64,000 nucleotides of DNA from Achromobacter xylosoxidans A8. Lineage in GTDB: Bacteria; Pseudomonadota; Gammaproteobacteria; Burkholderiales; Burkholderiaceae_B. The DNA lies in the NCBI RefSeq assembly GCF_000165835.1, contig NC_014640.1, positions 2,728,001 to 2,792,000 on the forward strand, in the 5' to 3' direction. This document shows positions 1-64,000 of the stretch, piece by piece (positions within the stretch are counted from its first letter, which is position 1; the number at the start of each line of letters is the position of its first letter). Under the pieces are notes generated by a model. It did no database searches. It worked only from the letters and a program-made list of their open reading frames with translations, and was not told the origin of the DNA. The translations under genes were made by a program, and so were the position numbers.

Positions 1-637
1 TGTCGGCGATGGACGAATAGTCGCGGTTGCCCAGCGGCGGGAAGTCGGCGCCCACGATTTCGATGCCGGCCTTCTCGGCCTCGCGCCGGTACCAGTCCCA
101 ACTGTCGCGCGTGGCCTGGTAGTCGGCCGTGACGCCATAGATCCGCTTGAGCTTTTGTTCCTTGGAGTAGGCCAGCGCCATGCGCTGTTCCATGCCCAGC
201 GTGTTGGAGGTGCGGAAGGTGTAGCGCGAACCGCCCGGCACCGTGATCTTGTCGTCGGCCGACATGGTGACCAGATGGGGAATCTTGCGCTGCTTGGCGA
301 TGTTCATGATGGCCAGCGTGCTGGCCGAGCTGACCGCGCCGAAGATCATCTGCGATCCGTCGGAGATCAGCCGGGTGGTCTTCTGCACCGCGGGCTGCGG
401 CTTGGTTTCGTCGTCCTCCCAGGTGACCTGGATGGGCTTGCCCAGCACTTTGCCGCCGCGCTGTTCGATGGCGATGGTGACGCCTTTGCGCATGTCTTCG
501 CCAAAGATGCCGTAGGTCCCCGACAGCGATACCACGCCGCCGATCTTGAACGTGTCGGGATCGGCGGCGTGCGCCCCTGTCGTGAACAGGGCGCACAACG
601 CCAGCGCGCCGCTGGCGGCGTGACTCCATGTCTTCAT
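1..637 (-). CDS. ABC-type branched-chain amino-acid-like substrate-binding protein (C-terminus off window)
   Basis: Reading the minus strand from the ATG at 637 gives an open frame that runs off position 1, so about 212 residues are visible. The N-terminus is a signal peptide with a likely cleavage after Ala-His-Ala near residue 24. After it comes an 'FKIGGVVSLSGTYG' start typical of periplasmic type I binding proteins (Peripla_BP_6, LivJ-like), and further on the usual 'RLISDGSQMIFGAVSS' type segment. The family captures amino acids, amides or aromatic acids for ABC importers; the ligand cannot be read here. No permease or ATPase gene is visible on the right side, so partners, if any, lie to the left. 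A strong terminator (753-785) separates it from the LysR gene upstream, so it is not co-transcribed with it. Confidence 0.85.
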   Translation of the reverse strand, partial: MKTWSHAASGALALCALFTTGAHAADPDTFKIGGVVSLSGTYGIFGEDMRKGVTIAIEQRGGKVLGKPIQVTWEDDETKPQPAVQKTTRLISDGSQMIFGAVSSASTLAIMNIAKQRKIPHLVTMSADDKITVPGGSRYTFRTSNTLGMEQRMALAYSKEQKLKRIYGVTADYQATRDSWDWYRREAEKAGIEIVGADFPPLGNRDYSSIAD

Positions 638-752
638 TTCTTGTCTCCACGTATTTTTCATTATGGCTCGTAATGTTTTACGTAGCTCAGTTGAAATACT
701 ACGATTGAGATTGTGATGTGAAAAATTGGGGTATACCCGAGCCACAAGGGCG

Positions 753-785
753 AAAAAAAGCCCCAGGGCCGCAGGGCGCTGGGGC
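753..785 (-). terminator. Rho-independent terminator of the LysR gene
   Basis: On the minus strand, 19 bp after the LysR stop, a GCCCCAG / CTGGGGC stem (760-766 with 779-785) closes a GC-rich loop and is followed by seven T residues (753-759). This is a textbook intrinsic terminator. Confidence 0.85.
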
Positions 786-803
786 GGGGTTGGTCGAAAG
801 GCC

Positions 804-1769
804 TTAATCCTGGAATAGCGTCTGGACGCTTTCGCGCACCAGCGCGAACAACTCGACCGCCAGTTCGGACGGTTCGGAATCCCGCAGCCGGAAGATGGCC
901 ACCGGCGGGAGCGGGATGCGGGGGCTGACGTCCAGCAGCGTCAGGTTCAGGCGTTGGGCCAGATAAGCGGCAGAGTCCGACCGCAGCAAGCCGATGAAGC
1001 CGGGCTGTTCCGCCACCACCGCGCCGATGAACGGCGGGCTGGATTCGACCGTCGCGGGCGGCACCGGCAGCCGCAGCTTGAGCAGGGCGGTGCGCAAGGC
1101 ATTGCGCACCAGGGAGTCTTTCGACGGCATGACCCAGGAGTATTGCAGCAGCTCTTCGATGGGGACCTGCCTGCCTCCCTGGATCGTGTCCGGGTGGGCG
1201 ACGAAACTCAGCTCATCCGGATAGAGAACCTCCACATGCAGCAAGGCCGCTTCGTCATCCCTGAGATTCCTGCCCGGCAGGCTGCCGATGACGAAATCCA
1301 GTTCCCCGGCCATCAGCATGTCGAACAGCCTGACGGCAATGCCGTCGATGATTTCCACGTGCGCCTGCTGGTGCCGCGCCGCGATCAGGGCCACGGGGCG
1401 GGACAGCAGGGACATGCCGGTGTAGGACGGGGCTCCGGCCCGCAGCGTGCGGATGGGATTACGGCGCAGTTCCGCCAGCTCCGATTCCAGTCGCGCCAGC
1501 TTGTTGACGATCAGCCTGGCGTCATGCGTCAGCGATTCCCCGAAGGGGGTCAACGAGACCCCTTCGCGCCGCCGTTCGAAGACGGCGGCCCCCAGGGTGT
1601 CTTCCATTTCCCGGGCCATCTTGCTGATGGCCGGCTGGGACAGGGACATCTGGTCCGCCAGTTGGCGAAACGACAGTCCTTCCGAGACGCCTTTGATCAG
1701 TTCGAACTGCTTCAGGCGCAGGCGGCCCAGAAGTTTGGAACTGCCTTGAGGCTGCGGATCGGCGCTCAT
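804..1769 (-). CDS. LysR-family transcriptional regulator
   Basis: This 321-residue protein has an N-terminal winged helix-turn-helix around residues 17-76 ('LSFRQLADQMSLSQPAISKMAREME'), followed by a LysR substrate-binding domain to the C-terminus. Length and layout are normal for the family. It is divergent from the Bug receptor / CoA-transferase / hot-dog operon starting at 1886, so by the usual LysR arrangement it probably controls that operon in response to its substrate. The 116 bp between the two starts contains repeated TTATCA-type sequence, which could be its binding region, but no clean T-N11-A box is obvious. The inducer is unknown. Confidence 0.9.
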   Translation of the reverse strand: MSADPQPQGSSKLLGRLRLKQFELIKGVSEGLSFRQLADQMSLSQPAISKMAREMEDTLGAAVFERRREGVSLTPFGESLTHDARLIVNKLARLESELAELRRNPIRTLRAGAPSYTGMSLLSRPVALIAARHQQAHVEIIDGIAVRLFDMLMAGELDFVIGSLPGRNLRDDEAALLHVEVLYPDELSFVAHPDTIQGGRQVPIEELLQYSWVMPSKDSLVRNALRTALLKLRLPVPPATVESSPPFIGAVVAEQPGFIGLLRSDSAAYLAQRLNLTLLDVSPRIPLPPVAIFRLRDSEPSELAVELFALVRESVQTLFQD

Positions 1770-1885
1770 GGCTTACCCAAAAGTTATCACCATTTGAGTT
1801 TATTTCAGTTATCAGTTAAGCGTTGCCTCCTTATCCTAGGGCCAGCAGTGAAAGCAAAAAAGCCACTGCACCGGAGGAGACCACC

Positions 1886-2866
1886 ATGAAACTCAAGAAT
1901 CTGTTCGCGCCCCTGGCCGCGATGTTGATGCTGGGCGGCTTGTGCGGCGCCGTGCGGGCCGAAGCGGCCTGGCCCGCCAAGCCGGTCACCATCATTGTTC
2001 CGTTCCCGCCTGGCGGCGCCACCGACGTGATGGCCCGCCTGTTCGCCCCGCGCATCGAGGCCGCCATCGGCCGTCCCGTCGTGGTGGAAAACAAGGCTGG
2101 CGCGGGCGGCACCATCGGCACGTATCAAGTCGCCCGGGCGCGCAACGACGGATACACCTTGCTGTGGGGGACCGTCGCCACGCATGGTATCGGTCCGAAC
2201 ATCTACAAGAATCTCGCCTACGACGCGGTGGCCGATTTCGAACCCGTCGTGCACGTGGTCGACCAGCCCTACGTGCTGGTCGCCCATCCTTCCAAGAAAA
2301 TCACCTCGCTGGCGGATCTGCTCAGGCAAGCCAAGGAAAGGCCCGGCCAGATTTCCGTGGCCACCGCCGGGGTGGGTACCGCTGCGCACATGCTGTTCGA
2401 GAAGCTGCAGTCGGACACGGGTACATCGATGCTGGGGGTTCCTTACAAGGGGGCGGGGCCAGCCATGGCGGACCTGCTGGGCGGACAGGTGGATCTCGCT
2501 TTCGACGTGATCCTGACCACGGCTCCCTATATCGCTGCGGGCAAGCTCGTGCCGCTTGCCGTGACCAGCGGCAAACGATCGCAGACCCTGCCCAACGTGC
2601 CGACCATGGCCGAAGCCGGCGCAAAGGGTTTCGTCGCGTCCGGCTGGAACGGCCTGTTTGCGCCTCGCGGCACGCCCCAGGCCGTTGTCGAAAAAATCAA
2701 TGCCGCCGTGAACCAGGCGCTGCAAAGTCCGGAAATCAACCGGCGCCTGTTGTCTGAGGGGTCTATCCCTGTGGGCGGCACGGCCGCGGATTTTGCCGGC
2801 TTCATCCAGGCCGAGATCCGGACCTGGGGCGACGTGGCCAGGCAAGCCAATGTTTCGATGGACTGA
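1886..2866 (+). CDS. Bug-family tripartite tricarboxylate transporter substrate-binding protein (TctC-like)
   Basis: The protein is 326 residues with a signal peptide (about residues 1-25). The mature start 'WPAKPVTIIVPFPPGGATD' is the hallmark of Bug/TctC proteins, a family greatly expanded in Bordetella, Achromobacter and Cupriavidus. These periplasmic proteins bind carboxylates or related anions, sometimes without a dedicated TctAB permease, and none is seen here. The start was set at 1886 because GGAGGAG lies just upstream; an upstream in-frame extension is not needed. It is the first gene of an operon with a CaiB-type CoA-transferase (10 bp gap) and a hot-dog protein. This suggests uptake and CoA activation of a carboxylic acid under control of the divergent LysR. 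Confidence 0.92.
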   Translation: MKLKNLFAPLAAMLMLGGLCGAVRAEAAWPAKPVTIIVPFPPGGATDVMARLFAPRIEAAIGRPVVVENKAGAGGTIGTYQVARARNDGYTLLWGTVATHGIGPNIYKNLAYDAVADFEPVVHVVDQPYVLVAHPSKKITSLADLLRQAKERPGQISVATAGVGTAAHMLFEKLQSDTGTSMLGVPYKGAGPAMADLLGGQVDLAFDVILTTAPYIAAGKLVPLAVTSGKRSQTLPNVPTMAEAGAKGFVASGWNGLFAPRGTPQAVVEKINAAVNQALQSPEINRRLLSEGSIPVGGTAADFAGFIQAEIRTWGDVARQANVSMD

Positions 2867-2875
2867 GGAAAGACG

Positions 2876-4120
2876 ATGAATGTCGAGCAAGCGAAAAAGC
2901 CGGACGCGGATCAGGCCGCTCCAGGCCCGGGTGCGGGGCCGTTGGCGGGCGTGCGGGTGCTGGATATTTCCACGGTGGTGGCGGGCCCGTTTTCGGCCAC
3001 GCTGATGGCGGACCTGGGAGCGGAAGTCCTGAAGATCGAGCTGCCGGGCGACGGCGACCACATACGTCAGTTGCCGCCGCACAAAAGCGGCGTGGCGCTC
3101 TGGTCGAAAGTCGCGAACCGCAACAAACGGGGCATCACGCTGGATCTGCGCCAGCCGGAAGGCTTGGCGATACTCGAACGCCTGTTGCCTCACTACGATG
3201 TGCTGGTGGAGAACTTCCGGCCGGGCACGCTGGACCGCTGGGGCCTGGACATGGCGCGTTTGCGCGCCTTGCGGCCCGACCTGATCGTGCTGCGCGTGAC
3301 CGGCTTCGGCCAGACCGGGCCCTACCGGTCGCGGCCCGGCTTTGCCCGGATCTTCGAGGCCATGTCGGGCTTCGTGAACCTGTGCGGCGAAAAGGACGGC
3401 CCGCCGCTATATCCGGGCTTTCCGGTGTCCGACGCCTTGACCGGCGTGTTCGGCGCCTACGCCATCACGGCGGCGCTGCTGCACCGGCAGAAGCACGGGG
3501 AAGGGCAGGAAATCGATCTTTCCGCCACGGAGGCGATGCTGCGGGTGCTGGATTTCATGCCGATCGAATATGACCAGCTAGGCGTAGCGCGTTCGCGCCA
3601 GGGAAATCTCAATGCCTATTCGGCGCCCAGCAGCGTGTACAAGACCCGCGATGACAAATGGGTGGTGCTGGCCGTCAGCGCGCCCACCGTGTTCCGGCGG
3701 CTGGCCCACGCCATCGGGCGCGCCGATCTGCTGGACGATCCCTTGTTCAGCACCAATACCGCGCGCATCCAGAACCGCGCCCAGATCGAGGCCATCATGG
3801 AAAACTGGTTCCGCGCGCATGCGCTCGGCGAGGCGTCCGACATCCTGATGCGGCACGAGGTCAGCTTCAGTCCCATCTACGACATCGCCGACATCGTGGC
3901 GGATCCGCATTTCATCGAGCGCCAGGTCCTGGTGCGCGTCGAGGACGAGGAACTGGGCTCCGTCAGCATGCAGAACGTGGTGCCCCGGTTCTCGGCGACG
4001 CCGGGCCGGATCTGGCGGACCGGGCCTGGCGTCGGTCAGCACAACGACGAAATCTATGGGCAGGAACTGGGCATGTCGCGGGCGCAGCAGGCGGACCTGC
4101 GCGAGCGCAACATCATCTAG
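2876..4120 (+). CDS. Family III (CaiB/BaiF) CoA-transferase
   Basis: At 414 residues this has the full length of family III CoA-transferases, which move CoA from one acyl-CoA to a carboxylate. The N-terminal nucleotide-binding segment 'VRVLDISTVVAGPFSATLM' begins near residue 27. The catalytic Asp is probably Asp186 in 'GFPVSDALTGVFGAY', by comparison with the family. It sits 10 bp after the Bug receptor gene and 22 bp before the hot-dog gene. This supports a small pathway in which an imported carboxylate is CoA-activated and then hydrated or dehydrated. The actual acid cannot be deduced. Confidence 0.93.
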   Translation: MNVEQAKKPDADQAAPGPGAGPLAGVRVLDISTVVAGPFSATLMADLGAEVLKIELPGDGDHIRQLPPHKSGVALWSKVANRNKRGITLDLRQPEGLAILERLLPHYDVLVENFRPGTLDRWGLDMARLRALRPDLIVLRVTGFGQTGPYRSRPGFARIFEAMSGFVNLCGEKDGPPLYPGFPVSDALTGVFGAYAITAALLHRQKHGEGQEIDLSATEAMLRVLDFMPIEYDQLGVARSRQGNLNAYSAPSSVYKTRDDKWVVLAVSAPTVFRRLAHAIGRADLLDDPLFSTNTARIQNRAQIEAIMENWFRAHALGEASDILMRHEVSFSPIYDIADIVADPHFIERQVLVRVEDEELGSVSMQNVVPRFSATPGRIWRTGPGVGQHNDEIYGQELGMSRAQQADLRERNII

Positions 4121-4142
4121 GACAGCGCGCAGGGAGGACGAG

Positions 4143-4586
4143 ATGACGATTCCATTGCTGCCGCCGCGCTTCAGCGGCACCTTCACGCTTTCGAATGCGC
4201 TGCACGACGGCTACCTCCAGGCGGTCGGCGGCGGCCATCCGGTGCATAGCTCGCGGGACCTGGCCTTGCAATCGGGCTTTGCGGACGTGCCGCTGGCTGG
4301 CATCCATGTATTGGGCGCGTCCATGGCGACATTCACGCGCCAGTTTGCCGGCAACCCCATGCTGCTGCTGAAGGTGGAAACGAAGTTCCTGCGTCCGGCA
4401 TATCCAGGAGATGCGCTGGGACTGGAACTCGAACTGCTTGAAAGCGCGGCGGTCGCCGGCACGCCGTTCACCGGCGGCCGGTACCAGGGCTATTGCATCG
4501 ATGCGGACCAGCAAAAGGTGCTGATGCTCGATTTCAAGATACGCGTGGCTTTGGCGGGAAGCAACCTTAGCGCTGGCGCGCCGTAG
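4143..4586 (+). CDS. MaoC-like hot-dog fold protein
   Basis: This is a 147-residue protein starting at an ATG preceded by AGGAGG. It resembles MaoC-type (R)-enoyl-CoA hydratases, as seen from 'HPVHSSRDLALQSGF' and 'VPLAGIHVLG', the usual helix after the catalytic loop. In the family signature G-D-x-N-P-x-H, this protein reads G-G-G-H-P-V-H: the histidine is kept but the catalytic Asp position appears to be Gly. It may therefore be a non-hydratase variant, a mesaconyl/beta-methylmalyl-type enzyme, or inactive. Its last 20 bp overlap the convergent deformylase gene. It ends the CoA-transferase operon. Confidence 0.75.
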   Translation: MTIPLLPPRFSGTFTLSNALHDGYLQAVGGGHPVHSSRDLALQSGFADVPLAGIHVLGASMATFTRQFAGNPMLLLKVETKFLRPAYPGDALGLELELLESAAVAGTPFTGGRYQGYCIDADQQKVLMLDFKIRVALAGSNLSAGAP

Positions 4587-5370
4587 TCTGCGTCAACGCC
4601 GACTGCACCATGCTTTCGACCAGCGGGATGACCTTGTCCGCCAGTTCGGGCCGATAGGCGTAGGGATGGGTTTCGTCCATGTAGGTGGACTGGCACATTT
4701 CCAGCTGGATCGCGTGGACGTTGTCCGCGGGCTTGCCGTAGTGGCGCGTGATGTAGCCGCCCTTGAAGCGGCCGTTCACCGCCCAGGTGTAGGCGGAGTT
4801 GTCGCGCAGCCGGCTTTCGACTGTTGCCAGGATATCGGGCGCGCAGGCTGCGCTGTCGGCCGTGCCGATGTTCAGGTCGGGTAGTTTGCCTTCGAACAGG
4901 CGCGGCAGCACGCTGGCGATCGAGTGCGCTTCCCACAGCAGCACGGTGCCGTGTTCAGCCTTGATGCGGTCGATTTCCTCGCACAGCTTGGCGTGGTAGG
5001 GCTTCCAGTAGGTCTGCAGCCGGTGTTCGCGCTCGGCGTCGGTCAGGACGGCTTCGTTGCGGTAGAGAGCGTCGCCACGAAACGTCTGGGTCGGGCACAG
5101 GCCGGTCTTGGTCTGGCCGGGATACAGGCTTTCATCGTTGGGTGGGCGGTTCAGGTCCACCACGTAGCGCGAATAGCGCGCGCCGATGACCGACGCGCCC
5201 AGCGCCTCGGCGAACTGGTACAGCGTGTCCAGATGCCAGTCGGTATCGCCCGATTGCAGGCCCAGCGGCGTCATCTGCGCGCGCTGCGAGTCGGGAATCA
5301 TGCTGCCCAGGTGGGGAATGGAGATCAGCAGCGGCGCCGTGCCGCGGCTGAATTGATAGATGTCGCTCAA
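4567..5370 (-). CDS. hutG: N-formylglutamate deformylase / amidohydrolase (HutG-like)
   Basis: This 267-residue protein matches the N-formylglutamate amidohydrolase family. Recognisable parts are 'PLLISIPHLGSMIP' near the N-terminus, 'RYSRYVVDLNRPPND', 'LLWEAHSIAS' and 'YITRHYG', which supply the metal-binding His/Glu residues. The enzyme releases formate from N-formyl-L-glutamate, the last step of one histidine degradation route. I set the start at the TTG at 5370 because GGAG lies 8 bp upstream and the length then fits the family. A longer frame to 5466 is open but its extra N-terminus looks unlike the family. No other hut genes are in the window, so the enzyme may act on another formyl-amino acid. 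It converges with the hot-dog gene with a 20-bp tail overlap. Confidence 0.85.
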   Translation of the reverse strand: MSDIYQFSRGTAPLLISIPHLGSMIPDSQRAQMTPLGLQSGDTDWHLDTLYQFAEALGASVIGARYSRYVVDLNRPPNDESLYPGQTKTGLCPTQTFRGDALYRNEAVLTDAEREHRLQTYWKPYHAKLCEEIDRIKAEHGTVLLWEAHSIASVLPRLFEGKLPDLNIGTADSAACAPDILATVESRLRDNSAYTWAVNGRFKGGYITRHYGKPADNVHAIQLEMCQSTYMDETHPYAYRPELADKVIPLVESMVQSALTQTTARQR

Positions 5371-5488
5371 GTAAAACTCCGGGGGAAATGGCGGGGCGCA
5401 GGCAAGGGCATGCCTGGCAGCGTCCCTGGGTATCCGGTATTGCGCCGTCTGGGGCAATGCCGGCAATCATAGTGGATCGGGCGCATGC

Positions 5489-6466
5489 CTATGGCCGTGG
5501 CGGCGCTGCATCGCTGGCCCAGGGTGCGCCGCCGCTCCATTTGCTGGCGATGGCGTCGATCAGGACCCGCACCTTGGGCGCCAGGTGGCGGCGGTGCGGA
5601 TAGACCGCGCAGACTGGCGCGCCGGCAGGCGCCACGGATTCCAGCACCGGCGTCAGCCGGCCGGCGCGCAGATCTTCGCCCACCAGGAAGGCGCCCAGCT
5701 GGGCGATGCCTTCGCCTGCCAGCGCGGCGTCGCGCAGTGCCTCCGTGTTGCCCAGCCGCATGCGGCCGGCCACGTGCACGGCGCGTTCCTGGCCGTTGAC
5801 GGCAAAACGCCAGGGCACCAGCGCGCCGGCGTGGGTGTAGGCCAGGGTCTGGTGGCTGGCCAGGTCATCCGGGGTGGCCGGCGCGCCGTGGCGGTCCAGG
5901 TAGCCGGGCGCAGCGCAGGCGATCAGGCGGTGCGGGGCCAACACCCGCCGCACCAGCCTGCTGTCGGTTTCGCCGCCGATGCGGATGGCCACGTCCACGC
6001 CGTCGCGCACCAGGTCGATGTAGTCGTCGGAAAAGCTGACGTCCGCCTCGACCTCGGGCCAGTCCCGCAGGTAGTCGCGCAACAGCGGCATGATGTGCAA
6101 GCGCCCCAGCGACACCGGCAGGTCGATGCGCAGCCGGCCGCGCGGCGCCTGCTTGCGGCTGGCCATGGCGTCGGTGGCGTTGTCCACCTCGGACAGGATG
6201 CGCTGCGCGTGTTCGTAAAAGACGCTGCCTTCGTCGCTGAGACTGACGCTGCGCGTGCTGCGATGAAGCAAGCGCGCGCCCAGGCCGAGTTCCAGGCGCG
6301 CGATGCACTTGCCGATGGCCGAACGCGACAGACCCAGCTTTGCGGCCGCGGCGGTGAAGCTTTGCGTGTCGGCCACGCGGACAAACGCGAGCAGGTCGCC
6401 TATGTGGTCCAGGCGGGCGGCCGGGTAGGGTGAATTGTGCACGATTCGTCCCTTTTGTTTATTCAT
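5489..6466 (-). CDS. LysR-family transcriptional regulator
   Basis: The protein is 325 residues. The winged helix-turn-helix lies around residues 20-80 ('FVRVADTQSFTAAAAKLGLSR'), with a LysR effector domain after it ending in the CrgA-subgroup style 'CAVYPHRRHLAPKVRVLID'. An alternative GTG start 27 bp downstream (6439) is possible. It is divergent from the MFS exporter gene with about 80 bp between starts, so it most likely controls that gene. The effector is unknown. Confidence 0.9.
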   Translation of the reverse strand: MNKQKGRIVHNSPYPAARLDHIGDLLAFVRVADTQSFTAAAAKLGLSRSAIGKCIARLELGLGARLLHRSTRSVSLSDEGSVFYEHAQRILSEVDNATDAMASRKQAPRGRLRIDLPVSLGRLHIMPLLRDYLRDWPEVEADVSFSDDYIDLVRDGVDVAIRIGGETDSRLVRRVLAPHRLIACAAPGYLDRHGAPATPDDLASHQTLAYTHAGALVPWRFAVNGQERAVHVAGRMRLGNTEALRDAALAGEGIAQLGAFLVGEDLRAGRLTPVLESVAPAGAPVCAVYPHRRHLAPKVRVLIDAIASKWSGGAPWASDAAPPRP

Positions 6467-6545
6467 TAACCTACTTTATCAGCGAAATGGAAACAGTAGA
6501 CTGCCTAGGGGTCGGCCCGGCTTGGGTCTTATCTGGAACCTCATC

Positions 6546-7811
6546 ATGACCCGCGGCACCTCGTTGCAAGACTTGCCCACTCCTGGCTCTCCTAGCGCCT
6601 CACCGCAGGCCGAAAGCACCGGATGGCGCGCGTGGCTGGGCGTCATCGCCGTGGGCATGGCGACCTTTTGCGTGGTCACCACCGAAATGCTGCCGGTAGG
6701 ACTGTTCGTTCCCATCACGGCAACGCTCGACGTCTCGGTGGGCATGGGCGGCTTCATGTTGTTCGTGCCCGCCATCCTGGCGGCGCTGTTCGCGCCGCTG
6801 GTCGTTCTCGGCGCGAAGAGCGCCGACCGCCGCGCGATCCTGTGCGGCTTGCTGGCGCTGCTGGTCTGCGCCAACGCGGCCAGCGCCTGGGCGCCCAGCA
6901 TGCCGTGGTTCCTGGCGGCGCGGGTCCTGGTGGGTTTCTGCATCGGCGGCATCTGGGCGGTCGCGGGCGGGCTGGCGGGCAGGCTGGTCGGGCCGGGCGC
7001 CGTGGGACTGGCCACGTCCATCATCTTCGGCGGGGTCGCGGTGGCGTCCGTGCTGGGCGTGCCGTTGGGCGCCTTCATCGGCGAGCTGGCCGGCTGGCGC
7101 GCAGCCTTCGGCGTCATGGCGGCGCTGTGCGCCGGCGTGCTGCTGATGAATCTGCTGAGTCTGCCGCCGCTGCCCGCGGCGCACTCGCTGCGGCCGCGCC
7201 AACTGCTGTCGCAACTGGCCAATCCGGGCTTGCGGCTGGGCCTCCTGATCACGCTGTTCCTGGTCGCCGGCCATTTCATGGCCTACACCTTTGTCCGACC
7301 CTTGCTGCAGATCCACGCGGCGTTCGGGGAAAGCTGGATCGGGCCGCTGCTGTTTGCCTATGGCGCGGCGGGCGTGGCGGGCAACTTTCTGGGCGGGGCA
7401 GCGGCTGCGAAACGTCCCGCCGCGACCCTGCTTGCGATCGCGGCCAGCCTGTTGCTGATCTTGCTGCTGCTGGCCATGGTGGGCCAGCTACGCCCGGCGG
7501 CGGTCGCCTTGCTGTTGCTGTGGGGTCTGGCCTACGGCGCGGTGTCGGTGTCGCTGCAAACCTGGATGATGAAGGCGGCGCCGGACGCGGTCGAGGCCGC
7601 CACCGCGCTGTTCGTCGCAGTGTTCAACCTCGGCATTGCGGCCGGTTCGCTGCTGGGCGTGCCCAGCGTAGACGCGCTGGGGCTGCGGGCCAATCTGTGG
7701 CTGGCCGCTGCCTGCATGCTGTGGCCGGCGCTGATGCTGGCGCGGGCAGGGTGGGGCGAAATGCGTGGCGCTTATGCGCGGAAGGCGCGCAACAGGGTGT
7801 CCACGCCGTAG
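6546..7811 (+). CDS. MFS transporter, DHA1-type drug/sugar or purine efflux subfamily
   Basis: This 421-residue, very hydrophobic protein has about 12 predicted membrane helices and the N-terminal 'VVTTEMLPVGLFVPI' segment seen in DHA1 exporters such as YdeA/NepI/AraJ. The motif A region 'LGAKSADRRAIL' follows the third helix. The start at 6546 was preferred to the open upstream frame because the leading residues of that frame are not membrane-protein-like. The substrate cannot be deduced; export of sugars, purine nucleosides or drugs is typical. It lies between a divergent LysR and a convergent TetR gene whose 3' end overlaps it by 40 bp. Confidence 0.88.
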   Translation: MTRGTSLQDLPTPGSPSASPQAESTGWRAWLGVIAVGMATFCVVTTEMLPVGLFVPITATLDVSVGMGGFMLFVPAILAALFAPLVVLGAKSADRRAILCGLLALLVCANAASAWAPSMPWFLAARVLVGFCIGGIWAVAGGLAGRLVGPGAVGLATSIIFGGVAVASVLGVPLGAFIGELAGWRAAFGVMAALCAGVLLMNLLSLPPLPAAHSLRPRQLLSQLANPGLRLGLLITLFLVAGHFMAYTFVRPLLQIHAAFGESWIGPLLFAYGAAGVAGNFLGGAAAAKRPAATLLAIAASLLLILLLLAMVGQLRPAAVALLLLWGLAYGAVSVSLQTWMMKAAPDAVEAATALFVAVFNLGIAAGSLLGVPSVDALGLRANLWLAAACMLWPALMLARAGWGEMRGAYARKARNRVSTP

Positions 7812-8410
7812 CGGCAGGTCGCCAGATGGTCCTCGTCCGGGCCTTCGGCACGGCCGCCGGTCAGCCGGGCGAGCGAGGCGATGCCGTTGATCAGGTTGCC
7901 CAGGGTGCGCGCCGCCAGGCGCGGATCGTCGATGTGCAATTCGCCGCGCTCGCAAGCCCGTTGCAGGCATTGCTCCAGAGGGGCGTGGAGCTGCATTTCC
8001 ACTGCCAGCCGCAGGGACTCGGCCAGTTGCGGCAGGCGATGCGATTCCGAGATGACCAGGCGGTAGAGCGCGACCGATTTGGGCTGCACGGAGTAGCTCA
8101 GGAGACGTCGCGCCAGTTCGTGCAGGGCTGGACCCACCGGCTGGTCCAGCATGGCATCCGCAAACACCGCTGCGCGCATGCCGTTCAATTCATGTTCCAG
8201 CACCGCGACCAGCAGACCTTCTTTGTTGCCGAACAACTGGTAAGCGGTGGCCGCGGATCCGCCCGCCTGGCGCACGATGCGCTGGATGGACGTTTGCGCG
8301 TAGCCGTGTTCCAGCAATGACTGCGTGGCGGCTTCGAGCAGGCGCTCACGGCGCGCTTCGCCCCGGCTGGTCAGCGCGCGCGGCGTCGTATCGTCTGGAA
8401 TGGTGTGCAC
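7772..8410 (-). CDS. TetR-family transcriptional repressor
   Basis: The protein has 212 residues with an N-terminal TetR helix-turn-helix ('RERLLEAATQSLLEHGYAQTSIQRIVRQAGGSAA' spans residues about 20-53, ending in the recognition helix 'TAYQLFGNKEGL'). The C-terminal part is a variable ligand-binding domain of the usual length. The gene overlaps the 3' end of the MFS gene by 40 bp tail to tail. It is divergent from the marC operon. A perfect palindrome at 8480-8498 between them is a good candidate operator for both. Confidence 0.9.
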   Translation of the reverse strand: MHTIPDDTTPRALTSRGEARRERLLEAATQSLLEHGYAQTSIQRIVRQAGGSAATAYQLFGNKEGLLVAVLEHELNGMRAAVFADAMLDQPVGPALHELARRLLSYSVQPKSVALYRLVISESHRLPQLAESLRLAVEMQLHAPLEQCLQRACERGELHIDDPRLAARTLGNLINGIASLARLTGGRAEGPDEDHLATCRYGVDTLLRAFRA

Positions 8411-8479
8411 TTCGTTCCCCCCGTGGCCGTAATCGGCCGCTGACTCCCTATGTCCGGCGGCGTGTCTGGCTGAAATTGT

Positions 8480-8498
8480 GTAATGTATAGTACATTAC
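8480..8498. promoter_or_regulatory. Perfect palindrome, probable TetR operator
   Basis: GTAATGTATAGTACATTAC has two 8-bp arms that are exact reverse complements around TAG. It lies 70 bp upstream of the tetR start and 67 bp upstream of the marC-family start. Size and position fit a TetR dimer operator controlling both genes. Confidence 0.65.
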
Positions 8499-8564
8499 GC
8501 TGACGCAACATCATCCAAATCGCTGTGACGCCCTGCAACAACGGCGCTCGCGGCGCACATCGCT

Positions 8565-9248
8565 ATGATCGACGACCTGCTTCAACTGGGAAAACTCGTC
8601 AGCCTGGGGCTGGCCCTGATGCTGCCGCTGGCCAATCCCCTGACCTCCATGACGCTGCTGCTGTCCCTGGGCCAGCAGATTCCCTACAAGGAGCGCGAAC
8701 GCCAGGTCAAGCAGGCGGCGTTCTACGTGGTCGGCATCATGGTGGTGACCTACTACGCCGGCGCCTGGATCATGCATACCTTCGGCATCTCGATCCCGGG
8801 GCTGCGTATCGCCGGCGGCCTGATCGTGGCCAGCATCGGTTTCAGCATGCTGTTCCCGTCCGCGCCGTCTACCGCGTCCGAAGCCGACGTGGCGGACGCC
8901 CAGGCCAACCGCCAGACCCCCAACATCGCCTTCGTGCCGTTGGCGATGCCGGGGACGGCCGGGCCGGGCACGATCGCCATGATCATCAGCGGCGCGGCGA
9001 CCCTCGACGCGTCGGTGTCGCAGACCTACGCGGCCTGGGTGCTGGCGGTGACGCCCATCCTCGTGTTCTCCCTGCTGGGCCTGCTGTTCTGGATCTGCCT
9101 GCGTTCAGCCGGACGCATCGTGGCGGTGATTGGCCAGGGCGGGGTGGAGGCCATTTCCCGCATCATGGGCTTCCTGTTGGTGTGCATGGCGGTGCAGTTC
9201 GTGATCAACGGCGTTCTGGAAATCGTGCAGCAGCATGGCGGCATCTAA
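8565..9248 (+). CDS. MarC family integral membrane protein
   Basis: This 227-residue protein has six likely membrane helices and the MarC/YchE family pattern: 'LMLPLANPLTSMTLLLSL' in the first helix, 'LRIAGGLIVASIGFSML' in the third, and 'FVPLAMPGTAGPGTIAMII' in the fourth. MarC proteins were once linked to multiple antibiotic resistance, but their transport role is unproven. The gene starts an apparent four-gene operon, since its stop overlaps the next start by 14 bp. It faces the TetR gene across a palindrome. Confidence 0.9.
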   Translation: MIDDLLQLGKLVSLGLALMLPLANPLTSMTLLLSLGQQIPYKERERQVKQAAFYVVGIMVVTYYAGAWIMHTFGISIPGLRIAGGLIVASIGFSMLFPSAPSTASEADVADAQANRQTPNIAFVPLAMPGTAGPGTIAMIISGAATLDASVSQTYAAWVLAVTPILVFSLLGLLFWICLRSAGRIVAVIGQGGVEAISRIMGFLLVCMAVQFVINGVLEIVQQHGGI

Positions 9249-10269
9249 TCCTGTCCGGCGCGGCTGGTTGGCAACCACCGGGCGCATCGCCTTCAGCCTG
9301 ACGCTGATTTTTTCCGGCCTGTGGGGCTGCCTGGCGTTGGCTTACCGCGTGCCGGGCGGGCAGGTCGCGCAAGGCGCGGCGGCGCTGGCCTGGGCCGCGC
9401 TATGCCTGTATGCGGTCGTCGCGCTGTGGCGTGGACGCACGCGGCGCGCCATCTGGACCTGGCTGTTTGGCATGGCCGCGTTGTGTGTGTGGTGGCAGAC
9501 GCTGGCGCCCTCCAACGACCGGATCTGGGCAGACGACGTGGCGCGCACGCTGCGCGGCAGCGTTTCCGGATCCATCGTCACCTTGGACAGCGTGCGCAAC
9601 TTCGATTGGCAGGCCGATACCGATACGCGCTACACGGCGCGCTGGGAAAGCCAGCAATACAACTTGAACGAGCTGACCTCGGTGGACATGGTGCTGTCGT
9701 ACTGGGGCAGCCCGGCCATCGCCCACACGCTGGTTTCCTTTGGCTTCAGCGACGGCCGCCACGTCGTGTTCTCGGTCGAGATCCGCAAGGAGCGCGGCGA
9801 ACAGTTCTCGGAGATCGGCGGCTTCTTCAAGCAGTTCGAACTGAGCGTGATCGCCGCCCAGGAGCGCGACATCCTCTACGTGCGCGCCGGGCCGCGCGCC
9901 GAGCGCGTGTACCGGTATCCGGTCGACATGCCGGTGCCCGCCATGCGCGAATTGTTCTTGTCGTATGTGCGCACCGCGAATGAACTGGCCGACCGGCCGC
10001 GCTTCTATCACACGGTGACGGCCAACTGCACCACGCTGGTCTACGCCATGGTGCGCGCGATCGTGCCGGGCCTGCCCATGGACTACCGCATCCTGCTGTC
10101 CGGCTATCTGCCGGAATACCTCTACGAACAGAGGGGGCTGGACACCGGCAAACCCCTGGCCACGCTGCGCCAACAGGCCTACCTCGGCAAGCCCGCCTTG
10201 CCTGGTCCGGATCCGGTCGAGTTTTCGCGGACCATCCGCCAGCCGGCGAAAGCGGGGGCCGCGCAATGA
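9235..10269 (+). CDS. DUF4105-domain membrane protein with periplasmic domain
   Basis: The protein has 344 residues. Three membrane helices occupy about residues 12-100, and a periplasmic domain follows. That domain contains 'FYHTVTANCTTLVYAM', the conserved Cys-containing stretch of DUF4105 (the N-terminal domain of Lnb-type lipoprotein N-acyltransferases). The Asn-Cys-Thr-Thr motif is intact, so a thiol-based acyl or peptidase chemistry is possible, though unproven for this class. The gene overlaps marC (14 bp) and the next lipoprotein gene (ATGA), so all are probably translated in a coupled way and act in the envelope. Confidence 0.8.
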   Translation: MAASNPVRRGWLATTGRIAFSLTLIFSGLWGCLALAYRVPGGQVAQGAAALAWAALCLYAVVALWRGRTRRAIWTWLFGMAALCVWWQTLAPSNDRIWADDVARTLRGSVSGSIVTLDSVRNFDWQADTDTRYTARWESQQYNLNELTSVDMVLSYWGSPAIAHTLVSFGFSDGRHVVFSVEIRKERGEQFSEIGGFFKQFELSVIAAQERDILYVRAGPRAERVYRYPVDMPVPAMRELFLSYVRTANELADRPRFYHTVTANCTTLVYAMVRAIVPGLPMDYRILLSGYLPEYLYEQRGLDTGKPLATLRQQAYLGKPALPGPDPVEFSRTIRQPAKAGAAQ

Positions 10270-12170
10270 TCGGGCTCTGGCATGCCGGCGCGAAAGGCTG
10301 CGCGATCCTGGGCCTGCTGGCGTGCGCGGGTTGCGCGGGCGTCAAAGTGTCCTCCGTCAGTACGCAGGATTACATCGCCCAGCGCCGCGGCGATGTGCTT
10401 ACTACTGGTCAGCTCAGCGCCTCCGCGCGCGAGTCCATGGCCGTGCTGGGCCTGAACGCGCAGGATTGCCGCAAGGACCGCGACGCCTGCACGCAGTCGC
10501 TGGCCACCATGGAAGGGCTGGACAGCGAACGGCGCCTGGCCACGCTGTCCGAAGTCTGGCTGATGGAGGCGCTGGCCACGGAAAAGCAGCGCCCCGCGAC
10601 TCAGGCCGACCAGGACGAGCTGCTGGACGCTTACCTGCAAACGGCGCGGGCCGCCTACGCCTATTTGTTCTTCACGCCGCGCTCGCCCAGCGACCGCGCC
10701 TTCGAAGACCGCCAGACGCAGGTGCGCGACTATTACAACTACGCCGTGCAGCAGGCCGTCACGCGCCTGTTCGAGCAGTATCGCGGCCGTCCGCCGGAAC
10801 CCGGAACGAAGATGACGGCCGGCGCCTGGCAGGTGCTGGGCGAAATGTCCGACGTCAAGCTGCCCGGCGGCAAGCAGTTCCCGCACGAACTGGTGCCCGC
10901 GTCGACCTTGACCTTCCGGGGACTGCGCAGCATGTACCGGCGCGACGGCTTCGGCGCTGAACTCGTGGCGGTCACTGCGCGCCGCGTGAACGATGCTGAT
11001 ACCTTCAAGACGCCATACAGCGAAACGCCTTTTCCCGCCGTGACCATCATCATGGGCTTTCCCGGCGACACGCTGGAGCAGGTCATGGCGTCGCAGGAAG
11101 CGACCCTGGCGGCCTACGACCCCTACAAGCGGGACACGGTGGAACTGGCCGGCACCACGGTGCCCCTGGCGGCCAACTTCACCTCGGGCTACGGCCTGTG
11201 GCTGGCGCGCTCGGGCTTCGCCACCCAGGCGCTGCGCAACGTGCTGGGCAAGGAAGAGGGCATCGACGCGCCGCACGTCTACTTGTTACAGCCCTATGAC
11301 CCGGACCGGCGCACCGTCATCATGCTGCACGGCCTGGCCAGCAGCCCGGAAGCCTGGATCAACGTCGCCAACGAGGTCCTGGGCGACGAAACCCTGCGCC
11401 AGCATTACCAGATCTGGCAGGTCTACTACCCGACCAACGCGCCGCTGGCGTTGAACAACCGCGCCATCCGCGACGCGCTGCGGCAGACCATCGAACATTT
11501 CGATCCCATGGGCGCCGCGCAGGCCTCGCGCGACAGCGTCATCATCGGGCACAGCATGGGAGGCGTTTTGAGCCGTCTGCTGGTATCCTCGTCCGGCACT
11601 GTGCTGTGGGACGCGCTGCGCGACCACGCCAAGCTCGACGACACCCAGCTCGCCCAGGCGCGCGCCGAATTCGACCCCGTGCTGACTTTTGACGCGTTTC
11701 CCGGCATATCGCGCGCGGTATTCATTGCGGCGCCGCACCGGGGCACGCCGTTTGCCGAGAACACTTTGTCGCGTTGGCTGTCCAACCTGATCACGCTGCC
11801 CGTGACGGTGGTCAGGCAGTTCGCCAAGCTCAACCGCCTGGCCGACGCCGATGGGCCGCCCCGGCCCGAATCCTCGATCCGGGTGCCCAACGGCGTGGAC
11901 AACCTGAGCGAAAAGGACCGATTTGTGAGATTGACCGCTTCCATGCCGATTTCGCCGGCGGTGCGCTACCACAGCATCATTGCGAACCACACGCCCGGCG
12001 TGCCGCTGGCCGATTCGGACGACGGCCTGGTGCCGTACCGCAGTGCGCACCTGGACGGCGCCGAATCCGAGAAGATCATCAGCTTCTCGCATAGCGTGCA
12101 AGAAACGCCGGAGGCGATCCTGGAGCTCAGGCGCATTCTGCGGCTGCAGCTGGAGCAGGGGGCGCGTTGA
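10266..12170 (+). CDS. Alpha/beta-hydrolase family lipoprotein
   Basis: This 634-residue protein starts with a short signal sequence ending in a lipobox-like Leu-Leu-Ala-Cys at Cys20, predicting a lipid-anchored periplasmic protein. The N-terminal ~320 residues are a family-specific region. The C-terminal part is an alpha/beta hydrolase: 'VIMLHGLASSPEAW' is the oxyanion-hole strand, 'IIGHSMGGVLSRLL' the nucleophile elbow (Ser), and 'DDGLVPYRSAHLDGAESEKIISFSH' supplies plausible Asp and His. A phospholipase or esterase role in the envelope is likely from the fold. It overlaps the DUF4105 gene (ATGA) and the next small gene (TGATG). Confidence 0.85.
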   Translation: MIGLWHAGAKGCAILGLLACAGCAGVKVSSVSTQDYIAQRRGDVLTTGQLSASARESMAVLGLNAQDCRKDRDACTQSLATMEGLDSERRLATLSEVWLMEALATEKQRPATQADQDELLDAYLQTARAAYAYLFFTPRSPSDRAFEDRQTQVRDYYNYAVQQAVTRLFEQYRGRPPEPGTKMTAGAWQVLGEMSDVKLPGGKQFPHELVPASTLTFRGLRSMYRRDGFGAELVAVTARRVNDADTFKTPYSETPFPAVTIIMGFPGDTLEQVMASQEATLAAYDPYKRDTVELAGTTVPLAANFTSGYGLWLARSGFATQALRNVLGKEEGIDAPHVYLLQPYDPDRRTVIMLHGLASSPEAWINVANEVLGDETLRQHYQIWQVYYPTNAPLALNNRAIRDALRQTIEHFDPMGAAQASRDSVIIGHSMGGVLSRLLVSSSGTVLWDALRDHAKLDDTQLAQARAEFDPVLTFDAFPGISRAVFIAAPHRGTPFAENTLSRWLSNLITLPVTVVRQFAKLNRLADADGPPRPESSIRVPNGVDNLSEKDRFVRLTASMPISPAVRYHSIIANHTPGVPLADSDDGLVPYRSAHLDGAESEKIISFSHSVQETPEAILELRRILRLQLEQGAR

Positions 12171-12385
12171 TGCACGGGTTATTGCTTGGCCTGCTCCTCA
12201 TCGCCGCCTGCGCGCTCACTGCCGCGCTGTTGCGCCAGCCGGGCGTACTGCTCTACGACTGGATCGCGACGCGCGCAAACAGGCGGCGGGCCGCCGTCCG
12301 CCAGCAGCCAGTCGCCATCCATGAGGCGGGGGCGCGCGAAACCGGTCAGGCCAAGCGCAGTCAGCCCGCCACCCTGGCCGGATAA
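12170..12385 (+). CDS. Small membrane protein of unknown function
   Basis: This is 71 residues from an ATG that overlaps the hydrolase stop (TGATG). Residues about 3-30 form one hydrophobic helix; the rest is basic and polar. I recognise no family. The tight overlap with the hydrolase gene and normal codon choice support a real gene at the end of the marC operon, possibly an accessory of the lipoprotein. Confidence 0.55.
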   Translation: MHGLLLGLLLIAACALTAALLRQPGVLLYDWIATRANRRRAAVRQQPVAIHEAGARETGQAKRSQPATLAG

Positions 12386-12427
12386 GCGTCGCCGCCAGTT
12401 CGACGGGGCCTGCCAGGGAGCGCCGCC

Positions 12428-13783
12428 TTACCTGGGTTCCAGCCCCAAGTGTCCGCGCAGCGTGCTGTGCTGGTATTCGCTGCGGAACAGCCCGCGGCGT
12501 TGCAGCACCGGAATCACGTGCTCGATGAAATCGTCGATGCCCCCGGGCAAGGACGGCGGCATCAGGTTGAAACCGTCGGCCCCTTCGTTCCGGTACCAGT
12601 GCTCCAACTTGTCGGCGATCTGCTCCGGCGTGCCCACCATGGTGCAATGGCCGCCGCCGGCCGCCAGCCGTCCGAGCAACTGGCGCACCGTGGGTTTTTC
12701 GGTCTCGATGATGCGCAGGATGGTCGCGTAGCGGCCCTTGGGGCCGGTGAATTCGGACAAGGGCGGCAGCGCCGGCACGGGCGCGTCCAGCTCCCAGGCG
12801 GAGCAGTCCTGCAGCACGAACGTGCCCAACTGGCGCAACGAGGCGTCGCTGGGCAGCAGCACGTCCAGTTCACGCTGCTTGGCTCGGGCTTCGGCCTCGG
12901 TCGAACCGACGTAGGTGACCAGGCCCGGCATGATGGGCACGAAATCCTGGCGGCCGGCGGCCAGCACGCGCCGCTTGATGTCGCGGTAGTAGGCTTGCGC
13001 CGCGGGCAGGTCGTAGGCGACGGCGTAGATCGCTTCGGCGCGCCTGGCGGCCAGGTCGCGGCCCTGGTCCGAGGCGCCAGCCTGGAACAGCACCGGACGG
13101 CCTTGCGGCGGACGCGGCACCGTCAGCGGGCCGTCGACCAGGAAATGCTCGCCGTGATGGCCGATCTTGTGCACGCGCGCGGGCACACCGTAGTCGCCGG
13201 CGCGGTCGATAGCCAGGGCGTCCTGGTCCCAGGAGTCGAACAGCTTGAGCGCGACGTCGACGAATTCCTCGGCGCGCGCGTAGCGCCAGTCGTGTCCCGG
13301 CATGGACTCGTAACCGTGGTTGCGCGCTTCCGCGTCGAACATGGACGTGACCACGTTCCAGCCCATGCGTCCGCCCGAGATATGGTCCAGCGACGCCACC
13401 ATGCGGGCCGCATGGAAGGGCGTGAAAAAGGTGCTGGAAACCGTGCTGATCAGGCCGATGCGGGAGGTGGCCCGCGCGATCGCGGCCATGGCGGTCAGCG
13501 GCTCCAGGTACCAGCGCGGGCCGTCGCCGATGTTGTCGACCGATTGCCCGTCGGCGAAGAAGATGGCGTCCAGCTTGCCGCGTTCGGCGGTGCGCGCCAA
13601 TTCCTCGTAGTAGGCGATGTCGCCCAGGCGCTCGGCGGCGGAATCGGGGTGGCGCCAGGCGGCGCGATGGTGGCCGCAGCCGAAGATGAACAGGTTCAGA
13701 TGCAGCATGGCGATCCGGCCCAAACAGGGGCGGTAAAAGGCGCGATAGGCATGGTCAGGCTCTACGATTGCAGCGGCGGACAT
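12428..13783 (-). CDS. NtaA/SnaA/DszA-family FMNH2-dependent monooxygenase (bacterial luciferase-like)
   Basis: As drawn the protein has 451 residues. 'MLHLNLFIFGCGHHRAAWRHP' begins at internal Met26 (ATG at 13708) and is where most family members start, so the shorter 426-residue form is an equally likely product. Family landmarks are 'SSTFFTPFHAARMVASLDHISGGRMGWNVVTS', 'VLFQAGASDQGRDLAA' and 'MVGTPEQIADKLEHWY', all intact. Enzymes of this family oxidise sulfonates, nitrilotriacetate, dibenzothiophene or similar compounds with FMNH2 from a separate reductase; the substrate here is unknown. It is divergent from the TPP-riboswitch transporter but lies on the other side of the riboswitch, so it is not under its control. 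Confidence 0.9.
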   Translation of the reverse strand: MSAAAIVEPDHAYRAFYRPCLGRIAMLHLNLFIFGCGHHRAAWRHPDSAAERLGDIAYYEELARTAERGKLDAIFFADGQSVDNIGDGPRWYLEPLTAMAAIARATSRIGLISTVSSTFFTPFHAARMVASLDHISGGRMGWNVVTSMFDAEARNHGYESMPGHDWRYARAEEFVDVALKLFDSWDQDALAIDRAGDYGVPARVHKIGHHGEHFLVDGPLTVPRPPQGRPVLFQAGASDQGRDLAARRAEAIYAVAYDLPAAQAYYRDIKRRVLAAGRQDFVPIMPGLVTYVGSTEAEARAKQRELDVLLPSDASLRQLGTFVLQDCSAWELDAPVPALPPLSEFTGPKGRYATILRIIETEKPTVRQLLGRLAAGGGHCTMVGTPEQIADKLEHWYRNEGADGFNLMPPSLPGGIDDFIEHVIPVLQRRGLFRSEYQHSTLRGHLGLEPR

Positions 13784-13883
13784 ACAAACGGCCGCCGCAC
13801 GCGGGCGAACTTAGCACAAAAGTTGCAGGCGGGTCTCCACGCCGGACGCGTTGACATTGCCGTGCCGCTCTCCTAATCTTGCG

Positions 13884-13975
13884 GCAATTCCTGGGGGAGC
13901 CCTGCAAGGGCTGAGATTCCGCGCTATCGCGGTAACCCTTTGAACCTGATCCGGGTAATGCCGGCGAAGGGAAGG
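13884..13975 (+). ncRNA. TPP riboswitch (THI element)
   Basis: The two conserved cores of the thiamine pyrophosphate aptamer are both present and correctly spaced. The first is GGGGGAGCCC...GGGCTGAGA (about 13893-13915). The second is ACCCTTTGAACCTGATC followed by CGGGTAATGCCGGCGAAGGGA (about 13935-13971). It lies 120 bp upstream of the sodium:solute symporter start in the same orientation. Between them are mutually exclusive short hairpins (about 14063-14080) next to the GGGAGG ribosome site at 14082-14087, which suggests control of translation start. Binding of TPP should turn the transporter off. Confidence 0.95.
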
Positions 13976-14096
13976 ACATCGCGCAGTCCGCGCGCCCTCC
14001 CTAGACTTTCATTCATCTTGCGGCCTGCGCACCCAGCGTGGCGGGGCCGCCGCGTTGCGCGTCCGGCTGCCAGCCGGCAGCGGGAGGACCGATACC

Positions 14097-15548
14097 ATGT
14101 TGACCCAATCAAGCGCCCTGATGTGGCTGCTGCTGTTTTCTGGCGGCTTCGCCTTGGCCAGCGTGCTGTACACGCGGCGCAAGCGTGGCACGCTGGAGGA
14201 CTATATCGTTGCCCGCAACAGCCAGGGCGCCTTCGGCACCATCCTGACCTTGATGGCCTCGACCTTGGGCGCCTGGATCCTGTTCTCGCCCGCGCAAGCG
14301 GCGACCTGGGGCGGCCTGGCGGCGGTGATCGGCTACGCCCTGGGATCGATGTCGCCGCGCCTGGTCATGATTCCGCTGGGGCGGCGCATGCGCGAACTGA
14401 TTCCGCACGGACACACCCTGACGGAATTCCTGATGGCGCGCTACGGCCGGCCCATGTATGGGCTGGCGCTGTTCATCATGCTGTTCTATCTCTTCATCGC
14501 GCTGTCGGCCGAAGTCACGGCGATCGCCAAGCTGGTCACCATGCTGGCGCCTGTGCCGCTGTGGGCCACCGCCGCCATCGTGATGGGCACCACCTTGCTC
14601 TACACCACCTACGGCGGTCTGCGTTCGTCGATCTTCACGGACCAGGTGCAGATGATGGTGATCGTGCCCTTGCTGGTGATCCTGTGCCTGGTCGGCTGGC
14701 AGGCCGCGGGCGGCGCCATGCCCACCATCGAAGCGCTGCAGGCCAAGGCGCCGCAGCTGCTGGACCTGACCGATCCGGTGGGCATCAAGGCCGGGCTGAC
14801 CTTCTTCGTCGCCATCCTGCTGACCGGCATCTTCCACCAGGGCAATTGGCAACGCATCTACGCCGCGCGCGACGCGCGCTCGATGCGCAACGGCTTCCTG
14901 CTGGGCGGCTTGCTGGTCGCGCCCTTCATCTTCCTCATGGGACTGTTCGGACTGGCCTTCGTTGGCCTGGCGCCCCAGGGCGACAGCTCCATCGCGCTTT
15001 TCAGCGTCATCATGCCGCACGCGCCCGCGTGGTTCGTGATCGCCCTGATTCCGCTGGGGCTGTCGCTGGTCATGAGCACAGCGGACACGGCGATCAGCGC
15101 CGTCTCCAGCATCATCGCGGTCGACATGCGCCGCCTGATGCCCAACGCCAAGTCCATGACCATGAAGCGCCTGGCGCGCTGGCTGGTGCTGCTGATGGCC
15201 ATTCCGGTCATGATCGTGGCTTCGCAGGGTTACAGCGTGCTGTACCTGTTCCTGCTGGCCGACCTGCTTTGTTCCGCCGCCGCGTTCCCGGTCTTCTATG
15301 GCCTGTTCAGCCGCAAGCACGACGGCCTCACCGCAACCGTCGCCACCATCTCGGGCCTCGTGGCTGGCTTGTTTTTCTTTCCGGCGCCGGGCGACAAGCC
15401 CTCGTTCCTGCTGGAGTCCTTCTTGCTGGCCGCGGTGGTGCCGGTAGCGACCACGGTGCTGATGCGCTGCCTGCTGCGCGGCCGCAAGGAATTCGATTTC
15501 TCGACCTTGAGCGCGGCGGTGCGCCGGCTGGATCAGGATCCGGTCTGA
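14097..15548 (+). CDS. Sodium:solute symporter family transporter under TPP riboswitch control (probable thiamine or precursor importer)
   Basis: The protein is 483 residues with about 13 membrane helices and the SSS (TC 2.A.21) pattern. 'YTRRKRGTLEDYIVARN' follows the first helix, 'LTLMASTLGAWILFSPAQAATWGG' is the second, 'YTTYGGLRSSIFTDQVQMMV' is the family core motif, and 'SLVMSTADTAISAVSSIIAVD' lies in the eighth-ninth helix region. I chose the ATG at 14097 because GGGAGG sits 9 bp upstream. The TPP riboswitch in its leader is direct evidence that the cargo is thiamine or a pyrimidine/thiazole precursor, though the family itself carries many solutes. A long GC hairpin follows the stop. 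Confidence 0.88.
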   Translation: MLTQSSALMWLLLFSGGFALASVLYTRRKRGTLEDYIVARNSQGAFGTILTLMASTLGAWILFSPAQAATWGGLAAVIGYALGSMSPRLVMIPLGRRMRELIPHGHTLTEFLMARYGRPMYGLALFIMLFYLFIALSAEVTAIAKLVTMLAPVPLWATAAIVMGTTLLYTTYGGLRSSIFTDQVQMMVIVPLLVILCLVGWQAAGGAMPTIEALQAKAPQLLDLTDPVGIKAGLTFFVAILLTGIFHQGNWQRIYAARDARSMRNGFLLGGLLVAPFIFLMGLFGLAFVGLAPQGDSSIALFSVIMPHAPAWFVIALIPLGLSLVMSTADTAISAVSSIIAVDMRRLMPNAKSMTMKRLARWLVLLMAIPVMIVASQGYSVLYLFLLADLLCSAAAFPVFYGLFSRKHDGLTATVATISGLVAGLFFFPAPGDKPSFLLESFLLAAVVPVATTVLMRCLLRGRKEFDFSTLSAAVRRLDQDPV

Positions 15549-15559
15549 GTGGCAGCTCC

Positions 15560-15593
15560 GCGGCGCGGCGCCCGATGGCGGGCGCCGCGCCGC
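15560..15593. terminator. Long GC hairpin between convergent genes
   Basis: Positions 15560-15574 and 15579-15593 form an exact 15-bp stem around an ATGG loop. There is no T-run on either side. It lies exactly between the convergent symporter and acyl-CoA synthetase genes, so it may stop or stabilise both transcripts. Confidence 0.5.
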
Positions 15594-15595
15594 CA

Positions 15596-17107
15596 TTACG
15601 GCGCGCGTAGCGCTTTCTTGTCCACCTTGTTGGCGCCCGTGTAGGGCAGGGCGTCCAGGATGCTGATCACGGCCGGCACCTTGTAGCGCGCCAGATTGGA
15701 TTGGCAGTGCGCGATCAGCCCGGCTTCATCGACGGCCGCGCCCGCCCGCAGGACCACGAAGGCGCGGATGACCTCGCCGCGGTAGCTGTCCGGCCAGCCC
15801 ACTGCAGCGGCTTCGGCCACGTCCGGATGCAGGTACAGCACCTCGTCGATCTCGCGGGGATACACGTTGTAGCCGCCGGAAATCACCAGGTCCTTCTTGC
15901 GGTCGCGGATGTACAGGAAACCGTCTTCCGCGTACTCGCCGATGTCGCCCGTGTATAGCCAGCCGTCGCGCAGCGTTTCGGCGGTGGCGTCGGGCCTGGC
16001 CAGATAGCCTTGCATGATCTGCGGTCCGCGCGCGCGGATTTCGCCGCGCTGGCCGGGCGGCAGCACGACCGTCCCCGTTTCCAGATCGACCACCTGCACT
16101 TCCGTGTTCGCGACAGGAGTGCCGACCGAGCCATGCCGGGTTCCGGCCGGACCGTTGTAGGTGAGGATGGGGCCGGCTTCGGTCTGGCCATAGCCTTCGT
16201 AGATCGGCGCGCCCACGGCGGCCTCCCAGCGCCGGTGCACCTCTTCGGCCAGCGGCGCGGATCCTGAATAGCAGGCGCGCACGCTGGACCAGTCGGTGGC
16301 CGCGAAGCGCGGATGCGACAGCAAGCCGGTGTAGATGGTAGGGCTGCCGGGAAACAAGGTGATGCGCTCACGCTCCACTGTGTCGCAGACGTCGTCGGGC
16401 CGGTAGCGCGGCAGCAGCACCAGCGTGGCTGCGGCGCTGGCGGCCAGGAACAGTCCCATGGCCATGCCGTAGGAATGGAACAGCGGCATGGCGCAAAGCA
16501 CGCTGTCGGCGCCGTAGCGGGTGGGCAGGGCCAGTTCCCGTTGGAGCACATTGGTGGCGATGGCGTCGCGCCCGAGGATCACGCCCTTGGGCTGCCCGGT
16601 CGTGCCGCCGGTGTACTGCAATAAGGCCGGTGCCAGGGCATCGGCGTCGTCCTGCGGAGAATCCTCGTCGCCAGGCGCGGGCTCCATCCACGCGCGGGCC
16701 TCGTCCTCCGTGACCAGCCGGATACCTAGCGTCGCAGCCAGGGGTGCCGCGACGGCGGCCGACGGCGCATCGGCTATCAACAGTTCGGCCTGCGCGTCGC
16801 GCAGGATGAACTCCAGCTCGCGCGCCGTGTAGAGTGGGTTCAGGGGCACGTGCTGGTTGCCCGAGCATTGCAGCGCCAGCGTCAACACGCAGGCCAGGTC
16901 CGAGTTGCCCAGCAGCGTTGCGACCCGCGAGCCCGGGGCAGCCTGGACCCGCAGATGGCGGGCGGCCGCCCAGACTTCGGCGGCGTAGCGCCGGTAGTCG
17001 AGGCGGCGCGTGCCATAGACCAGGGCCGCGCGTTCGGGATAGTCGCGCGCCGCGCGGGCCAGCAGCGCGGGAATACGCGGGACTCCTTCCAGACCGAGGT
17101 CGCTCAT
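15596..17107 (-). CDS. AMP-dependent acyl-CoA synthetase (carboxylate:CoA ligase)
   Basis: The protein has 503 residues from the ATG at 17107, whose ATGA overlaps the thiolase stop. It contains the adenylate-forming motifs in order: 'YTGGTTGQPKG' (P-loop, about residue 172), 'YEGYGQTEAG' (about 306), 'GWLYTGDIGEY', 'RKKDLVISGGYNVYPREIDE' (hinge) and 'TGANKVDKKAL' (catalytic Lys near the C-terminus). Length fits medium- to long-chain or aromatic acyl-CoA ligases. With the thiolase and binding protein genes upstream it suggests a small carboxylic acid uptake and degradation operon. The substrate is not readable from sequence by eye. Confidence 0.92.
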   Translation of the reverse strand: MSDLGLEGVPRIPALLARAARDYPERAALVYGTRRLDYRRYAAEVWAAARHLRVQAAPGSRVATLLGNSDLACVLTLALQCSGNQHVPLNPLYTARELEFILRDAQAELLIADAPSAAVAAPLAATLGIRLVTEDEARAWMEPAPGDEDSPQDDADALAPALLQYTGGTTGQPKGVILGRDAIATNVLQRELALPTRYGADSVLCAMPLFHSYGMAMGLFLAASAAATLVLLPRYRPDDVCDTVERERITLFPGSPTIYTGLLSHPRFAATDWSSVRACYSGSAPLAEEVHRRWEAAVGAPIYEGYGQTEAGPILTYNGPAGTRHGSVGTPVANTEVQVVDLETGTVVLPPGQRGEIRARGPQIMQGYLARPDATAETLRDGWLYTGDIGEYAEDGFLYIRDRKKDLVISGGYNVYPREIDEVLYLHPDVAEAAAVGWPDSYRGEVIRAFVVLRAGAAVDEAGLIAHCQSNLARYKVPAVISILDALPYTGANKVDKKALRAP

Positions 17108-18318
17108 CGTGCTGCTCCGGCAGCGTCCACGCGCAATACCACCGCCATGGCGCTGTCGCCGGCCGCGCATCCGGTGAACAGGCCCAGGCCGCCGCCGCGC
17201 TCGGCCAGCTCCTCGATGAGCTCGATGACGGACCGCAGCCCGGTCGGGCTCTGGGGGTGGCCCCACACCAGCGAGCAGCCATAGTTGTTCATGGCCATGA
17301 CGTCGAACCCCGTGGCCCGCGCCAGCGCGATGTCGGACACCACAAAGGGATTGTGCGTCTTCACCGCGTGCAGGTCGGCCATCGCCAGGCCGGCGCGTTG
17401 CAGCGCGCTGCCGGCGGCTTCGATGGGTGCCTGCGGCATGTAGCCCTTTTCGGTGCGCGACTGGCCGAACGCCAGGATCTCGATGCCGATCTCGGGCCGG
17501 CGCGACCATTCACGGGCGCGCGCGGCGGTCGCCAGGATGATGCCCGCATTGCCGTCCGCCGGATGGGTCTGGCCGCCATAGGTGATGGTGCCGCCGGGCA
17601 GCACCGGCGACAGGCGCGCCAAGCCCTCTGCCGTGGTGGCGTGGATGCCTTCGTCGCCTTCCAGCACCGCTGCGGTTTTCGCATAGCGTGCGTCGGGCAC
17701 CTCGAAGGGCAGCGTCATGTAGCGCTGCTGGAAGCGGCGGCCGTCGGCGCAGGCCTGCGCATATTGCTCATAGCGGCGCAGGGTGACGGCATTCTGTTCG
17801 TCCGTGGAGATGCCATGGCGCTCGGCCACGCGCTCCCCGGTCTGCAGCATGGACAGGCCGCTCCAGGGATCATGCGAAAAATTGTCCAACACCCAGTTTT
17901 CGTGCGAGCCGGAGCCGCCTGGGCCGGCCGGATCGGGATGATAGAGCTGCGGGCCGTTGGACACGCGGTCAGCCATGAGAACCAGCGAGGTCTCTGCGTG
18001 GCCGAGCATGAGCTCGGCCGCGGCCGTGGCCAGGCCGCGCACCGAGGTGGCGCAGGCCTGCGAGACCACCGGTCCCGCCAGATGGGGCGCGCCCAGCATG
18101 CCGGCCACCCAGGGCAGGCCATAGAACGAGCCTTGTTGTGGCACCGAGCAGCCTAGCACCGCGCTTTGCAGCGCCGTCGGGGCGATGCCGCGGCGCTCCA
18201 GTTCGCGGCGCGCGGTCCAGGCCGCGAAGCGCAGGCTGTGCAAGCGCGACAGGCTGCCCTGCCAGCGCGAAAAAGGGGTGCTCCAATACACGCCATAAGG
18301 AATGTGTACGCCGGTCAT
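17104..18318 (-). CDS. Thiolase family protein (acetyl-CoA acyltransferase-like)
   Basis: This 404-residue thiolase has both catalytic cysteines: Cys89 in 'SQACATSVRG' (acyl acceptor) and Cys384 in 'FTGCAAGDSA' (C-terminal). It also has a His in 'VKTHNPFVVSD', which replaces the usual Gly-His-Pro context. These support a functional thiolase cleaving or forming a beta-ketoacyl-CoA. It overlaps the ligase gene (ATGA) and follows the substrate-binding protein gene by 25 bp, so the three are an operon. Confidence 0.9.
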   Translation of the reverse strand: MTGVHIPYGVYWSTPFSRWQGSLSRLHSLRFAAWTARRELERRGIAPTALQSAVLGCSVPQQGSFYGLPWVAGMLGAPHLAGPVVSQACATSVRGLATAAAELMLGHAETSLVLMADRVSNGPQLYHPDPAGPGGSGSHENWVLDNFSHDPWSGLSMLQTGERVAERHGISTDEQNAVTLRRYEQYAQACADGRRFQQRYMTLPFEVPDARYAKTAAVLEGDEGIHATTAEGLARLSPVLPGGTITYGGQTHPADGNAGIILATAARAREWSRRPEIGIEILAFGQSRTEKGYMPQAPIEAAGSALQRAGLAMADLHAVKTHNPFVVSDIALARATGFDVMAMNNYGCSLVWGHPQSPTGLRSVIELIEELAERGGGLGLFTGCAAGDSAMAVVLRVDAAGAAR

Positions 18319-18343
18319 GCGGACTCCTGCTGAAAAAGGCGGC

Positions 18344-19477
18344 TCAGGGCAGGAACTGCCAGGCGCCCGAACGGGCCTGCATCAGCACGACGCCGCGCTC
18401 GTCCAGGCCGTTGTGGTTGGTGGGCGACATCATGTAGATGCCCTGGGTGCCGACGGTGCCCTGCAGGCTTTCCAGGGCGTCGCGCAGCGCCTGGCGGAAG
18501 GCTGGGGTGCCGGGCTGGGTGCCGGCCGGGATCTTGGCGACGGCCGCGTCCAGCAACAGATAGGCGTCGTAGGTGTAGGGCGCGAAGGCATTGCGCGAGT
18601 CCGCGCCGTAGGTCGCTTCGTACTGTTGGGCGTAACGCGTGGCTACCGGTTTGATCGGGCTGTCCGCAGGCAACTGCTCCACCACCTGCACCGGACCGCT
18701 GGGCACGATCACGCCATCCACGCCCTTGCCGCCGAGTTTCAGGAAATCCTTGTTGATGACGCCGTGCGTGTTGTATTGCACGCCCTGGTAGCCGCGCTCG
18801 CGCAGCGACAGATGAGGCAGGGCGCCCGGCGTGCCCGAACCGCCGACCAGCACGGCGCCAGGGTTGAGCGAGACGATCTTCAGCACCTGGGCGGTCACCG
18901 AGTTGTCGGTGCGCGCGTAGCGTTCGTTGCTGAGCACCTTGATGCCGCGCTTGGCAGCCGATTCTTGCAGCGCGCGGTAGACAGCGTCGCCCCAGGCGTC
19001 CGAGAAGCCGATGTACGCCACGGTCTTCACGCCGCGCTTGACCATGTCGGCAGTCAGCGAGTCCACCATCAGGTCTATACCGTGGGCCACCACGAAGATC
19101 CATTCGGCGCGGTCGGGGCTGACCACAATGGGCGCCAGCGACAACTGCGGCGTGCGCGCTTCGCGGGCGACTTCCGTGACGGCCATCGAAGTCGGCACAT
19201 TGCTCGGGCCGATGATGGCATCGACCTTGTTTTCGGTGACCAGTTTGCGTGCCGTCTTGACCGCCGATGACGGATCGGTCGCGTCGTCCAGCGCGATGTA
19301 TTCCACCGGCTGGCCGCCCAGCGTCTTGGGCAGCAGCGGCACGGTGCTGCGATATAGCGAGCCCATCGAAGCACCTGGCCCGGTGCTGCTGGCGATCACG
19401 CCGATGCGGATGTCAGCGACTGCGGCGCAAGGCGCCAGGGCGCAGGCCAAGGCCAGCGCGGCAAGACGACGATACAT
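18344..19477 (-). CDS. ABC-type branched-chain amino-acid-like substrate-binding protein
   Basis: At 377 residues, with a signal peptide ending near Ala-Val-Ala (about residue 21) and mature start 'DIRIGVIASSTGPGAS', this is a Peripla_BP_6 (LivJ-like) protein. 'IIGPSNVPTSMAVTEVA' and 'YDAYLLLDAAVAKI' are family landmarks. It is the first gene of an operon with thiolase and acyl-CoA synthetase, so its ligand is probably the carboxylic acid they process. There are no permease genes nearby, so it may share a permease encoded elsewhere. It is divergent from a LysR gene. Confidence 0.9.
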   Translation of the reverse strand: MYRRLAALALACALAPCAAVADIRIGVIASSTGPGASMGSLYRSTVPLLPKTLGGQPVEYIALDDATDPSSAVKTARKLVTENKVDAIIGPSNVPTSMAVTEVAREARTPQLSLAPIVVSPDRAEWIFVVAHGIDLMVDSLTADMVKRGVKTVAYIGFSDAWGDAVYRALQESAAKRGIKVLSNERYARTDNSVTAQVLKIVSLNPGAVLVGGSGTPGALPHLSLRERGYQGVQYNTHGVINKDFLKLGGKGVDGVIVPSGPVQVVEQLPADSPIKPVATRYAQQYEATYGADSRNAFAPYTYDAYLLLDAAVAKIPAGTQPGTPAFRQALRDALESLQGTVGTQGIYMMSPTNHNGLDERGVVLMQARSGAWQFLP

Positions 19478-19564
19478 GGCTATTCCCCTTTTTCTGGATA
19501 TGGCCCGGCTAGCGGGATGACCCCAGTATGGGCGTGTTGGTGATAACTGGATAATTGCGATTCC

Positions 19565-19578
19565 TTATCAATCGATAA
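19565..19578. promoter_or_regulatory. Inverted repeat in LysR / binding-protein divergent promoter region
   Basis: TTATCAATCGATAA has 5-bp complementary arms (TTATC/GATAA) and lies 22 bp upstream of the lysR start, inside the 122-bp divergent region. A further TGATAA is about 25 bp away. It may be the autoregulatory site of the LysR protein. This is a weak, positional inference. Confidence 0.35.
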
Positions 19579-19599
19579 CCAACTTTCCGGGCCAAATCC

Positions 19600-20556
19600 A
19601 TGTCGGAAACCCCCACCTTGCTGCAGCTGCGGTCGCGCCTGCGCATCCGCCACCTGGTCTTGCTGGACGAGTTGGGGCGGGTGGGCAATCTGCACCGGGC
19701 GGCCGAAGCGATGCACCTCAGCCAGCCTGCATTGAGTAAGCTATTGGGCGAGGCTGAAGCGCTGGCCGGCCAGCCCTTGTTCGAACGTTCGCACCACGGC
19801 GTCGCGCCGACCGCGCTGGGCCTCTTGATGATCGACCGCGCGCGCCTGCTGCTCAACGAACTGGACGCAACGCACGCCGAACTCGCGGCCGCCGCCAACG
19901 GCGCGACCGGCAAGGTGCGGGCGGGCATTTTTCCCGTGGTGGCGCATCTGCTGGTGCCGCTTGCGGTGCAGCGCCTGCAAGAGACTCATCCCGCCTTGCG
20001 CATCGAGTTGTCCGAAGGCCTGGAGAAACAGCTGCTGCCGGCCTTGCGCGCGGGTGAACTGGACTGCGTTGTGGGGCGGCTGGGGGTGGAGGGGGCGGAC
20101 GCCGACCTGCAATGCGAGATCCTTTACGACGAGGCCACCGCCGTCGTCTGCGGCCCGGCGCATCCGCTGGCTGCGCGCCGCCGCCTGAGCGGCGCGGCGC
20201 TGGACCGTTGCCGCTGGGTGCTGCCCTCGCGTAACGCGGCGCTCTACAGCATGGTCGCAGCCGCCGTCTCGGCGCGCGGCGCGAGCTTTCCACAGGTCGC
20301 CATCGAATCGAGCGCCATCCTGACCATTGTTTCGCTATTGCAGCGGACCTCGCTGCTGTCCGCCGTTCCGCTGCGCGTGGCGCGGGCCCTGGCCGAAAAC
20401 GGGCAGTTGGCGATCCTGCCGCTGGCCCTGCAGGCGCGGCTACACCCCGTGGGCATCATGACGCGGCGCGATGCGCGCGCCGCCGCCGCCGTTTCGCTGT
20501 TTCTGAATGCCTTGCGAGACGCGGCCACCACGATGCGCGCCGACGCAAGCGCCTGA
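19600..20556 (+). CDS. LysR-family transcriptional regulator
   Basis: The protein has 318 residues with an N-terminal helix-turn-helix ('NLHRAAEAMHLSQPALSKLLGEAEA' around residues 31-55). An effector-binding domain follows, of the PbuR/GbpR-like subgroup judging by the 'RLRIRHLVLLDELGRVGNLHRAAE' start. It is divergent from the binding protein / thiolase / ligase operon and probably controls it. Confidence 0.9.
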   Translation: MSETPTLLQLRSRLRIRHLVLLDELGRVGNLHRAAEAMHLSQPALSKLLGEAEALAGQPLFERSHHGVAPTALGLLMIDRARLLLNELDATHAELAAAANGATGKVRAGIFPVVAHLLVPLAVQRLQETHPALRIELSEGLEKQLLPALRAGELDCVVGRLGVEGADADLQCEILYDEATAVVCGPAHPLAARRRLSGAALDRCRWVLPSRNAALYSMVAAAVSARGASFPQVAIESSAILTIVSLLQRTSLLSAVPLRVARALAENGQLAILPLALQARLHPVGIMTRRDARAAAAVSLFLNALRDAATTMRADASA

Positions 20557-20934
20557 AAATCGTCAGTCCTTCAGGCGGTCCTGGCCAGCGCGCAGACTCA
20601 TCAGGGTTTGATGGGATCTAGGTCTCGTCCGGGGGCGTTCCGCGCCGATGGATTTCGGCGGCATGCCGTTTCTCCCGGGCCATTTCCAATCCCGCATCGC
20701 CGGCCGTCATTTTTAGAGTTCGGTGACCGGAAAAATATTATTAAAAAGCTGGAAACTCCATTTTCTCGCCGTCACCGAGGACTATATAAAAAGTGAAGTG
20801 GTAATCACATTTTATTATATTTTGAAATATTTCATGGGTTTAACTATATTGTGACAGCGGCGCTCATTTTTTGATTTTTCAGCCGTGCACCTTTCAAGTA
20901 ATAGCGATGCAAATGCACGGGGACGGAATTTGGA
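20557..20934. other. 378-bp gene-free stretch with an AT-rich core
   Basis: I see no gene here. About 20705-20890 is strikingly AT-rich for this window (for example ATTTTATTATATTTTG near 20810), unlike the GC-rich flanks. It ends just before the luxR-type gene. It could be the promoter region of that gene, or a silenced (H-NS/MvaT-type) horizontally acquired boundary. No clear lux-box-like inverted repeat was found by eye. Confidence 0.5.
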
Positions 20935-21648
20935 ATGAAGTCGTGGGCACAAGACCTTCTATTGACAACGAATAGCGCTACCTCGGAGCAAGCCGTTTTC
21001 ACCAAGGTGGCGGCAGTAGCGCAAGAGCTGGGGTTTTCTTATTGCGCATATGGTTTGCGGGCTGCCCTGCCGTTTACCAACCCTCAGTTCGTAATGATCA
21101 GCGATTATCCGATCGCATGGCAGGAACGCTACGCACAGGCGCGCTACCTGGAAATCGATCCCACCGTGAAACATTGCAGCCGCTCCTCGATACCTATCGT
21201 ATGGTCGGACAGGGTGTTTGCCGAAACGCCCGAACTTTGGGACGAGGCACAGGCGGTTGGACTCTGCGTAGGATGGTCTCAGTCGAACCTTGACGCATAC
21301 GGAACCGGGGGCATGCTGACGCTGGCCAGGCAGAAGGAGCAGCTCTCCGATGCGGAACTGCTCAGCAAGGAATTGCGGATGCGATGGCTGGTGACGGCGG
21401 CGCACTTGGCATTCAGCAAGGTATTGCTGCCGCGATTCAAATTGGCGCCCAATGTGCCCCTGACTCGTCGCGAGACTGAAATTCTAAAATGGGCGGCGGA
21501 TGGAAAGACCAGCAGCGACGTGTCCGAAATACTGGCAATTGCCGAGTCTACGGTCAGATTTCATACGAAGAACGCGATCTCCAAGCTCGGCGCCCGGAAT
21601 CGGACAGCAGCCGTCGCGCGCGCCGCGCTGCTAGGACTCCTGAGTTGA
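20935..21648 (+). CDS. LuxR-family quorum-sensing regulator (acyl-homoserine-lactone-binding type)
   Basis: The protein is 237 residues. The N-terminal domain carries Trp62, Tyr66, Asp75, Pro76 and Trp90, with the same spacing as the autoinducer-contacting residues Trp57, Tyr61, Asp70, Pro71 and Trp85 of TraR. A LuxR helix-turn-helix lies at about residues 175-235 ('LTRRETEILKWAADGKTSSDVSEIL'). It should therefore bind an acyl-homoserine lactone. No luxI-type synthase is in the window, so here it is a solo receptor. It sits 1.4 kb before the siderophore locus, which encodes an acylase of the AHL-acylase family; a functional tie is only a hypothesis. Confidence 0.9.
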   Translation: MKSWAQDLLLTTNSATSEQAVFTKVAAVAQELGFSYCAYGLRAALPFTNPQFVMISDYPIAWQERYAQARYLEIDPTVKHCSRSSIPIVWSDRVFAETPELWDEAQAVGLCVGWSQSNLDAYGTGGMLTLARQKEQLSDAELLSKELRMRWLVTAAHLAFSKVLLPRFKLAPNVPLTRRETEILKWAADGKTSSDVSEILAIAESTVRFHTKNAISKLGARNRTAAVARAALLGLLS

Positions 21649-21704
21649 CCTTTGGGTGCGGGATTGAGGTCCCGCAGACGCCAAGACCGAGCCATCAAGC
21701 AAAA

Positions 21705-21736
21705 CAGGGCACTACATCGCTAAATGTAGTGCCCTG
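21705..21736 (-). terminator. Intrinsic terminator of the tRNA gene (possibly bidirectional)
   Basis: A perfect 13-bp stem (CAGGGCACTACAT with ATGTAGTGCCCTG) and a 6-base loop lie 16 bp after the tRNA 3' end, followed on the minus strand by TTTTGCTT. On the plus strand it also ends the luxR transcript, 57 bp after that stop. Confidence 0.85.
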
Positions 21737-21751
21737 TCTTGGCGGGAATCT

Positions 21752-21827
<76 letters not shown>

Positions 21828-21893
21828 AATGAAGCAAGACCAAGAATATACAGGAATATTCCTGGCCTGCGCAACATGCCGCCAAACAAAAAA

Positions 21894-22676
21894 TCAGGCG
21901 AATTCCAAGGTCGCAATGACCGGCGCATGATCGGACGGCTGCTCGTTGCGGCGCGGCTCCTTGTCGATGGCGCAGGCGATGCAACGCTTGACCAGCGGGG
22001 CGGACAAAAGGACATGATCGATGCGCAGGCCGGCGTTGCGGCGGAACGCGAACTGGCGATAGTCCCACCAGCTGAAGGATTTCTCCGGCTGCTCGAAGAG
22101 GCGGAAGGAATCCGCCAACCCCAGGTCGAGCAGGGCGCCGAAAGCCTTGCGTTCCGGTTCGGACACCAGCACCTGGCCTTCCCATTTCTCAGGGTTGTGC
22201 ACGTCTTCGTCGGCCGGCGCGACGTTGTAGTCACCCAGCACCGCCAGCCGGGGGTACTGCTTGATTTCGTCGGCCAGCCAGGCGCGCATGGCCTCGAACC
22301 AGTCCAGCTTGTAGGCGTACTTGTCCGAGCCCACGGCCTGGCCGTTGGGACAGTAGGCGCAGACCACGCGCACGTCGCCTTCGGGGCTGGGAAAAGTCAG
22401 CGCCAGGACGCGCTGCTGCGGGTCTTCGTAGCCGGGGATGTTGCGCACCATGGACGTGCCGGGCACGCGCGAAATGATGGCAACGCCGTTATAGGTTTTC
22501 TGGCCGGCCCAGACAGCGTGGTAGCCGGCTTCGGTGAAGGCGGCCTCGGGGAACTTGTCATCCGTGAGCTTGAGTTCCTGGATGCACAGGACGTCGACCG
22601 GATTGGCTGCCAGCCAGTCCAGCACCTGCGGCAGGCGCACGTTCAGGGAGTTCACGTTCCAGGTGGCTAATTTCAT
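21894..22676 (-). CDS. xthA: Exodeoxyribonuclease III (AP endonuclease)
   Basis: This 260-residue protein starts '[21 protein letters not shown]', which is a typical XthA start, so I set the start at 22676 rather than the longer open frame. Catalytic residues are visible: Asn7, Glu34 in 'IQELK', Asp and Asn in 'VLGDYNVAP', and the C-terminal 'SDHAPVIA' His. It repairs abasic sites and degrades double-stranded DNA 3'->5'. It lies 66 bp upstream of the tRNA-Ala on the same strand, outside the siderophore locus. Confidence 0.96.
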
Positions 22677-22855
22677 GTTTCGCGTAGACCGTTTGTCGAT
22701 GTGGTTCTCTGGGATGCTGCCAGCCAAAAACTCGTCTTGGCGACTTGTCAGGCTACAGATCCGGGGGCGGGGTTGGCGGCCGCCGGGGATAGAGGCAGAT
22801 GATACCGTGGCTGCGCCGCCTGGGCGGGCGGTGCGAGCAGAGCTGAAGCCAGATC

Positions 22856-22877
22856 CGAGGCTTTCGGGAAAGCCTCG
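22856..22877. repeat. Perfect 10-bp-arm hairpin upstream of the sigma factor
   Basis: CGAGGCTTTC and GAAAGCCTCG are exact reverse complements with only GG between. No T-run follows on either strand. It may be a boundary or RNA structure between xthA and the siderophore locus; function unknown. The rest of 22677-22967 shows nothing I can name. Confidence 0.4.
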
Positions 22878-22967
22878 CGGCAAGCTCCAGGCTGTTGCGT
22901 CGAGTCCCTATAAAAAGCGCCAGGGTAGGGCCTCGCAGGCTTTGCGGCGATGGACATAGGCTTTTTC

Positions 22968-22986
22968 ATTAATGATAATTGTTCGC
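22968..22986 (+). promoter_or_regulatory. Fur-box-like site upstream of the ECF sigma factor gene
   Basis: ATTAATGATAATTGTTCGC matches the 19-bp Fur consensus at 13 positions, including the central run TAATGATAAT. It lies 46 bp upstream of the sigma factor start, where a promoter would be. This fits iron repression of the sigma gene, as known for pvdS and orbS. Confidence 0.7.
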
Positions 22987-23032
22987 AATAGATTGAGTTA
23001 TTACAAGTCACGATAAATCTGTATGCGGAGGC

Positions 23033-23560
23033 ATGTCGATGTCCATGGGTACGCAGGGGGCGGGGCTTGGAGACGTTTTCATTGCACATCGGGCGCGGCT
23101 TCGCCGTATTGCGCAAAGAATCGTCGGCACTCCGGAAATCGCGGACGACGTGACTCAAGACGCCTATTTGAAACTCATGGAAGGATCATGCGCTCGCGAT
23201 GTAAGCAAGCCCTATAGCTACTGCTGCCAGGTGGTCCGCAATCTGGCGCTGGACCATTGCCGTCGCCAGGCCGTCGAATCCACATACCGCATCTATACGG
23301 ACGACGGGGAATTGCCACAGGTTGCCGGCGGCTGCGTGCCGGACCGGCGCTTTCAGGAACGCCAGGTGATCGATGCCATCGACCAGATCCTCGGCACCTT
23401 GCCAATCAGGACGCGGCGCGCCTTCGAACTCTACAGGCTGGGCGGCTTTACGCAGCGGGAGGTGGCGCGGCAAATGGGCTGCTCGGCCACGCTTGTGAAC
23501 TTCATGCTCCGCGACGCGACCCAGGCCGTGGCCTGCTGCCGGGATTTGCTGGAGGCTTGA
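23033..23560 (+). CDS. ECF sigma-70 factor, FecI/iron-starvation type, siderophore regulator
   Basis: The protein is 175 residues. Region 2 is seen in 'FIAHRARLRRIAQRIVGTPEIADDVTQDAYLKLME', and region 4 in 'LPIRTRRAFELYRLGGFTQREVARQMGCSATLVNFML', which contains the -35-binding helix-turn-helix. The start has GCGGAGG about 5 bp upstream. A Fur-like box precedes it. Like PvdS and OrbS it heads a hydroxamate siderophore locus, and six TAAA/CGTC promoter-like sites in that locus are its probable targets. The next gene encodes only a DUF4880 stub and not a full FecR-type anti-sigma factor, so surface signalling is unlikely. Confidence 0.92.
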   Translation: MSMSMGTQGAGLGDVFIAHRARLRRIAQRIVGTPEIADDVTQDAYLKLMEGSCARDVSKPYSYCCQVVRNLALDHCRRQAVESTYRIYTDDGELPQVAGGCVPDRRFQERQVIDAIDQILGTLPIRTRRAFELYRLGGFTQREVARQMGCSATLVNFMLRDATQAVACCRDLLEA

Positions 23561-23667
23561 CGGCGCCGCGATCAGGCTGGCGTTGTTGAGCGTTCGTGAA
23601 AGCTATCGCTCATAACTTTTTGCTATACCATAGCGCCACCTGGTCTTCCAGCCGTACGAGGCAGCCT

Positions 23668-23916
23668 ATGCGCGACAACGTGAATCCGAATCAGGATCCG
23701 ATTTGGGATATCGCCTGGTCCTGGGTGTTGCGCCAACACGAACGCGAGAGCTTCGACGCAAATGCCGAAGCCGAACTGGCCCAATGGCTTGCCGCCGACG
23801 CCGCCCATCGCCAAGCCTACGACAAGGCCGGCCGCCTGTGGTTGATGGTGGGCCTGGTTCCTCCCGTCAGCGATATTGACATCCCTGGCTCTGCGGAGCG
23901 CGACGGCCCGGCCTAG
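23668..23916 (+). CDS. DUF4880-only protein (FecR N-terminal cytoplasmic domain, stand-alone)
   Basis: This 82-residue protein consists almost wholly of the DUF4880 segment found at the cytoplasmic N-terminus of FecR/FpvR-type anti-sigma factors ('DPIWDIAWSWVLRQHE...FDANAEAELAQWLAADAAHRQAYDKAGRLWLMVG' spans residues about 8-65). It has no membrane helix and no periplasmic FecR domain. The frame is open upstream to a GTG at 23596; I prefer 23668 because of GAGG before it and because the upstream part has no family likeness. It follows the sigma gene by 107 bp. It may be a minimal anti-sigma/co-activator or the remains of a longer gene. Confidence 0.75.
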   Translation: MRDNVNPNQDPIWDIAWSWVLRQHERESFDANAEAELAQWLAADAAHRQAYDKAGRLWLMVGLVPPVSDIDIPGSAERDGPA

Positions 23917-23956
23917 CCCGCGAGCCTTCTTTCCCGCTGCCATGCCCATCAACGCA

Positions 23957-23985
23957 GTGCCGCCTTGCGGCGCTTGCGTCTTTTT
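23957..23985 (+). terminator. Probable intrinsic terminator after the sigma/DUF4880 genes
   Basis: A 7-bp stem (GTGCCGC with GCGGCGC, 23957-23973, one G-T pair) is followed by a T-run at 23981-23985. It separates the sigma operon from the mbtH operon, which has its own promoter-like site at 24114. Confidence 0.5.
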
Positions 23986-24113
23986 CTCGCGAAAAACGTT
24001 GTTTGCCGACTCGGAATCCGCAAAGAGCGCCTGCGTGCGTTCGCTCGCCGCTATGCGGTAGTCCTGCTTCTTTTCCCTGCTCCTCATGAGTCCGCCTTCA
24101 AGTGCTTCGCGGC

Positions 24114-24139
24114 TAAACAAACCGAACATCTGACTCGTC
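24114..24139 (+). promoter_or_regulatory. ECF (iron-starvation sigma) promoter of the mbtH-NRPS operon
   Basis: GCTAAACAAA precedes an 18-bp spacer (24118-24135) and CGTC at 24136-24139, 77 bp before mbtH. The same TAAA(C) ... CGTC pair occurs before five other units of the locus. It resembles PvdS/OrbS-type promoters (TAAA, 16-17 bp, CGT). Confidence 0.7.
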
Positions 24140-24216
24140 TTTGATTGCGGTGACCCGCAAGTCGGCAGCCGGCCGGCCAAGCGTGAGGTCATTTCCTTCA
24201 ATGCGCGAGGCAGCCC

Positions 24217-24465
24217 ATGTCGACCAGTTGTTTTGACCGCGAGGACGAGACCTTCATCGTCCTCGTCAATCACGAAGAGCAGTACTCGATCTGGCCTCAT
24301 TGGAAGGCAGTGCCCGGCGGCTGGCGAGCCGTCGATGGAGTCAAGGGAGACAAGAAGACCGTTCTCGACTACGTCGAGAAGACCTGGACCGACATGCGTC
24401 CGCTGTCGCTGCGCAAGTGGATGGACGAACAGGCCGCGGCCCGTTCCGACGTCGCGGCGGCCTGA
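24217..24465 (+). CDS. mbtH: MbtH-family NRPS adenylation partner
   Basis: This 82-residue protein has the MbtH core: '[18 protein letters not shown]' followed by 'VPGGWRAV', then '[18 protein letters not shown]' at the C-terminal part. MbtH proteins bind adenylation domains and are needed for their folding or activity, so this one should serve the adenylation domains of the three NRPS below. It is the first gene of the biosynthetic operon; its stop overlaps the thioesterase start (TGATG). Confidence 0.97.
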
Positions 24466-25217
24466 TGTCCAGTTCCACGCATATGCCGGCCATCAATCTG
24501 CTGGCCTTGCCCTGCGCGGGCGCGAGCGCAACCATGTACCTGCGTTGGCGCCGCCTTTTGCCGGAATGGATCCGCGTCGTTCCGGTGGAACTGCCGGGGC
24601 GTGGCGCAAGGACGGGCGAACCTTACGTCGAGGACTTCGCCCAGCTTGTGGCGCAGATCTGCAACGAGCAGGCTGCTGCGATGCAAGGCAGTTACGTCCT
24701 ATTTGGCCACAGCATGGGCGCCTTGCTTGCCCATGCGGTGGCGCAGCGCCGGCATGCGCTGGCCCTTCCCATGCCTGAGGCCGTGTTCGTGTCCGCCAGT
24801 CCCGCGCCTTCGAGTCGGGATCCAGGCCGCTTTGCCGCCATGGACAACGACGCTGCCTTGATGGCCGATCTGCGCAGGCAGGGCGGCACGCCGGACGCGG
24901 TTTTCGAGAACACTGAACTCCTGCGTTTGACCCTGGATTCGCTGGCTGCCGACTACCGCGTCTGCGCGAATTTTCGTTATCTGCCGTCCGATCCGCTGTC
25001 CGTGCCATTGCACGTCTTCGCCGGGCGCCAGGACGACATCGACCCGCAACGCATCGAGGCTTGGCGGCGAGAGGCCCGCCATGCATACACGCTCGATTGG
25101 TTCGATGGCGCGCATTTTTTCATACGCCAGCAGGAACAGAAAGTGCTGGCGACCATCGTGCGCGAGTTGACTCGCCTGATTTCCGGAGTGGGCCATGCAG
25201 CCGCGGCAACTGTCTGA
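24465..25217 (+). CDS. Type II (editing) thioesterase
   Basis: The protein has 250 residues. It has the alpha/beta-hydrolase layout of GrsT/TesA-type enzymes: 'LLALPCAGASATMYLRWRRLL' at the N-terminus, 'ELPGRGARTGEP', 'LFGHSMGALLAHAVA' with the nucleophile Ser about residue 84, 'VFAGRQDDIDP' for the Asp, and 'DGAHFFI' for the His. Such enzymes free stalled or misprimed carrier domains. It overlaps mbtH by 1 bp and the phosphopantetheinyl transferase gene by 23 bp. Confidence 0.95.
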   Translation: MSSSTHMPAINLLALPCAGASATMYLRWRRLLPEWIRVVPVELPGRGARTGEPYVEDFAQLVAQICNEQAAAMQGSYVLFGHSMGALLAHAVAQRRHALALPMPEAVFVSASPAPSSRDPGRFAAMDNDAALMADLRRQGGTPDAVFENTELLRLTLDSLAADYRVCANFRYLPSDPLSVPLHVFAGRQDDIDPQRIEAWRREARHAYTLDWFDGAHFFIRQQEQKVLATIVRELTRLISGVGHAAAATV

Positions 25218-25893
25218 TCTGCTGCCTGCCGGCATCCAGGTGTTCCAGCTTGCGCTGGATCTGGCCGCGCCCCTAGCGGACAGCGACCAGGCTTTGCTGA
25301 GCAGGGAAGAAGCCGAACGAGCGCTGCGCTTTCATCGGCATGGCGACAAGGTCCGCTTCGTGAGCGCGCGCGCGGCATTGCGCAGGCTACTGAGCGCGCG
25401 CCTGAATTGCTACCCCGGGCGCTTGAGGTTCGCGGCCAACAAACATGGCAAGCCGCGCCTGGACGTGGCGTGCTCGGCCGATCCCGCTCCGTACTTCAAC
25501 GTTTCCCATGCCGGCGGCTTCGCCTTGATTGCCCTGTCGGACAGCGTTCCTGTCGGCGTCGATATCGAACGCCGCGATCCGCATTGCGATGTCGCCAGCC
25601 TGTCGCGGCTGGTGTTATCGACGCATGAGCTTGAGTCGCCCGAGGAGCGGCGACTCGACTTCTTCGACTGCTGGACGGCCAAGGAAGCCGTGCTGAAAGC
25701 CTTGGGCCTGGGCGTGGCTGAGCACTTGCAGCGCTTATCGGTGTTTGGGCCCGGGCCCGCCGGGGGAAGCTGCTATGCGCTGCACCGTGAAAACCTGGAA
25801 GGCCCAAACGTGGACGTCCTGCGTCTCGATTCACCGTCTGGTTATGCGGCCGCCCTGGCCTGGCAGCCGGACGCCAAGGGAGGATTGCGATGA
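25195..25893 (+). CDS. Sfp-type 4'-phosphopantetheinyl transferase
   Basis: This 232-residue protein carries both Sfp landmarks: 'VPVGVDIE' (Asp and Glu for Mg2+, about residue 120) and 'FFDCWTAKEAVLKALG' (about residue 160). It adds phosphopantetheine from CoA to the carrier domains of the NRPS. It overlaps the thioesterase gene by 23 bp and the hydroxylase gene by 4 bp (ATGA), so the whole set is translated together. Its presence makes the locus self-sufficient for NRPS activation. Confidence 0.95.
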   Translation: MQPRQLSDLLPAGIQVFQLALDLAAPLADSDQALLSREEAERALRFHRHGDKVRFVSARAALRRLLSARLNCYPGRLRFAANKHGKPRLDVACSADPAPYFNVSHAGGFALIALSDSVPVGVDIERRDPHCDVASLSRLVLSTHELESPEERRLDFFDCWTAKEAVLKALGLGVAEHLQRLSVFGPGPAGGSCYALHRENLEGPNVDVLRLDSPSGYAAALAWQPDAKGGLR

Positions 25894-26867
25894 ATGATCT
25901 GGTGACCCGATTTGAACGCCAGGCGCCGCCTGGATCCGATCTGCCTGCGCTGATCACACCATCCCGTCGCGGCGAGCCGCTGCTGGAGGCCTTGCCGCGC
26001 TTGCGTGACGAAATCGAGACCAAGGTCGCGACGGTCGGTGGCGTGTTGCTGCGCGGCTTCGATGTCCCCTCGGTCGAAGGCTTCCGGGAGTTCGCCGCCC
26101 GCTTTGGCCATCCGCTGTTGAGCTACGAATTCGGCTCCACGCCACGCTCGGCGGTGGGCGGCGGGGTCTACACCGCGACCGAGTATCCGGCCCACCAGTC
26201 CATTCCGCTGCACAACGAACAAGCCTACACGCGCCAGTGGCCGATGAAAGCCTGGTTCCATTGCGTGACCCCCGCCGCAGAGGGCGGCGAGACGCCGATC
26301 GCCGACAGCCGCGCGATCTACCGGCGCATGCCCGCCTCGATCCGGGAACGCTTTGCGGCGGGTGTCATCTACGTGCGCAACTACGGCGACCTCGATGTGC
26401 CATGGCAGCAGGTTTTCAACACCGTCAACCGCGATGAAGTCGAGGCTTTCTGCCGCAAGAACGACATCCAGTGGGAATGGAAGCCCGATGGAGATCTGCG
26501 CACGACCCAGTTGTGCCAGGCCATCGAGACCCATCCCGTCACCGGCGAGGTGGTCTGGTTCAACCAGGCCCATCTCTTCCATATTTCCAACCTGCAGCCC
26601 GAGGTGCGCGAGTCCCTGGTCGAGTTGCTGGGCGTGGAGAACGTGCCGCGCAACACCTGCTTCGCGGACGGATCGCCGATCCCCGACGCGATGCTCGACG
26701 AGGTGCGTGCCGTGCTGGATGCAGAAACCGTCAGCTTCAAGTGGGAACAGGGCGACGTCACGATGCTGGACAACATGCTGGTCGCCCATGCGCGTTCGCC
26801 CTTCAAGGGACCACGCAAGGTGGTCGTGGCCATGGCCGAATCCCACGGCAACCTGGACAAGTTCTAA
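25890..26867 (+). CDS. TauD/SyrP-family Fe(II)/2-oxoglutarate dioxygenase, probable aspartate beta-hydroxylase
   Basis: The protein has 325 residues. The metal ligands are His and Glu in 'IPLHNEQAYTRQW' (about residue 109) and a distal His in 'MLDNMLVAHARSPF', followed by the 2-oxoglutarate-binding Arg in 'GPRKVVV'. This is the SyrP-like group, stand-alone enzymes that hydroxylate carrier-bound aspartate in siderophores such as ornibactin and malleobactin. The second adenylation domain of the locus has an Asp code, so beta-hydroxyaspartate at position 2 is the natural inference. The NRPS has no extra interface condensation domain, which points to the type that acts directly on the thiolation domain. 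Confidence 0.9.
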   Translation: MNDLVTRFERQAPPGSDLPALITPSRRGEPLLEALPRLRDEIETKVATVGGVLLRGFDVPSVEGFREFAARFGHPLLSYEFGSTPRSAVGGGVYTATEYPAHQSIPLHNEQAYTRQWPMKAWFHCVTPAAEGGETPIADSRAIYRRMPASIRERFAAGVIYVRNYGDLDVPWQQVFNTVNRDEVEAFCRKNDIQWEWKPDGDLRTTQLCQAIETHPVTGEVVWFNQAHLFHISNLQPEVRESLVELLGVENVPRNTCFADGSPIPDAMLDEVRAVLDAETVSFKWEQGDVTMLDNMLVAHARSPFKGPRKVVVAMAESHGNLDKF

Positions 26868-26893
26868 ACGCATTGCCGAACAAGAGAACCCTC

Positions 26894-29800
26894 ATGACGA
26901 ATTCGCCTGTGCCGCAAGAGAAATTTGTTCATCCCGAGAATTTTGTCGACGGCCTGCGCCAGCTGGCTGCAGACCGGCCCGAGGACGTCGCGCTGACGGT
27001 GGTCGCGGGTCGGGAAGGCGAAATCGTCGAAACGGTCTTGACCTATCGCGCCTTCGCGCAGCGCGTGCTGGCGCTTGCCGCCTTGCTGCAAGCGCGCTAC
27101 GAGAAGGGCGACCGGATACTGATCCTGCTCGACAACGATGAATACTATGCAGTCAGCATGTTTGCCTGCTTCCATGCCGGTGTGATTGCAGTGCCGGCGT
27201 TTCCGCCCGAATCCGCGCGGCCGCAGCACCTGGCCCGGCTTGCGGGGATCGTGGAGGACTCTCAGGCGCGGGGTGTGCTGACGACAGGCGCGTTACGCGC
27301 GTTGGTCGGGGAGGCGGCGCGCCAGTTCGACATGTTGGATATCGTGGCCGTCGACGAGGTCGATCCAGCCGAGGCCAGCCGCTGGCAGCCGCAAAGGCCG
27401 GACGGCGCCGACGTCGCCTTCCTGCAGTACACCTCGGGGTCCACTTCAGCACCCAAGGGCGTGATGGTGACGCACGCCAACCTGATGGCCAATGAGCGCG
27501 CCATCCGCGAAGGACTCTCGATCGGCGCCGGCGACAAATTCGGCGTGTGGTCGCCCTTGTTCCACGACATGGGCCTGATCGGCGGACTGCTGCAGCCTTT
27601 CTACAGCGGCATCCCCTGCGTGCTGTCCTCGCCGCGCTTCTTCCTGGAGCGCCCCGTGCGTTGGCTCGAGATGATCTCGCGCCATCGGATAACGATCAGC
27701 GGGGGGCCGGACTTTGCATACCGGCTGTGCCTGGACCGGGTCAAGGATGCCAACTGCGAGGGATTGGACCTGTCGAGTTGGCGCGTGGCCTACACCGGCG
27801 CCGAGCCGGTGCGGCAAGACACGATGGAAGCGTTCGTCGAACGTTTCGCGCCCATGGGCTTCAGCGCCGGCGCCGTTTACCCCTGCTATGGTCTGGCCGA
27901 GGCGACGCTGTTCGTCACGGGAGGGCGCCGCGGAAGCGGCATGGCGGTGGGCCGCTATGACAATGAAGCGCTCTCAAAGCGGCTCGCGGTCGCCCAGGCC
28001 GATGGTGCGGCATTGGTCGGCTGCGGCAGCGCCGCCCCGGGGCACGAGTTGCGTATTGTCGATACGCAGTCCGGCGAGCCCGCCGCTCAGGGCGCCATCG
28101 GCGAGATCTGGGCTGCCGGCCCCAGCGTGGCGGCAGGATATTGGAACAACCCGAGCGATAGCGCCGAGACCTTCGTCGAACGTGATGGCCATAGATGGCT
28201 GCGCACCGGGGACCTGGGCTTCGTAGACGGCGGCGAACTTTTCGTCGCGGGCCGGCACAAGGACATGATCATCGTCCGCGGACACAATCTGTATCCGCAG
28301 GACATCGAACGAGTGGTGGAAGAGGAGGTGGAGGCCGTACGCAAAGGCCGGGTAGCGGCCTTTGCTGTGGAACTCGACGGACAGGAAGGTATAGGCGTCG
28401 CGGCCGAGGTGTCGCGCGGTTTGCAGAAGCTCGTGCCGCCGCAGGCTCTGGTCGATGCGCTGGGCGCAGCGGTGAGCGGGCAATGCGGCGAGGCACCGAG
28501 AGTGGTTGTGTTGTTACAGCCAGGCGCGTTGCCCAAGACTTCCAGCGGTAAGCTGCAACGCACCGCTTGCCGCAAAGGATGGGCCGAGCGCACGCTCGAT
28601 GCCTACGCGCTGTACGAGAGCGGGCGCTTCTTGATGGGCGGGGACATTGGCGAGGCGGCTGTGGATGGCAGAAATGCCCTCCCGGAAGATCAGATCCAGC
28701 CGTTGGCGAACGTTTGGCGCGACGTTCTCGGGCACGAAACGGCACGGCGGTACAGCAGCGACGCGCACTTCTTCACGCTGGGTGGGAATTCCCTGGCGGC
28801 GATGCAGTTGGCTGCACGCATCTCGCAAACTTGGGAAACCGACTTCCCGGTCCGGCAGGTTTTCGAATCGCCGCGGTTGGGCGAACAGGCTGCGGCCTTG
28901 CAGACCTGCCTGCAAATCGGGTCGCGCAAGCCTTTTGCCGGCATCCCCGTGCTGTCTGCGGAATGCCGCTCCAAGCCTCTGCCTCTGTCGTCTGCCCAGC
29001 AGCGGCAATGGTTCCTGTGGCGGCTGACCCCCCACAGCACCGCATATCATGTTCAGGGCGCGCTGCGTATTGCGGGCTTGCTGGATGTCGATGCCTTGCG
29101 TGCGGCCGTAGCTGGTTTGATCACGCGTCACGAGACGTTGCGCACCATATTCCGCGCGCGGCCGGATGGCGAGGCGGAGCAGATGGTGCTTCCTGGGGGA
29201 ACCCTGGAGCTCCAGGTAGTCGACCTGCGCACCGTGACGAGCGCGGAGCGCGACGCGCAGGCTGCGCAAACGCTGCGCGCATTCCTGGCGCCGCCCTTCG
29301 ACTTGACGGCCGGCCCCTTGGCGCGGGCAGCGCTGATGCGACTGGACGATCAGGTCCATGTACTGGCGCTGGCGATGCACCACATCATTTCGGATGGCGC
29401 TTCGATGCAGGTCTTGGTCGACGACCTGGCTGCGTTGTACGCGGCAGACGAGGCGCTGCCCGCCTGCTCAATTCAATATGCTGACTATGCCAGTTGGCAG
29501 CGCGACGATGCCGTGCGGGACGCTCAGGATCGCCAGTTGGCGTATTGGGTGGAGCAGCTCGCCATGCCCTCGGGCGAGTCACAGCCCGGCCTGGCTCTGC
29601 CTGCCGATCATCCCCGCCTGCCGGTTGCCCAATATCGGGCAGGATTGCACACCTTCGAACTCCCGGCCGAGCTGCTGGCTGCCCTGCGCTGCCAGGCCGA
29701 AGTCCATGGCGCCACTCTGTTCATGGCGTTGTTGGCCTCCTTGCAGGCGCTGTTGCACCGCCATACCGGGCAACGGGACGTCCGCGTCGGTGTGCCTGTT

Positions 29801-32155
29801 GCCAACCGCCCGCGAGCGGAGCTGCAGGGCGTGGTGGGTATTTTCGTCAATACGGTGGTATTGCAGAGCGATATCGAGATGCGTCAGAGCCTGGCGCAGG
29901 TGCTGGCACAGGTCCGGGAGCGCGTGCTGGGCGCGCAGGCAAATCAGGAAGCGCCATTCGAGCAGGTCGTCGAGGCGTTGCGGCCGGCGCGGAGCGCAGG
30001 CACCGCGCTGCTTTTTGACGTGATGTTCAACCATTCGCGGCGGGACTACTCGCAACTTCAACAGCGGTCGGGCTGGCGAGTGACTGAAGAGCCCACGGGG
30101 AATGAGCATGCGCAATTCGAGTTGGCCGTAGACACGGTCGAAGATGTTGACGGACGCCTGGTTGTGACCTTCCGCTATGCGGTGGAGCTGTTCGATGCCG
30201 CGACCATCGCCCGGATGGCGGGGCATTATGTGGCGATGCTCGGGGCGCTGGCTGACGCGCCAGAGCAGGCGGTGGGCGATGTGAAGCTGTTGAGCGACGC
30301 GGAGGGACGCAAGCTCAGGGCCTGGGGTGAGAGTCCACTACGATCTTCCAGGATTGAGCCGGTTCACCGGCAGATCGAGCAACACGTGCGCGCTCATCCG
30401 CGGACCGTGGCCTTGTGGTTCGGCGAGGAGAGCGTGAGCTATGAGGAGCTCAACCGCCGCTCCAACCGTCTGGCGCACAGGCTGATCGGCCTGGGTGTCA
30501 AGCCGGAGACGAGAGTAGGCATTGCCATGGAGCGCTCCATCGAGATGGTGGCGGGGTTGCTGGCGATCTTGAAGGCGGGAGGCGCCTACGTTCCGCTGGA
30601 CCCGGAGCTCCCGGCCGAGCGGCTGGAGTACATGTTGGAGGACAGCGGTATCGAGCTGCTGCTTACGCAGAGCGGGATCCGTGGCCGGCTACCCGCCGAC
30701 AAGAGGCTGCAGGTGCTGGAGGTCGATGCGCTCGATCTCGGCGGCGAGCGGGAACACGACCCCGGCGTGGCCGTGCACGGAGAGAATCTGGCGTACGTGA
30801 TCTATACCTCGGGTTCCACGGGCAGGCCCAAGGGAGCGGCGATCCGCCATCGGTCGCTGGCGATCTGCATGAGCTGGATGCAGCAGACCTATGGCCTGAC
30901 CGCCGAGGATGTCGTGCTGCACAAGGCGCCGTTCGGGTTCGACGTGTCTGTCTGGGAGATATTCTGGCCGCTGACGACTGGCGTTCGGTTGGTGGTGGCC
31001 GCGCCGGGTGACCACCGTGAGCCCGAGCGGATAACGGCACTGATTCGTCGGCACCAGATCACGACACTGAACTTCGTACCGGCGATGCTGCAGGCCTTTC
31101 TGGCGCATGAAGGCATCGAGACGCAGACGCGGCTGCGGTACGTGATGTGTGGCGGCGAGGCCATGTCCGCGGCCATGCAGAGCGAGGCGCTGCGCCGGCT
31201 CAGGGGTGTGAGCCTGCAGAACTTGTACGGCCCGACAGAGACGACCATCCACGTGACCCAGTGGAAGTGCCGGGACGACGGGCAAGGTCGGGTGCCGATC
31301 GGAAGGCCGATCGCCCAAACCAAATCCTACGTACTGGATGCGTCGCTGAATCTGGTACCGCAAGGGGTAGAGGGCGAGTTGTACATCGGTGGCGATCTGC
31401 TAGGCCGCGGCTATCTGGGTCGACCGGGTTTGAGTGCGGAGCGCTTCGTGGCGGACCCGTTCGACGAAACCGGCGGCCGGCTGTATCGCACGGGGGACCT
31501 GGCGCGGTGGAACGGGGAGGGGCAGCTGGAGTTCCTGGGCCGGACGGATCATCAGGTGAAGATCCGCGGCTTGCGGATCGAGCTGGGGGAGGTGGAGGCG
31601 CAGTTGCTGGCCCTGCCTGAGATTCGCGAGGCGGTAGTGGTAGACAAGGGTGCCCGACTGGTCGCCTACGTGTCACTGGCGGCGGAAAAGATGCTCGATG
31701 TGCGCGAACTGCGCGCTCGGCTTGCCCGGGTGCTGCCGGACTACATGGTGCCTGGAGTGATCGTTTCAATGGAATCCTTGCCCCTCAACGCCAACGGCAA
31801 GGTGGATCGCCGCGCCTTGCCGGAACCCGAAACGCCGTCCTTCCCGATATTCGAGGAGCCTGCGGGTGAGGTGGAGGCAGTGCTGGCGCAGCTCTGGAAC
31901 GAGGCGCTCGGAGTCGAGTCTGTCGACCGCAATGACAACTTCTTCGAGCTGGGCGGGCATTCGCTCATTGCGGTCCGGATGGCGGCGATTCTGGCGAATC
32001 GTTATGCATTCGAGGTCCCAGTGCGCATGTTCTTCGAAGCCCCGATCCTGCGGGACTTTGCGTTGCGCCTTTCGGAGCAAGGGACGCCCGATGCAGGTTC
32101 GCGGCAGGACCGACTTGCGCTGATGCACAACCTGATGAGCGAATTCGAGGTTTGA
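26894..32155 (+). CDS. NRPS 1: fatty acyl-AMP ligase - carrier - C - A - carrier
   Basis: The protein has 1753 residues from the ATG at 26894; the longer open frame upstream overlaps the hydroxylase and is not used. Domains: fatty acyl-AMP ligase about 20-570 ('[19 protein letters not shown]' near 176, '[15 protein letters not shown]' near 549); carrier ('LGGNSLAA' near 629); condensation about 688-1130 ('HHIISDG' near 828); adenylation about 1160-1640 ('[12 protein letters not shown]' near 1302); carrier ('LGGHSL' near 1686). By alignment with GrsA the pocket residues read D-V-W-N-M-G-L-I-H-K. This is nearest to threonine codes by memory, but by position and likeness to module 5 could be (formyl-)hydroxyornithine. 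The ligase start resembles pyoverdine PvdL and means the peptide is built on a fatty acid. It loads residue 1. Confidence 0.93.
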
Positions 32156-32159
32156 AACT

Positions 32160-35100
32160 ATGGAACTGGATGAAAAAAGCATTGCCCGCCGTTTCGCGGC
32201 GCTCTCCCCAGAAGCCCGGCGAGGATTTCTGACGAAAATTGGGGAAGCAGGTCTAAGCTACGTCGATTTGCCTATTGTTCCAGTGGATCGGAACGAGGCG
32301 CTGCCGATCTCTTATGCGCAGCGCGGCCTTTGGTTGACTTGGCAACTTGATCCGTCCAGTCCGGCCTACAACATGCCGGGATTCCTGCGTTTCAAAGGCG
32401 TGCTGGCCAAGGATGCGATGCTTGCCGCGATGCGGCAACTGACGCGACGGCATGAAACACTGCGAACCATCCTTCCCGTCGGCATTGACGGTGAGCCTGC
32501 ACAGGTGATTCTGCCGATGGAATCCGTTCAGGTGGATGTGGTGGATCTCCGCTCGGTACCCGAAGACAGACGCATGGGGAAGCTGAGTTCACTGCAACAG
32601 GCACTTGTTAGCCAGCCATTCAAGCTTGATGCCGAACCGCCGATTCGCGCCACGTTGTGGGAGGTCAACGAAGATGAGCATGTGCTAGGCATCGTGTTGC
32701 ACCATATTGCGGGGGATGGCGCGTCTGTGCGCATACTGCTGGACGAACTCCTGATTCTGTATCGGAATGCGTGCGGCGAGCATCCACAAGAGCTGCATGC
32801 TCTGCCAGTGCAGTTTGCTGACTATGCTGTCTGGCAGCGAAACTGGTTCGATGCCGGAGAGCGCGAACGCCAGCTGGAATACTGGCGGTTACGGCTGGGT
32901 ATGGAACATCCGCCCATCGAGTTGCCCATGCTGCGACCGAGAGGCAGCGTTACTGAATCGAAGGAACGGCACTACGAGTTCCAGCTTTCGCGTGAATTGA
33001 GCGACCGAATGCGGGCTCTCGCAGGGTCTCACCGAGCCTCGCTGTACATGGTGATGCTGGCGCTGTTGAAAGTGACGCTCTATCGTTTCAGCGGCACGCA
33101 GGACGTCCGTGTCGGCACACCGGTAGCCAACCGCCGGAAAGCCGAAACACAAGGACTGGTCGGCTACTTTCTCAACTTGCTGGTCATGCGCACGCAGATG
33201 GATCCGGCGAGCAGCTTTGTGGATGTCCTGGCTCGGGTTCGTGAGACTGTTCTGGATGCACACGCGCATCAGGATTTGCCCTTCGACCTGCTGGTCGATG
33301 CGCTTCGACCGGAGCGGGAGGCCGGGGTACACCCGTTATTCCAGGTCAAATGTACTCAGCAAGAGACTGTCCCGGAGACCAGATCCTTGGGTGATCTGGA
33401 GGTGAAGTTCGTTCCCGTTTCCAGCGGCCAAGCTCATTTTGACCTGAGCCTAGATTTTACCGATCGCGAGGACGGCATACGTTGCGACTTGATCTATGCG
33501 GAAGCGCTGTTTGACGAGGCAATCGTTCATACGTTCGCCGCCACGCTGGACGGCTTCGCGACGCAGGCGGTCAACTTTCCACACAGGAAGGTGGCGGATC
33601 TTTCCTTGCCGGTTCCGGTTTCCGAAGTCGCGGGCGCGCAACGCGAATTCGGCGCGCCAAGTGTCATTCGGATGTGGGAGCTGGCCGCCAGGGCTCGTTC
33701 GGCGAGGCTTGCGGTAATAGACGAAGATCAGTGCCTGACATATGCCGAATTGGACAGACAGTCCAGCCGTCTGGCGCAGATGCTGATCGAAAGAGGGGTG
33801 GGCTGCGACGTCCGCGTGGGTGTACACGCGGACCGCTCGTGCCCGTTCGTTGTCGGTTTATTGGCCGTGTTGAAGGCGGGCGGCGCCTATGTGCCTCTGG
33901 ATCCCTCCTTGCCGTCGGAGCGGTTGGCTTATCAGTTGGGGGATAGCGGCGCCGCGTTGTTGCTGAGCAGCGGAAGGCCGGCCTGGCAGGTGGGGGTTCC
34001 CGTCTTGTCGCTTGAACTTGCCGCCGTGCCGGAACAGGATCTTGTTCAAATCCTGCCGCCGACACAGCCCTCGCAGGCAGCCTACGTCATCTACACATCC
34101 GGTTCCACCGGGAACCCGAAGGGGGTGGTGATCAGCCACGGTGCGCTGGCCAACTATGTCCAGGCTTTGCTGGAACGTCTCGATCTTCCCGAAAGCGCGC
34201 GGAGCATGGCGATGGTCTCGACCGTGGCGGCCGACTTGGGGCACACGGTGTTGTTTGGCGCTTTGTGCTCGGGACGGGAATTGCATTTGATCTCCGCGGA
34301 ACGCGCCTTCGATCCGGATGCCTTCTCCGACTACATGAGCAGGCATCGGGTAGATGTGCTGAAGATCGTGCCCAGCCACCTTCAGGCTCTCCTGAATGCG
34401 GGTGCGCCGGAAAATATACTGCCGACCAGTCGGCTGGTGGTTGGAGGCGAGGCGACACGGTGGTCGCTGCTGGCGCAGGTCGCGGACTTGAAGCCGGAGT
34501 GCCAGGTATTCAATCACTACGGTCCGACCGAAACTACGGTGGGCATTCTTACGCAGGAAGCGCGTGTGGCGCTGCGCACGGCAAGCACCTTGCCCGTCGG
34601 GAAGCCACTCGCCAATGGCTATGCCTGCGTACTGGATGCAGACCTCAATCCGGTACCGTTCGGGGTGGTCGGCGAGTTGTACGTAGGTGGCCCTGGCGTG
34701 GCGCGGGGCTACCAGGGGCGTGCTGCGCAAACAGCGGAACGCTTCGTCGCCAGTCCATCCAAGAAAGGCGAGCGCCTGTATCGCACTGGAGACCGGGTGA
34801 GAATGCTGGAGGACGGCAATCTCGAATTCCTGGGGCGGGCGGACGACCAGGTGAAGGTGCGCGGCTATCGGGTGGAGTTGAGGGAGATTGCGCAGGCATT
34901 GCTCGAGATGGTTGGCCTCGTGGAGGCCGAGGTTGTCGCCCGCGAGGACGAGGATGGACGCACTCAACTCCACGCATACGTTGTGACTCGGCCCGGTGAG
35001 ACGATCGCGGCGGAGGACCTGAGAGAAAGGCTCGCTCAGAAGCTTCCAGAGTACATGGTGCCTGGCGCGATCATGCAGCTGGACGTCTTGCCGCTGACGG

Positions 35101-38100
35101 CCAACGGCAAGGTCGACCGCAAGGCGTTGCCGCTACCCGGGGAGCGCGCTGCGAAGGATTACGAGGCGCCCCAAGGCCAGGTGGAACAGGTGCTGGCCGA
35201 CGTATGGGTGCAAGTGCTTCGAGTAGATCGGGTCGGTCGTCATGACAATTTTTTCGAACTTGGCGGCGATTCCATCCTCACTCTTCAAATTGTCGCGCGG
35301 GCACGCAAGAAGGGACTACGCTTCACGCCCAAAGAACTGATGGAGCGTCAGACCGTCGCCGCAGTTGCGGCGGTCGCTACTCTGGAAACTGCGCCGATAG
35401 CGAGCGCTGCCGCGGTCGCGGCATCGTCCGAGGCTGGTATCCGGTTTGCCCCTATACCCGTTCAGGCTTGGTTTTTTGACCAACAGTTCGAGGACCATCA
35501 CCACTGGAACCAATCACTGCTTCTCAGCGCTACCGAGGTGATTGAGCCGGCGCAGGTACGGCAGGCTGTCGAAGCCCTGGTCATACATCATGAGGCTTTG
35601 CGTCTGGTTGCCGAATGTGGCGCCGATCGTCGCTGGTCGTTATCCAGTCTGCCGCCAGGCCAGTCAGTTTTCGAGGAGATCGACATCGGCTCCGGCGGCG
35701 ATGTCGCTGTGGCCATTGAAAACGCAGCCGATCGTGTTCAGCGCAGTCTCAGCCTACAGCGTCCATTCAAAGCGGTGTGGATGAATCTGGGCGACGGGCG
35801 TGCGGGCCGCCTGCTGCTGGTCGCCCATCACCTCGTCGTCGACGGCGTGTCGTGGCGTGTGATTCTCGACGACCTTCAGACCGTATACAGACAGCTTCGA
35901 GAGGGGCGGGTGCCGGAACTCCCGACTGCGACCACGCCACTGCGGGATTGGTCCAAGGCGCTGGCACGCTATGCCGATAGCGCCGAACTGCGCAACGAAC
36001 TGACCTACTGGCAGAATGTCGTCGGGAGGGCGGAAAGGTCGCTGCCTGGCGTCGCGGACGGCAGCAACACGCTGGCGGAATCGCGCACGCTCATTACCTC
36101 GCTGGATGAGGCCCGCACGGAGCAACTCCTGGCCGATGTGTCGCAAGCCTACCGCACGCGTATCGACGACATCCTGCTGACAGCCCTGGCGCGTACCCTG
36201 TGCGCCTGGGACGGGCGCGAACATGTGCTGGTCGAACTGGAAGGACATGGTCGCGAGGTGCAACTTTTCGATGACCTGGACCTCAGTCGGACCGTAGGCT
36301 GGTTCACCACGCTGTACCCGGTCCGTCTTGCGCCGGGAGATACGAGCCGACAAGCCGGTGGGGATCTTGGCGCTAGCCTGAAAGCCATCAAGGAACAACT
36401 GCGGCAGGTGCCCAACAAGGGGATAGGCTACGGCGTGCTGCGCTATCTCGGCAGCGGCGGACCTGTGCTTGCCGGTGGCGCCTATCCGCAGGTCACATTT
36501 AACTATCTCGGCCAGGTCGATCAGAGTTTTGGTGGCGATTCGATATGGAGACTGGCTCGCGAGCGCACGGGGCAGGAGCGTGCTTCCAGCAGCCGGCGCC
36601 GAACCTGGCTCAGCCTCGATGCCGAGGTGCATCGCGGCGAATTGCGCGTGGGCTGGACCTATAGCACGGCGGTGCATGACGAAGCCACGATAAAGGAGCT
36701 TTCCAGGAGCTTCCTGAATGAACTGGAGCATTTGATCGAGCACTGCCTGCATGGCGCGCAGGGTGTGACGCCGTCTGACTTTCCGCTGGCTAGGGTCAGC
36801 CAGCGTCGGCTCGACGGATTGCGGCTGCCATGGAATCGAGTGGTCGATCTATATCCGCTGTCGCCGATGCAGGCCGGGATGTTGTTTCACAGCATTCTAG
36901 AGCCGGCAGGGACGGTGTATATCAATCAGCTCCGGCTGGAGCTTGAAGCTCTCGACCCTGCCCGCTTCAAGGCCGCTTGGAAAACGACATTCGATCGACA
37001 CGAGATACTGCGGACGGCCTTTATTCAGGGCGAAGCCTCACTTCAATGGGTAGCTCGAACGGTCGAGTTGCCACTTGTCGAGTACGACTGGCGTGACCAT
37101 GTCGACCTCGACGCTGCGCTCGACGAACTGGCCCACGCCGAGCATGAGCGAGGTTTCGACCTGGCTACACCGCCGTTGATGCGGCTGGTCCTGGTTCAGT
37201 GCGCTGCGGGTAGATATCACCTCATCTGGACGCGTCACCATCTGTTGCTCGACGGTTGGAGCACCGCGCGACTGCTGGCAGAAATCCTTACTTGCTATTC
37301 CGGGAAGAACCCGCTTCCTTCGCGAGGACGCTACCGGGACTATATCGCCTGGTTGCAAGCAAGGGACGGCGCGGCTGCAGAAACGTACTGGCGGACGCTA
37401 TTGGCAGACGTCGATGGGCCGACGAGGATTACCTCCGAGCACAAGCCGTCGACAGACGGACAGGGTTATCAGGAACACATTCAGGTGTTCGATGCCGTGG
37501 AGACGGCGCGTATGGCTGAGTTCGTCCGCGCTGAGCGGATTACCCTGAATACGCTGGTTCAGGCAGGGTGGGCACTATTGCTGCGACGCTATACCGGGCA
37601 GACAGGCGTGTGCTTCGGAGCGACCATGTCGGGTCGTCCGGCGGAATTGCCCGACGCAGACGAGGTGCTGGGGTTGTTCATCAACACCCTGCCCGTCGTG
37701 GCGCGCCCTCGACCGGAGCAGCGGATAGGTGATTGGCTGCGCATGCTACAGGCGCAGAACGTCGCATCACGTGAATACGAACACACGCCGCTTTTTGAAA
37801 TCCAGCGTTGGGCTGGCTCCAATGGACAGGGATTGTTCGACAGCATCCTGGTGTTCGAGAACTATCCGGTTGACGAGGCGCTACGGCAGCCAGGTAATGG
37901 GACGCCACGTGTCTCGATCGCTGGAAATCGGGAAGAGACCAGCTACCCGATGACTTTGACCGTAACTGTGGCGGATGTACTGACGATAGGCTATTTTTTC
38001 CAGGAACGGTGCTTTGCGGCGGAACTGGTAGCCCAGTTGGCCGGCCACATGCGGAACTTGTTGATGTCCCTCTGCGCGTCGGCGCAGCGTTGCCTGGGCG

Positions 38101-39986
38101 AAATTGATGCAGTGAGCGAGGCCGAGCGTCGGCAATTGAGCGAGTGGGGCGTGAATGCTCACCGGTACCCGGATGCGGAGCCGGTGTATCGGCTGATCGA
38201 GCGCCGCGTACGGAACAATCCACATGCGGCCGCCCTGTTGTTCGGTGATGAGTCGCTGACGTATGCGGAATTGAACTTGCGGGCCAACCGTCTGGCGCAC
38301 CGCCTGATCAGGTTGGGAGTGGGGCCGGAGGTGAGGGTCGGGATCGCGGTGGAGCGTTCCATCGAGATGGTGGTGGGGCTGCTGGCGATATTGAAGGCGG
38401 GCGGTGCGTATGTGCCGCTCGATCCGGAGTATCCGACGGAGCGGCTGGCCTACATGATGGCCGACAGCGGGATCAGGCTGCTGCTGACGCAGCACGGGGT
38501 GACGGATCGGTTGCCGGCGCTTGAAGCGCTGGAAGTTCTGGAACTGGATGGGCTGGACGTGACGGATGAATCCGGACACGATCCGCGGATCGATGTACAC
38601 GGAGAGAACCTGGCGTATGTGATCTATACCTCCGGGTCCACGGGACGGCCCAAGGGCGCGGCCAATCGGCACGTTGCGCTGCACAGCCGGCTGACATGGA
38701 TGCAGCAGGCGTATGGCTTGACCGCGTCAGATACGGTCTTGCAGAAGACCCCCTTCAGCTTCGATGTGTCGGTATGGGAGTTCTTCTGGCCGCTGATGAC
38801 GGGCGCGCGGCTGGTGCTTGCCAAGCCCGGCGATCACCGTGACCCGGCGCGCCTGGTCGAACTGATTCGGGAAAACAGCGTCACTACGCTGCACTTCGTG
38901 CCTTCGATGCTGCAAGCGTTCCTGGCGCATGACGGTATTGAGGCCTGCATCAGCCTGTCACACATTGTTTGCAGCGGCGAGGCGCTGCCAGTCGAAGCCC
39001 AGAATGGCGTATTCAGGAGTTTGCCGCAAGCTGTGCTCTCCAACCTCTACGGTCCGACCGAAGCGGCCATTGATGTTACGCACTGGGCTTGCCGCGATGA
39101 CGGATGCGGCCACGTGCCGATCGGGCAGCCGATCAGCGGTATCCAGACCTATGTGCTTGACGAAGGCTTGAGCCTGGCCCCGGTTGGGGTGACTGGCGAG
39201 TTGTACCTGGGCGGAGTCGGCTTGGCCCGAGGCTATCTGGGCCGCAGCGGGTTGAGCGCGGAGCGCTTCGTGGCGGATCCGTTCGGCGAGGCTGGCGGCC
39301 GGTTGTACCGCACGGGAGATCTGGTGCGCTGGAACGCCGAGGGGCAATTGGAGTACCTGGGCCGGATCGACCATCAGGTCAAGATCCGCGGGTTGCGCAT
39401 CGAGCTAGGAGAAGTGGAAGCGCAGTTGCTGTCGCAAGCGGAGGTCAGGGAAGCCGTGGTGGTGGCGCGCGACGGGCCGGGTGGGGCGCGGCTGGTGGGC
39501 TATGTGTCGGCGCAGGCCGGCAAGATCGTCGAGTCCGAAGAGCTGAAGGAGCGCCTGGGCCGGCAGTTGCCGGACTACATGGTGCCAAGCGCGATCGTGG
39601 TGCTGGAGGAGTTGCCGCTCAATGCCAACGGCAAGGTGGACCGGAAGGTGCTGCCCGAAGCGGGCGTGGATAGTGCACGGACGTACGAGGCGCCGCGGGG
39701 CGAGGTGGAGGAAGCGTTGGCGACGATCTGGGCCGAGGTGCTGGGTATCGAACGGGTGGGTCGCCACGACAACTTCTTTGAGTTGGGCGGACATTCACTG
39801 CTTGCTCTGCAAGTGGTCGCTCGTGTCCAGTCTCGCATGCAGAAGGACATAGCCATTCGAGATTTCTTTGCCACTCCGAGTCTGTCCGAGGTGAGTGTCC
39901 TACTCGAGGCTGAACCGCTCATGAAAGAAAGAAGTCAGTCGCTATCGGAAGTTGTTGCATTCATTGACGACCTGGAAGCCGCGTAA
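32160..39986 (+). CDS. NRPS 2: C-A(Asp)-carrier-E-C-A(Ser)-carrier
   Basis: The protein has 2608 residues, starting 4 bp after NRPS 1. Domains: condensation (L-type; 'HHIAGDG' near 180); adenylation ('[11 protein letters not shown]' near 645) with pocket D-L-T-K-V-G-H-V-G-K, a standard aspartate code; carrier of the epimerase-linked 'LGGDSI' form near 1033; epimerisation ('[11 protein letters not shown]' near 1222, 'GWFTTLYPV'); condensation accepting a D-donor ('[10 protein letters not shown]' near 1692); adenylation ('[11 protein letters not shown]' near 2157) with D-V-W-H-V-S-L-I-D-K, a standard serine code; carrier ('LGGHSL' near 2541). So it adds D-(beta-hydroxy)aspartate and L-serine, the same middle pair as ornibactin. 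The N-terminal 40 residues resemble those of NRPS 3, probably a docking element. It has no thioesterase. Confidence 0.95.
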
Positions 39987-42900
39987 TGGATAGTTTGGCG
40001 AGTCATCGTATCGCAGAGCGTTTTGCCCGGCTCGGGCTTGATCAGCGTAAGGCGATCTATCGAAAGATCAGATTGGAGGGATTGGGTATTGGGAATTTTC
40101 CAATCCTTGCCCGGGATGAACTGGATTTCTCCCGCTGTCAGCCTTCATACGCTCAGATGCGCCAATGGTTTCTTTGGCAGCTGGATCCACTGAGCACGGC
40201 GTATCACATCAGTGGCGCGATGAAACTCAAAGGTGTGTTGAACGTTGAAGCGCTCAGGGCAAGCTTCGGCGCGCTGCTGGAACGGCACGAATCGTTGCGC
40301 ACGGTGTTTCGTGCAGGAGAAGACGGTCGGATCGAGCAGGTGATCCAGGCGGACGGCAGCGTGCAGATCGAAGAGCTTGATCTGAGTGCGGTAGCGACCG
40401 GCGAGCGCGCGGAAAAGGTGAGAACTGCGGTGGCCGACGTGGTTCAGACACCGTTCGATCTGCAGGCGGGACCACTGCTTCGGGTGGGTTTAATCAGAGA
40501 AGCTGTGGACGAGCATGTGTTGGTGATGGTGATGCACCATATCGTCTCGGATGGCTGGTCGATGCAGATCATCGTCGATGAGTTCGTGGCGCAGTACCGT
40601 TCTCGGGTGCTAGGTCAGAATCCAAAACTGGCGACGCTGCCGATTCAATATGCGGACCACGCGGTCTGGCAGCACAATTGGCTGGAGGCGGGGGAGAAGG
40701 ACCGGCAGCTTGCGTATTGGAGGGCGCAACTGGGTGACGAGAATCCGGTGCTGCAGTTGCCCACGGATCGTCCGCGCAACGCCCACGGAGTGTATGGGGC
40801 GGCTTGCCATCGCATCGCACTGACAGGAGTATTGGTGTCTCGACTGCGTGATCGGGCGCGTTCTGAAGGAGCGACATTGTTCATGGCGTTGCTGGCGGGT
40901 GTGCAAGCATTGCTCTACCGGCACACCGGTCAGAAGGACATTCGGGTCGGGATACCAATCGCTAATCGTCACCGCGTAGAAACCGAAGGCGTGGTGGGCC
41001 TCTTCGTCAATACGCAGGTTCTGCGCAACGTAATTCATGGGCGCCAGAGCCTGGTACAGGTACTAAAACAGGCCAAGGAGGCGGCTCTGGGCGCGCAGGC
41101 TCATCAGGATCTGCCCTTCGAGCAACTGGTGGAATCGCTGCAACCGCAACGCAACTTGGGCATCAATCCGCTGTTTCAGGTGCTGGTCAATCATCAGCGG
41201 CAGGACCATCGGGTACTGCAACAATTGCCAGGGCTAACGCTCGCAGACTACACCCTAGCCAAACAAGGCGCACAGTTCGAGCTGTCGGTGGACTTCGGCG
41301 AAGAGGCGGAGGGCCAGATGCAGGTGAGTTTTACCTATGCTCAGGAGTTATTCGATGCGAGTGCCATGGCACGCATGGCGGAGCACTACCTGGCGGTGCT
41401 GCGGGTCCTTGCGGAGCGGCCCGAACAGGCGGTGGGCGATGTGGAGTTGCTGGGTATAGCGGAGCAGCTGCAGCTCCAGGCTTGGGGGGTGAACGGGCGT
41501 GCATACCCGGAAGTTGGGCCGGTGTATCGGCTGATCGAGCGCCGTGTGCGGGACAATCCGCACGCTATAGCGTTGGTGTTCGGAGATGAGTCGCTCAGTT
41601 ATGGAGAGCTTAACGAGCAGGCCAACCGTCTGGCGCATCGCCTGATCAGGCTGGGAGTAGGGCCGGAGGTGAAGGTGGGGCTCGCGGTGGAGCGCTCCAT
41701 CGAGATGGTGGTGGGACTGCTGGCGGTCCTGAAGACGGGCGGGGCGTATGTGCCGTTCGATCCGGGGTATCCCATGGATCGGCTGGCCTACATGATGGAG
41801 GACAGCAAAATTCGGCTATTGCTGACGCAGTGCGCAGTGAGGGATCGGTTGCCGGCGCTGGAGGGGCTGGAGGTTCTGGAGCTTGAAACTCTGGATGTGA
41901 TGGATGAATCCGGAAACGACCCACGGGTCGACGTGCACGGCGAGAACCTGGCGTATGTGATCTACACCTCCGGATCCACAGGGCGTCCAAAGGGTGTAGG
42001 CATTTCCCATCACAGTTTGGTCGAGCATGCTCAAGTGGCGGTTGATTTCTTCGGTCTCACCAAAGCCGATCGGATGCTCCAGTTTGCGACCTTGAACTTC
42101 GACGGTTGCATCGAACAGTTGTTTCCACCCCTGATCCAGGGGGCTTCGGTCGTATTGCGCGGCCCTGATCTGTGGGATAGCTCCACGTTCTATCAGGAAC
42201 TGATGGAAAAGCAGATCAGTGTCGTGGATGTTACGACGGCGTACTGGCTGTTGCTGGTACAGGATTTCGCCCGGCAAGGCGTTCGAGATTATGGTGTATT
42301 GCGTCAGGTTCATGCCGGTGGCGAGGCCATGCCGCCGGAGGGCCTCAATGCTTGGCGTGCAGCCGGTCTGGAGCGGATCAGGTTGTTGAACACGTACGGT
42401 CCGACAGAGGCGACCGTCACTGCCTCGATTCTGGACTGCCAGCCCTATGTGAGCGCAAGCAAACCGCTTCCGCTGCAAATGCCGATTGGCACGCCCTTGG
42501 CTGGACGGGAGCTCCGGGTCGTGGATGCCGACTTCAACCTTGCTCCTCAAGGAGTGTCAGGCGAGTTGCTCATTGGCGGAGAACTATTGGCGCGCGGCTA
42601 CCTAGGGCGCGCCGGTTTGAGTGCAGAACGCTTCGTGGCGGACCCGTTCGGCGAGGCCGGCAGCCGGCTGTACCGCACGGGTGATCTGGTGCGCTGGAAT
42701 TCCGAGGGGCAATTGGAGTACCTGGGCCGGATCGACCATCAGGTCAAGATCCGCGGATTGCGCATCGAATTAGGCGAAGTGGAAGCGCAGTTGCTGTCGC
42801 AAGCGGAGGTCAGGGAAGCGGTGGTGGTGGCGCGCGACGGGCCCGGCGGGGCGCGGCTGGTGGGTTATGTGTCGATGCTGGCGGGGCAGATCGTCGAGGC

Positions 42901-45900
42901 CGAAGAGCTGAAGGAGCGTCTGGGCCGGCAGTTGCCGGACTATATGGTGCCGAGCTTGATCGTAGTGCTGGAGGGGTTGCCGCTCAATGCCAACGGCAAG
43001 GTGGACCGCAAGGCGCTGCCAGAACCGGGAGTGGAGAGCGCACGGGCGTACGAGGCGCCGCAGGGCGAGGAGGAAGAGGCGTTGGCGGCGATCTGGGCTG
43101 AAGTCCTGGGAGTTGAGCGGGTGGGGCGCCACGACAACTTCTTTGAGTTGGGCGGACATTCGCTATTGGCGCTGAACGTGCTGGAGCGCATGCGTGCACG
43201 GGGCTTGGCCGTGCAGGTACGCACGCTGTTTCAGCAGCCCGAACTGGCGGCCTTTGCTCGAGCCATCACGCAAGGTCAGGATCGACATGATGTCGTCGTC
43301 CCCCCTAATCTGATCCCGGCGGACTGCGCCGCAATCCAGCCAGAGATGTTGACGTTGCTCGAGCTTGACGCCACGGAGATCGGCCGGATCGAAGCGGCGG
43401 TGCCGGGAGGAGCTGCGAACATTCAGGACATCTATCCGCTGGCGCCGCTGCAGGAGGGCATTCTGTTCCACCACATGCTGGAGCAACAGGGCGACATCTA
43501 TGTCACTCCTTGCCTGCTGAGCTTTGACAGCCGGGAACGATTGGAGAGCTTCATCGCCAGCTTGAATCGGGTGATAGAGCGCCATGACATCCTGCGCACG
43601 GCGGTGTTGTGGGAGGGGCTGAAGGAACCGGTTCAGGTGGTCTATCGGCGGGCATTGCTGCAGGCCGAGTGGCTGCAGGATGTGGTTGCGGGCAATGCGG
43701 CCGAACGACTGAACGAACTTGTCGATCCTCGACGCCATCGCATCGATGTGCGTCAGGCTCCGATGATGCGGGCGGTGGCCGCGCAGGATGTCGCGCAAGG
43801 AAGTTGGCTGCTGCAATTGCCCAGCCATCACTTGGTACTGGATCACACGACGCTGGAACTGATAGTTCAAGAGATTGTGCAGATCGAGCAAGGCCAGGAG
43901 GCTGCATTGCCCGAGCCTGTGCCGTTCCGGCGCTTTGTAGCCCAGGCGAAGCTAGGCCTGAGCCGGGCCGAACATGAAGCATTCTTCACCAAGATGCTGG
44001 GCGACGTGGATGAGCCGACGGCGCCGTTTGACCTGCTGGATGTGCAGGGCGACGGCAGCGAGGTCGAGGAGGTGAAGCTGGCGTTGGAGGCGGAACTATG
44101 CGCCGGAATCCGGCAGCAAGCCAAGCGTCATGGGGTAAGTGCGGCCAGTCTGTTCCACCTGGCCTGGGCCTTGGTGCTGGCCAGGACGACAGGCAAGGCC
44201 GACGTGGTGTTCGGTACTGTGCTGTTTGGACGGATGCAGGGTGGCGAGGGCGCAGAGCGAGCGTTGGGGATGTTCATCAATACGCTGCCGATCCGCATCA
44301 AACTGAGCGGCCGCAGCGTGCAACAGAGCCTGCGCGAGGTTCATGCCGGGCTGACGGGGCTGATGCATCACGAACATGCCAGCCTGTCGCTGGCGCAACG
44401 CTGCAGCGGGCTGCCGGGAGGCACGCCGTTGTTCTCGGCCTTGCTGAATTACCGCTACAGCGCAGCGCAAGATCTCGATATGACGGCCCCAGTTTGGGAG
44501 GGGATAGTGGCACTGGGCGGGGAAGAGCGTACGAACTACCCGATTGCCATGTCGGTGGATGATCTGGGCCTGGGGTTCGAACTGGTGGGTCAAGCCCACA
44601 GATCCATAGGCGCGCGGCGGCAGTGCGACTATATGAGGGCGGCCTTGGCGGGAATCGTCGATGGGCTGTCGAACGGTCCGCAGCAGAGGGTTGGTGAAGT
44701 GGAACTGCTTACTGATGCCGAGCAGCAACGACTTCAGGGGTGGGGAGTGAATACCCGGCGCCATCCAGCGGTGGAGCCGGTGCATCGGCTGATCGAGTGT
44801 TGTGTACGGGACAGTCCATATGCGACCGCCCTGTTGTTCGGTGATGAGTCGCTGACGTATGCGGAATTGAATTTGCAGGCAAACCGTCTGGCGCATCGCC
44901 TGGTCAGGCTTGGAGTGGGGCCGGAGGTGAGGGTTGGGATCGCTGTGGAGCGTTCCATCGAGATGGTGGTGGGGCTGCTGGCGATCTTGAAAGCGGGGGG
45001 GGCGTATGTGCCGCTGGATCCGGAGTATCCGATGGATCGGCTGACCTACATGATGGGCGATAGCGGGATCCGACTACTGCTAACGCAGCGTGCGGTGAGA
45101 GATCGGTTGCCGGCGCTGGATGGATTGGAGGTGCTTGAGCTTGATGGATTGGACGTGAGGGATGAGCCTGGGCACGACCCGCAAATCCCTATCCACTCTG
45201 AGAACCTGGCGTATGTGATCTATACCTCGGGATCCACGGGATGGCCCAAAGGCGCTTCGATCCGTCATGACGCGTTAAGCCGCTGCATGACGTGGATGCA
45301 AGAGAAGTATGGCTTGACAACAATGGATGCCGTGTTACACAAGGCTCCATTCAGCTTCGATGTGTCGGTGTGGGAAATATTCTGGCCCTTGACCGTGGGC
45401 GTGCGGCTGGTGGTCGCAAACCCGGGAGACCATCGTGATCCGCAACGGATCATTGATCTGATCGTGAAGCATGAAATCACGACGCTCAACTTTGTGCCGG
45501 CAATGTTGCAAGCCTTCCTGGCCCAGGAAGGTATCGAGGAACACACGCGGCTGCGCTATGTGATCTGCGGCGGTGATGCGATGCCCGCAGCCACGCAACG
45601 GGAGGCTCTGCGGCGACTGAGGGGGGGAACCCTACAGAACCTGTATGGCCCGACGGAGACGACCATACATGTCACGCAATGGACGTGCCAGGAAGAAGAG
45701 AAAGCCGTGGTGCCGATAGGACGGCCGATCTCGGAGACGCAGGCCTATGTGCTCGATGGGTCTCTGAAATGGGCGCCTCAGGGTGTGGCCGGCGAGCTGT
45801 ATATCGGGGGGGAATTGCTAGGCCGCGGTTACCTGGGGCGCCCCGGATTGAGTGCAGAGCGCTTCGTCGCTAATCCGTTCGGCGAGGCCGGCGGTCGGCT

Positions 45901-47344
45901 GTACCGCACAGGCGATCTGGTGCGGTGGAATGCCGATGGGCAACTGGAGTACCTGGGGAGGATCGATCATCAGGTCAAGATCCGCGGATTTCGCATCGAG
46001 CTGGGTGAAGTGGAAGCACAATTGCTGTCGCAGACGGAAGTGAGGGAAGCGGTGGTAGTGGCGCGCGACGGACTGGGCGGAGCGCGACTGGTAGGCTATG
46101 TGTCCGCGCACACTGGGAGGACCGTCGGAGTTGCGGAACTGAGGGAGCGGTTGGGCCAGCAGTTGCCTGACTACATGGTGCCTAGCGCAATGGTGGTGCT
46201 GGAGAGCCTGCCGCTCAACGCCAATGGCAAGGTGGACCGGAAGGCGTTGCCGGAAGTGGGGGTGGAGAGCGTACGGGCGTACGAGGCGCCGCAGGGGGAG
46301 GTGGAAGAGGCGTTGGCGGCGATCTGGTCCGAGGTGTTGGGAGTCGAGCGGGTGGGGCGTCAAGACAACTTTTTTGAGTTGGGCGGGAATTCGCTGGCTG
46401 CCCTACAGTTCATACGAATCGCTGCAAAGATTCCCGAAAGGCGTTTCATGTTGCGGGATATTTTTTCTAGACCAACACTGGCAAAGTTGGCAGGGGCGGA
46501 AACGCGTCCCCGCGATAGTGTTTCCTTGAACACGGTGACGAACCCTCAGCGTACGCTATTCGTGATGCATGACGGCTGGGGCAATGTGTTGGACTACACA
46601 TCACTGGCGCTTACATTGGAATTGAGCAATTGCGCTGTGATCGGAATTCCATATTCGGCAGCTTCTATGAGGGTTCCGAATGATCTGGCACAGCTAGCGG
46701 ATTGGCATACCGCTGCAATCATCGAGTCGGGCCGAAAAGGCCCATTTTTGCTCGCCGGCTGGTCCATGGGGGGGGCGCTGGCCCTTCTGGCGGCCCAGTC
46801 GCTCGAGCGCAAGGGCCACGCGGTGGAGTTCGTGGGAGCAATTGATCCTTTTGTTCCTACTGGGAGAAGGGGCGAGGAGTTGATCGGATACGAGGCTGAG
46901 CTTCAGGAGTTCCTCGGAATCTTGTTGCCGCAAAATCAGCGCGAGCATCTGCTGAACAATCCAATGCTGAAGGGGCCGCTTGAACGGGCCTATCGTGACC
47001 CCGATGAGTTGATTCCCCTGCTGAAGGTATTGTTTACGCAGGTAGTCCCCGAGGATTTGCATTGGTATGGAGCACTGGGAGAGGAAGAGCTTGCAAGAAT
47101 GTTCGAGGCAGGCAGGATTCTTCGTGCAGCGGGAAATAAACTGCATGCTCGGGTTGAACTCGACGGGCGCGTCAAGGTATGGTGGGCCGAAGATCGTCCA
47201 CCCGAAGAAAAGAAGGTATTCGCAGCTTGGGTGAAATCTCGCCTCCCCATGACAGAAAGTGTATTGGCGGCGGATCATTTTCTTATCGTCCGAACTCCGA
47301 TGCTGTTTGATCAACTGCTCCGAGAGCTTCGCCTGATGGGGTAG
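39986..47344 (+). CDS. NRPS 3: C-A-carrier-dual E/C-A-carrier-thioesterase
   Basis: The protein has 2452 residues; its ATG overlaps the NRPS 2 stop (TAATG). Domains: condensation ('HHIVSDG' near 184); adenylation ('[11 protein letters not shown]' near 661), pocket D-G-E-D-H-G-T-V-T-K, a basic amino-acid-like code (Orn/Lys type); carrier near 1055; a second condensation domain with 'HHMLEQQGD' near 1161, fitting the HH(I/L)xxxxGD mark of dual epimerisation/condensation domains, and 'SHHLVLDH' near 1280; adenylation near 1747, pocket D-V-W-N-I-G-L-I-H-K, nearly the same as module 1; carrier ('LGGNSL' near 2132); thioesterase with '[14 protein letters not shown]' near 2258. It finishes and releases a five-residue chain. 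Release could be by hydrolysis or ring closure. Confidence 0.94.
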
Positions 47345-47368
47345 GCGGACATTGGAGGAAAGGCCCCC

Positions 47369-47389
47369 CCCGCCATCGCAAGTGGCGGG
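47369..47389 (+). terminator. Hairpin after the NRPS operon
   Basis: CCCGCCA and TGGCGGG form a 7-bp stem with a 7-base loop, 25 bp after the NRPS 3 stop. There is no T-run, so it is a weak terminator candidate. The rest of 47345-47559 shows nothing else recognisable. Confidence 0.4.
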
Positions 47390-47559
47390 AGCCTATTGGC
47401 GATAGCAGCGCGGTTCAGCTCGGATGTCTTTAGTTCGTCCAAGAGGCATTCCGATCGAATTGGGAGCGCCTCTTGGTAGCAATGCGGAAGGCTAGATGCG
47501 GGGATATTATGCGCTAGCGATTCTCGTCCAACTGTTCGGGTGTATGAACGAGTGGATTT

Positions 47560-48600
47560 TCACCATGAGTAGGTCATGGTACCCACCACTTTGCGTGGTT
47601 CGCCGTAGAAGCAACCGTAAGTACAAGATGCAATGTAAGTCTTGTCGGTCAAGTTCGTTACGTTGAGGGCCAGTTTCTATGGGTCTGTAGCATAGCTGAC
47701 CATTGCGTCGAGCAACGTGAAAGCAGGCACACTTGCGTTTACCCGGCCGCCCCAGCCTCGGGCTACCGTCGAACCGACGTGACGTAGACCGGCGCCCATC
47801 TTCAGGCCGGGCAGTTCAAACGCGCCAAAGCCGTAGTCCTAGGGAAAACTGATTGTATGCGACGCCTTGCGTGCGCCTGCCTTTTTCTTATGGCGTGCGC
47901 GGACTGCTTTTGATCGTGCGCGCGTCGGTATAGGCGTAGGCCAAAATGAGGTTGGCCGGCCGTCCGATCTTGGTCTTCGTCTCAATTTCCAGGCCATGCT
48001 ATCGGACCTTGCCGAACTGGACCGAGTAGTCTGGGTCCACAGGATCGCTGACCAGCATATCGGTCTGTGTCAGATCATAAATGGCGATCGAGAACAACAT
48101 GTCGCTGCTCCCGGGCTGGCCTCTCAGACCCACCGTTGAACGTCTTTCTGCCATTGCGACGTGACCCAAATCGGCTCGAGTCTTTGCAGCGACAGCACCG
48201 GGCGGTGTATTCCGCTCCCATATAGAGAGAAGGACGCGGGAGTGGGGAATTGGCTGTGCGAGGGAATCTCTGCCCCGGTATTGACGGTTGATATCGAGGC
48301 CGCCGGGGGGGCTGGAACGGCGAGCAGGGTTTTGTTCTGTCCAGGCGCGCTCTCTTTTCCATGACCAGTCGTCGAACGACTCTGGCTCCTCCAAAATTCC
48401 GCCGTAGTCTGGAGTGCAAAGATCAGGCGGTCGCGTGAAGCGCCGTATCGCTCACTCCAATGGTGTTGAATGGTGTAGTCGAATCCGATCAAATTGGAAT
48501 GGCTGATGTTGTCTGCACCCGCTTGTATTGCGAAGAGGTGTCCATGATGACTGGACAGGCTTCTGCTTTTGGCGCGGGTCTTTGTTTGTATCCGGGGAGT
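47560..48600 (-). pseudogene. Decayed TonB-dependent siderophore receptor (C-terminal half only)
   Basis: The minus strand keeps clear receptor sequence in pieces. 'LFSIAIYDLTQTDMLVSDP' (around 48030-48100) matches the 'LYTVALYDLRKTN' region of the intact receptors below. 'GLKMGAGLRHVGS', '[16 protein letters not shown]' and a C-terminal 'MTYSW' before a TGA at 47560 match the final barrel strands. It is broken by TAG codons at 47999-48001 and 47677-47679, the latter at the Trp of the 'GPWRFAL' strand. At least one frameshift lies between these, because the two stops are in different frames. The plug domain and signal peptide are gone; the remnant ends where the hydroxylase gene ends. The left edge is exact, the right edge approximate. 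Confidence 0.85.
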
Positions 48601-48639
48601 TGACGCAATGGCCGAGGCCAACTTGGCCTGTCCGCCGCT

Positions 48640-49926
48640 TCAGATCGCGCCCACAGCCCGCTGCTCGGCAGGCTGCGTTCTAGCCAACATGGCAGTCCCG
48701 ATCTCCCCCGTGCGCACCGCCGTCACGGACAACAGCGTGTCGCTTAGCCCGTGTGTCGACTCGCTGGCACCCTGCAAGAAGATGGCGGGATGGAAATCCG
48801 GAGAAGTCTTGACCCGGTACTCGCGGTCGACATCGAAATCGCCGAGATGCGGAGCCAGGGCGGCGAGTATGGACTTGTGCTGCTGGCGTTCGTAGCCGGT
48901 GGCCAGCACGACTGCGTCATAGCGGACGGCGCTGGCCTGTCCACCATTCAGGTCCTTGAGCGTCAGGTGAACGCCGTCTTCATCTGCGCGCACTTCTCCG
49001 ATTTCGTGGCGAGGCAGGAGCCGGTGCCGTGCCTGCGCCTTGACCTTTTGTTCGTAAAGGACCTTGAATATCTGCTGGATCAGGTCGAGGTCCGGGCTGG
49101 CATAGTTGGTATGGCGGAACTCGCGCAACAACTCCTGACGCTCAGCCGATGTTCGGCTGTACATGTGGTCGACGAAGTCAGTATTGAAGATCTCGTTGAC
49201 GAAGGGGCTGTCGTCGGACGGTTTGATGGTGTGGGCGCGCATGATGAGATCGACCTGGGGAGCGCCGGGTCGGCCGTGGAGGTCCATGAATATTTCCGCG
49301 GCACTCTGGCCTGCGCCGATGACCGCGATCTTACGGGCTTTGACGTTGGTGACGATGCTGCCCAGGTAACTGTGGGAATGAAAGAGCCGGGGATCATCGC
49401 GCAAAGCGTGGAAGCTCTCGGGAATACGCGGGGTGCCGCCTATGCTTACCACCAGATTTCGCGCCAGACGTTCATGAACTTCCCCGGCATGGTTGCGTGA
49501 ACGCACTCGCAGCAGGCGGACTGCGTCGCCTTGCTTCTCCGGCAATACCTCGCACACGGTCTCGCCATAGACGCAACGGTCGTCGAATTGGGTAGCGGCC
49601 CAGGCGAAGTAGTCGCTGAACTCATGGCGGCTGGGGAAGAAAGTCTTGAGGTTGATAAAGTCCTGCAGCCGCCCTTTCTCGTGCAGATAGTTGACGAAGG
49701 TGTAGCGGCTGGTCGGATTGCGCAGCGTGGCCAGATCCTTGAGGAAGGAGACTTGCATGTGCGCATGATCGAGCGCCATGTCCGGATGCCAGGCGAACGA
49801 GGCCTGGCGCTCGATGAACAGCGAACCGAGGCTTGGGCCACCGGCTTGCCGCTGCTCCTCAAGGGCGATTGCCAGCGCGAGATTGGACGGGCCGAAACCG
49901 ATACCGATGAAGTCATGAACGGCCAT
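48640..49926 (-). CDS. L-ornithine N5-monooxygenase (PvdA/IucD family)
   Basis: This 428-residue protein starts at the ATG at 49926 with AAGGAG 8 bp upstream. FAD binding is seen in 'FIGIGFGPSNLALAIAL' (residues about 6-22), NADPH binding in 'KIAVIGAGQSAAEIFMDL' and the 'VVLATGYERQ' motif near the C-terminus. It hydroxylates the side-chain amine of free ornithine (or lysine) before peptide assembly, giving the hydroxamate precursor that the formyltransferase at 55988 then formylates. Its own promoter-like site lies at 50014-50040, so it is a separate unit from fhuF. Confidence 0.94.
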   Translation of the reverse strand: MAVHDFIGIGFGPSNLALAIALEEQRQAGGPSLGSLFIERQASFAWHPDMALDHAHMQVSFLKDLATLRNPTSRYTFVNYLHEKGRLQDFINLKTFFPSRHEFSDYFAWAATQFDDRCVYGETVCEVLPEKQGDAVRLLRVRSRNHAGEVHERLARNLVVSIGGTPRIPESFHALRDDPRLFHSHSYLGSIVTNVKARKIAVIGAGQSAAEIFMDLHGRPGAPQVDLIMRAHTIKPSDDSPFVNEIFNTDFVDHMYSRTSAERQELLREFRHTNYASPDLDLIQQIFKVLYEQKVKAQARHRLLPRHEIGEVRADEDGVHLTLKDLNGGQASAVRYDAVVLATGYERQQHKSILAALAPHLGDFDVDREYRVKTSPDFHPAIFLQGASESTHGLSDTLLSVTAVRTGEIGTAMLARTQPAEQRAVGAI

Positions 49927-50013
49927 TGACACACTCCTTGCTCTGATTGGATCGACACTGCATGGGACCAAACGATCGGCAACCGTGCCGGCAGGGCGGG
50001 TTGCTGATATCTA

Positions 50014-50038
50014 GACGGGAAGTTGTGGAGTTTGTTTA
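50014..50038 (-). promoter_or_regulatory. ECF promoter of the ornithine monooxygenase gene
   Basis: On the minus strand GCTAAACAAA starts at 50040 (TAAA 50038-50035), with a 17-bp spacer and CGTCTAG (CGTC 50017-50014). It lies about 88 bp before the start codon and is the same motif as the other five sites. Confidence 0.7.
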
Positions 50039-50063
50039 GCGGCTTCGCTGTGTGCTTGATGCA

Positions 50064-50843
50064 TCATTGACCGACGATCCTGTCTGCCGACTTAGACTCA
50101 GCCCGATGCTCCGGCGCCAAGGGGCACGCACGGCAATGGCTGTGACCGGGTAAGCGGTAGTAAAGGCAGCATTGGCGGTGTAGAAGGAGGGGCGCAGTGA
50201 CGCCATTTTCAGCGACCGGAGAGGTGCGTCGTGGGGAAAAGAGAGGATTGAAGGAGCCGTCCGGGCGCGTCGGATGCAGAAGCAAGGCTTGCTTGTCCTG
50301 GGCGACGTGTTCGGCGTTGCCGGTCAACGCTAACGCTTGGTCGAGTATGGCCTCCAGATAGCGGGCCGTGTTTCCCCAGAGAATTTTCTGGGCAAGGCGG
50401 GTCTGTCGGCTGATGGCCTTGAACAGCGGATCGAGGTGCGCGTCCAACAGGGGCGCGTAGCGGACCGCTGGCGGGGCGGCCTGCGCCGGGCCGCCCTCAT
50501 GGAGGATGTGAAAACGGATGGGAGCGCCGAAATCGCTCAGACTCAGCGCGACGTCGTCAGCCCGCATTGGGAAGGTGTGCCGCAGTACGCTTGCCGCAGC
50601 GGCAGTCGCCGGCAGCAAGGCCCACAGATAGTCGAGGCTCCAAGCCGAGGCGGCAGCGCGCAGGCCCTCGCCCGAGACCTTCAGATGCGCGGCGTAGCGT
50701 CGTATCGTATCGCCGAGCAGTTGGTCGCTGCCTAGCAGATGCGCGACGGAAATCGCCCCGGCCGGCCATTCAGCAGCGCAACTCAGCGTCTCTGCGTGGA
50801 CAGCCCGGTCTCCCTGGAATAGGGGAGAGAGCCGGGGAATCAT
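50064..50843 (-). CDS. fhuF: Siderophore-iron reductase, FhuF family
   Basis: The protein is 259 residues, close to the FhuF length of about 260. The C-terminus has the [2Fe-2S] pattern Cys-Cys-x10-Cys-x2-Cys in 'RQCCLYYRLPGHSHCRACPL'. It reduces Fe(III)-hydroxamate complexes in the cytoplasm to free iron after uptake. The start at 50843 has GGGAGGCGGCG before it, and the longer frame upstream runs into the receptor gene. It follows the receptor stop by 25 bp, so receptor and reductase share the promoter at 53150-53174. Confidence 0.93.
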   Translation of the reverse strand: MIPRLSPLFQGDRAVHAETLSCAAEWPAGAISVAHLLGSDQLLGDTIRRYAAHLKVSGEGLRAAASAWSLDYLWALLPATAAAASVLRHTFPMRADDVALSLSDFGAPIRFHILHEGGPAQAAPPAVRYAPLLDAHLDPLFKAISRQTRLAQKILWGNTARYLEAILDQALALTGNAEHVAQDKQALLLHPTRPDGSFNPLFSPRRTSPVAENGVTAPLLLHRQCCLYYRLPGHSHCRACPLAPEHRAESKSADRIVGQ

Positions 50844-50868
50844 CGCCGCCTCCCGGGCATGATGAGGC

Positions 50869-53094
50869 TCAAAAGCGATATCTCGCGCTGAGCACTGCGG
50901 TCCGTTCCTGGCCATACTGGCACTGGCTGCCATCGCTGGCCGATTGGTAGCAGGTCGAGACGTACTCCTTGTCGGCCAGATTCTGGGCGCTGAGCGCGAA
51001 GCGCCAGGGTCCAGAGTCGTATTGCAGGGTGGCGTCGAAGAGGGTGAACGAAGGCGTTTTGGAGGTGTTGGCCTCATCGTTGTAGATGGATCCGACGTAG
51101 CGCACGCCGAACCCCATGCCCAGGCCGCGCAGCACGGATTCTTGCAAGCGGTAGTTCAACCAGGCCGACGCCATCTGCCTGGGTGTCGTTGTCGGCACCT
51201 TGCCCTTTTCGGGGCCATTGCTCTTGGTAATCTTGACGTTGCCAAACGTGTAGGTCGCGATGAGGTCCATGCCGGGCGCCAGAGCCGCTTTCGCTTCCAG
51301 TTCGATGCCCCGCGATCGCACGGCGCCGCTCTGTGTCAGATAGTCAGGGTTCGCCGTGTCCACCGTCAACACGTTGGTTTTGCGCAGGTCGTACAAGGCG
51401 ACCGTATATAGGCTGCGTCCGTTGTCCGGGGTGTACTTGAGGCCCGCTTCGTACTGTTTCCCTTCCGTTGGCTTGAAGGGTGCGTTGTCGGCGCCGCGTC
51501 CGACGGTCGGCAGGAACGACTCGGCATAGCTGAAGTACGGCGTCCATCCCGTGCCGGTGAGATAGCTGATCCCGAGACGCTTGGTGAACTTGTTGGCCCT
51601 TTGCGCGGTGCTGGTGTCCGCCAGATAGTTGAGGGATTTCAGCATTGTCCAATCGTTGCGGCCGCCCAGCGTTATCAACCAGTTCGGCGTTAATTTCACC
51701 TGGTCCTGCACGTAAAGTCCCAATTGACGCAAGCGCTGCCTGGAGGCCCTGATGTCCGAGATTGGCGACTCCGTCACCGGCTGGCCATAGATCGGGTCGT
51801 AGATGTCCAGGGGGCCGGTATTGCCCGAGTAGGCCCGCCTGCCATTGTTCTGTCTTTCCGCGTCCAGACCGAACAGCAGTGTGTGCGCGATATCGCCGGT
51901 CTTGAACTGACCTTCGAGCTGCGTGTCGACCGCAATTTGCTTGTTGATGTCCTTGAACTTGCGTACCTGGCGCTGCAGCGTCCTGCCGTCGTTTTCCAGG
52001 TTGCTCGATATGATGCGGCGATAGGTCACGTCGACCTCGGATAGCCGCGCGTTCTGGCGAACGCTCCACGCACTGTTCAGCCTGTGCTCGAACAGGTAAC
52101 CGACGGACGACTGGTCCTGGTCGAAGATCGAGTACTTGGGTTCGCCCTCGAGCAGCGACGCGGACTTTCGGGTTGACCCACCGGGCGGCGTATACCGGAA
52201 TGCAAACCCGTTGTTGCGATCGCGGAGAAATTCGGACAGCAGCGTCAGCGAGGTGTCCGGGGTAGGCTTCCAGGTGAGCGACGGCGCCAGATAACGGCGC
52301 GTGTTCGAGACCTCGTCGCCGTTGGCGTATTTGTCCTGCGTGTCCGCGCGCATCCCGAGGCCGATAATTCGATATAAGACCCGTTCTTCCTCGTCCAGCG
52401 CGCCGCCCAGATCCACCGCAAGCTGGCGCCGGTCCTGGTTGCCGATCTGGACTTCCATTTCGCGTGGCGCATCGGCGGCGGGACGCTTGCTGACTCGGTT
52501 CACGATTCCGCCTGCATCGCCTTTCCCATACAGTACCGAGGCGGGGCCGCGCAGGACTTCGATGCGTTCCAGGCCGTAGGGTTCGCTGCGCTGGCTTGCA
52601 AATCCGCCTGCGTTGGCGTTCATCCTCAAACCATCCTGGTACAGCGACGTGCCATAGCCCGAGAAGCCCCGCAGGTTTATCCAATCGTCCTGTCCGCGGG
52701 TGTCCGCGCCATAAGTCTGGCTTGCCACGCCAGGCACGTAACGTAGCGCCTCGACCACGGACAAGGCGCCGCGGTCATCCAGCTCGTCCCGACCGATGAC
52801 GGAAATGGACTGAGGTATTTCGGTGAGGGGAGTGTTGGTCTTGGTGCCGGTCAGGCTGCGTTCGGCGACGTAGCCAGGTACCGGTCCGGTTGCCGTTTGC
52901 GGTGTTGCCGCGGCCTCAACGGTAACGGCTGGAAGCATGGTCTCAGGAACGTCCGATTTTGCGCCTGAGAAGTCATCTGCATGGGTGGGACCGGTCATCA
53001 GAAGGCTGAAAAGGCCAAGCCGGATAGCATGCGACATCGATAGAGGTGATGTGGCACGTGCTCCTCTTTGAGGAGGTTGTCTGTAGTTCTGCAT
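50869..53094 (-). CDS. TonB-dependent ferric-siderophore receptor 1
   Basis: The protein is 741 residues from the ATG at 53094. This start is chosen because it aligns with the start of receptor 2 (both have 19 residues before the inner Met of the signal peptide). After a signal peptide ending about residue 39, the plug domain follows ('ERSLTGTKTNTPLTEIPQSISVI', 'GRDELDDRGALSVVEALRYVPGV'), then a 22-strand barrel ending in 'LSARYRF' with the usual terminal Phe. There is no N-terminal signalling (STN) domain, so it only transports. It belongs to the FoxA/FhuA/FhuE hydroxamate group. It is a tandem duplicate of receptor 2 and is followed by fhuF. Confidence 0.95.
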   Translation of the reverse strand: MQNYRQPPQRGARATSPLSMSHAIRLGLFSLLMTGPTHADDFSGAKSDVPETMLPAVTVEAAATPQTATGPVPGYVAERSLTGTKTNTPLTEIPQSISVIGRDELDDRGALSVVEALRYVPGVASQTYGADTRGQDDWINLRGFSGYGTSLYQDGLRMNANAGGFASQRSEPYGLERIEVLRGPASVLYGKGDAGGIVNRVSKRPAADAPREMEVQIGNQDRRQLAVDLGGALDEEERVLYRIIGLGMRADTQDKYANGDEVSNTRRYLAPSLTWKPTPDTSLTLLSEFLRDRNNGFAFRYTPPGGSTRKSASLLEGEPKYSIFDQDQSSVGYLFEHRLNSAWSVRQNARLSEVDVTYRRIISSNLENDGRTLQRQVRKFKDINKQIAVDTQLEGQFKTGDIAHTLLFGLDAERQNNGRRAYSGNTGPLDIYDPIYGQPVTESPISDIRASRQRLRQLGLYVQDQVKLTPNWLITLGGRNDWTMLKSLNYLADTSTAQRANKFTKRLGISYLTGTGWTPYFSYAESFLPTVGRGADNAPFKPTEGKQYEAGLKYTPDNGRSLYTVALYDLRKTNVLTVDTANPDYLTQSGAVRSRGIELEAKAALAPGMDLIATYTFGNVKITKSNGPEKGKVPTTTPRQMASAWLNYRLQESVLRGLGMGFGVRYVGSIYNDEANTSKTPSFTLFDATLQYDSGPWRFALSAQNLADKEYVSTCYQSASDGSQCQYGQERTAVLSARYRF

Positions 53095-53149
53095 CGGGGA
53101 GTCAAATAGAAGAGGGGAGTGGCACAACGCGGACACAAGCAGCTATCTA

Positions 53150-53174
53150 AACGTAATCGGCGCAGATTTGTTTA
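53150..53174 (-). promoter_or_regulatory. ECF promoter of receptor 1 / fhuF
   Basis: On the minus strand GCTAAACAAA (TAAA 53174-53171) is followed by a 17-bp spacer and CGTTTAG (CGTT 53153-53150), 56 bp before the receptor start. The last C of CGTC is T here; otherwise it matches the other sites. Confidence 0.65.
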
Positions 53175-53189
53175 GCGAGCTGTGATGCG

Positions 53190-53417
53190 GGAATACGGTG
53201 GCGTTGGGAGGGGAACCGTGGCACCAGCCTCCGTACGCAGTGAGGTGCGCTGTTGGCGTGGAAACGGGCTCCGGACGGTTGTATTGCTGCACAGCGGGCG
53301 AGGGGGGGCCAGGAGCGCAACGGAAATCGTTCCGGGCGGCCATTCGGCGGCGCAGCTCAGCGTCTCTGCGTGGGCAGCCCAGTCTCCATGGAACAGGGGG
53401 GAGAGCCGGGGAATCAT
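53190..53417 (-). pseudogene. Decayed second copy of fhuF (internal deletion)
   Basis: Directly after receptor 2, at the same distance (25 bp) as in the intact receptor 1/fhuF pair, the minus strand from the ATG at 53417 reads 'MIPRLSPLFHGDWAAHAETL'. This is near-identical to the intact fhuF start for about 34 codons. Then likeness stops. Further on, about 53195-53285, the same strand reads 'RTSLRTEAGATVPLP', resembling 'RTSPVAENGVTAPLL' just before the Fe-S cysteines of fhuF. So a 5' piece and a short 3' piece remain; about 180 codons and the cysteines are lost. It is good evidence that the receptor-fhuF unit was duplicated as a whole. Confidence 0.8.
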
Positions 53418-53442
53418 CGCCGTTTGTCGTGCATGACGAGGC

Positions 53443-55653
53443 TCAAAAGCGATATCTCGCGTTGAGCACCGCGGTTCGCTCCTGGCCGTACAGGCATTGG
53501 TTGCCGTCTCCGACTGCCTGGTAGCAGGTAGCGACATACTCCTTGTTTGCCAGGTTCTGTACATTGAGCGCGAAGCGCCAGGGCCCGGTCTCGTATTGCA
53601 GGGCCGCGTCGAACAGCGTGTACGACGGCGTTTTCGACGCGTTGGCCTCATCGCGATAGGTGGATCCGACATACCGCGCGCCGAACCCGATGCCCAGGCC
53701 GCGCAATATGGATTCCTGCAGGCGGTAGTGCAACCAGGTCGATGCCATTTGCTTGGGCGTTGCGGTCGGCACCTTGCCTTGTTCGACACCATTTCCTTTG
53801 GTGATCTTGACCTTGTCATACGTATAGGTCGCAACGAGGTCCACGCCGGGCGCCAGGTTGGCTTTCGCTTCCAGTTCGAGGCCGCGTGACCTCACGGCGC
53901 CATTCTGTGTCTGAAAGTCGGGGTTTGCCGTGTCTACCGTCAGCGCGTTGGTCTTGCGCAGGTCATACAAAGCGACTGTGTACAGACTGCTTCCGTTGTC
54001 CGGAGTGAACTTGATACCCACTTCGTATTGCTTGCCCTCCGTCGGCTTGAAGGGCGCGTTGTTGGCATCGCGCCCAACGGTCGGCAGGAACGACTCGGCG
54101 TAACTGACGTAGGGTGTCCAGCCCGTGCCTGTGAGATAGTTGATCCCGAAGCGCTTGGTGAACTTATTGTCTTTCTGCTCGGTCTCGGTGTCTGCCAGGT
54201 AATCGAGGAATTTCAGAGTCGTCCAGTCCATGCGGCCGCCCAGCGTGATCAGCCAGTTTGGCGTCAATTTCACCTGGTCTTGCACGTATAGGCCCAGTTG
54301 CCGCAGACGCTGCCTGGAATCATCGAAATCCGGAGTCGGCGACACCGTCACGCGCTGGCCATAGACCGGGTCGTAGATGTCCAGAGGCCCGGTCTCGCCC
54401 GTATAGGCCCGGCTGTGGTAATTCTGCTTCTCGGCATCCAGGCCGAGCAGCAACGTGTGTTCGATACTGCCGGTCTTGACCTGGCCCTCGATCTGCGTGT
54501 CGATGGCGATCTGTTTGCCATCCTCCTTGAACTCGCGAAGCCGGCGTTGCAGCGTCCTGCCGTCGTCTTCCAGGCTGCGCGAGGTGATACGACGATAGGT
54601 CACGTCGACATCGGACAGGCGAGTATTCTGGCGCACGGTCCAGGCGCCGTTCAACTTATGCTCGAAAAGGTAGCCGACCGAAGCCTGGTCGTGGTCAAAA
54701 CCCGTGTATTTGGGTTCGCCCACGAGCAGGGACTCGGATTTCCGGGTCGATGCTCCGGGCGGCGCGTAGCGGAACGCAAACCCGTCATTGCGATCGCGCA
54801 GGAATTCCGTCAATAGCGTCAGCGACGTGTCCTGGCCAAGCTTCCAGGTGAGAGACGGCGCCAGATACAGGCGCGTGTTCGACACCTCATCGCCAGTGGA
54901 ATACTTGTCCTGCGTGTCGGCGCTCATGCCTAGGCCGATCACGCGGTACAGCACCCGTTCCTGTTCATCCACTGCGCCGCCGATGTCAATCCCAAGCTGA
55001 CGGCTATCGCGGTTGCCGATCTGAACTTCCATTTCGCGTGGGGAATCAGCGGCGGGACGCTTGCTGACGCGGTTCACGATTCCGCCCGCGTCGCCTTTCC
55101 CATATAGCACCGATGCGGGGCCAAGCAGGATCTCTAGACGCTCCAGCCCGTAGGGCTCGCTGCGCTGATTGGCGAATCCGTTCGCGTTGGTATTCATCCG
55201 CAGGCCGTCCTGATAGAGCGAAGTGCCGATGCCGGAGAAGCCGCGCAGGTTGATCCAGTCGTCCTGTCCGCGCGTGTCGGCGCCGTTCGTCTGAGTGACC
55301 ACGCCAGGCACGTACCGCAGCGCTTCGACCACGGACAGGGCGCCGCGATCGTCCAGTTCGTCCCGGCCAATGACGGAAATGGACTGTGGTACTTCGGTAA
55401 TGGGGGTATTGGTCTTTGTGCCGGTCAGGCTGCGTTCGGCGACGTAGCCGGGTACTGGGCCGGTGGCGGATTCCTGGCGTGCTTCCACTCTGACTGCCGG
55501 TAGTGTGACCGCAACGTCCGATTGCCTTGATTCCTGCGCCTGTGAGGCTCCCGTGAAGGCGAGGCTTAGCAGGCCGGCCTGGACGGCGCGGAGCATGGAG
55601 AAAAGATGAGGGGCTATTTGTTTACGTATCCACTGCTGGTGCTGAGCTTCCAT
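53443..55653 (-). CDS. TonB-dependent ferric-siderophore receptor 2
   Basis: The protein is 736 residues with a signal peptide ending near residue 40 ('LLSLAFTGASQA'), a plug domain starting about residue 70 and a barrel ending in 'LNARYRF'. It is strongly similar to receptor 1 over the whole length (many runs of identical residues in the plug), but differs more in surface-loop stretches. It likewise lacks an STN domain. Its gene has its own promoter-like site at 55755-55779 and is followed by the decayed fhuF copy. It may take up the same siderophore or a variant form. Confidence 0.95.
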   Translation of the reverse strand: MEAQHQQWIRKQIAPHLFSMLRAVQAGLLSLAFTGASQAQESRQSDVAVTLPAVRVEARQESATGPVPGYVAERSLTGTKTNTPITEVPQSISVIGRDELDDRGALSVVEALRYVPGVVTQTNGADTRGQDDWINLRGFSGIGTSLYQDGLRMNTNANGFANQRSEPYGLERLEILLGPASVLYGKGDAGGIVNRVSKRPAADSPREMEVQIGNRDSRQLGIDIGGAVDEQERVLYRVIGLGMSADTQDKYSTGDEVSNTRLYLAPSLTWKLGQDTSLTLLTEFLRDRNDGFAFRYAPPGASTRKSESLLVGEPKYTGFDHDQASVGYLFEHKLNGAWTVRQNTRLSDVDVTYRRITSRSLEDDGRTLQRRLREFKEDGKQIAIDTQIEGQVKTGSIEHTLLLGLDAEKQNYHSRAYTGETGPLDIYDPVYGQRVTVSPTPDFDDSRQRLRQLGLYVQDQVKLTPNWLITLGGRMDWTTLKFLDYLADTETEQKDNKFTKRFGINYLTGTGWTPYVSYAESFLPTVGRDANNAPFKPTEGKQYEVGIKFTPDNGSSLYTVALYDLRKTNALTVDTANPDFQTQNGAVRSRGLELEAKANLAPGVDLVATYTYDKVKITKGNGVEQGKVPTATPKQMASTWLHYRLQESILRGLGIGFGARYVGSTYRDEANASKTPSYTLFDAALQYETGPWRFALNVQNLANKEYVATCYQAVGDGNQCLYGQERTAVLNARYRF

Positions 55654-55754
55654 GGCTTTGGTTCTAGCTCTGGTTCTGGTGATCGAAATGACGATGTGTC
55701 GGTCCCGGCGCCTGGCATGCGTTCCACGGACGCCGGCACAGGCACAGCCAGCTA

Positions 55755-55779
55755 GACGTCTTGCCTCGGATCCTGTTTA
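55755..55779 (-). promoter_or_regulatory. ECF promoter of receptor 2
   Basis: On the minus strand ACTAAACAGG (TAAA 55779-55776) is followed by a 17-bp spacer and CGTCTAG (CGTC 55758-55755), about 102 bp before the receptor start. It lies 57 bp from the divergent site for the formyltransferase gene. Confidence 0.68.
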
Positions 55780-55835
55780 GTCGGATTGGGCCGATTCTTT
55801 CCGCAGGCGCCGGGACGTGTTGGGGAGGTTTCCGC

Positions 55836-55860
55836 TAAACAAGCGAGCGGTTATTTCGTC
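55836..55860 (+). promoter_or_regulatory. ECF promoter of the formyltransferase / acylase operon
   Basis: GCTAAACAAG (TAAA 55836-55839), a 17-bp spacer and CGTC (55857-55860) lie 127 bp before the formyltransferase start. The 334-bp gene-free stretch 55654-55987 holds this site and the divergent receptor 2 site and nothing else I can name. Confidence 0.68.
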
Positions 55861-55987
55861 CTGTATGCGTAGCGTGCGGTTATGTCTTGCAGCTCGTTCA
55901 CTTCTGGAGCGGGCGTGACGTCATATCAAGGCTTGAGCGCGCGCCCTTGCGGTTCCTCCGTTCAAATCTCCTTTCTATCGGGCACAG

Positions 55988-56821
55988 ATGGCGAAGACGA
56001 AGCTGGTTTACGTTTGGTCCTTGAGGAACGCCGCAGCCGACAGAGCCGGGCAGCACGTTGAATACAAGGGCGGGCGGCGCTATATGAAGTCGCCGCTGGA
56101 GTACCTGGTCGAGGCGCTGGATGGGACTGGACTGGGCGACGCCTACTCGCTGGAAGCGGTCATCTTCGACGACGACGAGGGGTCGCCCAGGGATCGGGAA
56201 AGCGTCGGGAACTATGGTTTTTCATATCGGCCAGGCGGGCAATGGTTCTACCCGCCCACGCTCGAGGCGGGCGGCCGACGCGTGAACGATCTGTTGTGCG
56301 CCGTCCCGTCCACCTACCGGAGATTGCCGCTGGGCGCGGCGGATCGTCCCGCAGGCAAGCGGGCCTTCGAGGCGCGCTTGCTGGACAAGCTATTGACGCT
56401 GGGCGCCGAACTGGTGGTGTTGGATGGCCTGCTGGTCATACTGGACGAGCTGGTGCGTCCTGGCGCGGCGTTCCATCGCAAGATTGTCAACATCCATCCC
56501 GGGATCACCAGGATCGAATCTCCGTATGAACGCCGGGGGGCCTACGCGACGCTGGACGCGCTGTACGGGGCGCGCGGACAAAGGGTAGTGAATTGGCAGA
56601 CGGTCGAAACGAAGCAGGTGCCGGTGGTGGAAATGACCGGGGCGTCCTTTCATTACGTCGACAACGGCATTGATTCGGGCGAAGTGATCCTGGATGTACT
56701 TAATACGCGCATCGACCCGCAGGACACCATTCTGGAACTGCGCTGGAACAACTTTAACAACAGCTTGTTTCCGGCTTTGCATCAGGGGCTGGCGCGCATG
56801 GCCGGACTGGGCGTGGCATAA
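55988..56821 (+). CDS. N5-hydroxyornithine formyltransferase (PvdF-like)
   Basis: The protein is 277 residues, close to PvdF. It has the formyltransferase core: 'VNIHPGITRIESPYERRGAY' (about residues 164-183), which supplies His of the Asn-His-Asp catalytic set, and 'FHYVDNGIDSGEVI', which supplies the Asp. It moves a formyl group from N10-formyltetrahydrofolate to N5-hydroxyornithine, giving the hydroxamate ligand used by the NRPS. It heads an operon with the acylase gene 67 bp downstream. Confidence 0.92.
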   Translation: MAKTKLVYVWSLRNAAADRAGQHVEYKGGRRYMKSPLEYLVEALDGTGLGDAYSLEAVIFDDDEGSPRDRESVGNYGFSYRPGGQWFYPPTLEAGGRRVNDLLCAVPSTYRRLPLGAADRPAGKRAFEARLLDKLLTLGAELVVLDGLLVILDELVRPGAAFHRKIVNIHPGITRIESPYERRGAYATLDALYGARGQRVVNWQTVETKQVPVVEMTGASFHYVDNGIDSGEVILDVLNTRIDPQDTILELRWNNFNNSLFPALHQGLARMAGLGVA

Positions 56822-56888
56822 CGCTTAAGCGCGGTCAGCGAGCGGTTGTGGCATCGGCGTCGCGCGTGTATTGAAAAGGATTTGAAGC

Positions 56889-59396
56889 ATGGTCTTCGTA
56901 TGCCGGTTGTGGGTGGGACGGAGTGCAACTGCTGCGCGCGCCTGGGTACTGATACTCTGCGCGGCGCTATGGTTGACCCAAGGGGCGCACGCAGAGACGC
57001 ATGGGCCCGCCGTTCGGCTAGGGACGGAAGGTGTCGAGATCCGGCGCACCGCGGACGGCATTCCCCATGTGCGGGCGGGAAGTTGGCAGGAACTCGGAGT
57101 CGGCGTCGGCTACGCGCAAGCCCAGGATGCCTTGTGCACGCTGGCCGAAGCCTTTGTCACCTACGAGGGGCGTCGTGCCTGGTTCTTCGGGGCCGATGAA
57201 CGTCCGGCGCGGGATTCCACCTTCGGGCGCCCAAAGAACATCGATCTGGATTTTTTCTTTCGGGCTTATGCTGACGCGGAGGTGGTGACCCGCTACCGCG
57301 CTCAGCATCCGCCAGAATTGAATGAGCTCGTCGAAGGATTCGCCGCCGGATACAACCGCTATCTATCCGAGGCCCGCGCCGGGCAGGCCTCGGCAGTCGG
57401 CCGGTCTTGCCTGAATCAACCCTGGGTGCGCGATATTGCGGCCGACGATGTTCATCGGCGCATGTATGCGGCCCAGATCGCAGCTGGCTACGCCAAGTTC
57501 ATTACCGAGATGGCCAATTCCACACCGGCGGCGGCAGCCTCTGCCGCGCGCGCCGGTGAGGAAGGCGCCGCAGCCCTGCGCGGCAGGTTCGTCCAGAGGA
57601 TTGGCGCGCAGCCCGGCATCGGCAGCAATGTGTTGGCCTTTGGGAGCGAGGCCACGGGCGGCGACGGCGCGGTGTTGTTCGGCAATCCGCACTGGTATTG
57701 GGGCGGGCCGGACCGCTTCTACCAGATGCACCTGACCATTCCTGGCAAGGTCGACGTGGCGGGCGTCGCCTTTCTGGGGCTACCGATGGTGATGATAGGT
57801 TTCAACGGCCAGGTGGCCTGGAGCCATACGGTGTCCGAGGCGCGCCGTTTCGGGCTGTTCGACTTGACACTGGACCCCGCCGATCCGACGCGGTATCGGG
57901 TCGACGGAAAGACTGAGGCGATGACGGCGCGAGAAGTGGCCGTCGAGGTGCGCGCCGAAGACGGTAGCGCGCGGCGCCTGACGCGTACCTTCTATCGAAC
58001 CCGATTCGGGCCGGTGGTAGACCTGGGCGGACTCGACGCGGCCTTGGGTTGGGGATCCACCCATGCCCTGGCGATTCGCGACGTGAACGCCGACAACTTT
58101 CGCATCTTCCGCAATTTCTTCTATTGGAATCAGGCGAAGTCCCTGGATGACTTCATCGATATCCAGCGCCGCGAGGCGGCTGTGCCATGGGTCAATACCG
58201 TGGCCATAGGCCGCGGTGATCAAGGCGTCGACGGCCGGGTATGGTACGCCGACGTGGGCGCGGTACCCAATGTCCCGGACGAACTGCGCCAGGCTTGCGC
58301 GACGCCGTTGGCGGCGGGTTTCGCGAGCGTGGATCCGCTGACGCCGGTCCTTGACGGCAGTCGCTCGGATTGCGATTGGCGGCTCGATCCGGCCGCAGCG
58401 CAGGCGGGCGCCATGCCGGTTGCGGCGATGCCCTGGCTGCTGCGCAAAGACTATGTGGCCAACATGAACGACAGCTATTGGCTCAGCAATAGCCGCCAGC
58501 CGCTGGAGGGATATCCCGCGCTGCTCGGCGGCGAGCGCCGGCCGCTAGGGCTGCGGGGCAGGCTGGGGCACCGCATCGCGCTCGACCTGATCCAAGCGCA
58601 GCCTGGATCGGCTGAAACCTTGAGTATGCGTCTGATGCGGGATGTGTTGACGCCCCGGGCCTATTCCGCCGAGTTGTTCAAGGATGAGGTGCTGGCGCAA
58701 GCGTGCGTACGGCCGGAGGTTGAACTGGATGCCGACGCATTGGCAGCGGCGGGGGCGGGCGGACGGCGGCAGGGGACCTTGGCACCGCGCACGGTCGACG
58801 TAGGTCGGGCCTGCGACATCCTGCGCGGCTGGCAGAACAAGGCCGACGGCAATGACCGTGGCGCTTTGCTGTGGGAAGCATTCTGGGCCCGACTGGAACA
58901 GATCCCGGCGGAGAAACTCTATGGCGTCGCGTTTTCCAGCGACGCGCCTCTGGATACCCCTGGCAGGCTGCGCGCGGGTCAGGTAGCGGCGGCCAAGGCC
59001 TTGGCAGCAACGGTGCTGGAGTTTGGCGACAAAGGGTGGCCGCTGGATGGGGCGTTGGGAACACGTCGCTATGTGGCCAGCGGCGGACGACACTATCCGA
59101 TCTATGGCGGATGCCACTCCGCAGGCTATTTCACCGTGGCCTGCAATGAAGATCGCAGCGACCGGATAGGGCTGGATACTTTGGGGAATAGCTATCTCCA
59201 GGTTGTGCGCTTCAGCCCGTCCGGCGTGCAGGCGCACACGCTGCTTGCGCACGGCCAGGATGAAAACGCGGTGGCTGACGGTCAGGGCTCGGGGCCGGTG
59301 GTGCGATATGCCCGCAAGGCCTGGCTGCATTTCCCATTCCAGGATAAGGACATCGAGCGCGATCCGGCGCTGGACCGGTTGCGCTTGTTTCCTTGA
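56889..59396 (+). CDS. PvdQ-like Ntn-hydrolase acylase (penicillin/AHL acylase family), periplasmic
   Basis: The protein is 835 residues. A signal peptide ends at Ala-His-Ala (residue 35). The alpha-chain part 'VEIRRTADGIPHVRAGSWQELGVGVGYAQAQDALC' follows. Self-cleavage is expected before Ser246 in 'QPGIGSNVLAFG', making Ser the N-terminal nucleophile of the beta chain; 'VLFGNPHWYWGGPDRFYQMHL' and 'QVAWSHTVS' come after, as in the family. PvdQ removes the fatty acid from the acylated pyoverdine precursor in the periplasm and also cleaves long-chain acyl-homoserine lactones. With the fatty acyl-AMP ligase start of NRPS 1, the first role is the likely one here. It is about 70 residues longer than PvdQ as I recall it. 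Confidence 0.92.
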   Translation: MVFVCRLWVGRSATAARAWVLILCAALWLTQGAHAETHGPAVRLGTEGVEIRRTADGIPHVRAGSWQELGVGVGYAQAQDALCTLAEAFVTYEGRRAWFFGADERPARDSTFGRPKNIDLDFFFRAYADAEVVTRYRAQHPPELNELVEGFAAGYNRYLSEARAGQASAVGRSCLNQPWVRDIAADDVHRRMYAAQIAAGYAKFITEMANSTPAAAASAARAGEEGAAALRGRFVQRIGAQPGIGSNVLAFGSEATGGDGAVLFGNPHWYWGGPDRFYQMHLTIPGKVDVAGVAFLGLPMVMIGFNGQVAWSHTVSEARRFGLFDLTLDPADPTRYRVDGKTEAMTAREVAVEVRAEDGSARRLTRTFYRTRFGPVVDLGGLDAALGWGSTHALAIRDVNADNFRIFRNFFYWNQAKSLDDFIDIQRREAAVPWVNTVAIGRGDQGVDGRVWYADVGAVPNVPDELRQACATPLAAGFASVDPLTPVLDGSRSDCDWRLDPAAAQAGAMPVAAMPWLLRKDYVANMNDSYWLSNSRQPLEGYPALLGGERRPLGLRGRLGHRIALDLIQAQPGSAETLSMRLMRDVLTPRAYSAELFKDEVLAQACVRPEVELDADALAAAGAGGRRQGTLAPRTVDVGRACDILRGWQNKADGNDRGALLWEAFWARLEQIPAEKLYGVAFSSDAPLDTPGRLRAGQVAAAKALAATVLEFGDKGWPLDGALGTRRYVASGGRHYPIYGGCHSAGYFTVACNEDRSDRIGLDTLGNSYLQVVRFSPSGVQAHTLLAHGQDENAVADGQGSGPVVRYARKAWLHFPFQDKDIERDPALDRLRLFP

Positions 59397-59467
59397 GGTC
59401 GGCGTGGAAATGGCCGGACGGCGGCGTTGCGATCAAACGTGGCTTTGCCGTCTACGTGTCTGCTGCC

Positions 59468-59493
59468 TAAACAAGATGGACAGCTGGCCCGTC
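59468..59493 (+). promoter_or_regulatory. ECF promoter of the ABC exporter gene
   Basis: CCTAAACAAG (TAAA 59468-59471), an 18-bp spacer and CGTCTAG (CGTC 59490-59493) lie 79 bp before the exporter start, inside the 176-bp gap after the acylase gene. It matches the other five sites. Confidence 0.68.
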
Positions 59494-59572
59494 TAGGTGT
59501 GGACGGTTCCAGCAGCCATGACCGTATGCGTGGCGTCCACGTTCCTCCCTATCTCCGTTCGAGGCGATCCCC

Positions 59573-61234
59573 TTGCTTTCCTACCTGATTCGACAGTCGC
59601 GCAAGCTGCTGGCCGCCGCGGCAGTGGCCAGCGTCGCCAACGGCGTGTGCAGCGTGCTGCTGCTCACGCAGATCAATGCGGCCTTGACCGCCTCCTCTTC
59701 GGCTGAGCGCGCGGCGCTGGCGTGGCGCTTTGCCGCGTTTGCGCTGGCGGCGATGTTCAGCCAGATGACGGCTTCGGTGCTGTTCGAGCGCCTGAACCAA
59801 CGTGCGCATGCCGATCTCCGGCGCTTCATTTCCGCGCGCGTGATCGCCGCGGACTACCGGCGGCTGGAGGAGATCGGCGGTCCCAAGGTGCAATCGGCGT
59901 TGTCGGAGCACAGTGCGAGGGTGGCGGATTTCTTCGTGAGTTTCCCGACTATCCTGGTCAACGCCATCATCGTGGCGGGATGCCTGGCCTACATGGCCTG
60001 GCTATCCTGGCAGGTCTTCCTGGCGGCCGTGCTGGTCATTGGCCTGGGGTCGCTGGGCTATCACTTGGCACATTTGCGGGCGATCCGGCATCTGGACGTA
60101 GCCTCGAAGGAGCAGGATCGCCTGTTTGGCCATTTCCGTTCGCTGATCGAAGGGGCCAAGGAGCTGCGCCTGCACGCCGCCAAGCGCCGCCGCTTCTCCG
60201 GCGACGTGCTGGGCCGCTCGATCGAGACGGTGCGGCGCGAGCGCGCGCTCGGCATGTCGATCTTCCTGGTGTCATCCGCCTGGGGCAACTTCTTGCTCTA
60301 CGGTTTCATCGGGCTGACGCTGTTCGCGCTGGTGGGCGATGTACCCGACCGGGCCAGCATCGTGACCGGCTTTGCGCTGATCTTCGTCTACATCGTGGGC
60401 CCTCTGGAAAACCTGCTGATCGCCTTGCCGCGCGCCAACCTGGCTCGGGTGTCCGGCGCGCGCATCGACGAGATCACGGCGCAGCTCGAACATGGCGAGG
60501 ACGAGGCCGCGCCTGTCGCGGCAGAGAGCATGACCCGCTTGGCGCTGCGCGGAGTTAGCCACCGCTATTACCACGAGGGCACCGACGACCTGTTTACCCT
60601 CGGGCCGATAGACCTGGATTTCTCCCCGGGGCAGATCACCTACCTGGTCGGGGGCAATGGCAGCGGCAAGACTACGCTGGCCAAATTGCTGGCCGGCCTG
60701 TATCGGCCGGAGCAGGGCGCCATCCTGCTCAATGGCGAGCCGGTGGACGACGCCAGCCGTGACCGCTATCGCCAGATCTTCTCGACGATTTTCTCGGACT
60801 TCTACCTCTTCGAGCACATGCTTGACGCCGCCTCCGCCGAACTGGACGTGCAAGGCAATGCCCTGTTGGAAAAGCTACATCTGCAGCACAAGGCACAGGT
60901 GCGCGACGGCGCCTTCACTACGCGCGCCTTGTCGCAGGGTCAGCGCAAGCGCCTGGCGCTGGTGGTGGCCTATCTGGAGGATCGGCCCTTCCTGTTGTTC
61001 GACGAATGGGCCGCCGATCAGGATCCGCTGTTCAAGGAAGTGTTCTACCGCGAACTGCTGCCGGAACTGCGGGCGCGCGGCAAGGCGGTACTGGTGATCT
61101 CGCACGACGACCGCTACTTTCATCTTGCCGATCGCCTGATCCGGATGGAAAACGGTCAGGTCGTGGCGGTCGAAACTCCGGCTGGGCGCAAACCGGTGAA
61201 ATCGGCACCCGCCGAGCTGGCCGCCGCGCAATGA
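59573..61234 (+). CDS. PvdE/SyrD-like cyclic peptide ABC exporter (fused membrane + ATPase)
   Basis: The protein is 553 residues. The N-terminal ~310 residues have six membrane helices; the ATPase follows with Walker A 'GGNGSGKTTL' near residue 360, signature 'LSQGQRKRLAL' near 453 (Ser-Gln replaces the common Ser-Gly, a trait of this subfamily), Walker B 'FLLFDEWAADQDP' near 472, and 'ISHDDRYF' H-loop near 509. I accept the TTG start at 59573 because GAGGCG precedes it by 7-8 bp and the first helix begins at once. PvdE moves the acylated precursor from cytoplasm to periplasm; the same role fits here, feeding the PvdQ-like acylase. Confidence 0.93.
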   Translation: MLSYLIRQSRKLLAAAAVASVANGVCSVLLLTQINAALTASSSAERAALAWRFAAFALAAMFSQMTASVLFERLNQRAHADLRRFISARVIAADYRRLEEIGGPKVQSALSEHSARVADFFVSFPTILVNAIIVAGCLAYMAWLSWQVFLAAVLVIGLGSLGYHLAHLRAIRHLDVASKEQDRLFGHFRSLIEGAKELRLHAAKRRRFSGDVLGRSIETVRRERALGMSIFLVSSAWGNFLLYGFIGLTLFALVGDVPDRASIVTGFALIFVYIVGPLENLLIALPRANLARVSGARIDEITAQLEHGEDEAAPVAAESMTRLALRGVSHRYYHEGTDDLFTLGPIDLDFSPGQITYLVGGNGSGKTTLAKLLAGLYRPEQGAILLNGEPVDDASRDRYRQIFSTIFSDFYLFEHMLDAASAELDVQGNALLEKLHLQHKAQVRDGAFTTRALSQGQRKRLALVVAYLEDRPFLLFDEWAADQDPLFKEVFYRELLPELRARGKAVLVISHDDRYFHLADRLIRMENGQVVAVETPAGRKPVKSAPAELAAAQ

Positions 61235-61460
61235 GATGTGGGCGGGAGGCGGCCGGGCCCCAATGTGGATGCTCGTCCGCATAATCCAGATAGTTTATGT
61301 GTGAATGTTTATTTCCGTGATGCTCGCGGCGGCCTGCCGGGGATGATCCGTCCCGTTGTGAGCGGTGGATATACAAAATGTTCTATTTTTTGCGGTTTTC
61401 TAATGCCTGAGACTTGATGCGGCGTCTACGCTCCCTACAGTTCCCTGAACGGAGAGGAGT

Positions 61461-61706
61461 ATGAAGCCCCTTGATTTGGATCAGATTTCTCCTGGCGCGG
61501 CCGGCATTCCCAGCGTTCCCATCGTGGGTTGGCTGCTGGACGGACCGCAACCCGAGTTCACCGACATCGTCAGCGTCGCCCGCCAATGGATGGCGGATGG
61601 GCGGCGCGTTGCGGAAGTGGTGCGGGCGCAGGACTCTCAGGGAACGCCCAAGATGGGGCCGGGACGCAGCGTGATGCGTGCCTGCGCCATCGCGGGCCGG
61701 CGCTGA
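61461..61706 (+). CDS. Small protein of unknown function
   Basis: This is 81 residues from an ATG with GGAGAGGAG right upstream. The sequence is soluble, Pro/Gly-rich at the start ('GIPSVPIVGWLLDGPQPEF') and basic at the end. I recognise no family. It is 226 bp after the ABC exporter with no ECF-type site before it, so it may not belong to the siderophore regulon. The next small gene follows by 17 bp. Confidence 0.6.
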   Translation: MKPLDLDQISPGAAGIPSVPIVGWLLDGPQPEFTDIVSVARQWMADGRRVAEVVRAQDSQGTPKMGPGRSVMRACAIAGRR

Positions 61707-61723
61707 GGCGCGGGGAGAAAACC

Positions 61724-61942
61724 ATGAGAACCGGAGTGATCAGGCTCAACGGCCACCAACTCGAATACGAACTCAGGCCGCTTGCCGCGCAGCAGGGCTA
61801 CGAGGCCTGGGTGCGCACGGCGCCAGGCCGCGCATGGACGCGGATCGGCGTGGGTGATTCCGCCTTCGTGACCGAGGACGCCGCGCTCAAGGGCATCAAG
61901 TTCGCGGCCGTCGAAATCAGCGCCAGGCGCCTGCAGGCATAG
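61724..61942 (+). CDS. Small protein of unknown function
   Basis: This is 72 residues from an ATG preceded by GGGGAGAA. It reads like a compact beta-rich domain ('VIRLNGHQLEYELRPLAAQQ', 'WVRTAPGRAWTRIGVGDS') without membrane helix or signal. The start is set by the ribosome site, although the frame is open further upstream. It is probably co-transcribed with the preceding small gene. Function unknown. Confidence 0.6.
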   Translation: MRTGVIRLNGHQLEYELRPLAAQQGYEAWVRTAPGRAWTRIGVGDSAFVTEDAALKGIKFAAVEISARRLQA

Positions 61943-61991
61943 CGCCGCGCGCCAAGCAGAAAGATGTAGCGCCGGCCAGGCGCTTCATCGC

Positions 61992-62777
61992 TCAGCCCTT
62001 CACCAGTCCACCGTCGACGATCAGGTTCTGCCCCGTCACCGCGCGCGACCAGCGGCTGGCGAAGAACAGCACGGCGTCGGCGAATTGCTCAGGCGTGGTG
62101 ACCTCGCGCAGCGGCGTACCGGCGGCAATCATGTCGAAGACCGCGTCCGGCGTGGCCGCCGAGGCGTCGGTGGTGCGCAGCAAGCCTCCCGAAACCATGT
62201 TGACGGTGATGCCGTCGGCGCCCAGTTCATGCGACAAAGTGCGGGTGAAGGCCAGCAGCGCGGCCTTGGCCGCAGTGTAGTCGTGGTACGGCACCACCGG
62301 GTTCTGGACCAGGTTGGTACCCACGTTGATGATGCGTCCGCCGCCTGCGGCGCGCATGCCGGGCAGGGCGGCCTGGGTGGTGTTGAGCGCGGCGCGCACG
62401 CTGCCTTCCAGCTGCGCGTTCATCTGCGCCCAGTCGAGCGCGCCGGCTTGCGGGCGGGCATCGCCATTGAACTGGAAGGCGGGCAGGGCGTTGTTGACGA
62501 CCGTGGCCACGGGCTGGCCGAAATGCGCGCTGGCTTGCGCGAACATGGCCGCGACGGCGGCCGGGTCGCGCACGTCGGCCTGCACTGCGAGGGCGCGGTC
62601 CGGCGCGCTGGCGGCCAGGGCCTGCGCGCGCTCGGCGCTGTTCAGATAATTGACGACGACCTTGGCGCCTTCGCGCAGGAAAGCGCGCGCAATGGCGGCG
62701 CCCAGGCCGCGGCTGGCGCCGGTGACGATGACGAGTTGCTGGTTCAGGTCCAGGGACGGGCGTTGCTGCGATGACAT
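61992..62777 (-). CDS. SDR-family NAD(P)-dependent oxidoreductase (3-oxoacyl-ACP reductase-like)
   Basis: The protein is 261 residues. The Rossmann motif is 'IVTGASRGLGAAIARAF' (about residues 17-33), with 'VVNNALPAF' for the structural Asn-Asn-Ala stretch and 'YTAAKAA' for the catalytic Tyr and Lys. The position of the catalytic Ser, 13 residues before the Tyr, is Thr in 'INVGTNLVQNP'; Thr may replace it. A TTG two codons upstream (62783) with closer AGGAAG spacing is an alternative start. It is followed upstream by the GntR-type regulator on the same strand (18 bp), so the two are likely one operon. Confidence 0.88.
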   Translation of the reverse strand: MSSQQRPSLDLNQQLVIVTGASRGLGAAIARAFLREGAKVVVNYLNSAERAQALAASAPDRALAVQADVRDPAAVAAMFAQASAHFGQPVATVVNNALPAFQFNGDARPQAGALDWAQMNAQLEGSVRAALNTTQAALPGMRAAGGGRIINVGTNLVQNPVVPYHDYTAAKAALLAFTRTLSHELGADGITVNMVSGGLLRTTDASAATPDAVFDMIAAGTPLREVTTPEQFADAVLFFASRWSRAVTGQNLIVDGGLVKG

Positions 62778-62795
62778 ATTCAAATGGCTTCCTGC

Positions 62796-63599
62796 TCAGT
62801 GTTCCGAGCCGCTGTTGAGCATGCGGCTGCGGGCTTTTTCGATATGGGCGCGCATGACGTTGCGCGCGCCTTCGGCGTCCTGTTCCTGGATCAGCCGGTA
62901 GATGTGGCGGTGTTCCTCGATGGCGGCGCGGGTGCGCTTCCAGGGTTGGCTGTGGACCAGGTGCCGCATGACGTTCACGGCATGGCTGACGTCGTATTCC
63001 AGCGACTTCAGCACCTGCACGAAGCGCTGGTTGCTGGTGGCTGCGGCAATGGCGCGGTGGAATCCGTAGTCGTGGTGGTGGGCGATGGCGCCGGAGGCGT
63101 CGGCTTCTTCGTAGCCGGTCAGCATGCGGTCCATGTCGCGCAGGTCTTCGTCGGTGCGGCGCAGGGCGGCCAGGTAGGCGCATTCGGGTTCGATCACCAT
63201 GCGCAGTTCCAGGCCTTCCAGGATGTGGCCGACGCGCCTTGCGGGGTCCACTGCGGGCATGCCGCCCATCAGGTCGGGCTTGGCGCGCACATAACTGCCC
63301 GAGCCGCGGATGGAATCCACCAGTTGGTCCTCGCGCAGCCGGTCCAGCGCCTGGCGCACGACTGGCCGCGAGACTTCGAACAGGGCGGCCAGCTCCAGCT
63401 CCGTGGGCAGCTTGCTGCCGGGCGCGATCTTGCCGGTGGCGATGGCATAGAACAGGCTTTCGTAGACGCGCTCGGCAAAGCGTTCGGCGCGCACATAGCC
63501 CAGGCCCGAGGCCACTTCCGCCAGCACGTCCAGTTCGGGGCGAGGGCGGTTCACGGCTTCCAGCAGCGATTCAAGCTGCGGATCACGGACATTGCTCAT
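62796..63599 (-). CDS. GntR-family regulator, FadR subfamily (FCD domain)
   Basis: The protein has 267 residues. A winged helix-turn-helix at about residues 40-105 ('AERVYESLFYAIATGKIAPGSKLPTELELA', 'VSRPVVRQALDRLREDQLV') is followed by an all-helical FCD ligand-binding domain with the metal-binding Asp and His residues ('HHHDYGFHRAIA'). Such proteins commonly repress carboxylate catabolism genes. It is divergent from the aldehyde dehydrogenase gene, and a perfect palindrome lies between them. Confidence 0.92.
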   Translation of the reverse strand: MSNVRDPQLESLLEAVNRPRPELDVLAEVASGLGYVRAERFAERVYESLFYAIATGKIAPGSKLPTELELAALFEVSRPVVRQALDRLREDQLVDSIRGSGSYVRAKPDLMGGMPAVDPARRVGHILEGLELRMVIEPECAYLAALRRTDEDLRDMDRMLTGYEEADASGAIAHHHDYGFHRAIAAATSNQRFVQVLKSLEYDVSHAVNVMRHLVHSQPWKRTRAAIEEHRHIYRLIQEQDAEGARNVMRAHIEKARSRMLNSGSEH

Positions 63600-63730
63600 G
63601 GGCGCTCCTGCGCTATCTATATACCCGGGCTTGTCAGTCGCCGTGACAAATTCGGGGTGGCGTTAAGCCACTGAATTATTAGGGATTACCCCAAGTGAAC
63701 AGAAAATATCCTGACCCTTGGGACAAAAGC

Positions 63731-63747
63731 TGTCAATTCAATTGACA
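63731..63747. promoter_or_regulatory. Perfect palindrome, probable GntR/FadR-type operator
   Basis: TGTCAATTCAATTGACA has exact 8-bp arms around a central C. It lies in the divergent region 132 bp from the gntR start and 106 bp from the dehydrogenase start. Size and symmetry suit an FCD-type GntR dimer. Confidence 0.6.
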
Positions 63748-63852
63748 AGTTACGAGCCGCTCCCGTACCTTGGCTCGAAGCCAGAACGCGACTCGCGCGC
63801 GACGCCAATTTCCCGCAACCGGCCGTCCGGCCGCTACTTTACTCCGCACATC

Positions 63853-64000
63853 GTGACTCAGAAGAACTTTATCGCCAACCAATGGGTGGAAGCTGCCACC
63901 GGCGCAACCATTCCCGTCCTGAACCCGTCCGATGGCGCGCCTTTCGAGGCAATCGCGCGTTCCACCGCCGAGGACGTGGACCGCGCCGTGACCGCGGCGC
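63853..64000 (+). CDS. Aldehyde dehydrogenase family protein (N-terminus, runs off window)
   Basis: From a GTG at 63853 the frame reads 'TQKNFIANQWVEAATGATIP' then 'VLNPSDGAPFEAIARSTAED', the usual first 45 residues of NAD(P)-dependent aldehyde dehydrogenases. It continues past the window, so catalytic residues are not visible. No strong ribosome site is seen before the GTG, so the exact start is uncertain. It is divergent from the GntR regulator. Confidence 0.85.
   Translation, partial: MTQKNFIANQWVEAATGATIPVLNPSDGAPFEAIARSTAEDVDRAVTAA

Follow-up and report, generated by a model that had tools for sequence, protein, structure and literature searches.

Pyoverdine biosynthesis combines lipid-primed assembly, a PvdE-family exporter and a periplasmic Ntn acylase, as described in PMC6206403, and where PMC10587159 mentions PvdQ-type acylases that take part in siderophore maturation, its reference is the crochelin paper; the metallophore-mining paper mentions neither PvdQ nor an acylase. 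In ornibactin it is the side-chain nitrogen N5 of Orn-1 that bears the acyl group (PMC5681537). Variochelin retains its lipid, delftibactins C-F with C12/C14 tails share one common backbone with the tailless delftibactin A, and the acidobactins are hydrophilic compounds that elute at 2-9% acetonitrile.

Analysis of a 64,000-nucleotide stretch of DNA from Achromobacter xylosoxidans A8 (here termed the window) located a siderophore locus at positions 23033-61234, where the two flanks lie 39,100 bases apart as compared to 61-2,286 bases in 14 of 19 paired genomes (own genome included). Every part named in the initial annotation lies inside the span that it had proposed for the locus; the MbtH-like protein, the E domain after Asp, the dual-type C5 domain, the count of five modules, the terminal TE, the type II thioesterase and the PPTase were not named in that annotation. 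The locus comprises the following features.

23033..23560, +, ECF sigma factor, iron-type by context (PF04542/PF08281)
23596..23916, +, small protein with DUF4880 only (PF16220, 25.2 bits against a cut-off of 25; weak)
24217..24465, +, MbtH-like protein (PF03621, 70.8 bits, cut-off 27)
24465..25217, +, type II thioesterase (PF00975; ATG at 24465)
25195..25893, +, 4'-phosphopantetheinyl transferase, PPTase (PF01648, PF22624)
25890..26867, +, TauD-type enzyme, probable Asp beta-hydroxylase (PF02668, 167.7 bits)
26894..32155, +, NRPS 1: FAAL-ACP-C-A1(DVWNMGLIH)-T
26921..28570 (approximate bounds), +, fatty acyl-AMP ligase (FAAL) domain of NRPS 1, lipid priming (PDB FAAL matches; PRK05691)
32160..39986, +, NRPS 2: C-A2(Asp)-T-E-C-A3(Ser)-T, E motif FNYLG
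39986..47344, +, NRPS 3: C-A4(DGEDHGTVT, Orn/Lys)-T-C(dual-type)-A5(DVWNIGLIH)-T-TE
47563..48133, -, degenerate third TonB receptor, interrupted by in-frame stops (tblastn with the two neighbouring receptors)
48640..49926, -, probable L-ornithine N5-hydroxylase (PF13434, 408.9 bits; ATG at 49926)
50064..50846, -, FhuF-type siderophore-iron reductase (PF06276; TIGR03951, 118.9 bits, cut-off 63.85), start placed by eye, the listed ORF extending to 51077
50869..53136, -, TonB-dependent siderophore receptor 1 (TIGR01783, 408.7 bits, cut-off 223.5)
53443..55653, -, TonB-dependent siderophore receptor 2 (TIGR01783, 405.8 bits; 77% identical to receptor 1)
55988..56821, +, probable hydroxyornithine formyltransferase (PF00551, 30.9 bits against a cut-off of 26.1, weak; position conserved)
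56889..59396, +, secreted-looking Ntn acylase, PvdQ/MacQ-like (PF01804, 354.7 bits)
59573..61234, +, PvdE-family peptide export ABC transporter (TIGR01194, 447.9 bits against a cut-off of 286.2)

The ECF sigma factor scored below every NCBIfam FecI-like cut-off, and the DUF4880 of the adjacent small protein is presumably of the FecR N-terminal type. No outer-membrane exporter was seen in the siderophore locus, and a PADLOC search with three proteins returned no match. A LuxR-type regulator at 20935-21648 was rejected as a member of the locus, as it lies beyond a tRNA-Ala and is also present in three congeners that lack the acylase (G161, G164, G196); a search for LuxI gave no match, and neither did its control.

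The three synthetases, of which NRPS 1 and NRPS 2 are separated by 4 bases with no PKS step after the first module, present the module order FAAL-ACP-[fOHOrn]-[D-Asp]-[Ser]-[Orn/Lys]-[fOHOrn]-TE, corresponding to five residues. The codes of A1 to A5 were read as DVWNMGLIH, DLTKVGHVG, DVWHVSLID, DGEDHGTVT and DVWNIGLIH by alignment to a GrsA reference segment. The A5 code agrees with the published DVWNIGLIHK for modified ornithine; the A2 and A3 codes agree with the published DLTKVGHVGK (Asp/Asn) and DVWHVSLI (Ser), as the initial annotation had it, and A4 matches the published pair DGEDHGTVTK (Orn) / DGEDHGTVVK (Lys). An N-terminal FAAL and an ACP precede the first C domain, which is the arrangement of a FAAL-primed NRPS; the FAAL matched part of NCBIfam PRK05691, scoring 769.8 bits across residues 10-628, while the cut-off for the complete model is 4090. 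As the FAAL locus of P. citrulli and the hydrophilic acidobactins illustrate, the presence of a FAAL does not by itself prove a long lipid.

This FAAL, the hydroxylase, the formyltransferase (at a weak score), the candidate Asp beta-hydroxylase and the PvdE-like exporter had all been predicted from the outset and were recovered at the positions listed above. The TauD-type enzyme carries HNE at 108 and His 300, and it is 71% identical to the protein encoded at the DelD position of Delftia and 81% identical to its A. chroococcum counterpart. Neither of its two PDB matches carries a siderophore name. PF13434 spans lysine and ornithine hydroxylases, and ornithine is the probable substrate judging from the A-domain codes.

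The proposed PvdQ-like acylase held at the level of the PF01804 family and its catalytic residues, but not at that of the PvdQ equivalog (NF051460), for which 514.1 bits were obtained against a cut-off of 950. Among PDB entries it matches MacQ, an AHL acylase, most strongly (687.9 bits) and more closely than PvdQ. The residues S1, H23, N269 and R297 of the beta chain, the catalytic residues of PvdQ-type Ntn acylases, are identical in 95 of 95 alignment rows, including those of the window, MacQ and PvdQ. In the tree the window acylase falls within a clade of 46 rows, 45 of which are labelled siderophore-linked (support 100), and MacQ is placed in another clade of 45 rows, 0 of which carry that label. 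A putative signal peptide was read by eye (hydrophobic 18-29, AHA-E at 33-36), and the acylase is expected to remove the lipid.

The best explanation, in which we have good confidence, is that this FAAL-primed NRPS locus directs the synthesis of a lipopeptide siderophore that would be deacylated in the periplasm. The FAAL would place a fatty acid, of predicted rather than observed chain length, on the ACP, and NRPS 1-3 would then assemble acyl-fOHOrn-D-(beta-OH)Asp-Ser-D-(Orn or Lys)-fOHOrn, a product whose stereochemistry is likewise a prediction; the two tailoring enzymes would supply the hydroxyl and formyl groups on ornithine, and the TauD enzyme would hydroxylate Asp. The acylated peptide would be freed by the TE and carried to the periplasm by the PvdE-family exporter, where the putatively secreted Ntn acylase would cleave the N-terminal amide, so that a water-soluble hexadentate siderophore would exit the cell, its iron being retrieved by way of the receptors and FhuF. 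Of this scheme, the sequence itself shows which enzymes are encoded and in what order, the catalytic residues and the association kept across genomes; the product, the secretion of the acylase and the deacylation step are predicted.

The association of acylase and FAAL extends beyond this strain. This acylase is present in 3 of 43 sampled Achromobacter genomes, in two of them at the same site, one of these two being without the NRPS part. Within the family it occurs in 6 of 151 genomes and FAAL in 9 of 151, all 6 acylase genomes also having FAAL (Fisher p 9e-8, own genome left out and kinship ignored), although on different contigs in two of the six (G013, G078). Of 10 acylase genomes searched, 9 had a match to the FAAL-bearing NRPS 1 and the other was a MAG, and among 81 acylase loci a PvdE homologue lay within reach in 35 and an ornithine hydroxylase in 29. 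The FAAL-plus-acylase plan was found again in other Betaproteobacteria.

It is unlikely, though lipid-keeping FAAL siderophores such as variochelin exist, that the secreted product retains its lipid wholly or partly, with the acylase adjusting how much of it is amphiphilic and how much soluble. The tailed and tailless delftibactins on their shared backbone are in keeping with such an arrangement; since Delftia is reported to have both, a lipid may be partly retained, or removed with no acylase linked to the locus. The portion of the delftibactin locus seen (a 35-kb contig) showed no acylase. The acylase and exporter genes are, however, close neighbours, and the siderophore clade persists across many genera, which an obligate step fits better. 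There is very little to recommend the view that a short or hydrophilic acid is what the FAAL loads, leaving no lipid to clip and the acylase acting on another substrate: the P. citrulli locus does begin with a FAAL, and the acidobactins are hydrophilic, yet the 58-kb contig of that locus is without an acylase, whereas FAAL loci with one recur, and some PDB relatives of the FAAL, though not the two best matches, bear the name long-chain-fatty-acid--AMP ligase. That the acylase serves quorum quenching, as an AHL enzyme residing in the locus by chance, is highly improbable, for despite the top match to MacQ and the bifunctionality of PvdQ itself (PMC6206403), this reading was rejected on the tree position, and the nearby LuxR-type gene is also present in three congeners without the acylase.

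Returning to deacylation in the periplasm, it is possible, and we suggest tentatively, that acylation followed by deacylation is a general siderophore strategy beyond pyoverdine, served by a distinct clade of acylases whose recruitment did not depend on PvdQ and which comes and goes as a module among FAAL siderophore loci. As no chromophore is made by these loci, the role of the lipid would lie in assembly or export and not in chromophore maturation. A related pathway without a chromophore, together with comparable FAAL siderophore loci that either have or lack the acylase, would allow the purpose of the lipid to be tested apart from that maturation, and the acylase is a candidate marker for predicting soluble versus amphiphilic secretion of a FAAL siderophore.

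The locus shares with pyoverdine (PvdL/PvdE/PvdQ) the lipid-primed assembly, the PvdE-family exporter and an Ntn acylase, here putatively periplasmic; it differs in the absence of Glu-Tyr-Dab chromophore codes and in the sub-equivalog score of its acylase, and no PvdM/N/O/P-type gene was noticed among the annotated genes of the locus. Since TIGR01194 covers a broad family, the exporter is only slight evidence of a tie to pyoverdine. The ornibactin-like core of the initial annotation fits the predicted residues 1-3 (fOHOrn, D-OHAsp, Ser), and the sigma factor, hydroxylase and reductase are also shared with ornibactin/malleobactin; membership of that group was rejected as five modules were counted against the four of the tetrapeptide. 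The locus further differs in having a FAAL and a TE; neither a C-terminal amine module nor a side-chain N-acyltransferase was noticed in it, and the FAAL would acylate the alpha amine as opposed to N5 of Orn-1.

Variochelin is alike in FAAL priming, OHAsp and hydroxamates. In Variovorax boronicumulans NBRC 103145 the domain codes agree with the published variochelin structure, and no acylase is present in the 60 kb seen around the FAAL (one lipid-keeping control examined). The contrast first drawn with betaproteobacterial siderophores that keep their lipid holds for variochelin, but siderophore genes adjoin acylase genes in many betaproteobacterial loci. Delftibactin has a FAAL start, OHAsp and a named formyltransferase and N-hydroxylase, and differs as a hybrid PKS-NRPS.

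The locus of Azotobacter chroococcum DSM 2286 (L094-L096), which from species and architecture we infer to make crochelin, shares the FAAL-first NRPS, TauD enzyme, type II thioesterase, formyltransferase, PvdE-type exporter, Asp module with E, final DVWNIGLIH module and TE, and its acylase is 69% identical to that of the window. The published crochelin strain is reportedly A. chroococcum NCIMB 8003. The DSM 2286 locus differs by a PKS (KS-AT-KR-ACP) after module 1, a step which in crochelin-type loci gives a gamma-amino acid, by Ser and Thr codes, and by a hydroxylase homologue that is only 49% identical and located upstream. The initial annotation, which could name no described system with this exact set, is superseded by this locus of the same plan and by the citation in PMC10587159; pyoverdine, and apparently crochelin too, already follow the two-step scheme of adding and removing a lipid. 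The strategy is not new, and what novelty the locus holds is limited to its predicted peptide, which is probably new.

The locus is well supported as a lipid-primed siderophore locus, the product of which is most likely deacylated ahead of its release. Scans with Pfam and NCBIfam recovered all of the siderophore genes that the initial annotation had claimed, each where it had been placed, and the principal features are as follows:

23033-61234, FAAL-primed NRPS siderophore locus with three NRPSs (NRPS 1-3)
25890-26867 (+), TauD enzyme, a probable Asp beta-hydroxylase
26894-32155 (+), NRPS 1, most likely starting at 26894, 26 bases past the TauD gene
56889-59396 (+), Ntn acylase, PvdQ/MacQ-like
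59573-61234 (+), PvdE-family ABC exporter

The formyltransferase profile match was weak (30.9 bits against a cut-off of 26.1), the family matched by the hydroxylase comprises Lys and Orn hydroxylases alike, and genes for MbtH, a type II thioesterase and a PPTase are also present. A short protein at 23596-23916, after the sigma factor, carries only DUF4880 and resembles a FecR N-terminus without the remainder, and a third TonB receptor survives as a remnant on the minus strand (47563-48133), broken by in-frame stops and lying in the interval that separates NRPS 3 from the hydroxylase gene.

Domain mapping established the order FAAL-ACP-C-A1-T / C-A2-T-E-C-A3-T / C-A4-T-C-A5-T-TE. The top PDB FAAL match was 7r7g (434.2 bits, named as a polyketide synthase), others being 3kxw, FadD32, FadD23 and FadD28, and the FAAL matched NCBIfam PRK05691, presumably a PvdL-like model, with 769.8 bits over model positions 4-612 of 4334. 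The codes of A1 to A5 are DVWNMGLIH, DLTKVGHVG, DVWHVSLID, DGEDHGTVT and DVWNIGLIH. In PMC12283262, DVWNIGLIHK is counted among modified-ornithine codes, DLTKVGHVGK stands for Asp/Asn, and DGEDHGTVTK and DGEDHGTVVK belong to Orn and Lys domains, respectively; PMC3207962 gives DVWHVSLI for Ser and reports DGEDHGTV from a pyoverdine module, with a Lys domain as best match. Identity between the TauD enzyme and its counterpart heading the Delftia locus is 71%. The delftibactin beta-hydroxylase DelD is reported to be a standalone enzyme that yields L-erythro-OH-Asp (PMC11472818, in part). In the Asp module a GGDSI carrier is followed by an E domain with an FNYLG motif, which, acting on L-erythro-OH-Asp, would yield the D-threo form. 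The C5 motif, HHMLEQQGD, resembles the dual E/C motif, and residue 4 may therefore be D. For the predicted product we infer acyl-fOHOrn-D-OHAsp-Ser-D-(Orn/Lys)-fOHOrn, which would supply three bidentate ligands.

The association of acylase and FAAL was evident across genomes. Of ten acylase genomes, picked from best hits, nine held a FAAL-bearing match to NRPS 1, the sole exception being a MAG (G004). At thresholds of E<=1e-150 (acylase) and E<=1e-120 (FAAL), the 151 family genomes included six with the acylase and nine with the FAAL, and all six acylase genomes carried both, on one contig in four (own, G071, G087, G126) and on separate contigs in G013 and G078 (Fisher p = 9e-8 without the own genome, kinship ignored). 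Among 43 Achromobacter genomes the acylase was found in three and the FAAL in nine, all three acylase genomes having a FAAL, cut in G176 (p = 0.007 with the own genome counted in, kinship ignored). Three family genomes had a FAAL without an acylase at threshold. The FAAL locus of the congener G085 (L128-L130) includes TauD and Asp codes, the annotated stretch stopping before the end of the NRPS region; the whole genome gave no acylase at E<=1e-150, and G085 offers a natural contrast inside the genus. In G011 neither Asp nor TauD part occurred within the stretch examined. G110 is not a clean negative, as a weak acylase match (398 bits) and a PvdE-like gene lie approximately 4-9 kb past its FAAL NRPS. 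In that locus (L131-L133) the FAAL NRPS carries Thr codes, no gene for siderophore tailoring was seen in 60 kb, and the product is perhaps a deacylated lipopeptide other than a siderophore. At the FAAL/acylase locus of Noviherbaspirillum aerium (L097-L098) only a Ser-type and a DVWNIGLIH amino-acid module are seen; two would be a small number for a hexadentate siderophore, unless further modules contribute in trans.

The acylase best matched PDB entry 5c9i, MacQ (687.9 bits), followed by PvdQ (379 bits). Ser1, His23, Asn269 and Arg297 are invariant over all 95 acylase rows of the alignment, and Val70 is kept in 93. The acylase was present in 81 of 83 annotated loci, the window's own included; in 42 of the 81 one or more further parts of the set lie within approximately 10 kb, and in 39 none does. 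In a quick tree with SH-aLRT support only (95 rows, 93 distinct, WIN/L003 and L042/L112 being double), on which we assigned siderophore labels from locus annotation and, for L142, from the genus-level searches, L111 carrying none, 45 of 47 siderophore-labelled rows and an unlabelled Bordetella row (L061) formed one 46-row clade with support of 100, L038 and L110 falling outside. The label required 4 changes as compared to 32.1 in shuffles. MacQ's clade (45 rows, support 99) held no siderophore-labelled row; one member, L083 from Xenorhabdus indica, adjoins NRPS modules. The position of PvdQ is unsure owing to its very long branch, and two further penicillin-amidase proteins of the own genome (L001, L002) were too distant for inclusion.

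Flanks were paired by contig in 19 of 43 genus genomes, absence from the remaining 24 resting on the acylase search. Their spacing was 61-2286 bases in 14 of the 19, 4674 in G170, 39100 in the window, and 24130 and 14944 in G166 and G174, both with other content between. Insertion would explain the site better than repeated loss. In G176 (C2:6963000-6978700; L149, L150) the site is shared and its outer flanks are 89-90% identical, but the counterpart of window 27787-55741 is missing, and with it the NRPSs, hydroxylase, reductase and receptors. G176 keeps the acylase, exporter, cut FAAL and a shortened formyltransferase (242 of 277 residues aligned) at dN/dS of 0.06-0.20, the acylase being the least conserved (79.7% identity over aligned residues). 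Just beyond the locus, at 20935-21648, lies a LuxR-type regulator with an autoinducer-binding domain, SdiA-like under that model's cut-off and also found in three congeners without the acylase; LuxI gave no match in the own genome, nor did that search's control.

Alongside the A. chroococcum locus, annotation covered five FAAL loci from genomes with named loci, all five genomes having been picked as carrying an acylase somewhere. In V. boronicumulans NBRC 103145, presumably the variochelin producer strain, the locus codes fit variochelin and no acylase above 60 bits occurred in 60 kb of the FAAL locus. Variochelin retains its acyl group (PMC10999976, in part). The P. citrulli DSM 17060 FAAL locus, acidobactin-type from species and architecture, has no acylase on its 58.6-kb contig; acidobactins are described as hydrophilic (PMC4598715, in part), so that a FAAL alone is no proof of a long lipid. 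An acylase is present at the FAAL loci of V. boronicumulans CC172 and Cupriavidus pampae, and none was seen on a 35-kb contig covering only part of that of D. acidovorans NBRC 14950, Delftia products including tailed and tail-less forms (PMC11472818, in part).

A literature search, mostly of non-subscription journals and partial texts, gave no account of this locus. PMC10587159 refers to Baars 2018 (crochelins) on the part that PvdQ-type acylases play in maturing siderophores, and shows that glidonins of a Burkholderiales strain are deacylated by the acylase GdnD, whereas PMC12904278 places crochelins among lipopeptide siderophores, against that citation. The locus is of interest mainly as comparative material on the reason for acylating such siderophores in the first place. 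The A. chroococcum locus follows the same plan, with a PKS (KS-AT-KR-ACP) and with residues that differ. The locus described here extends an already known type of system rather than being the first of its type.
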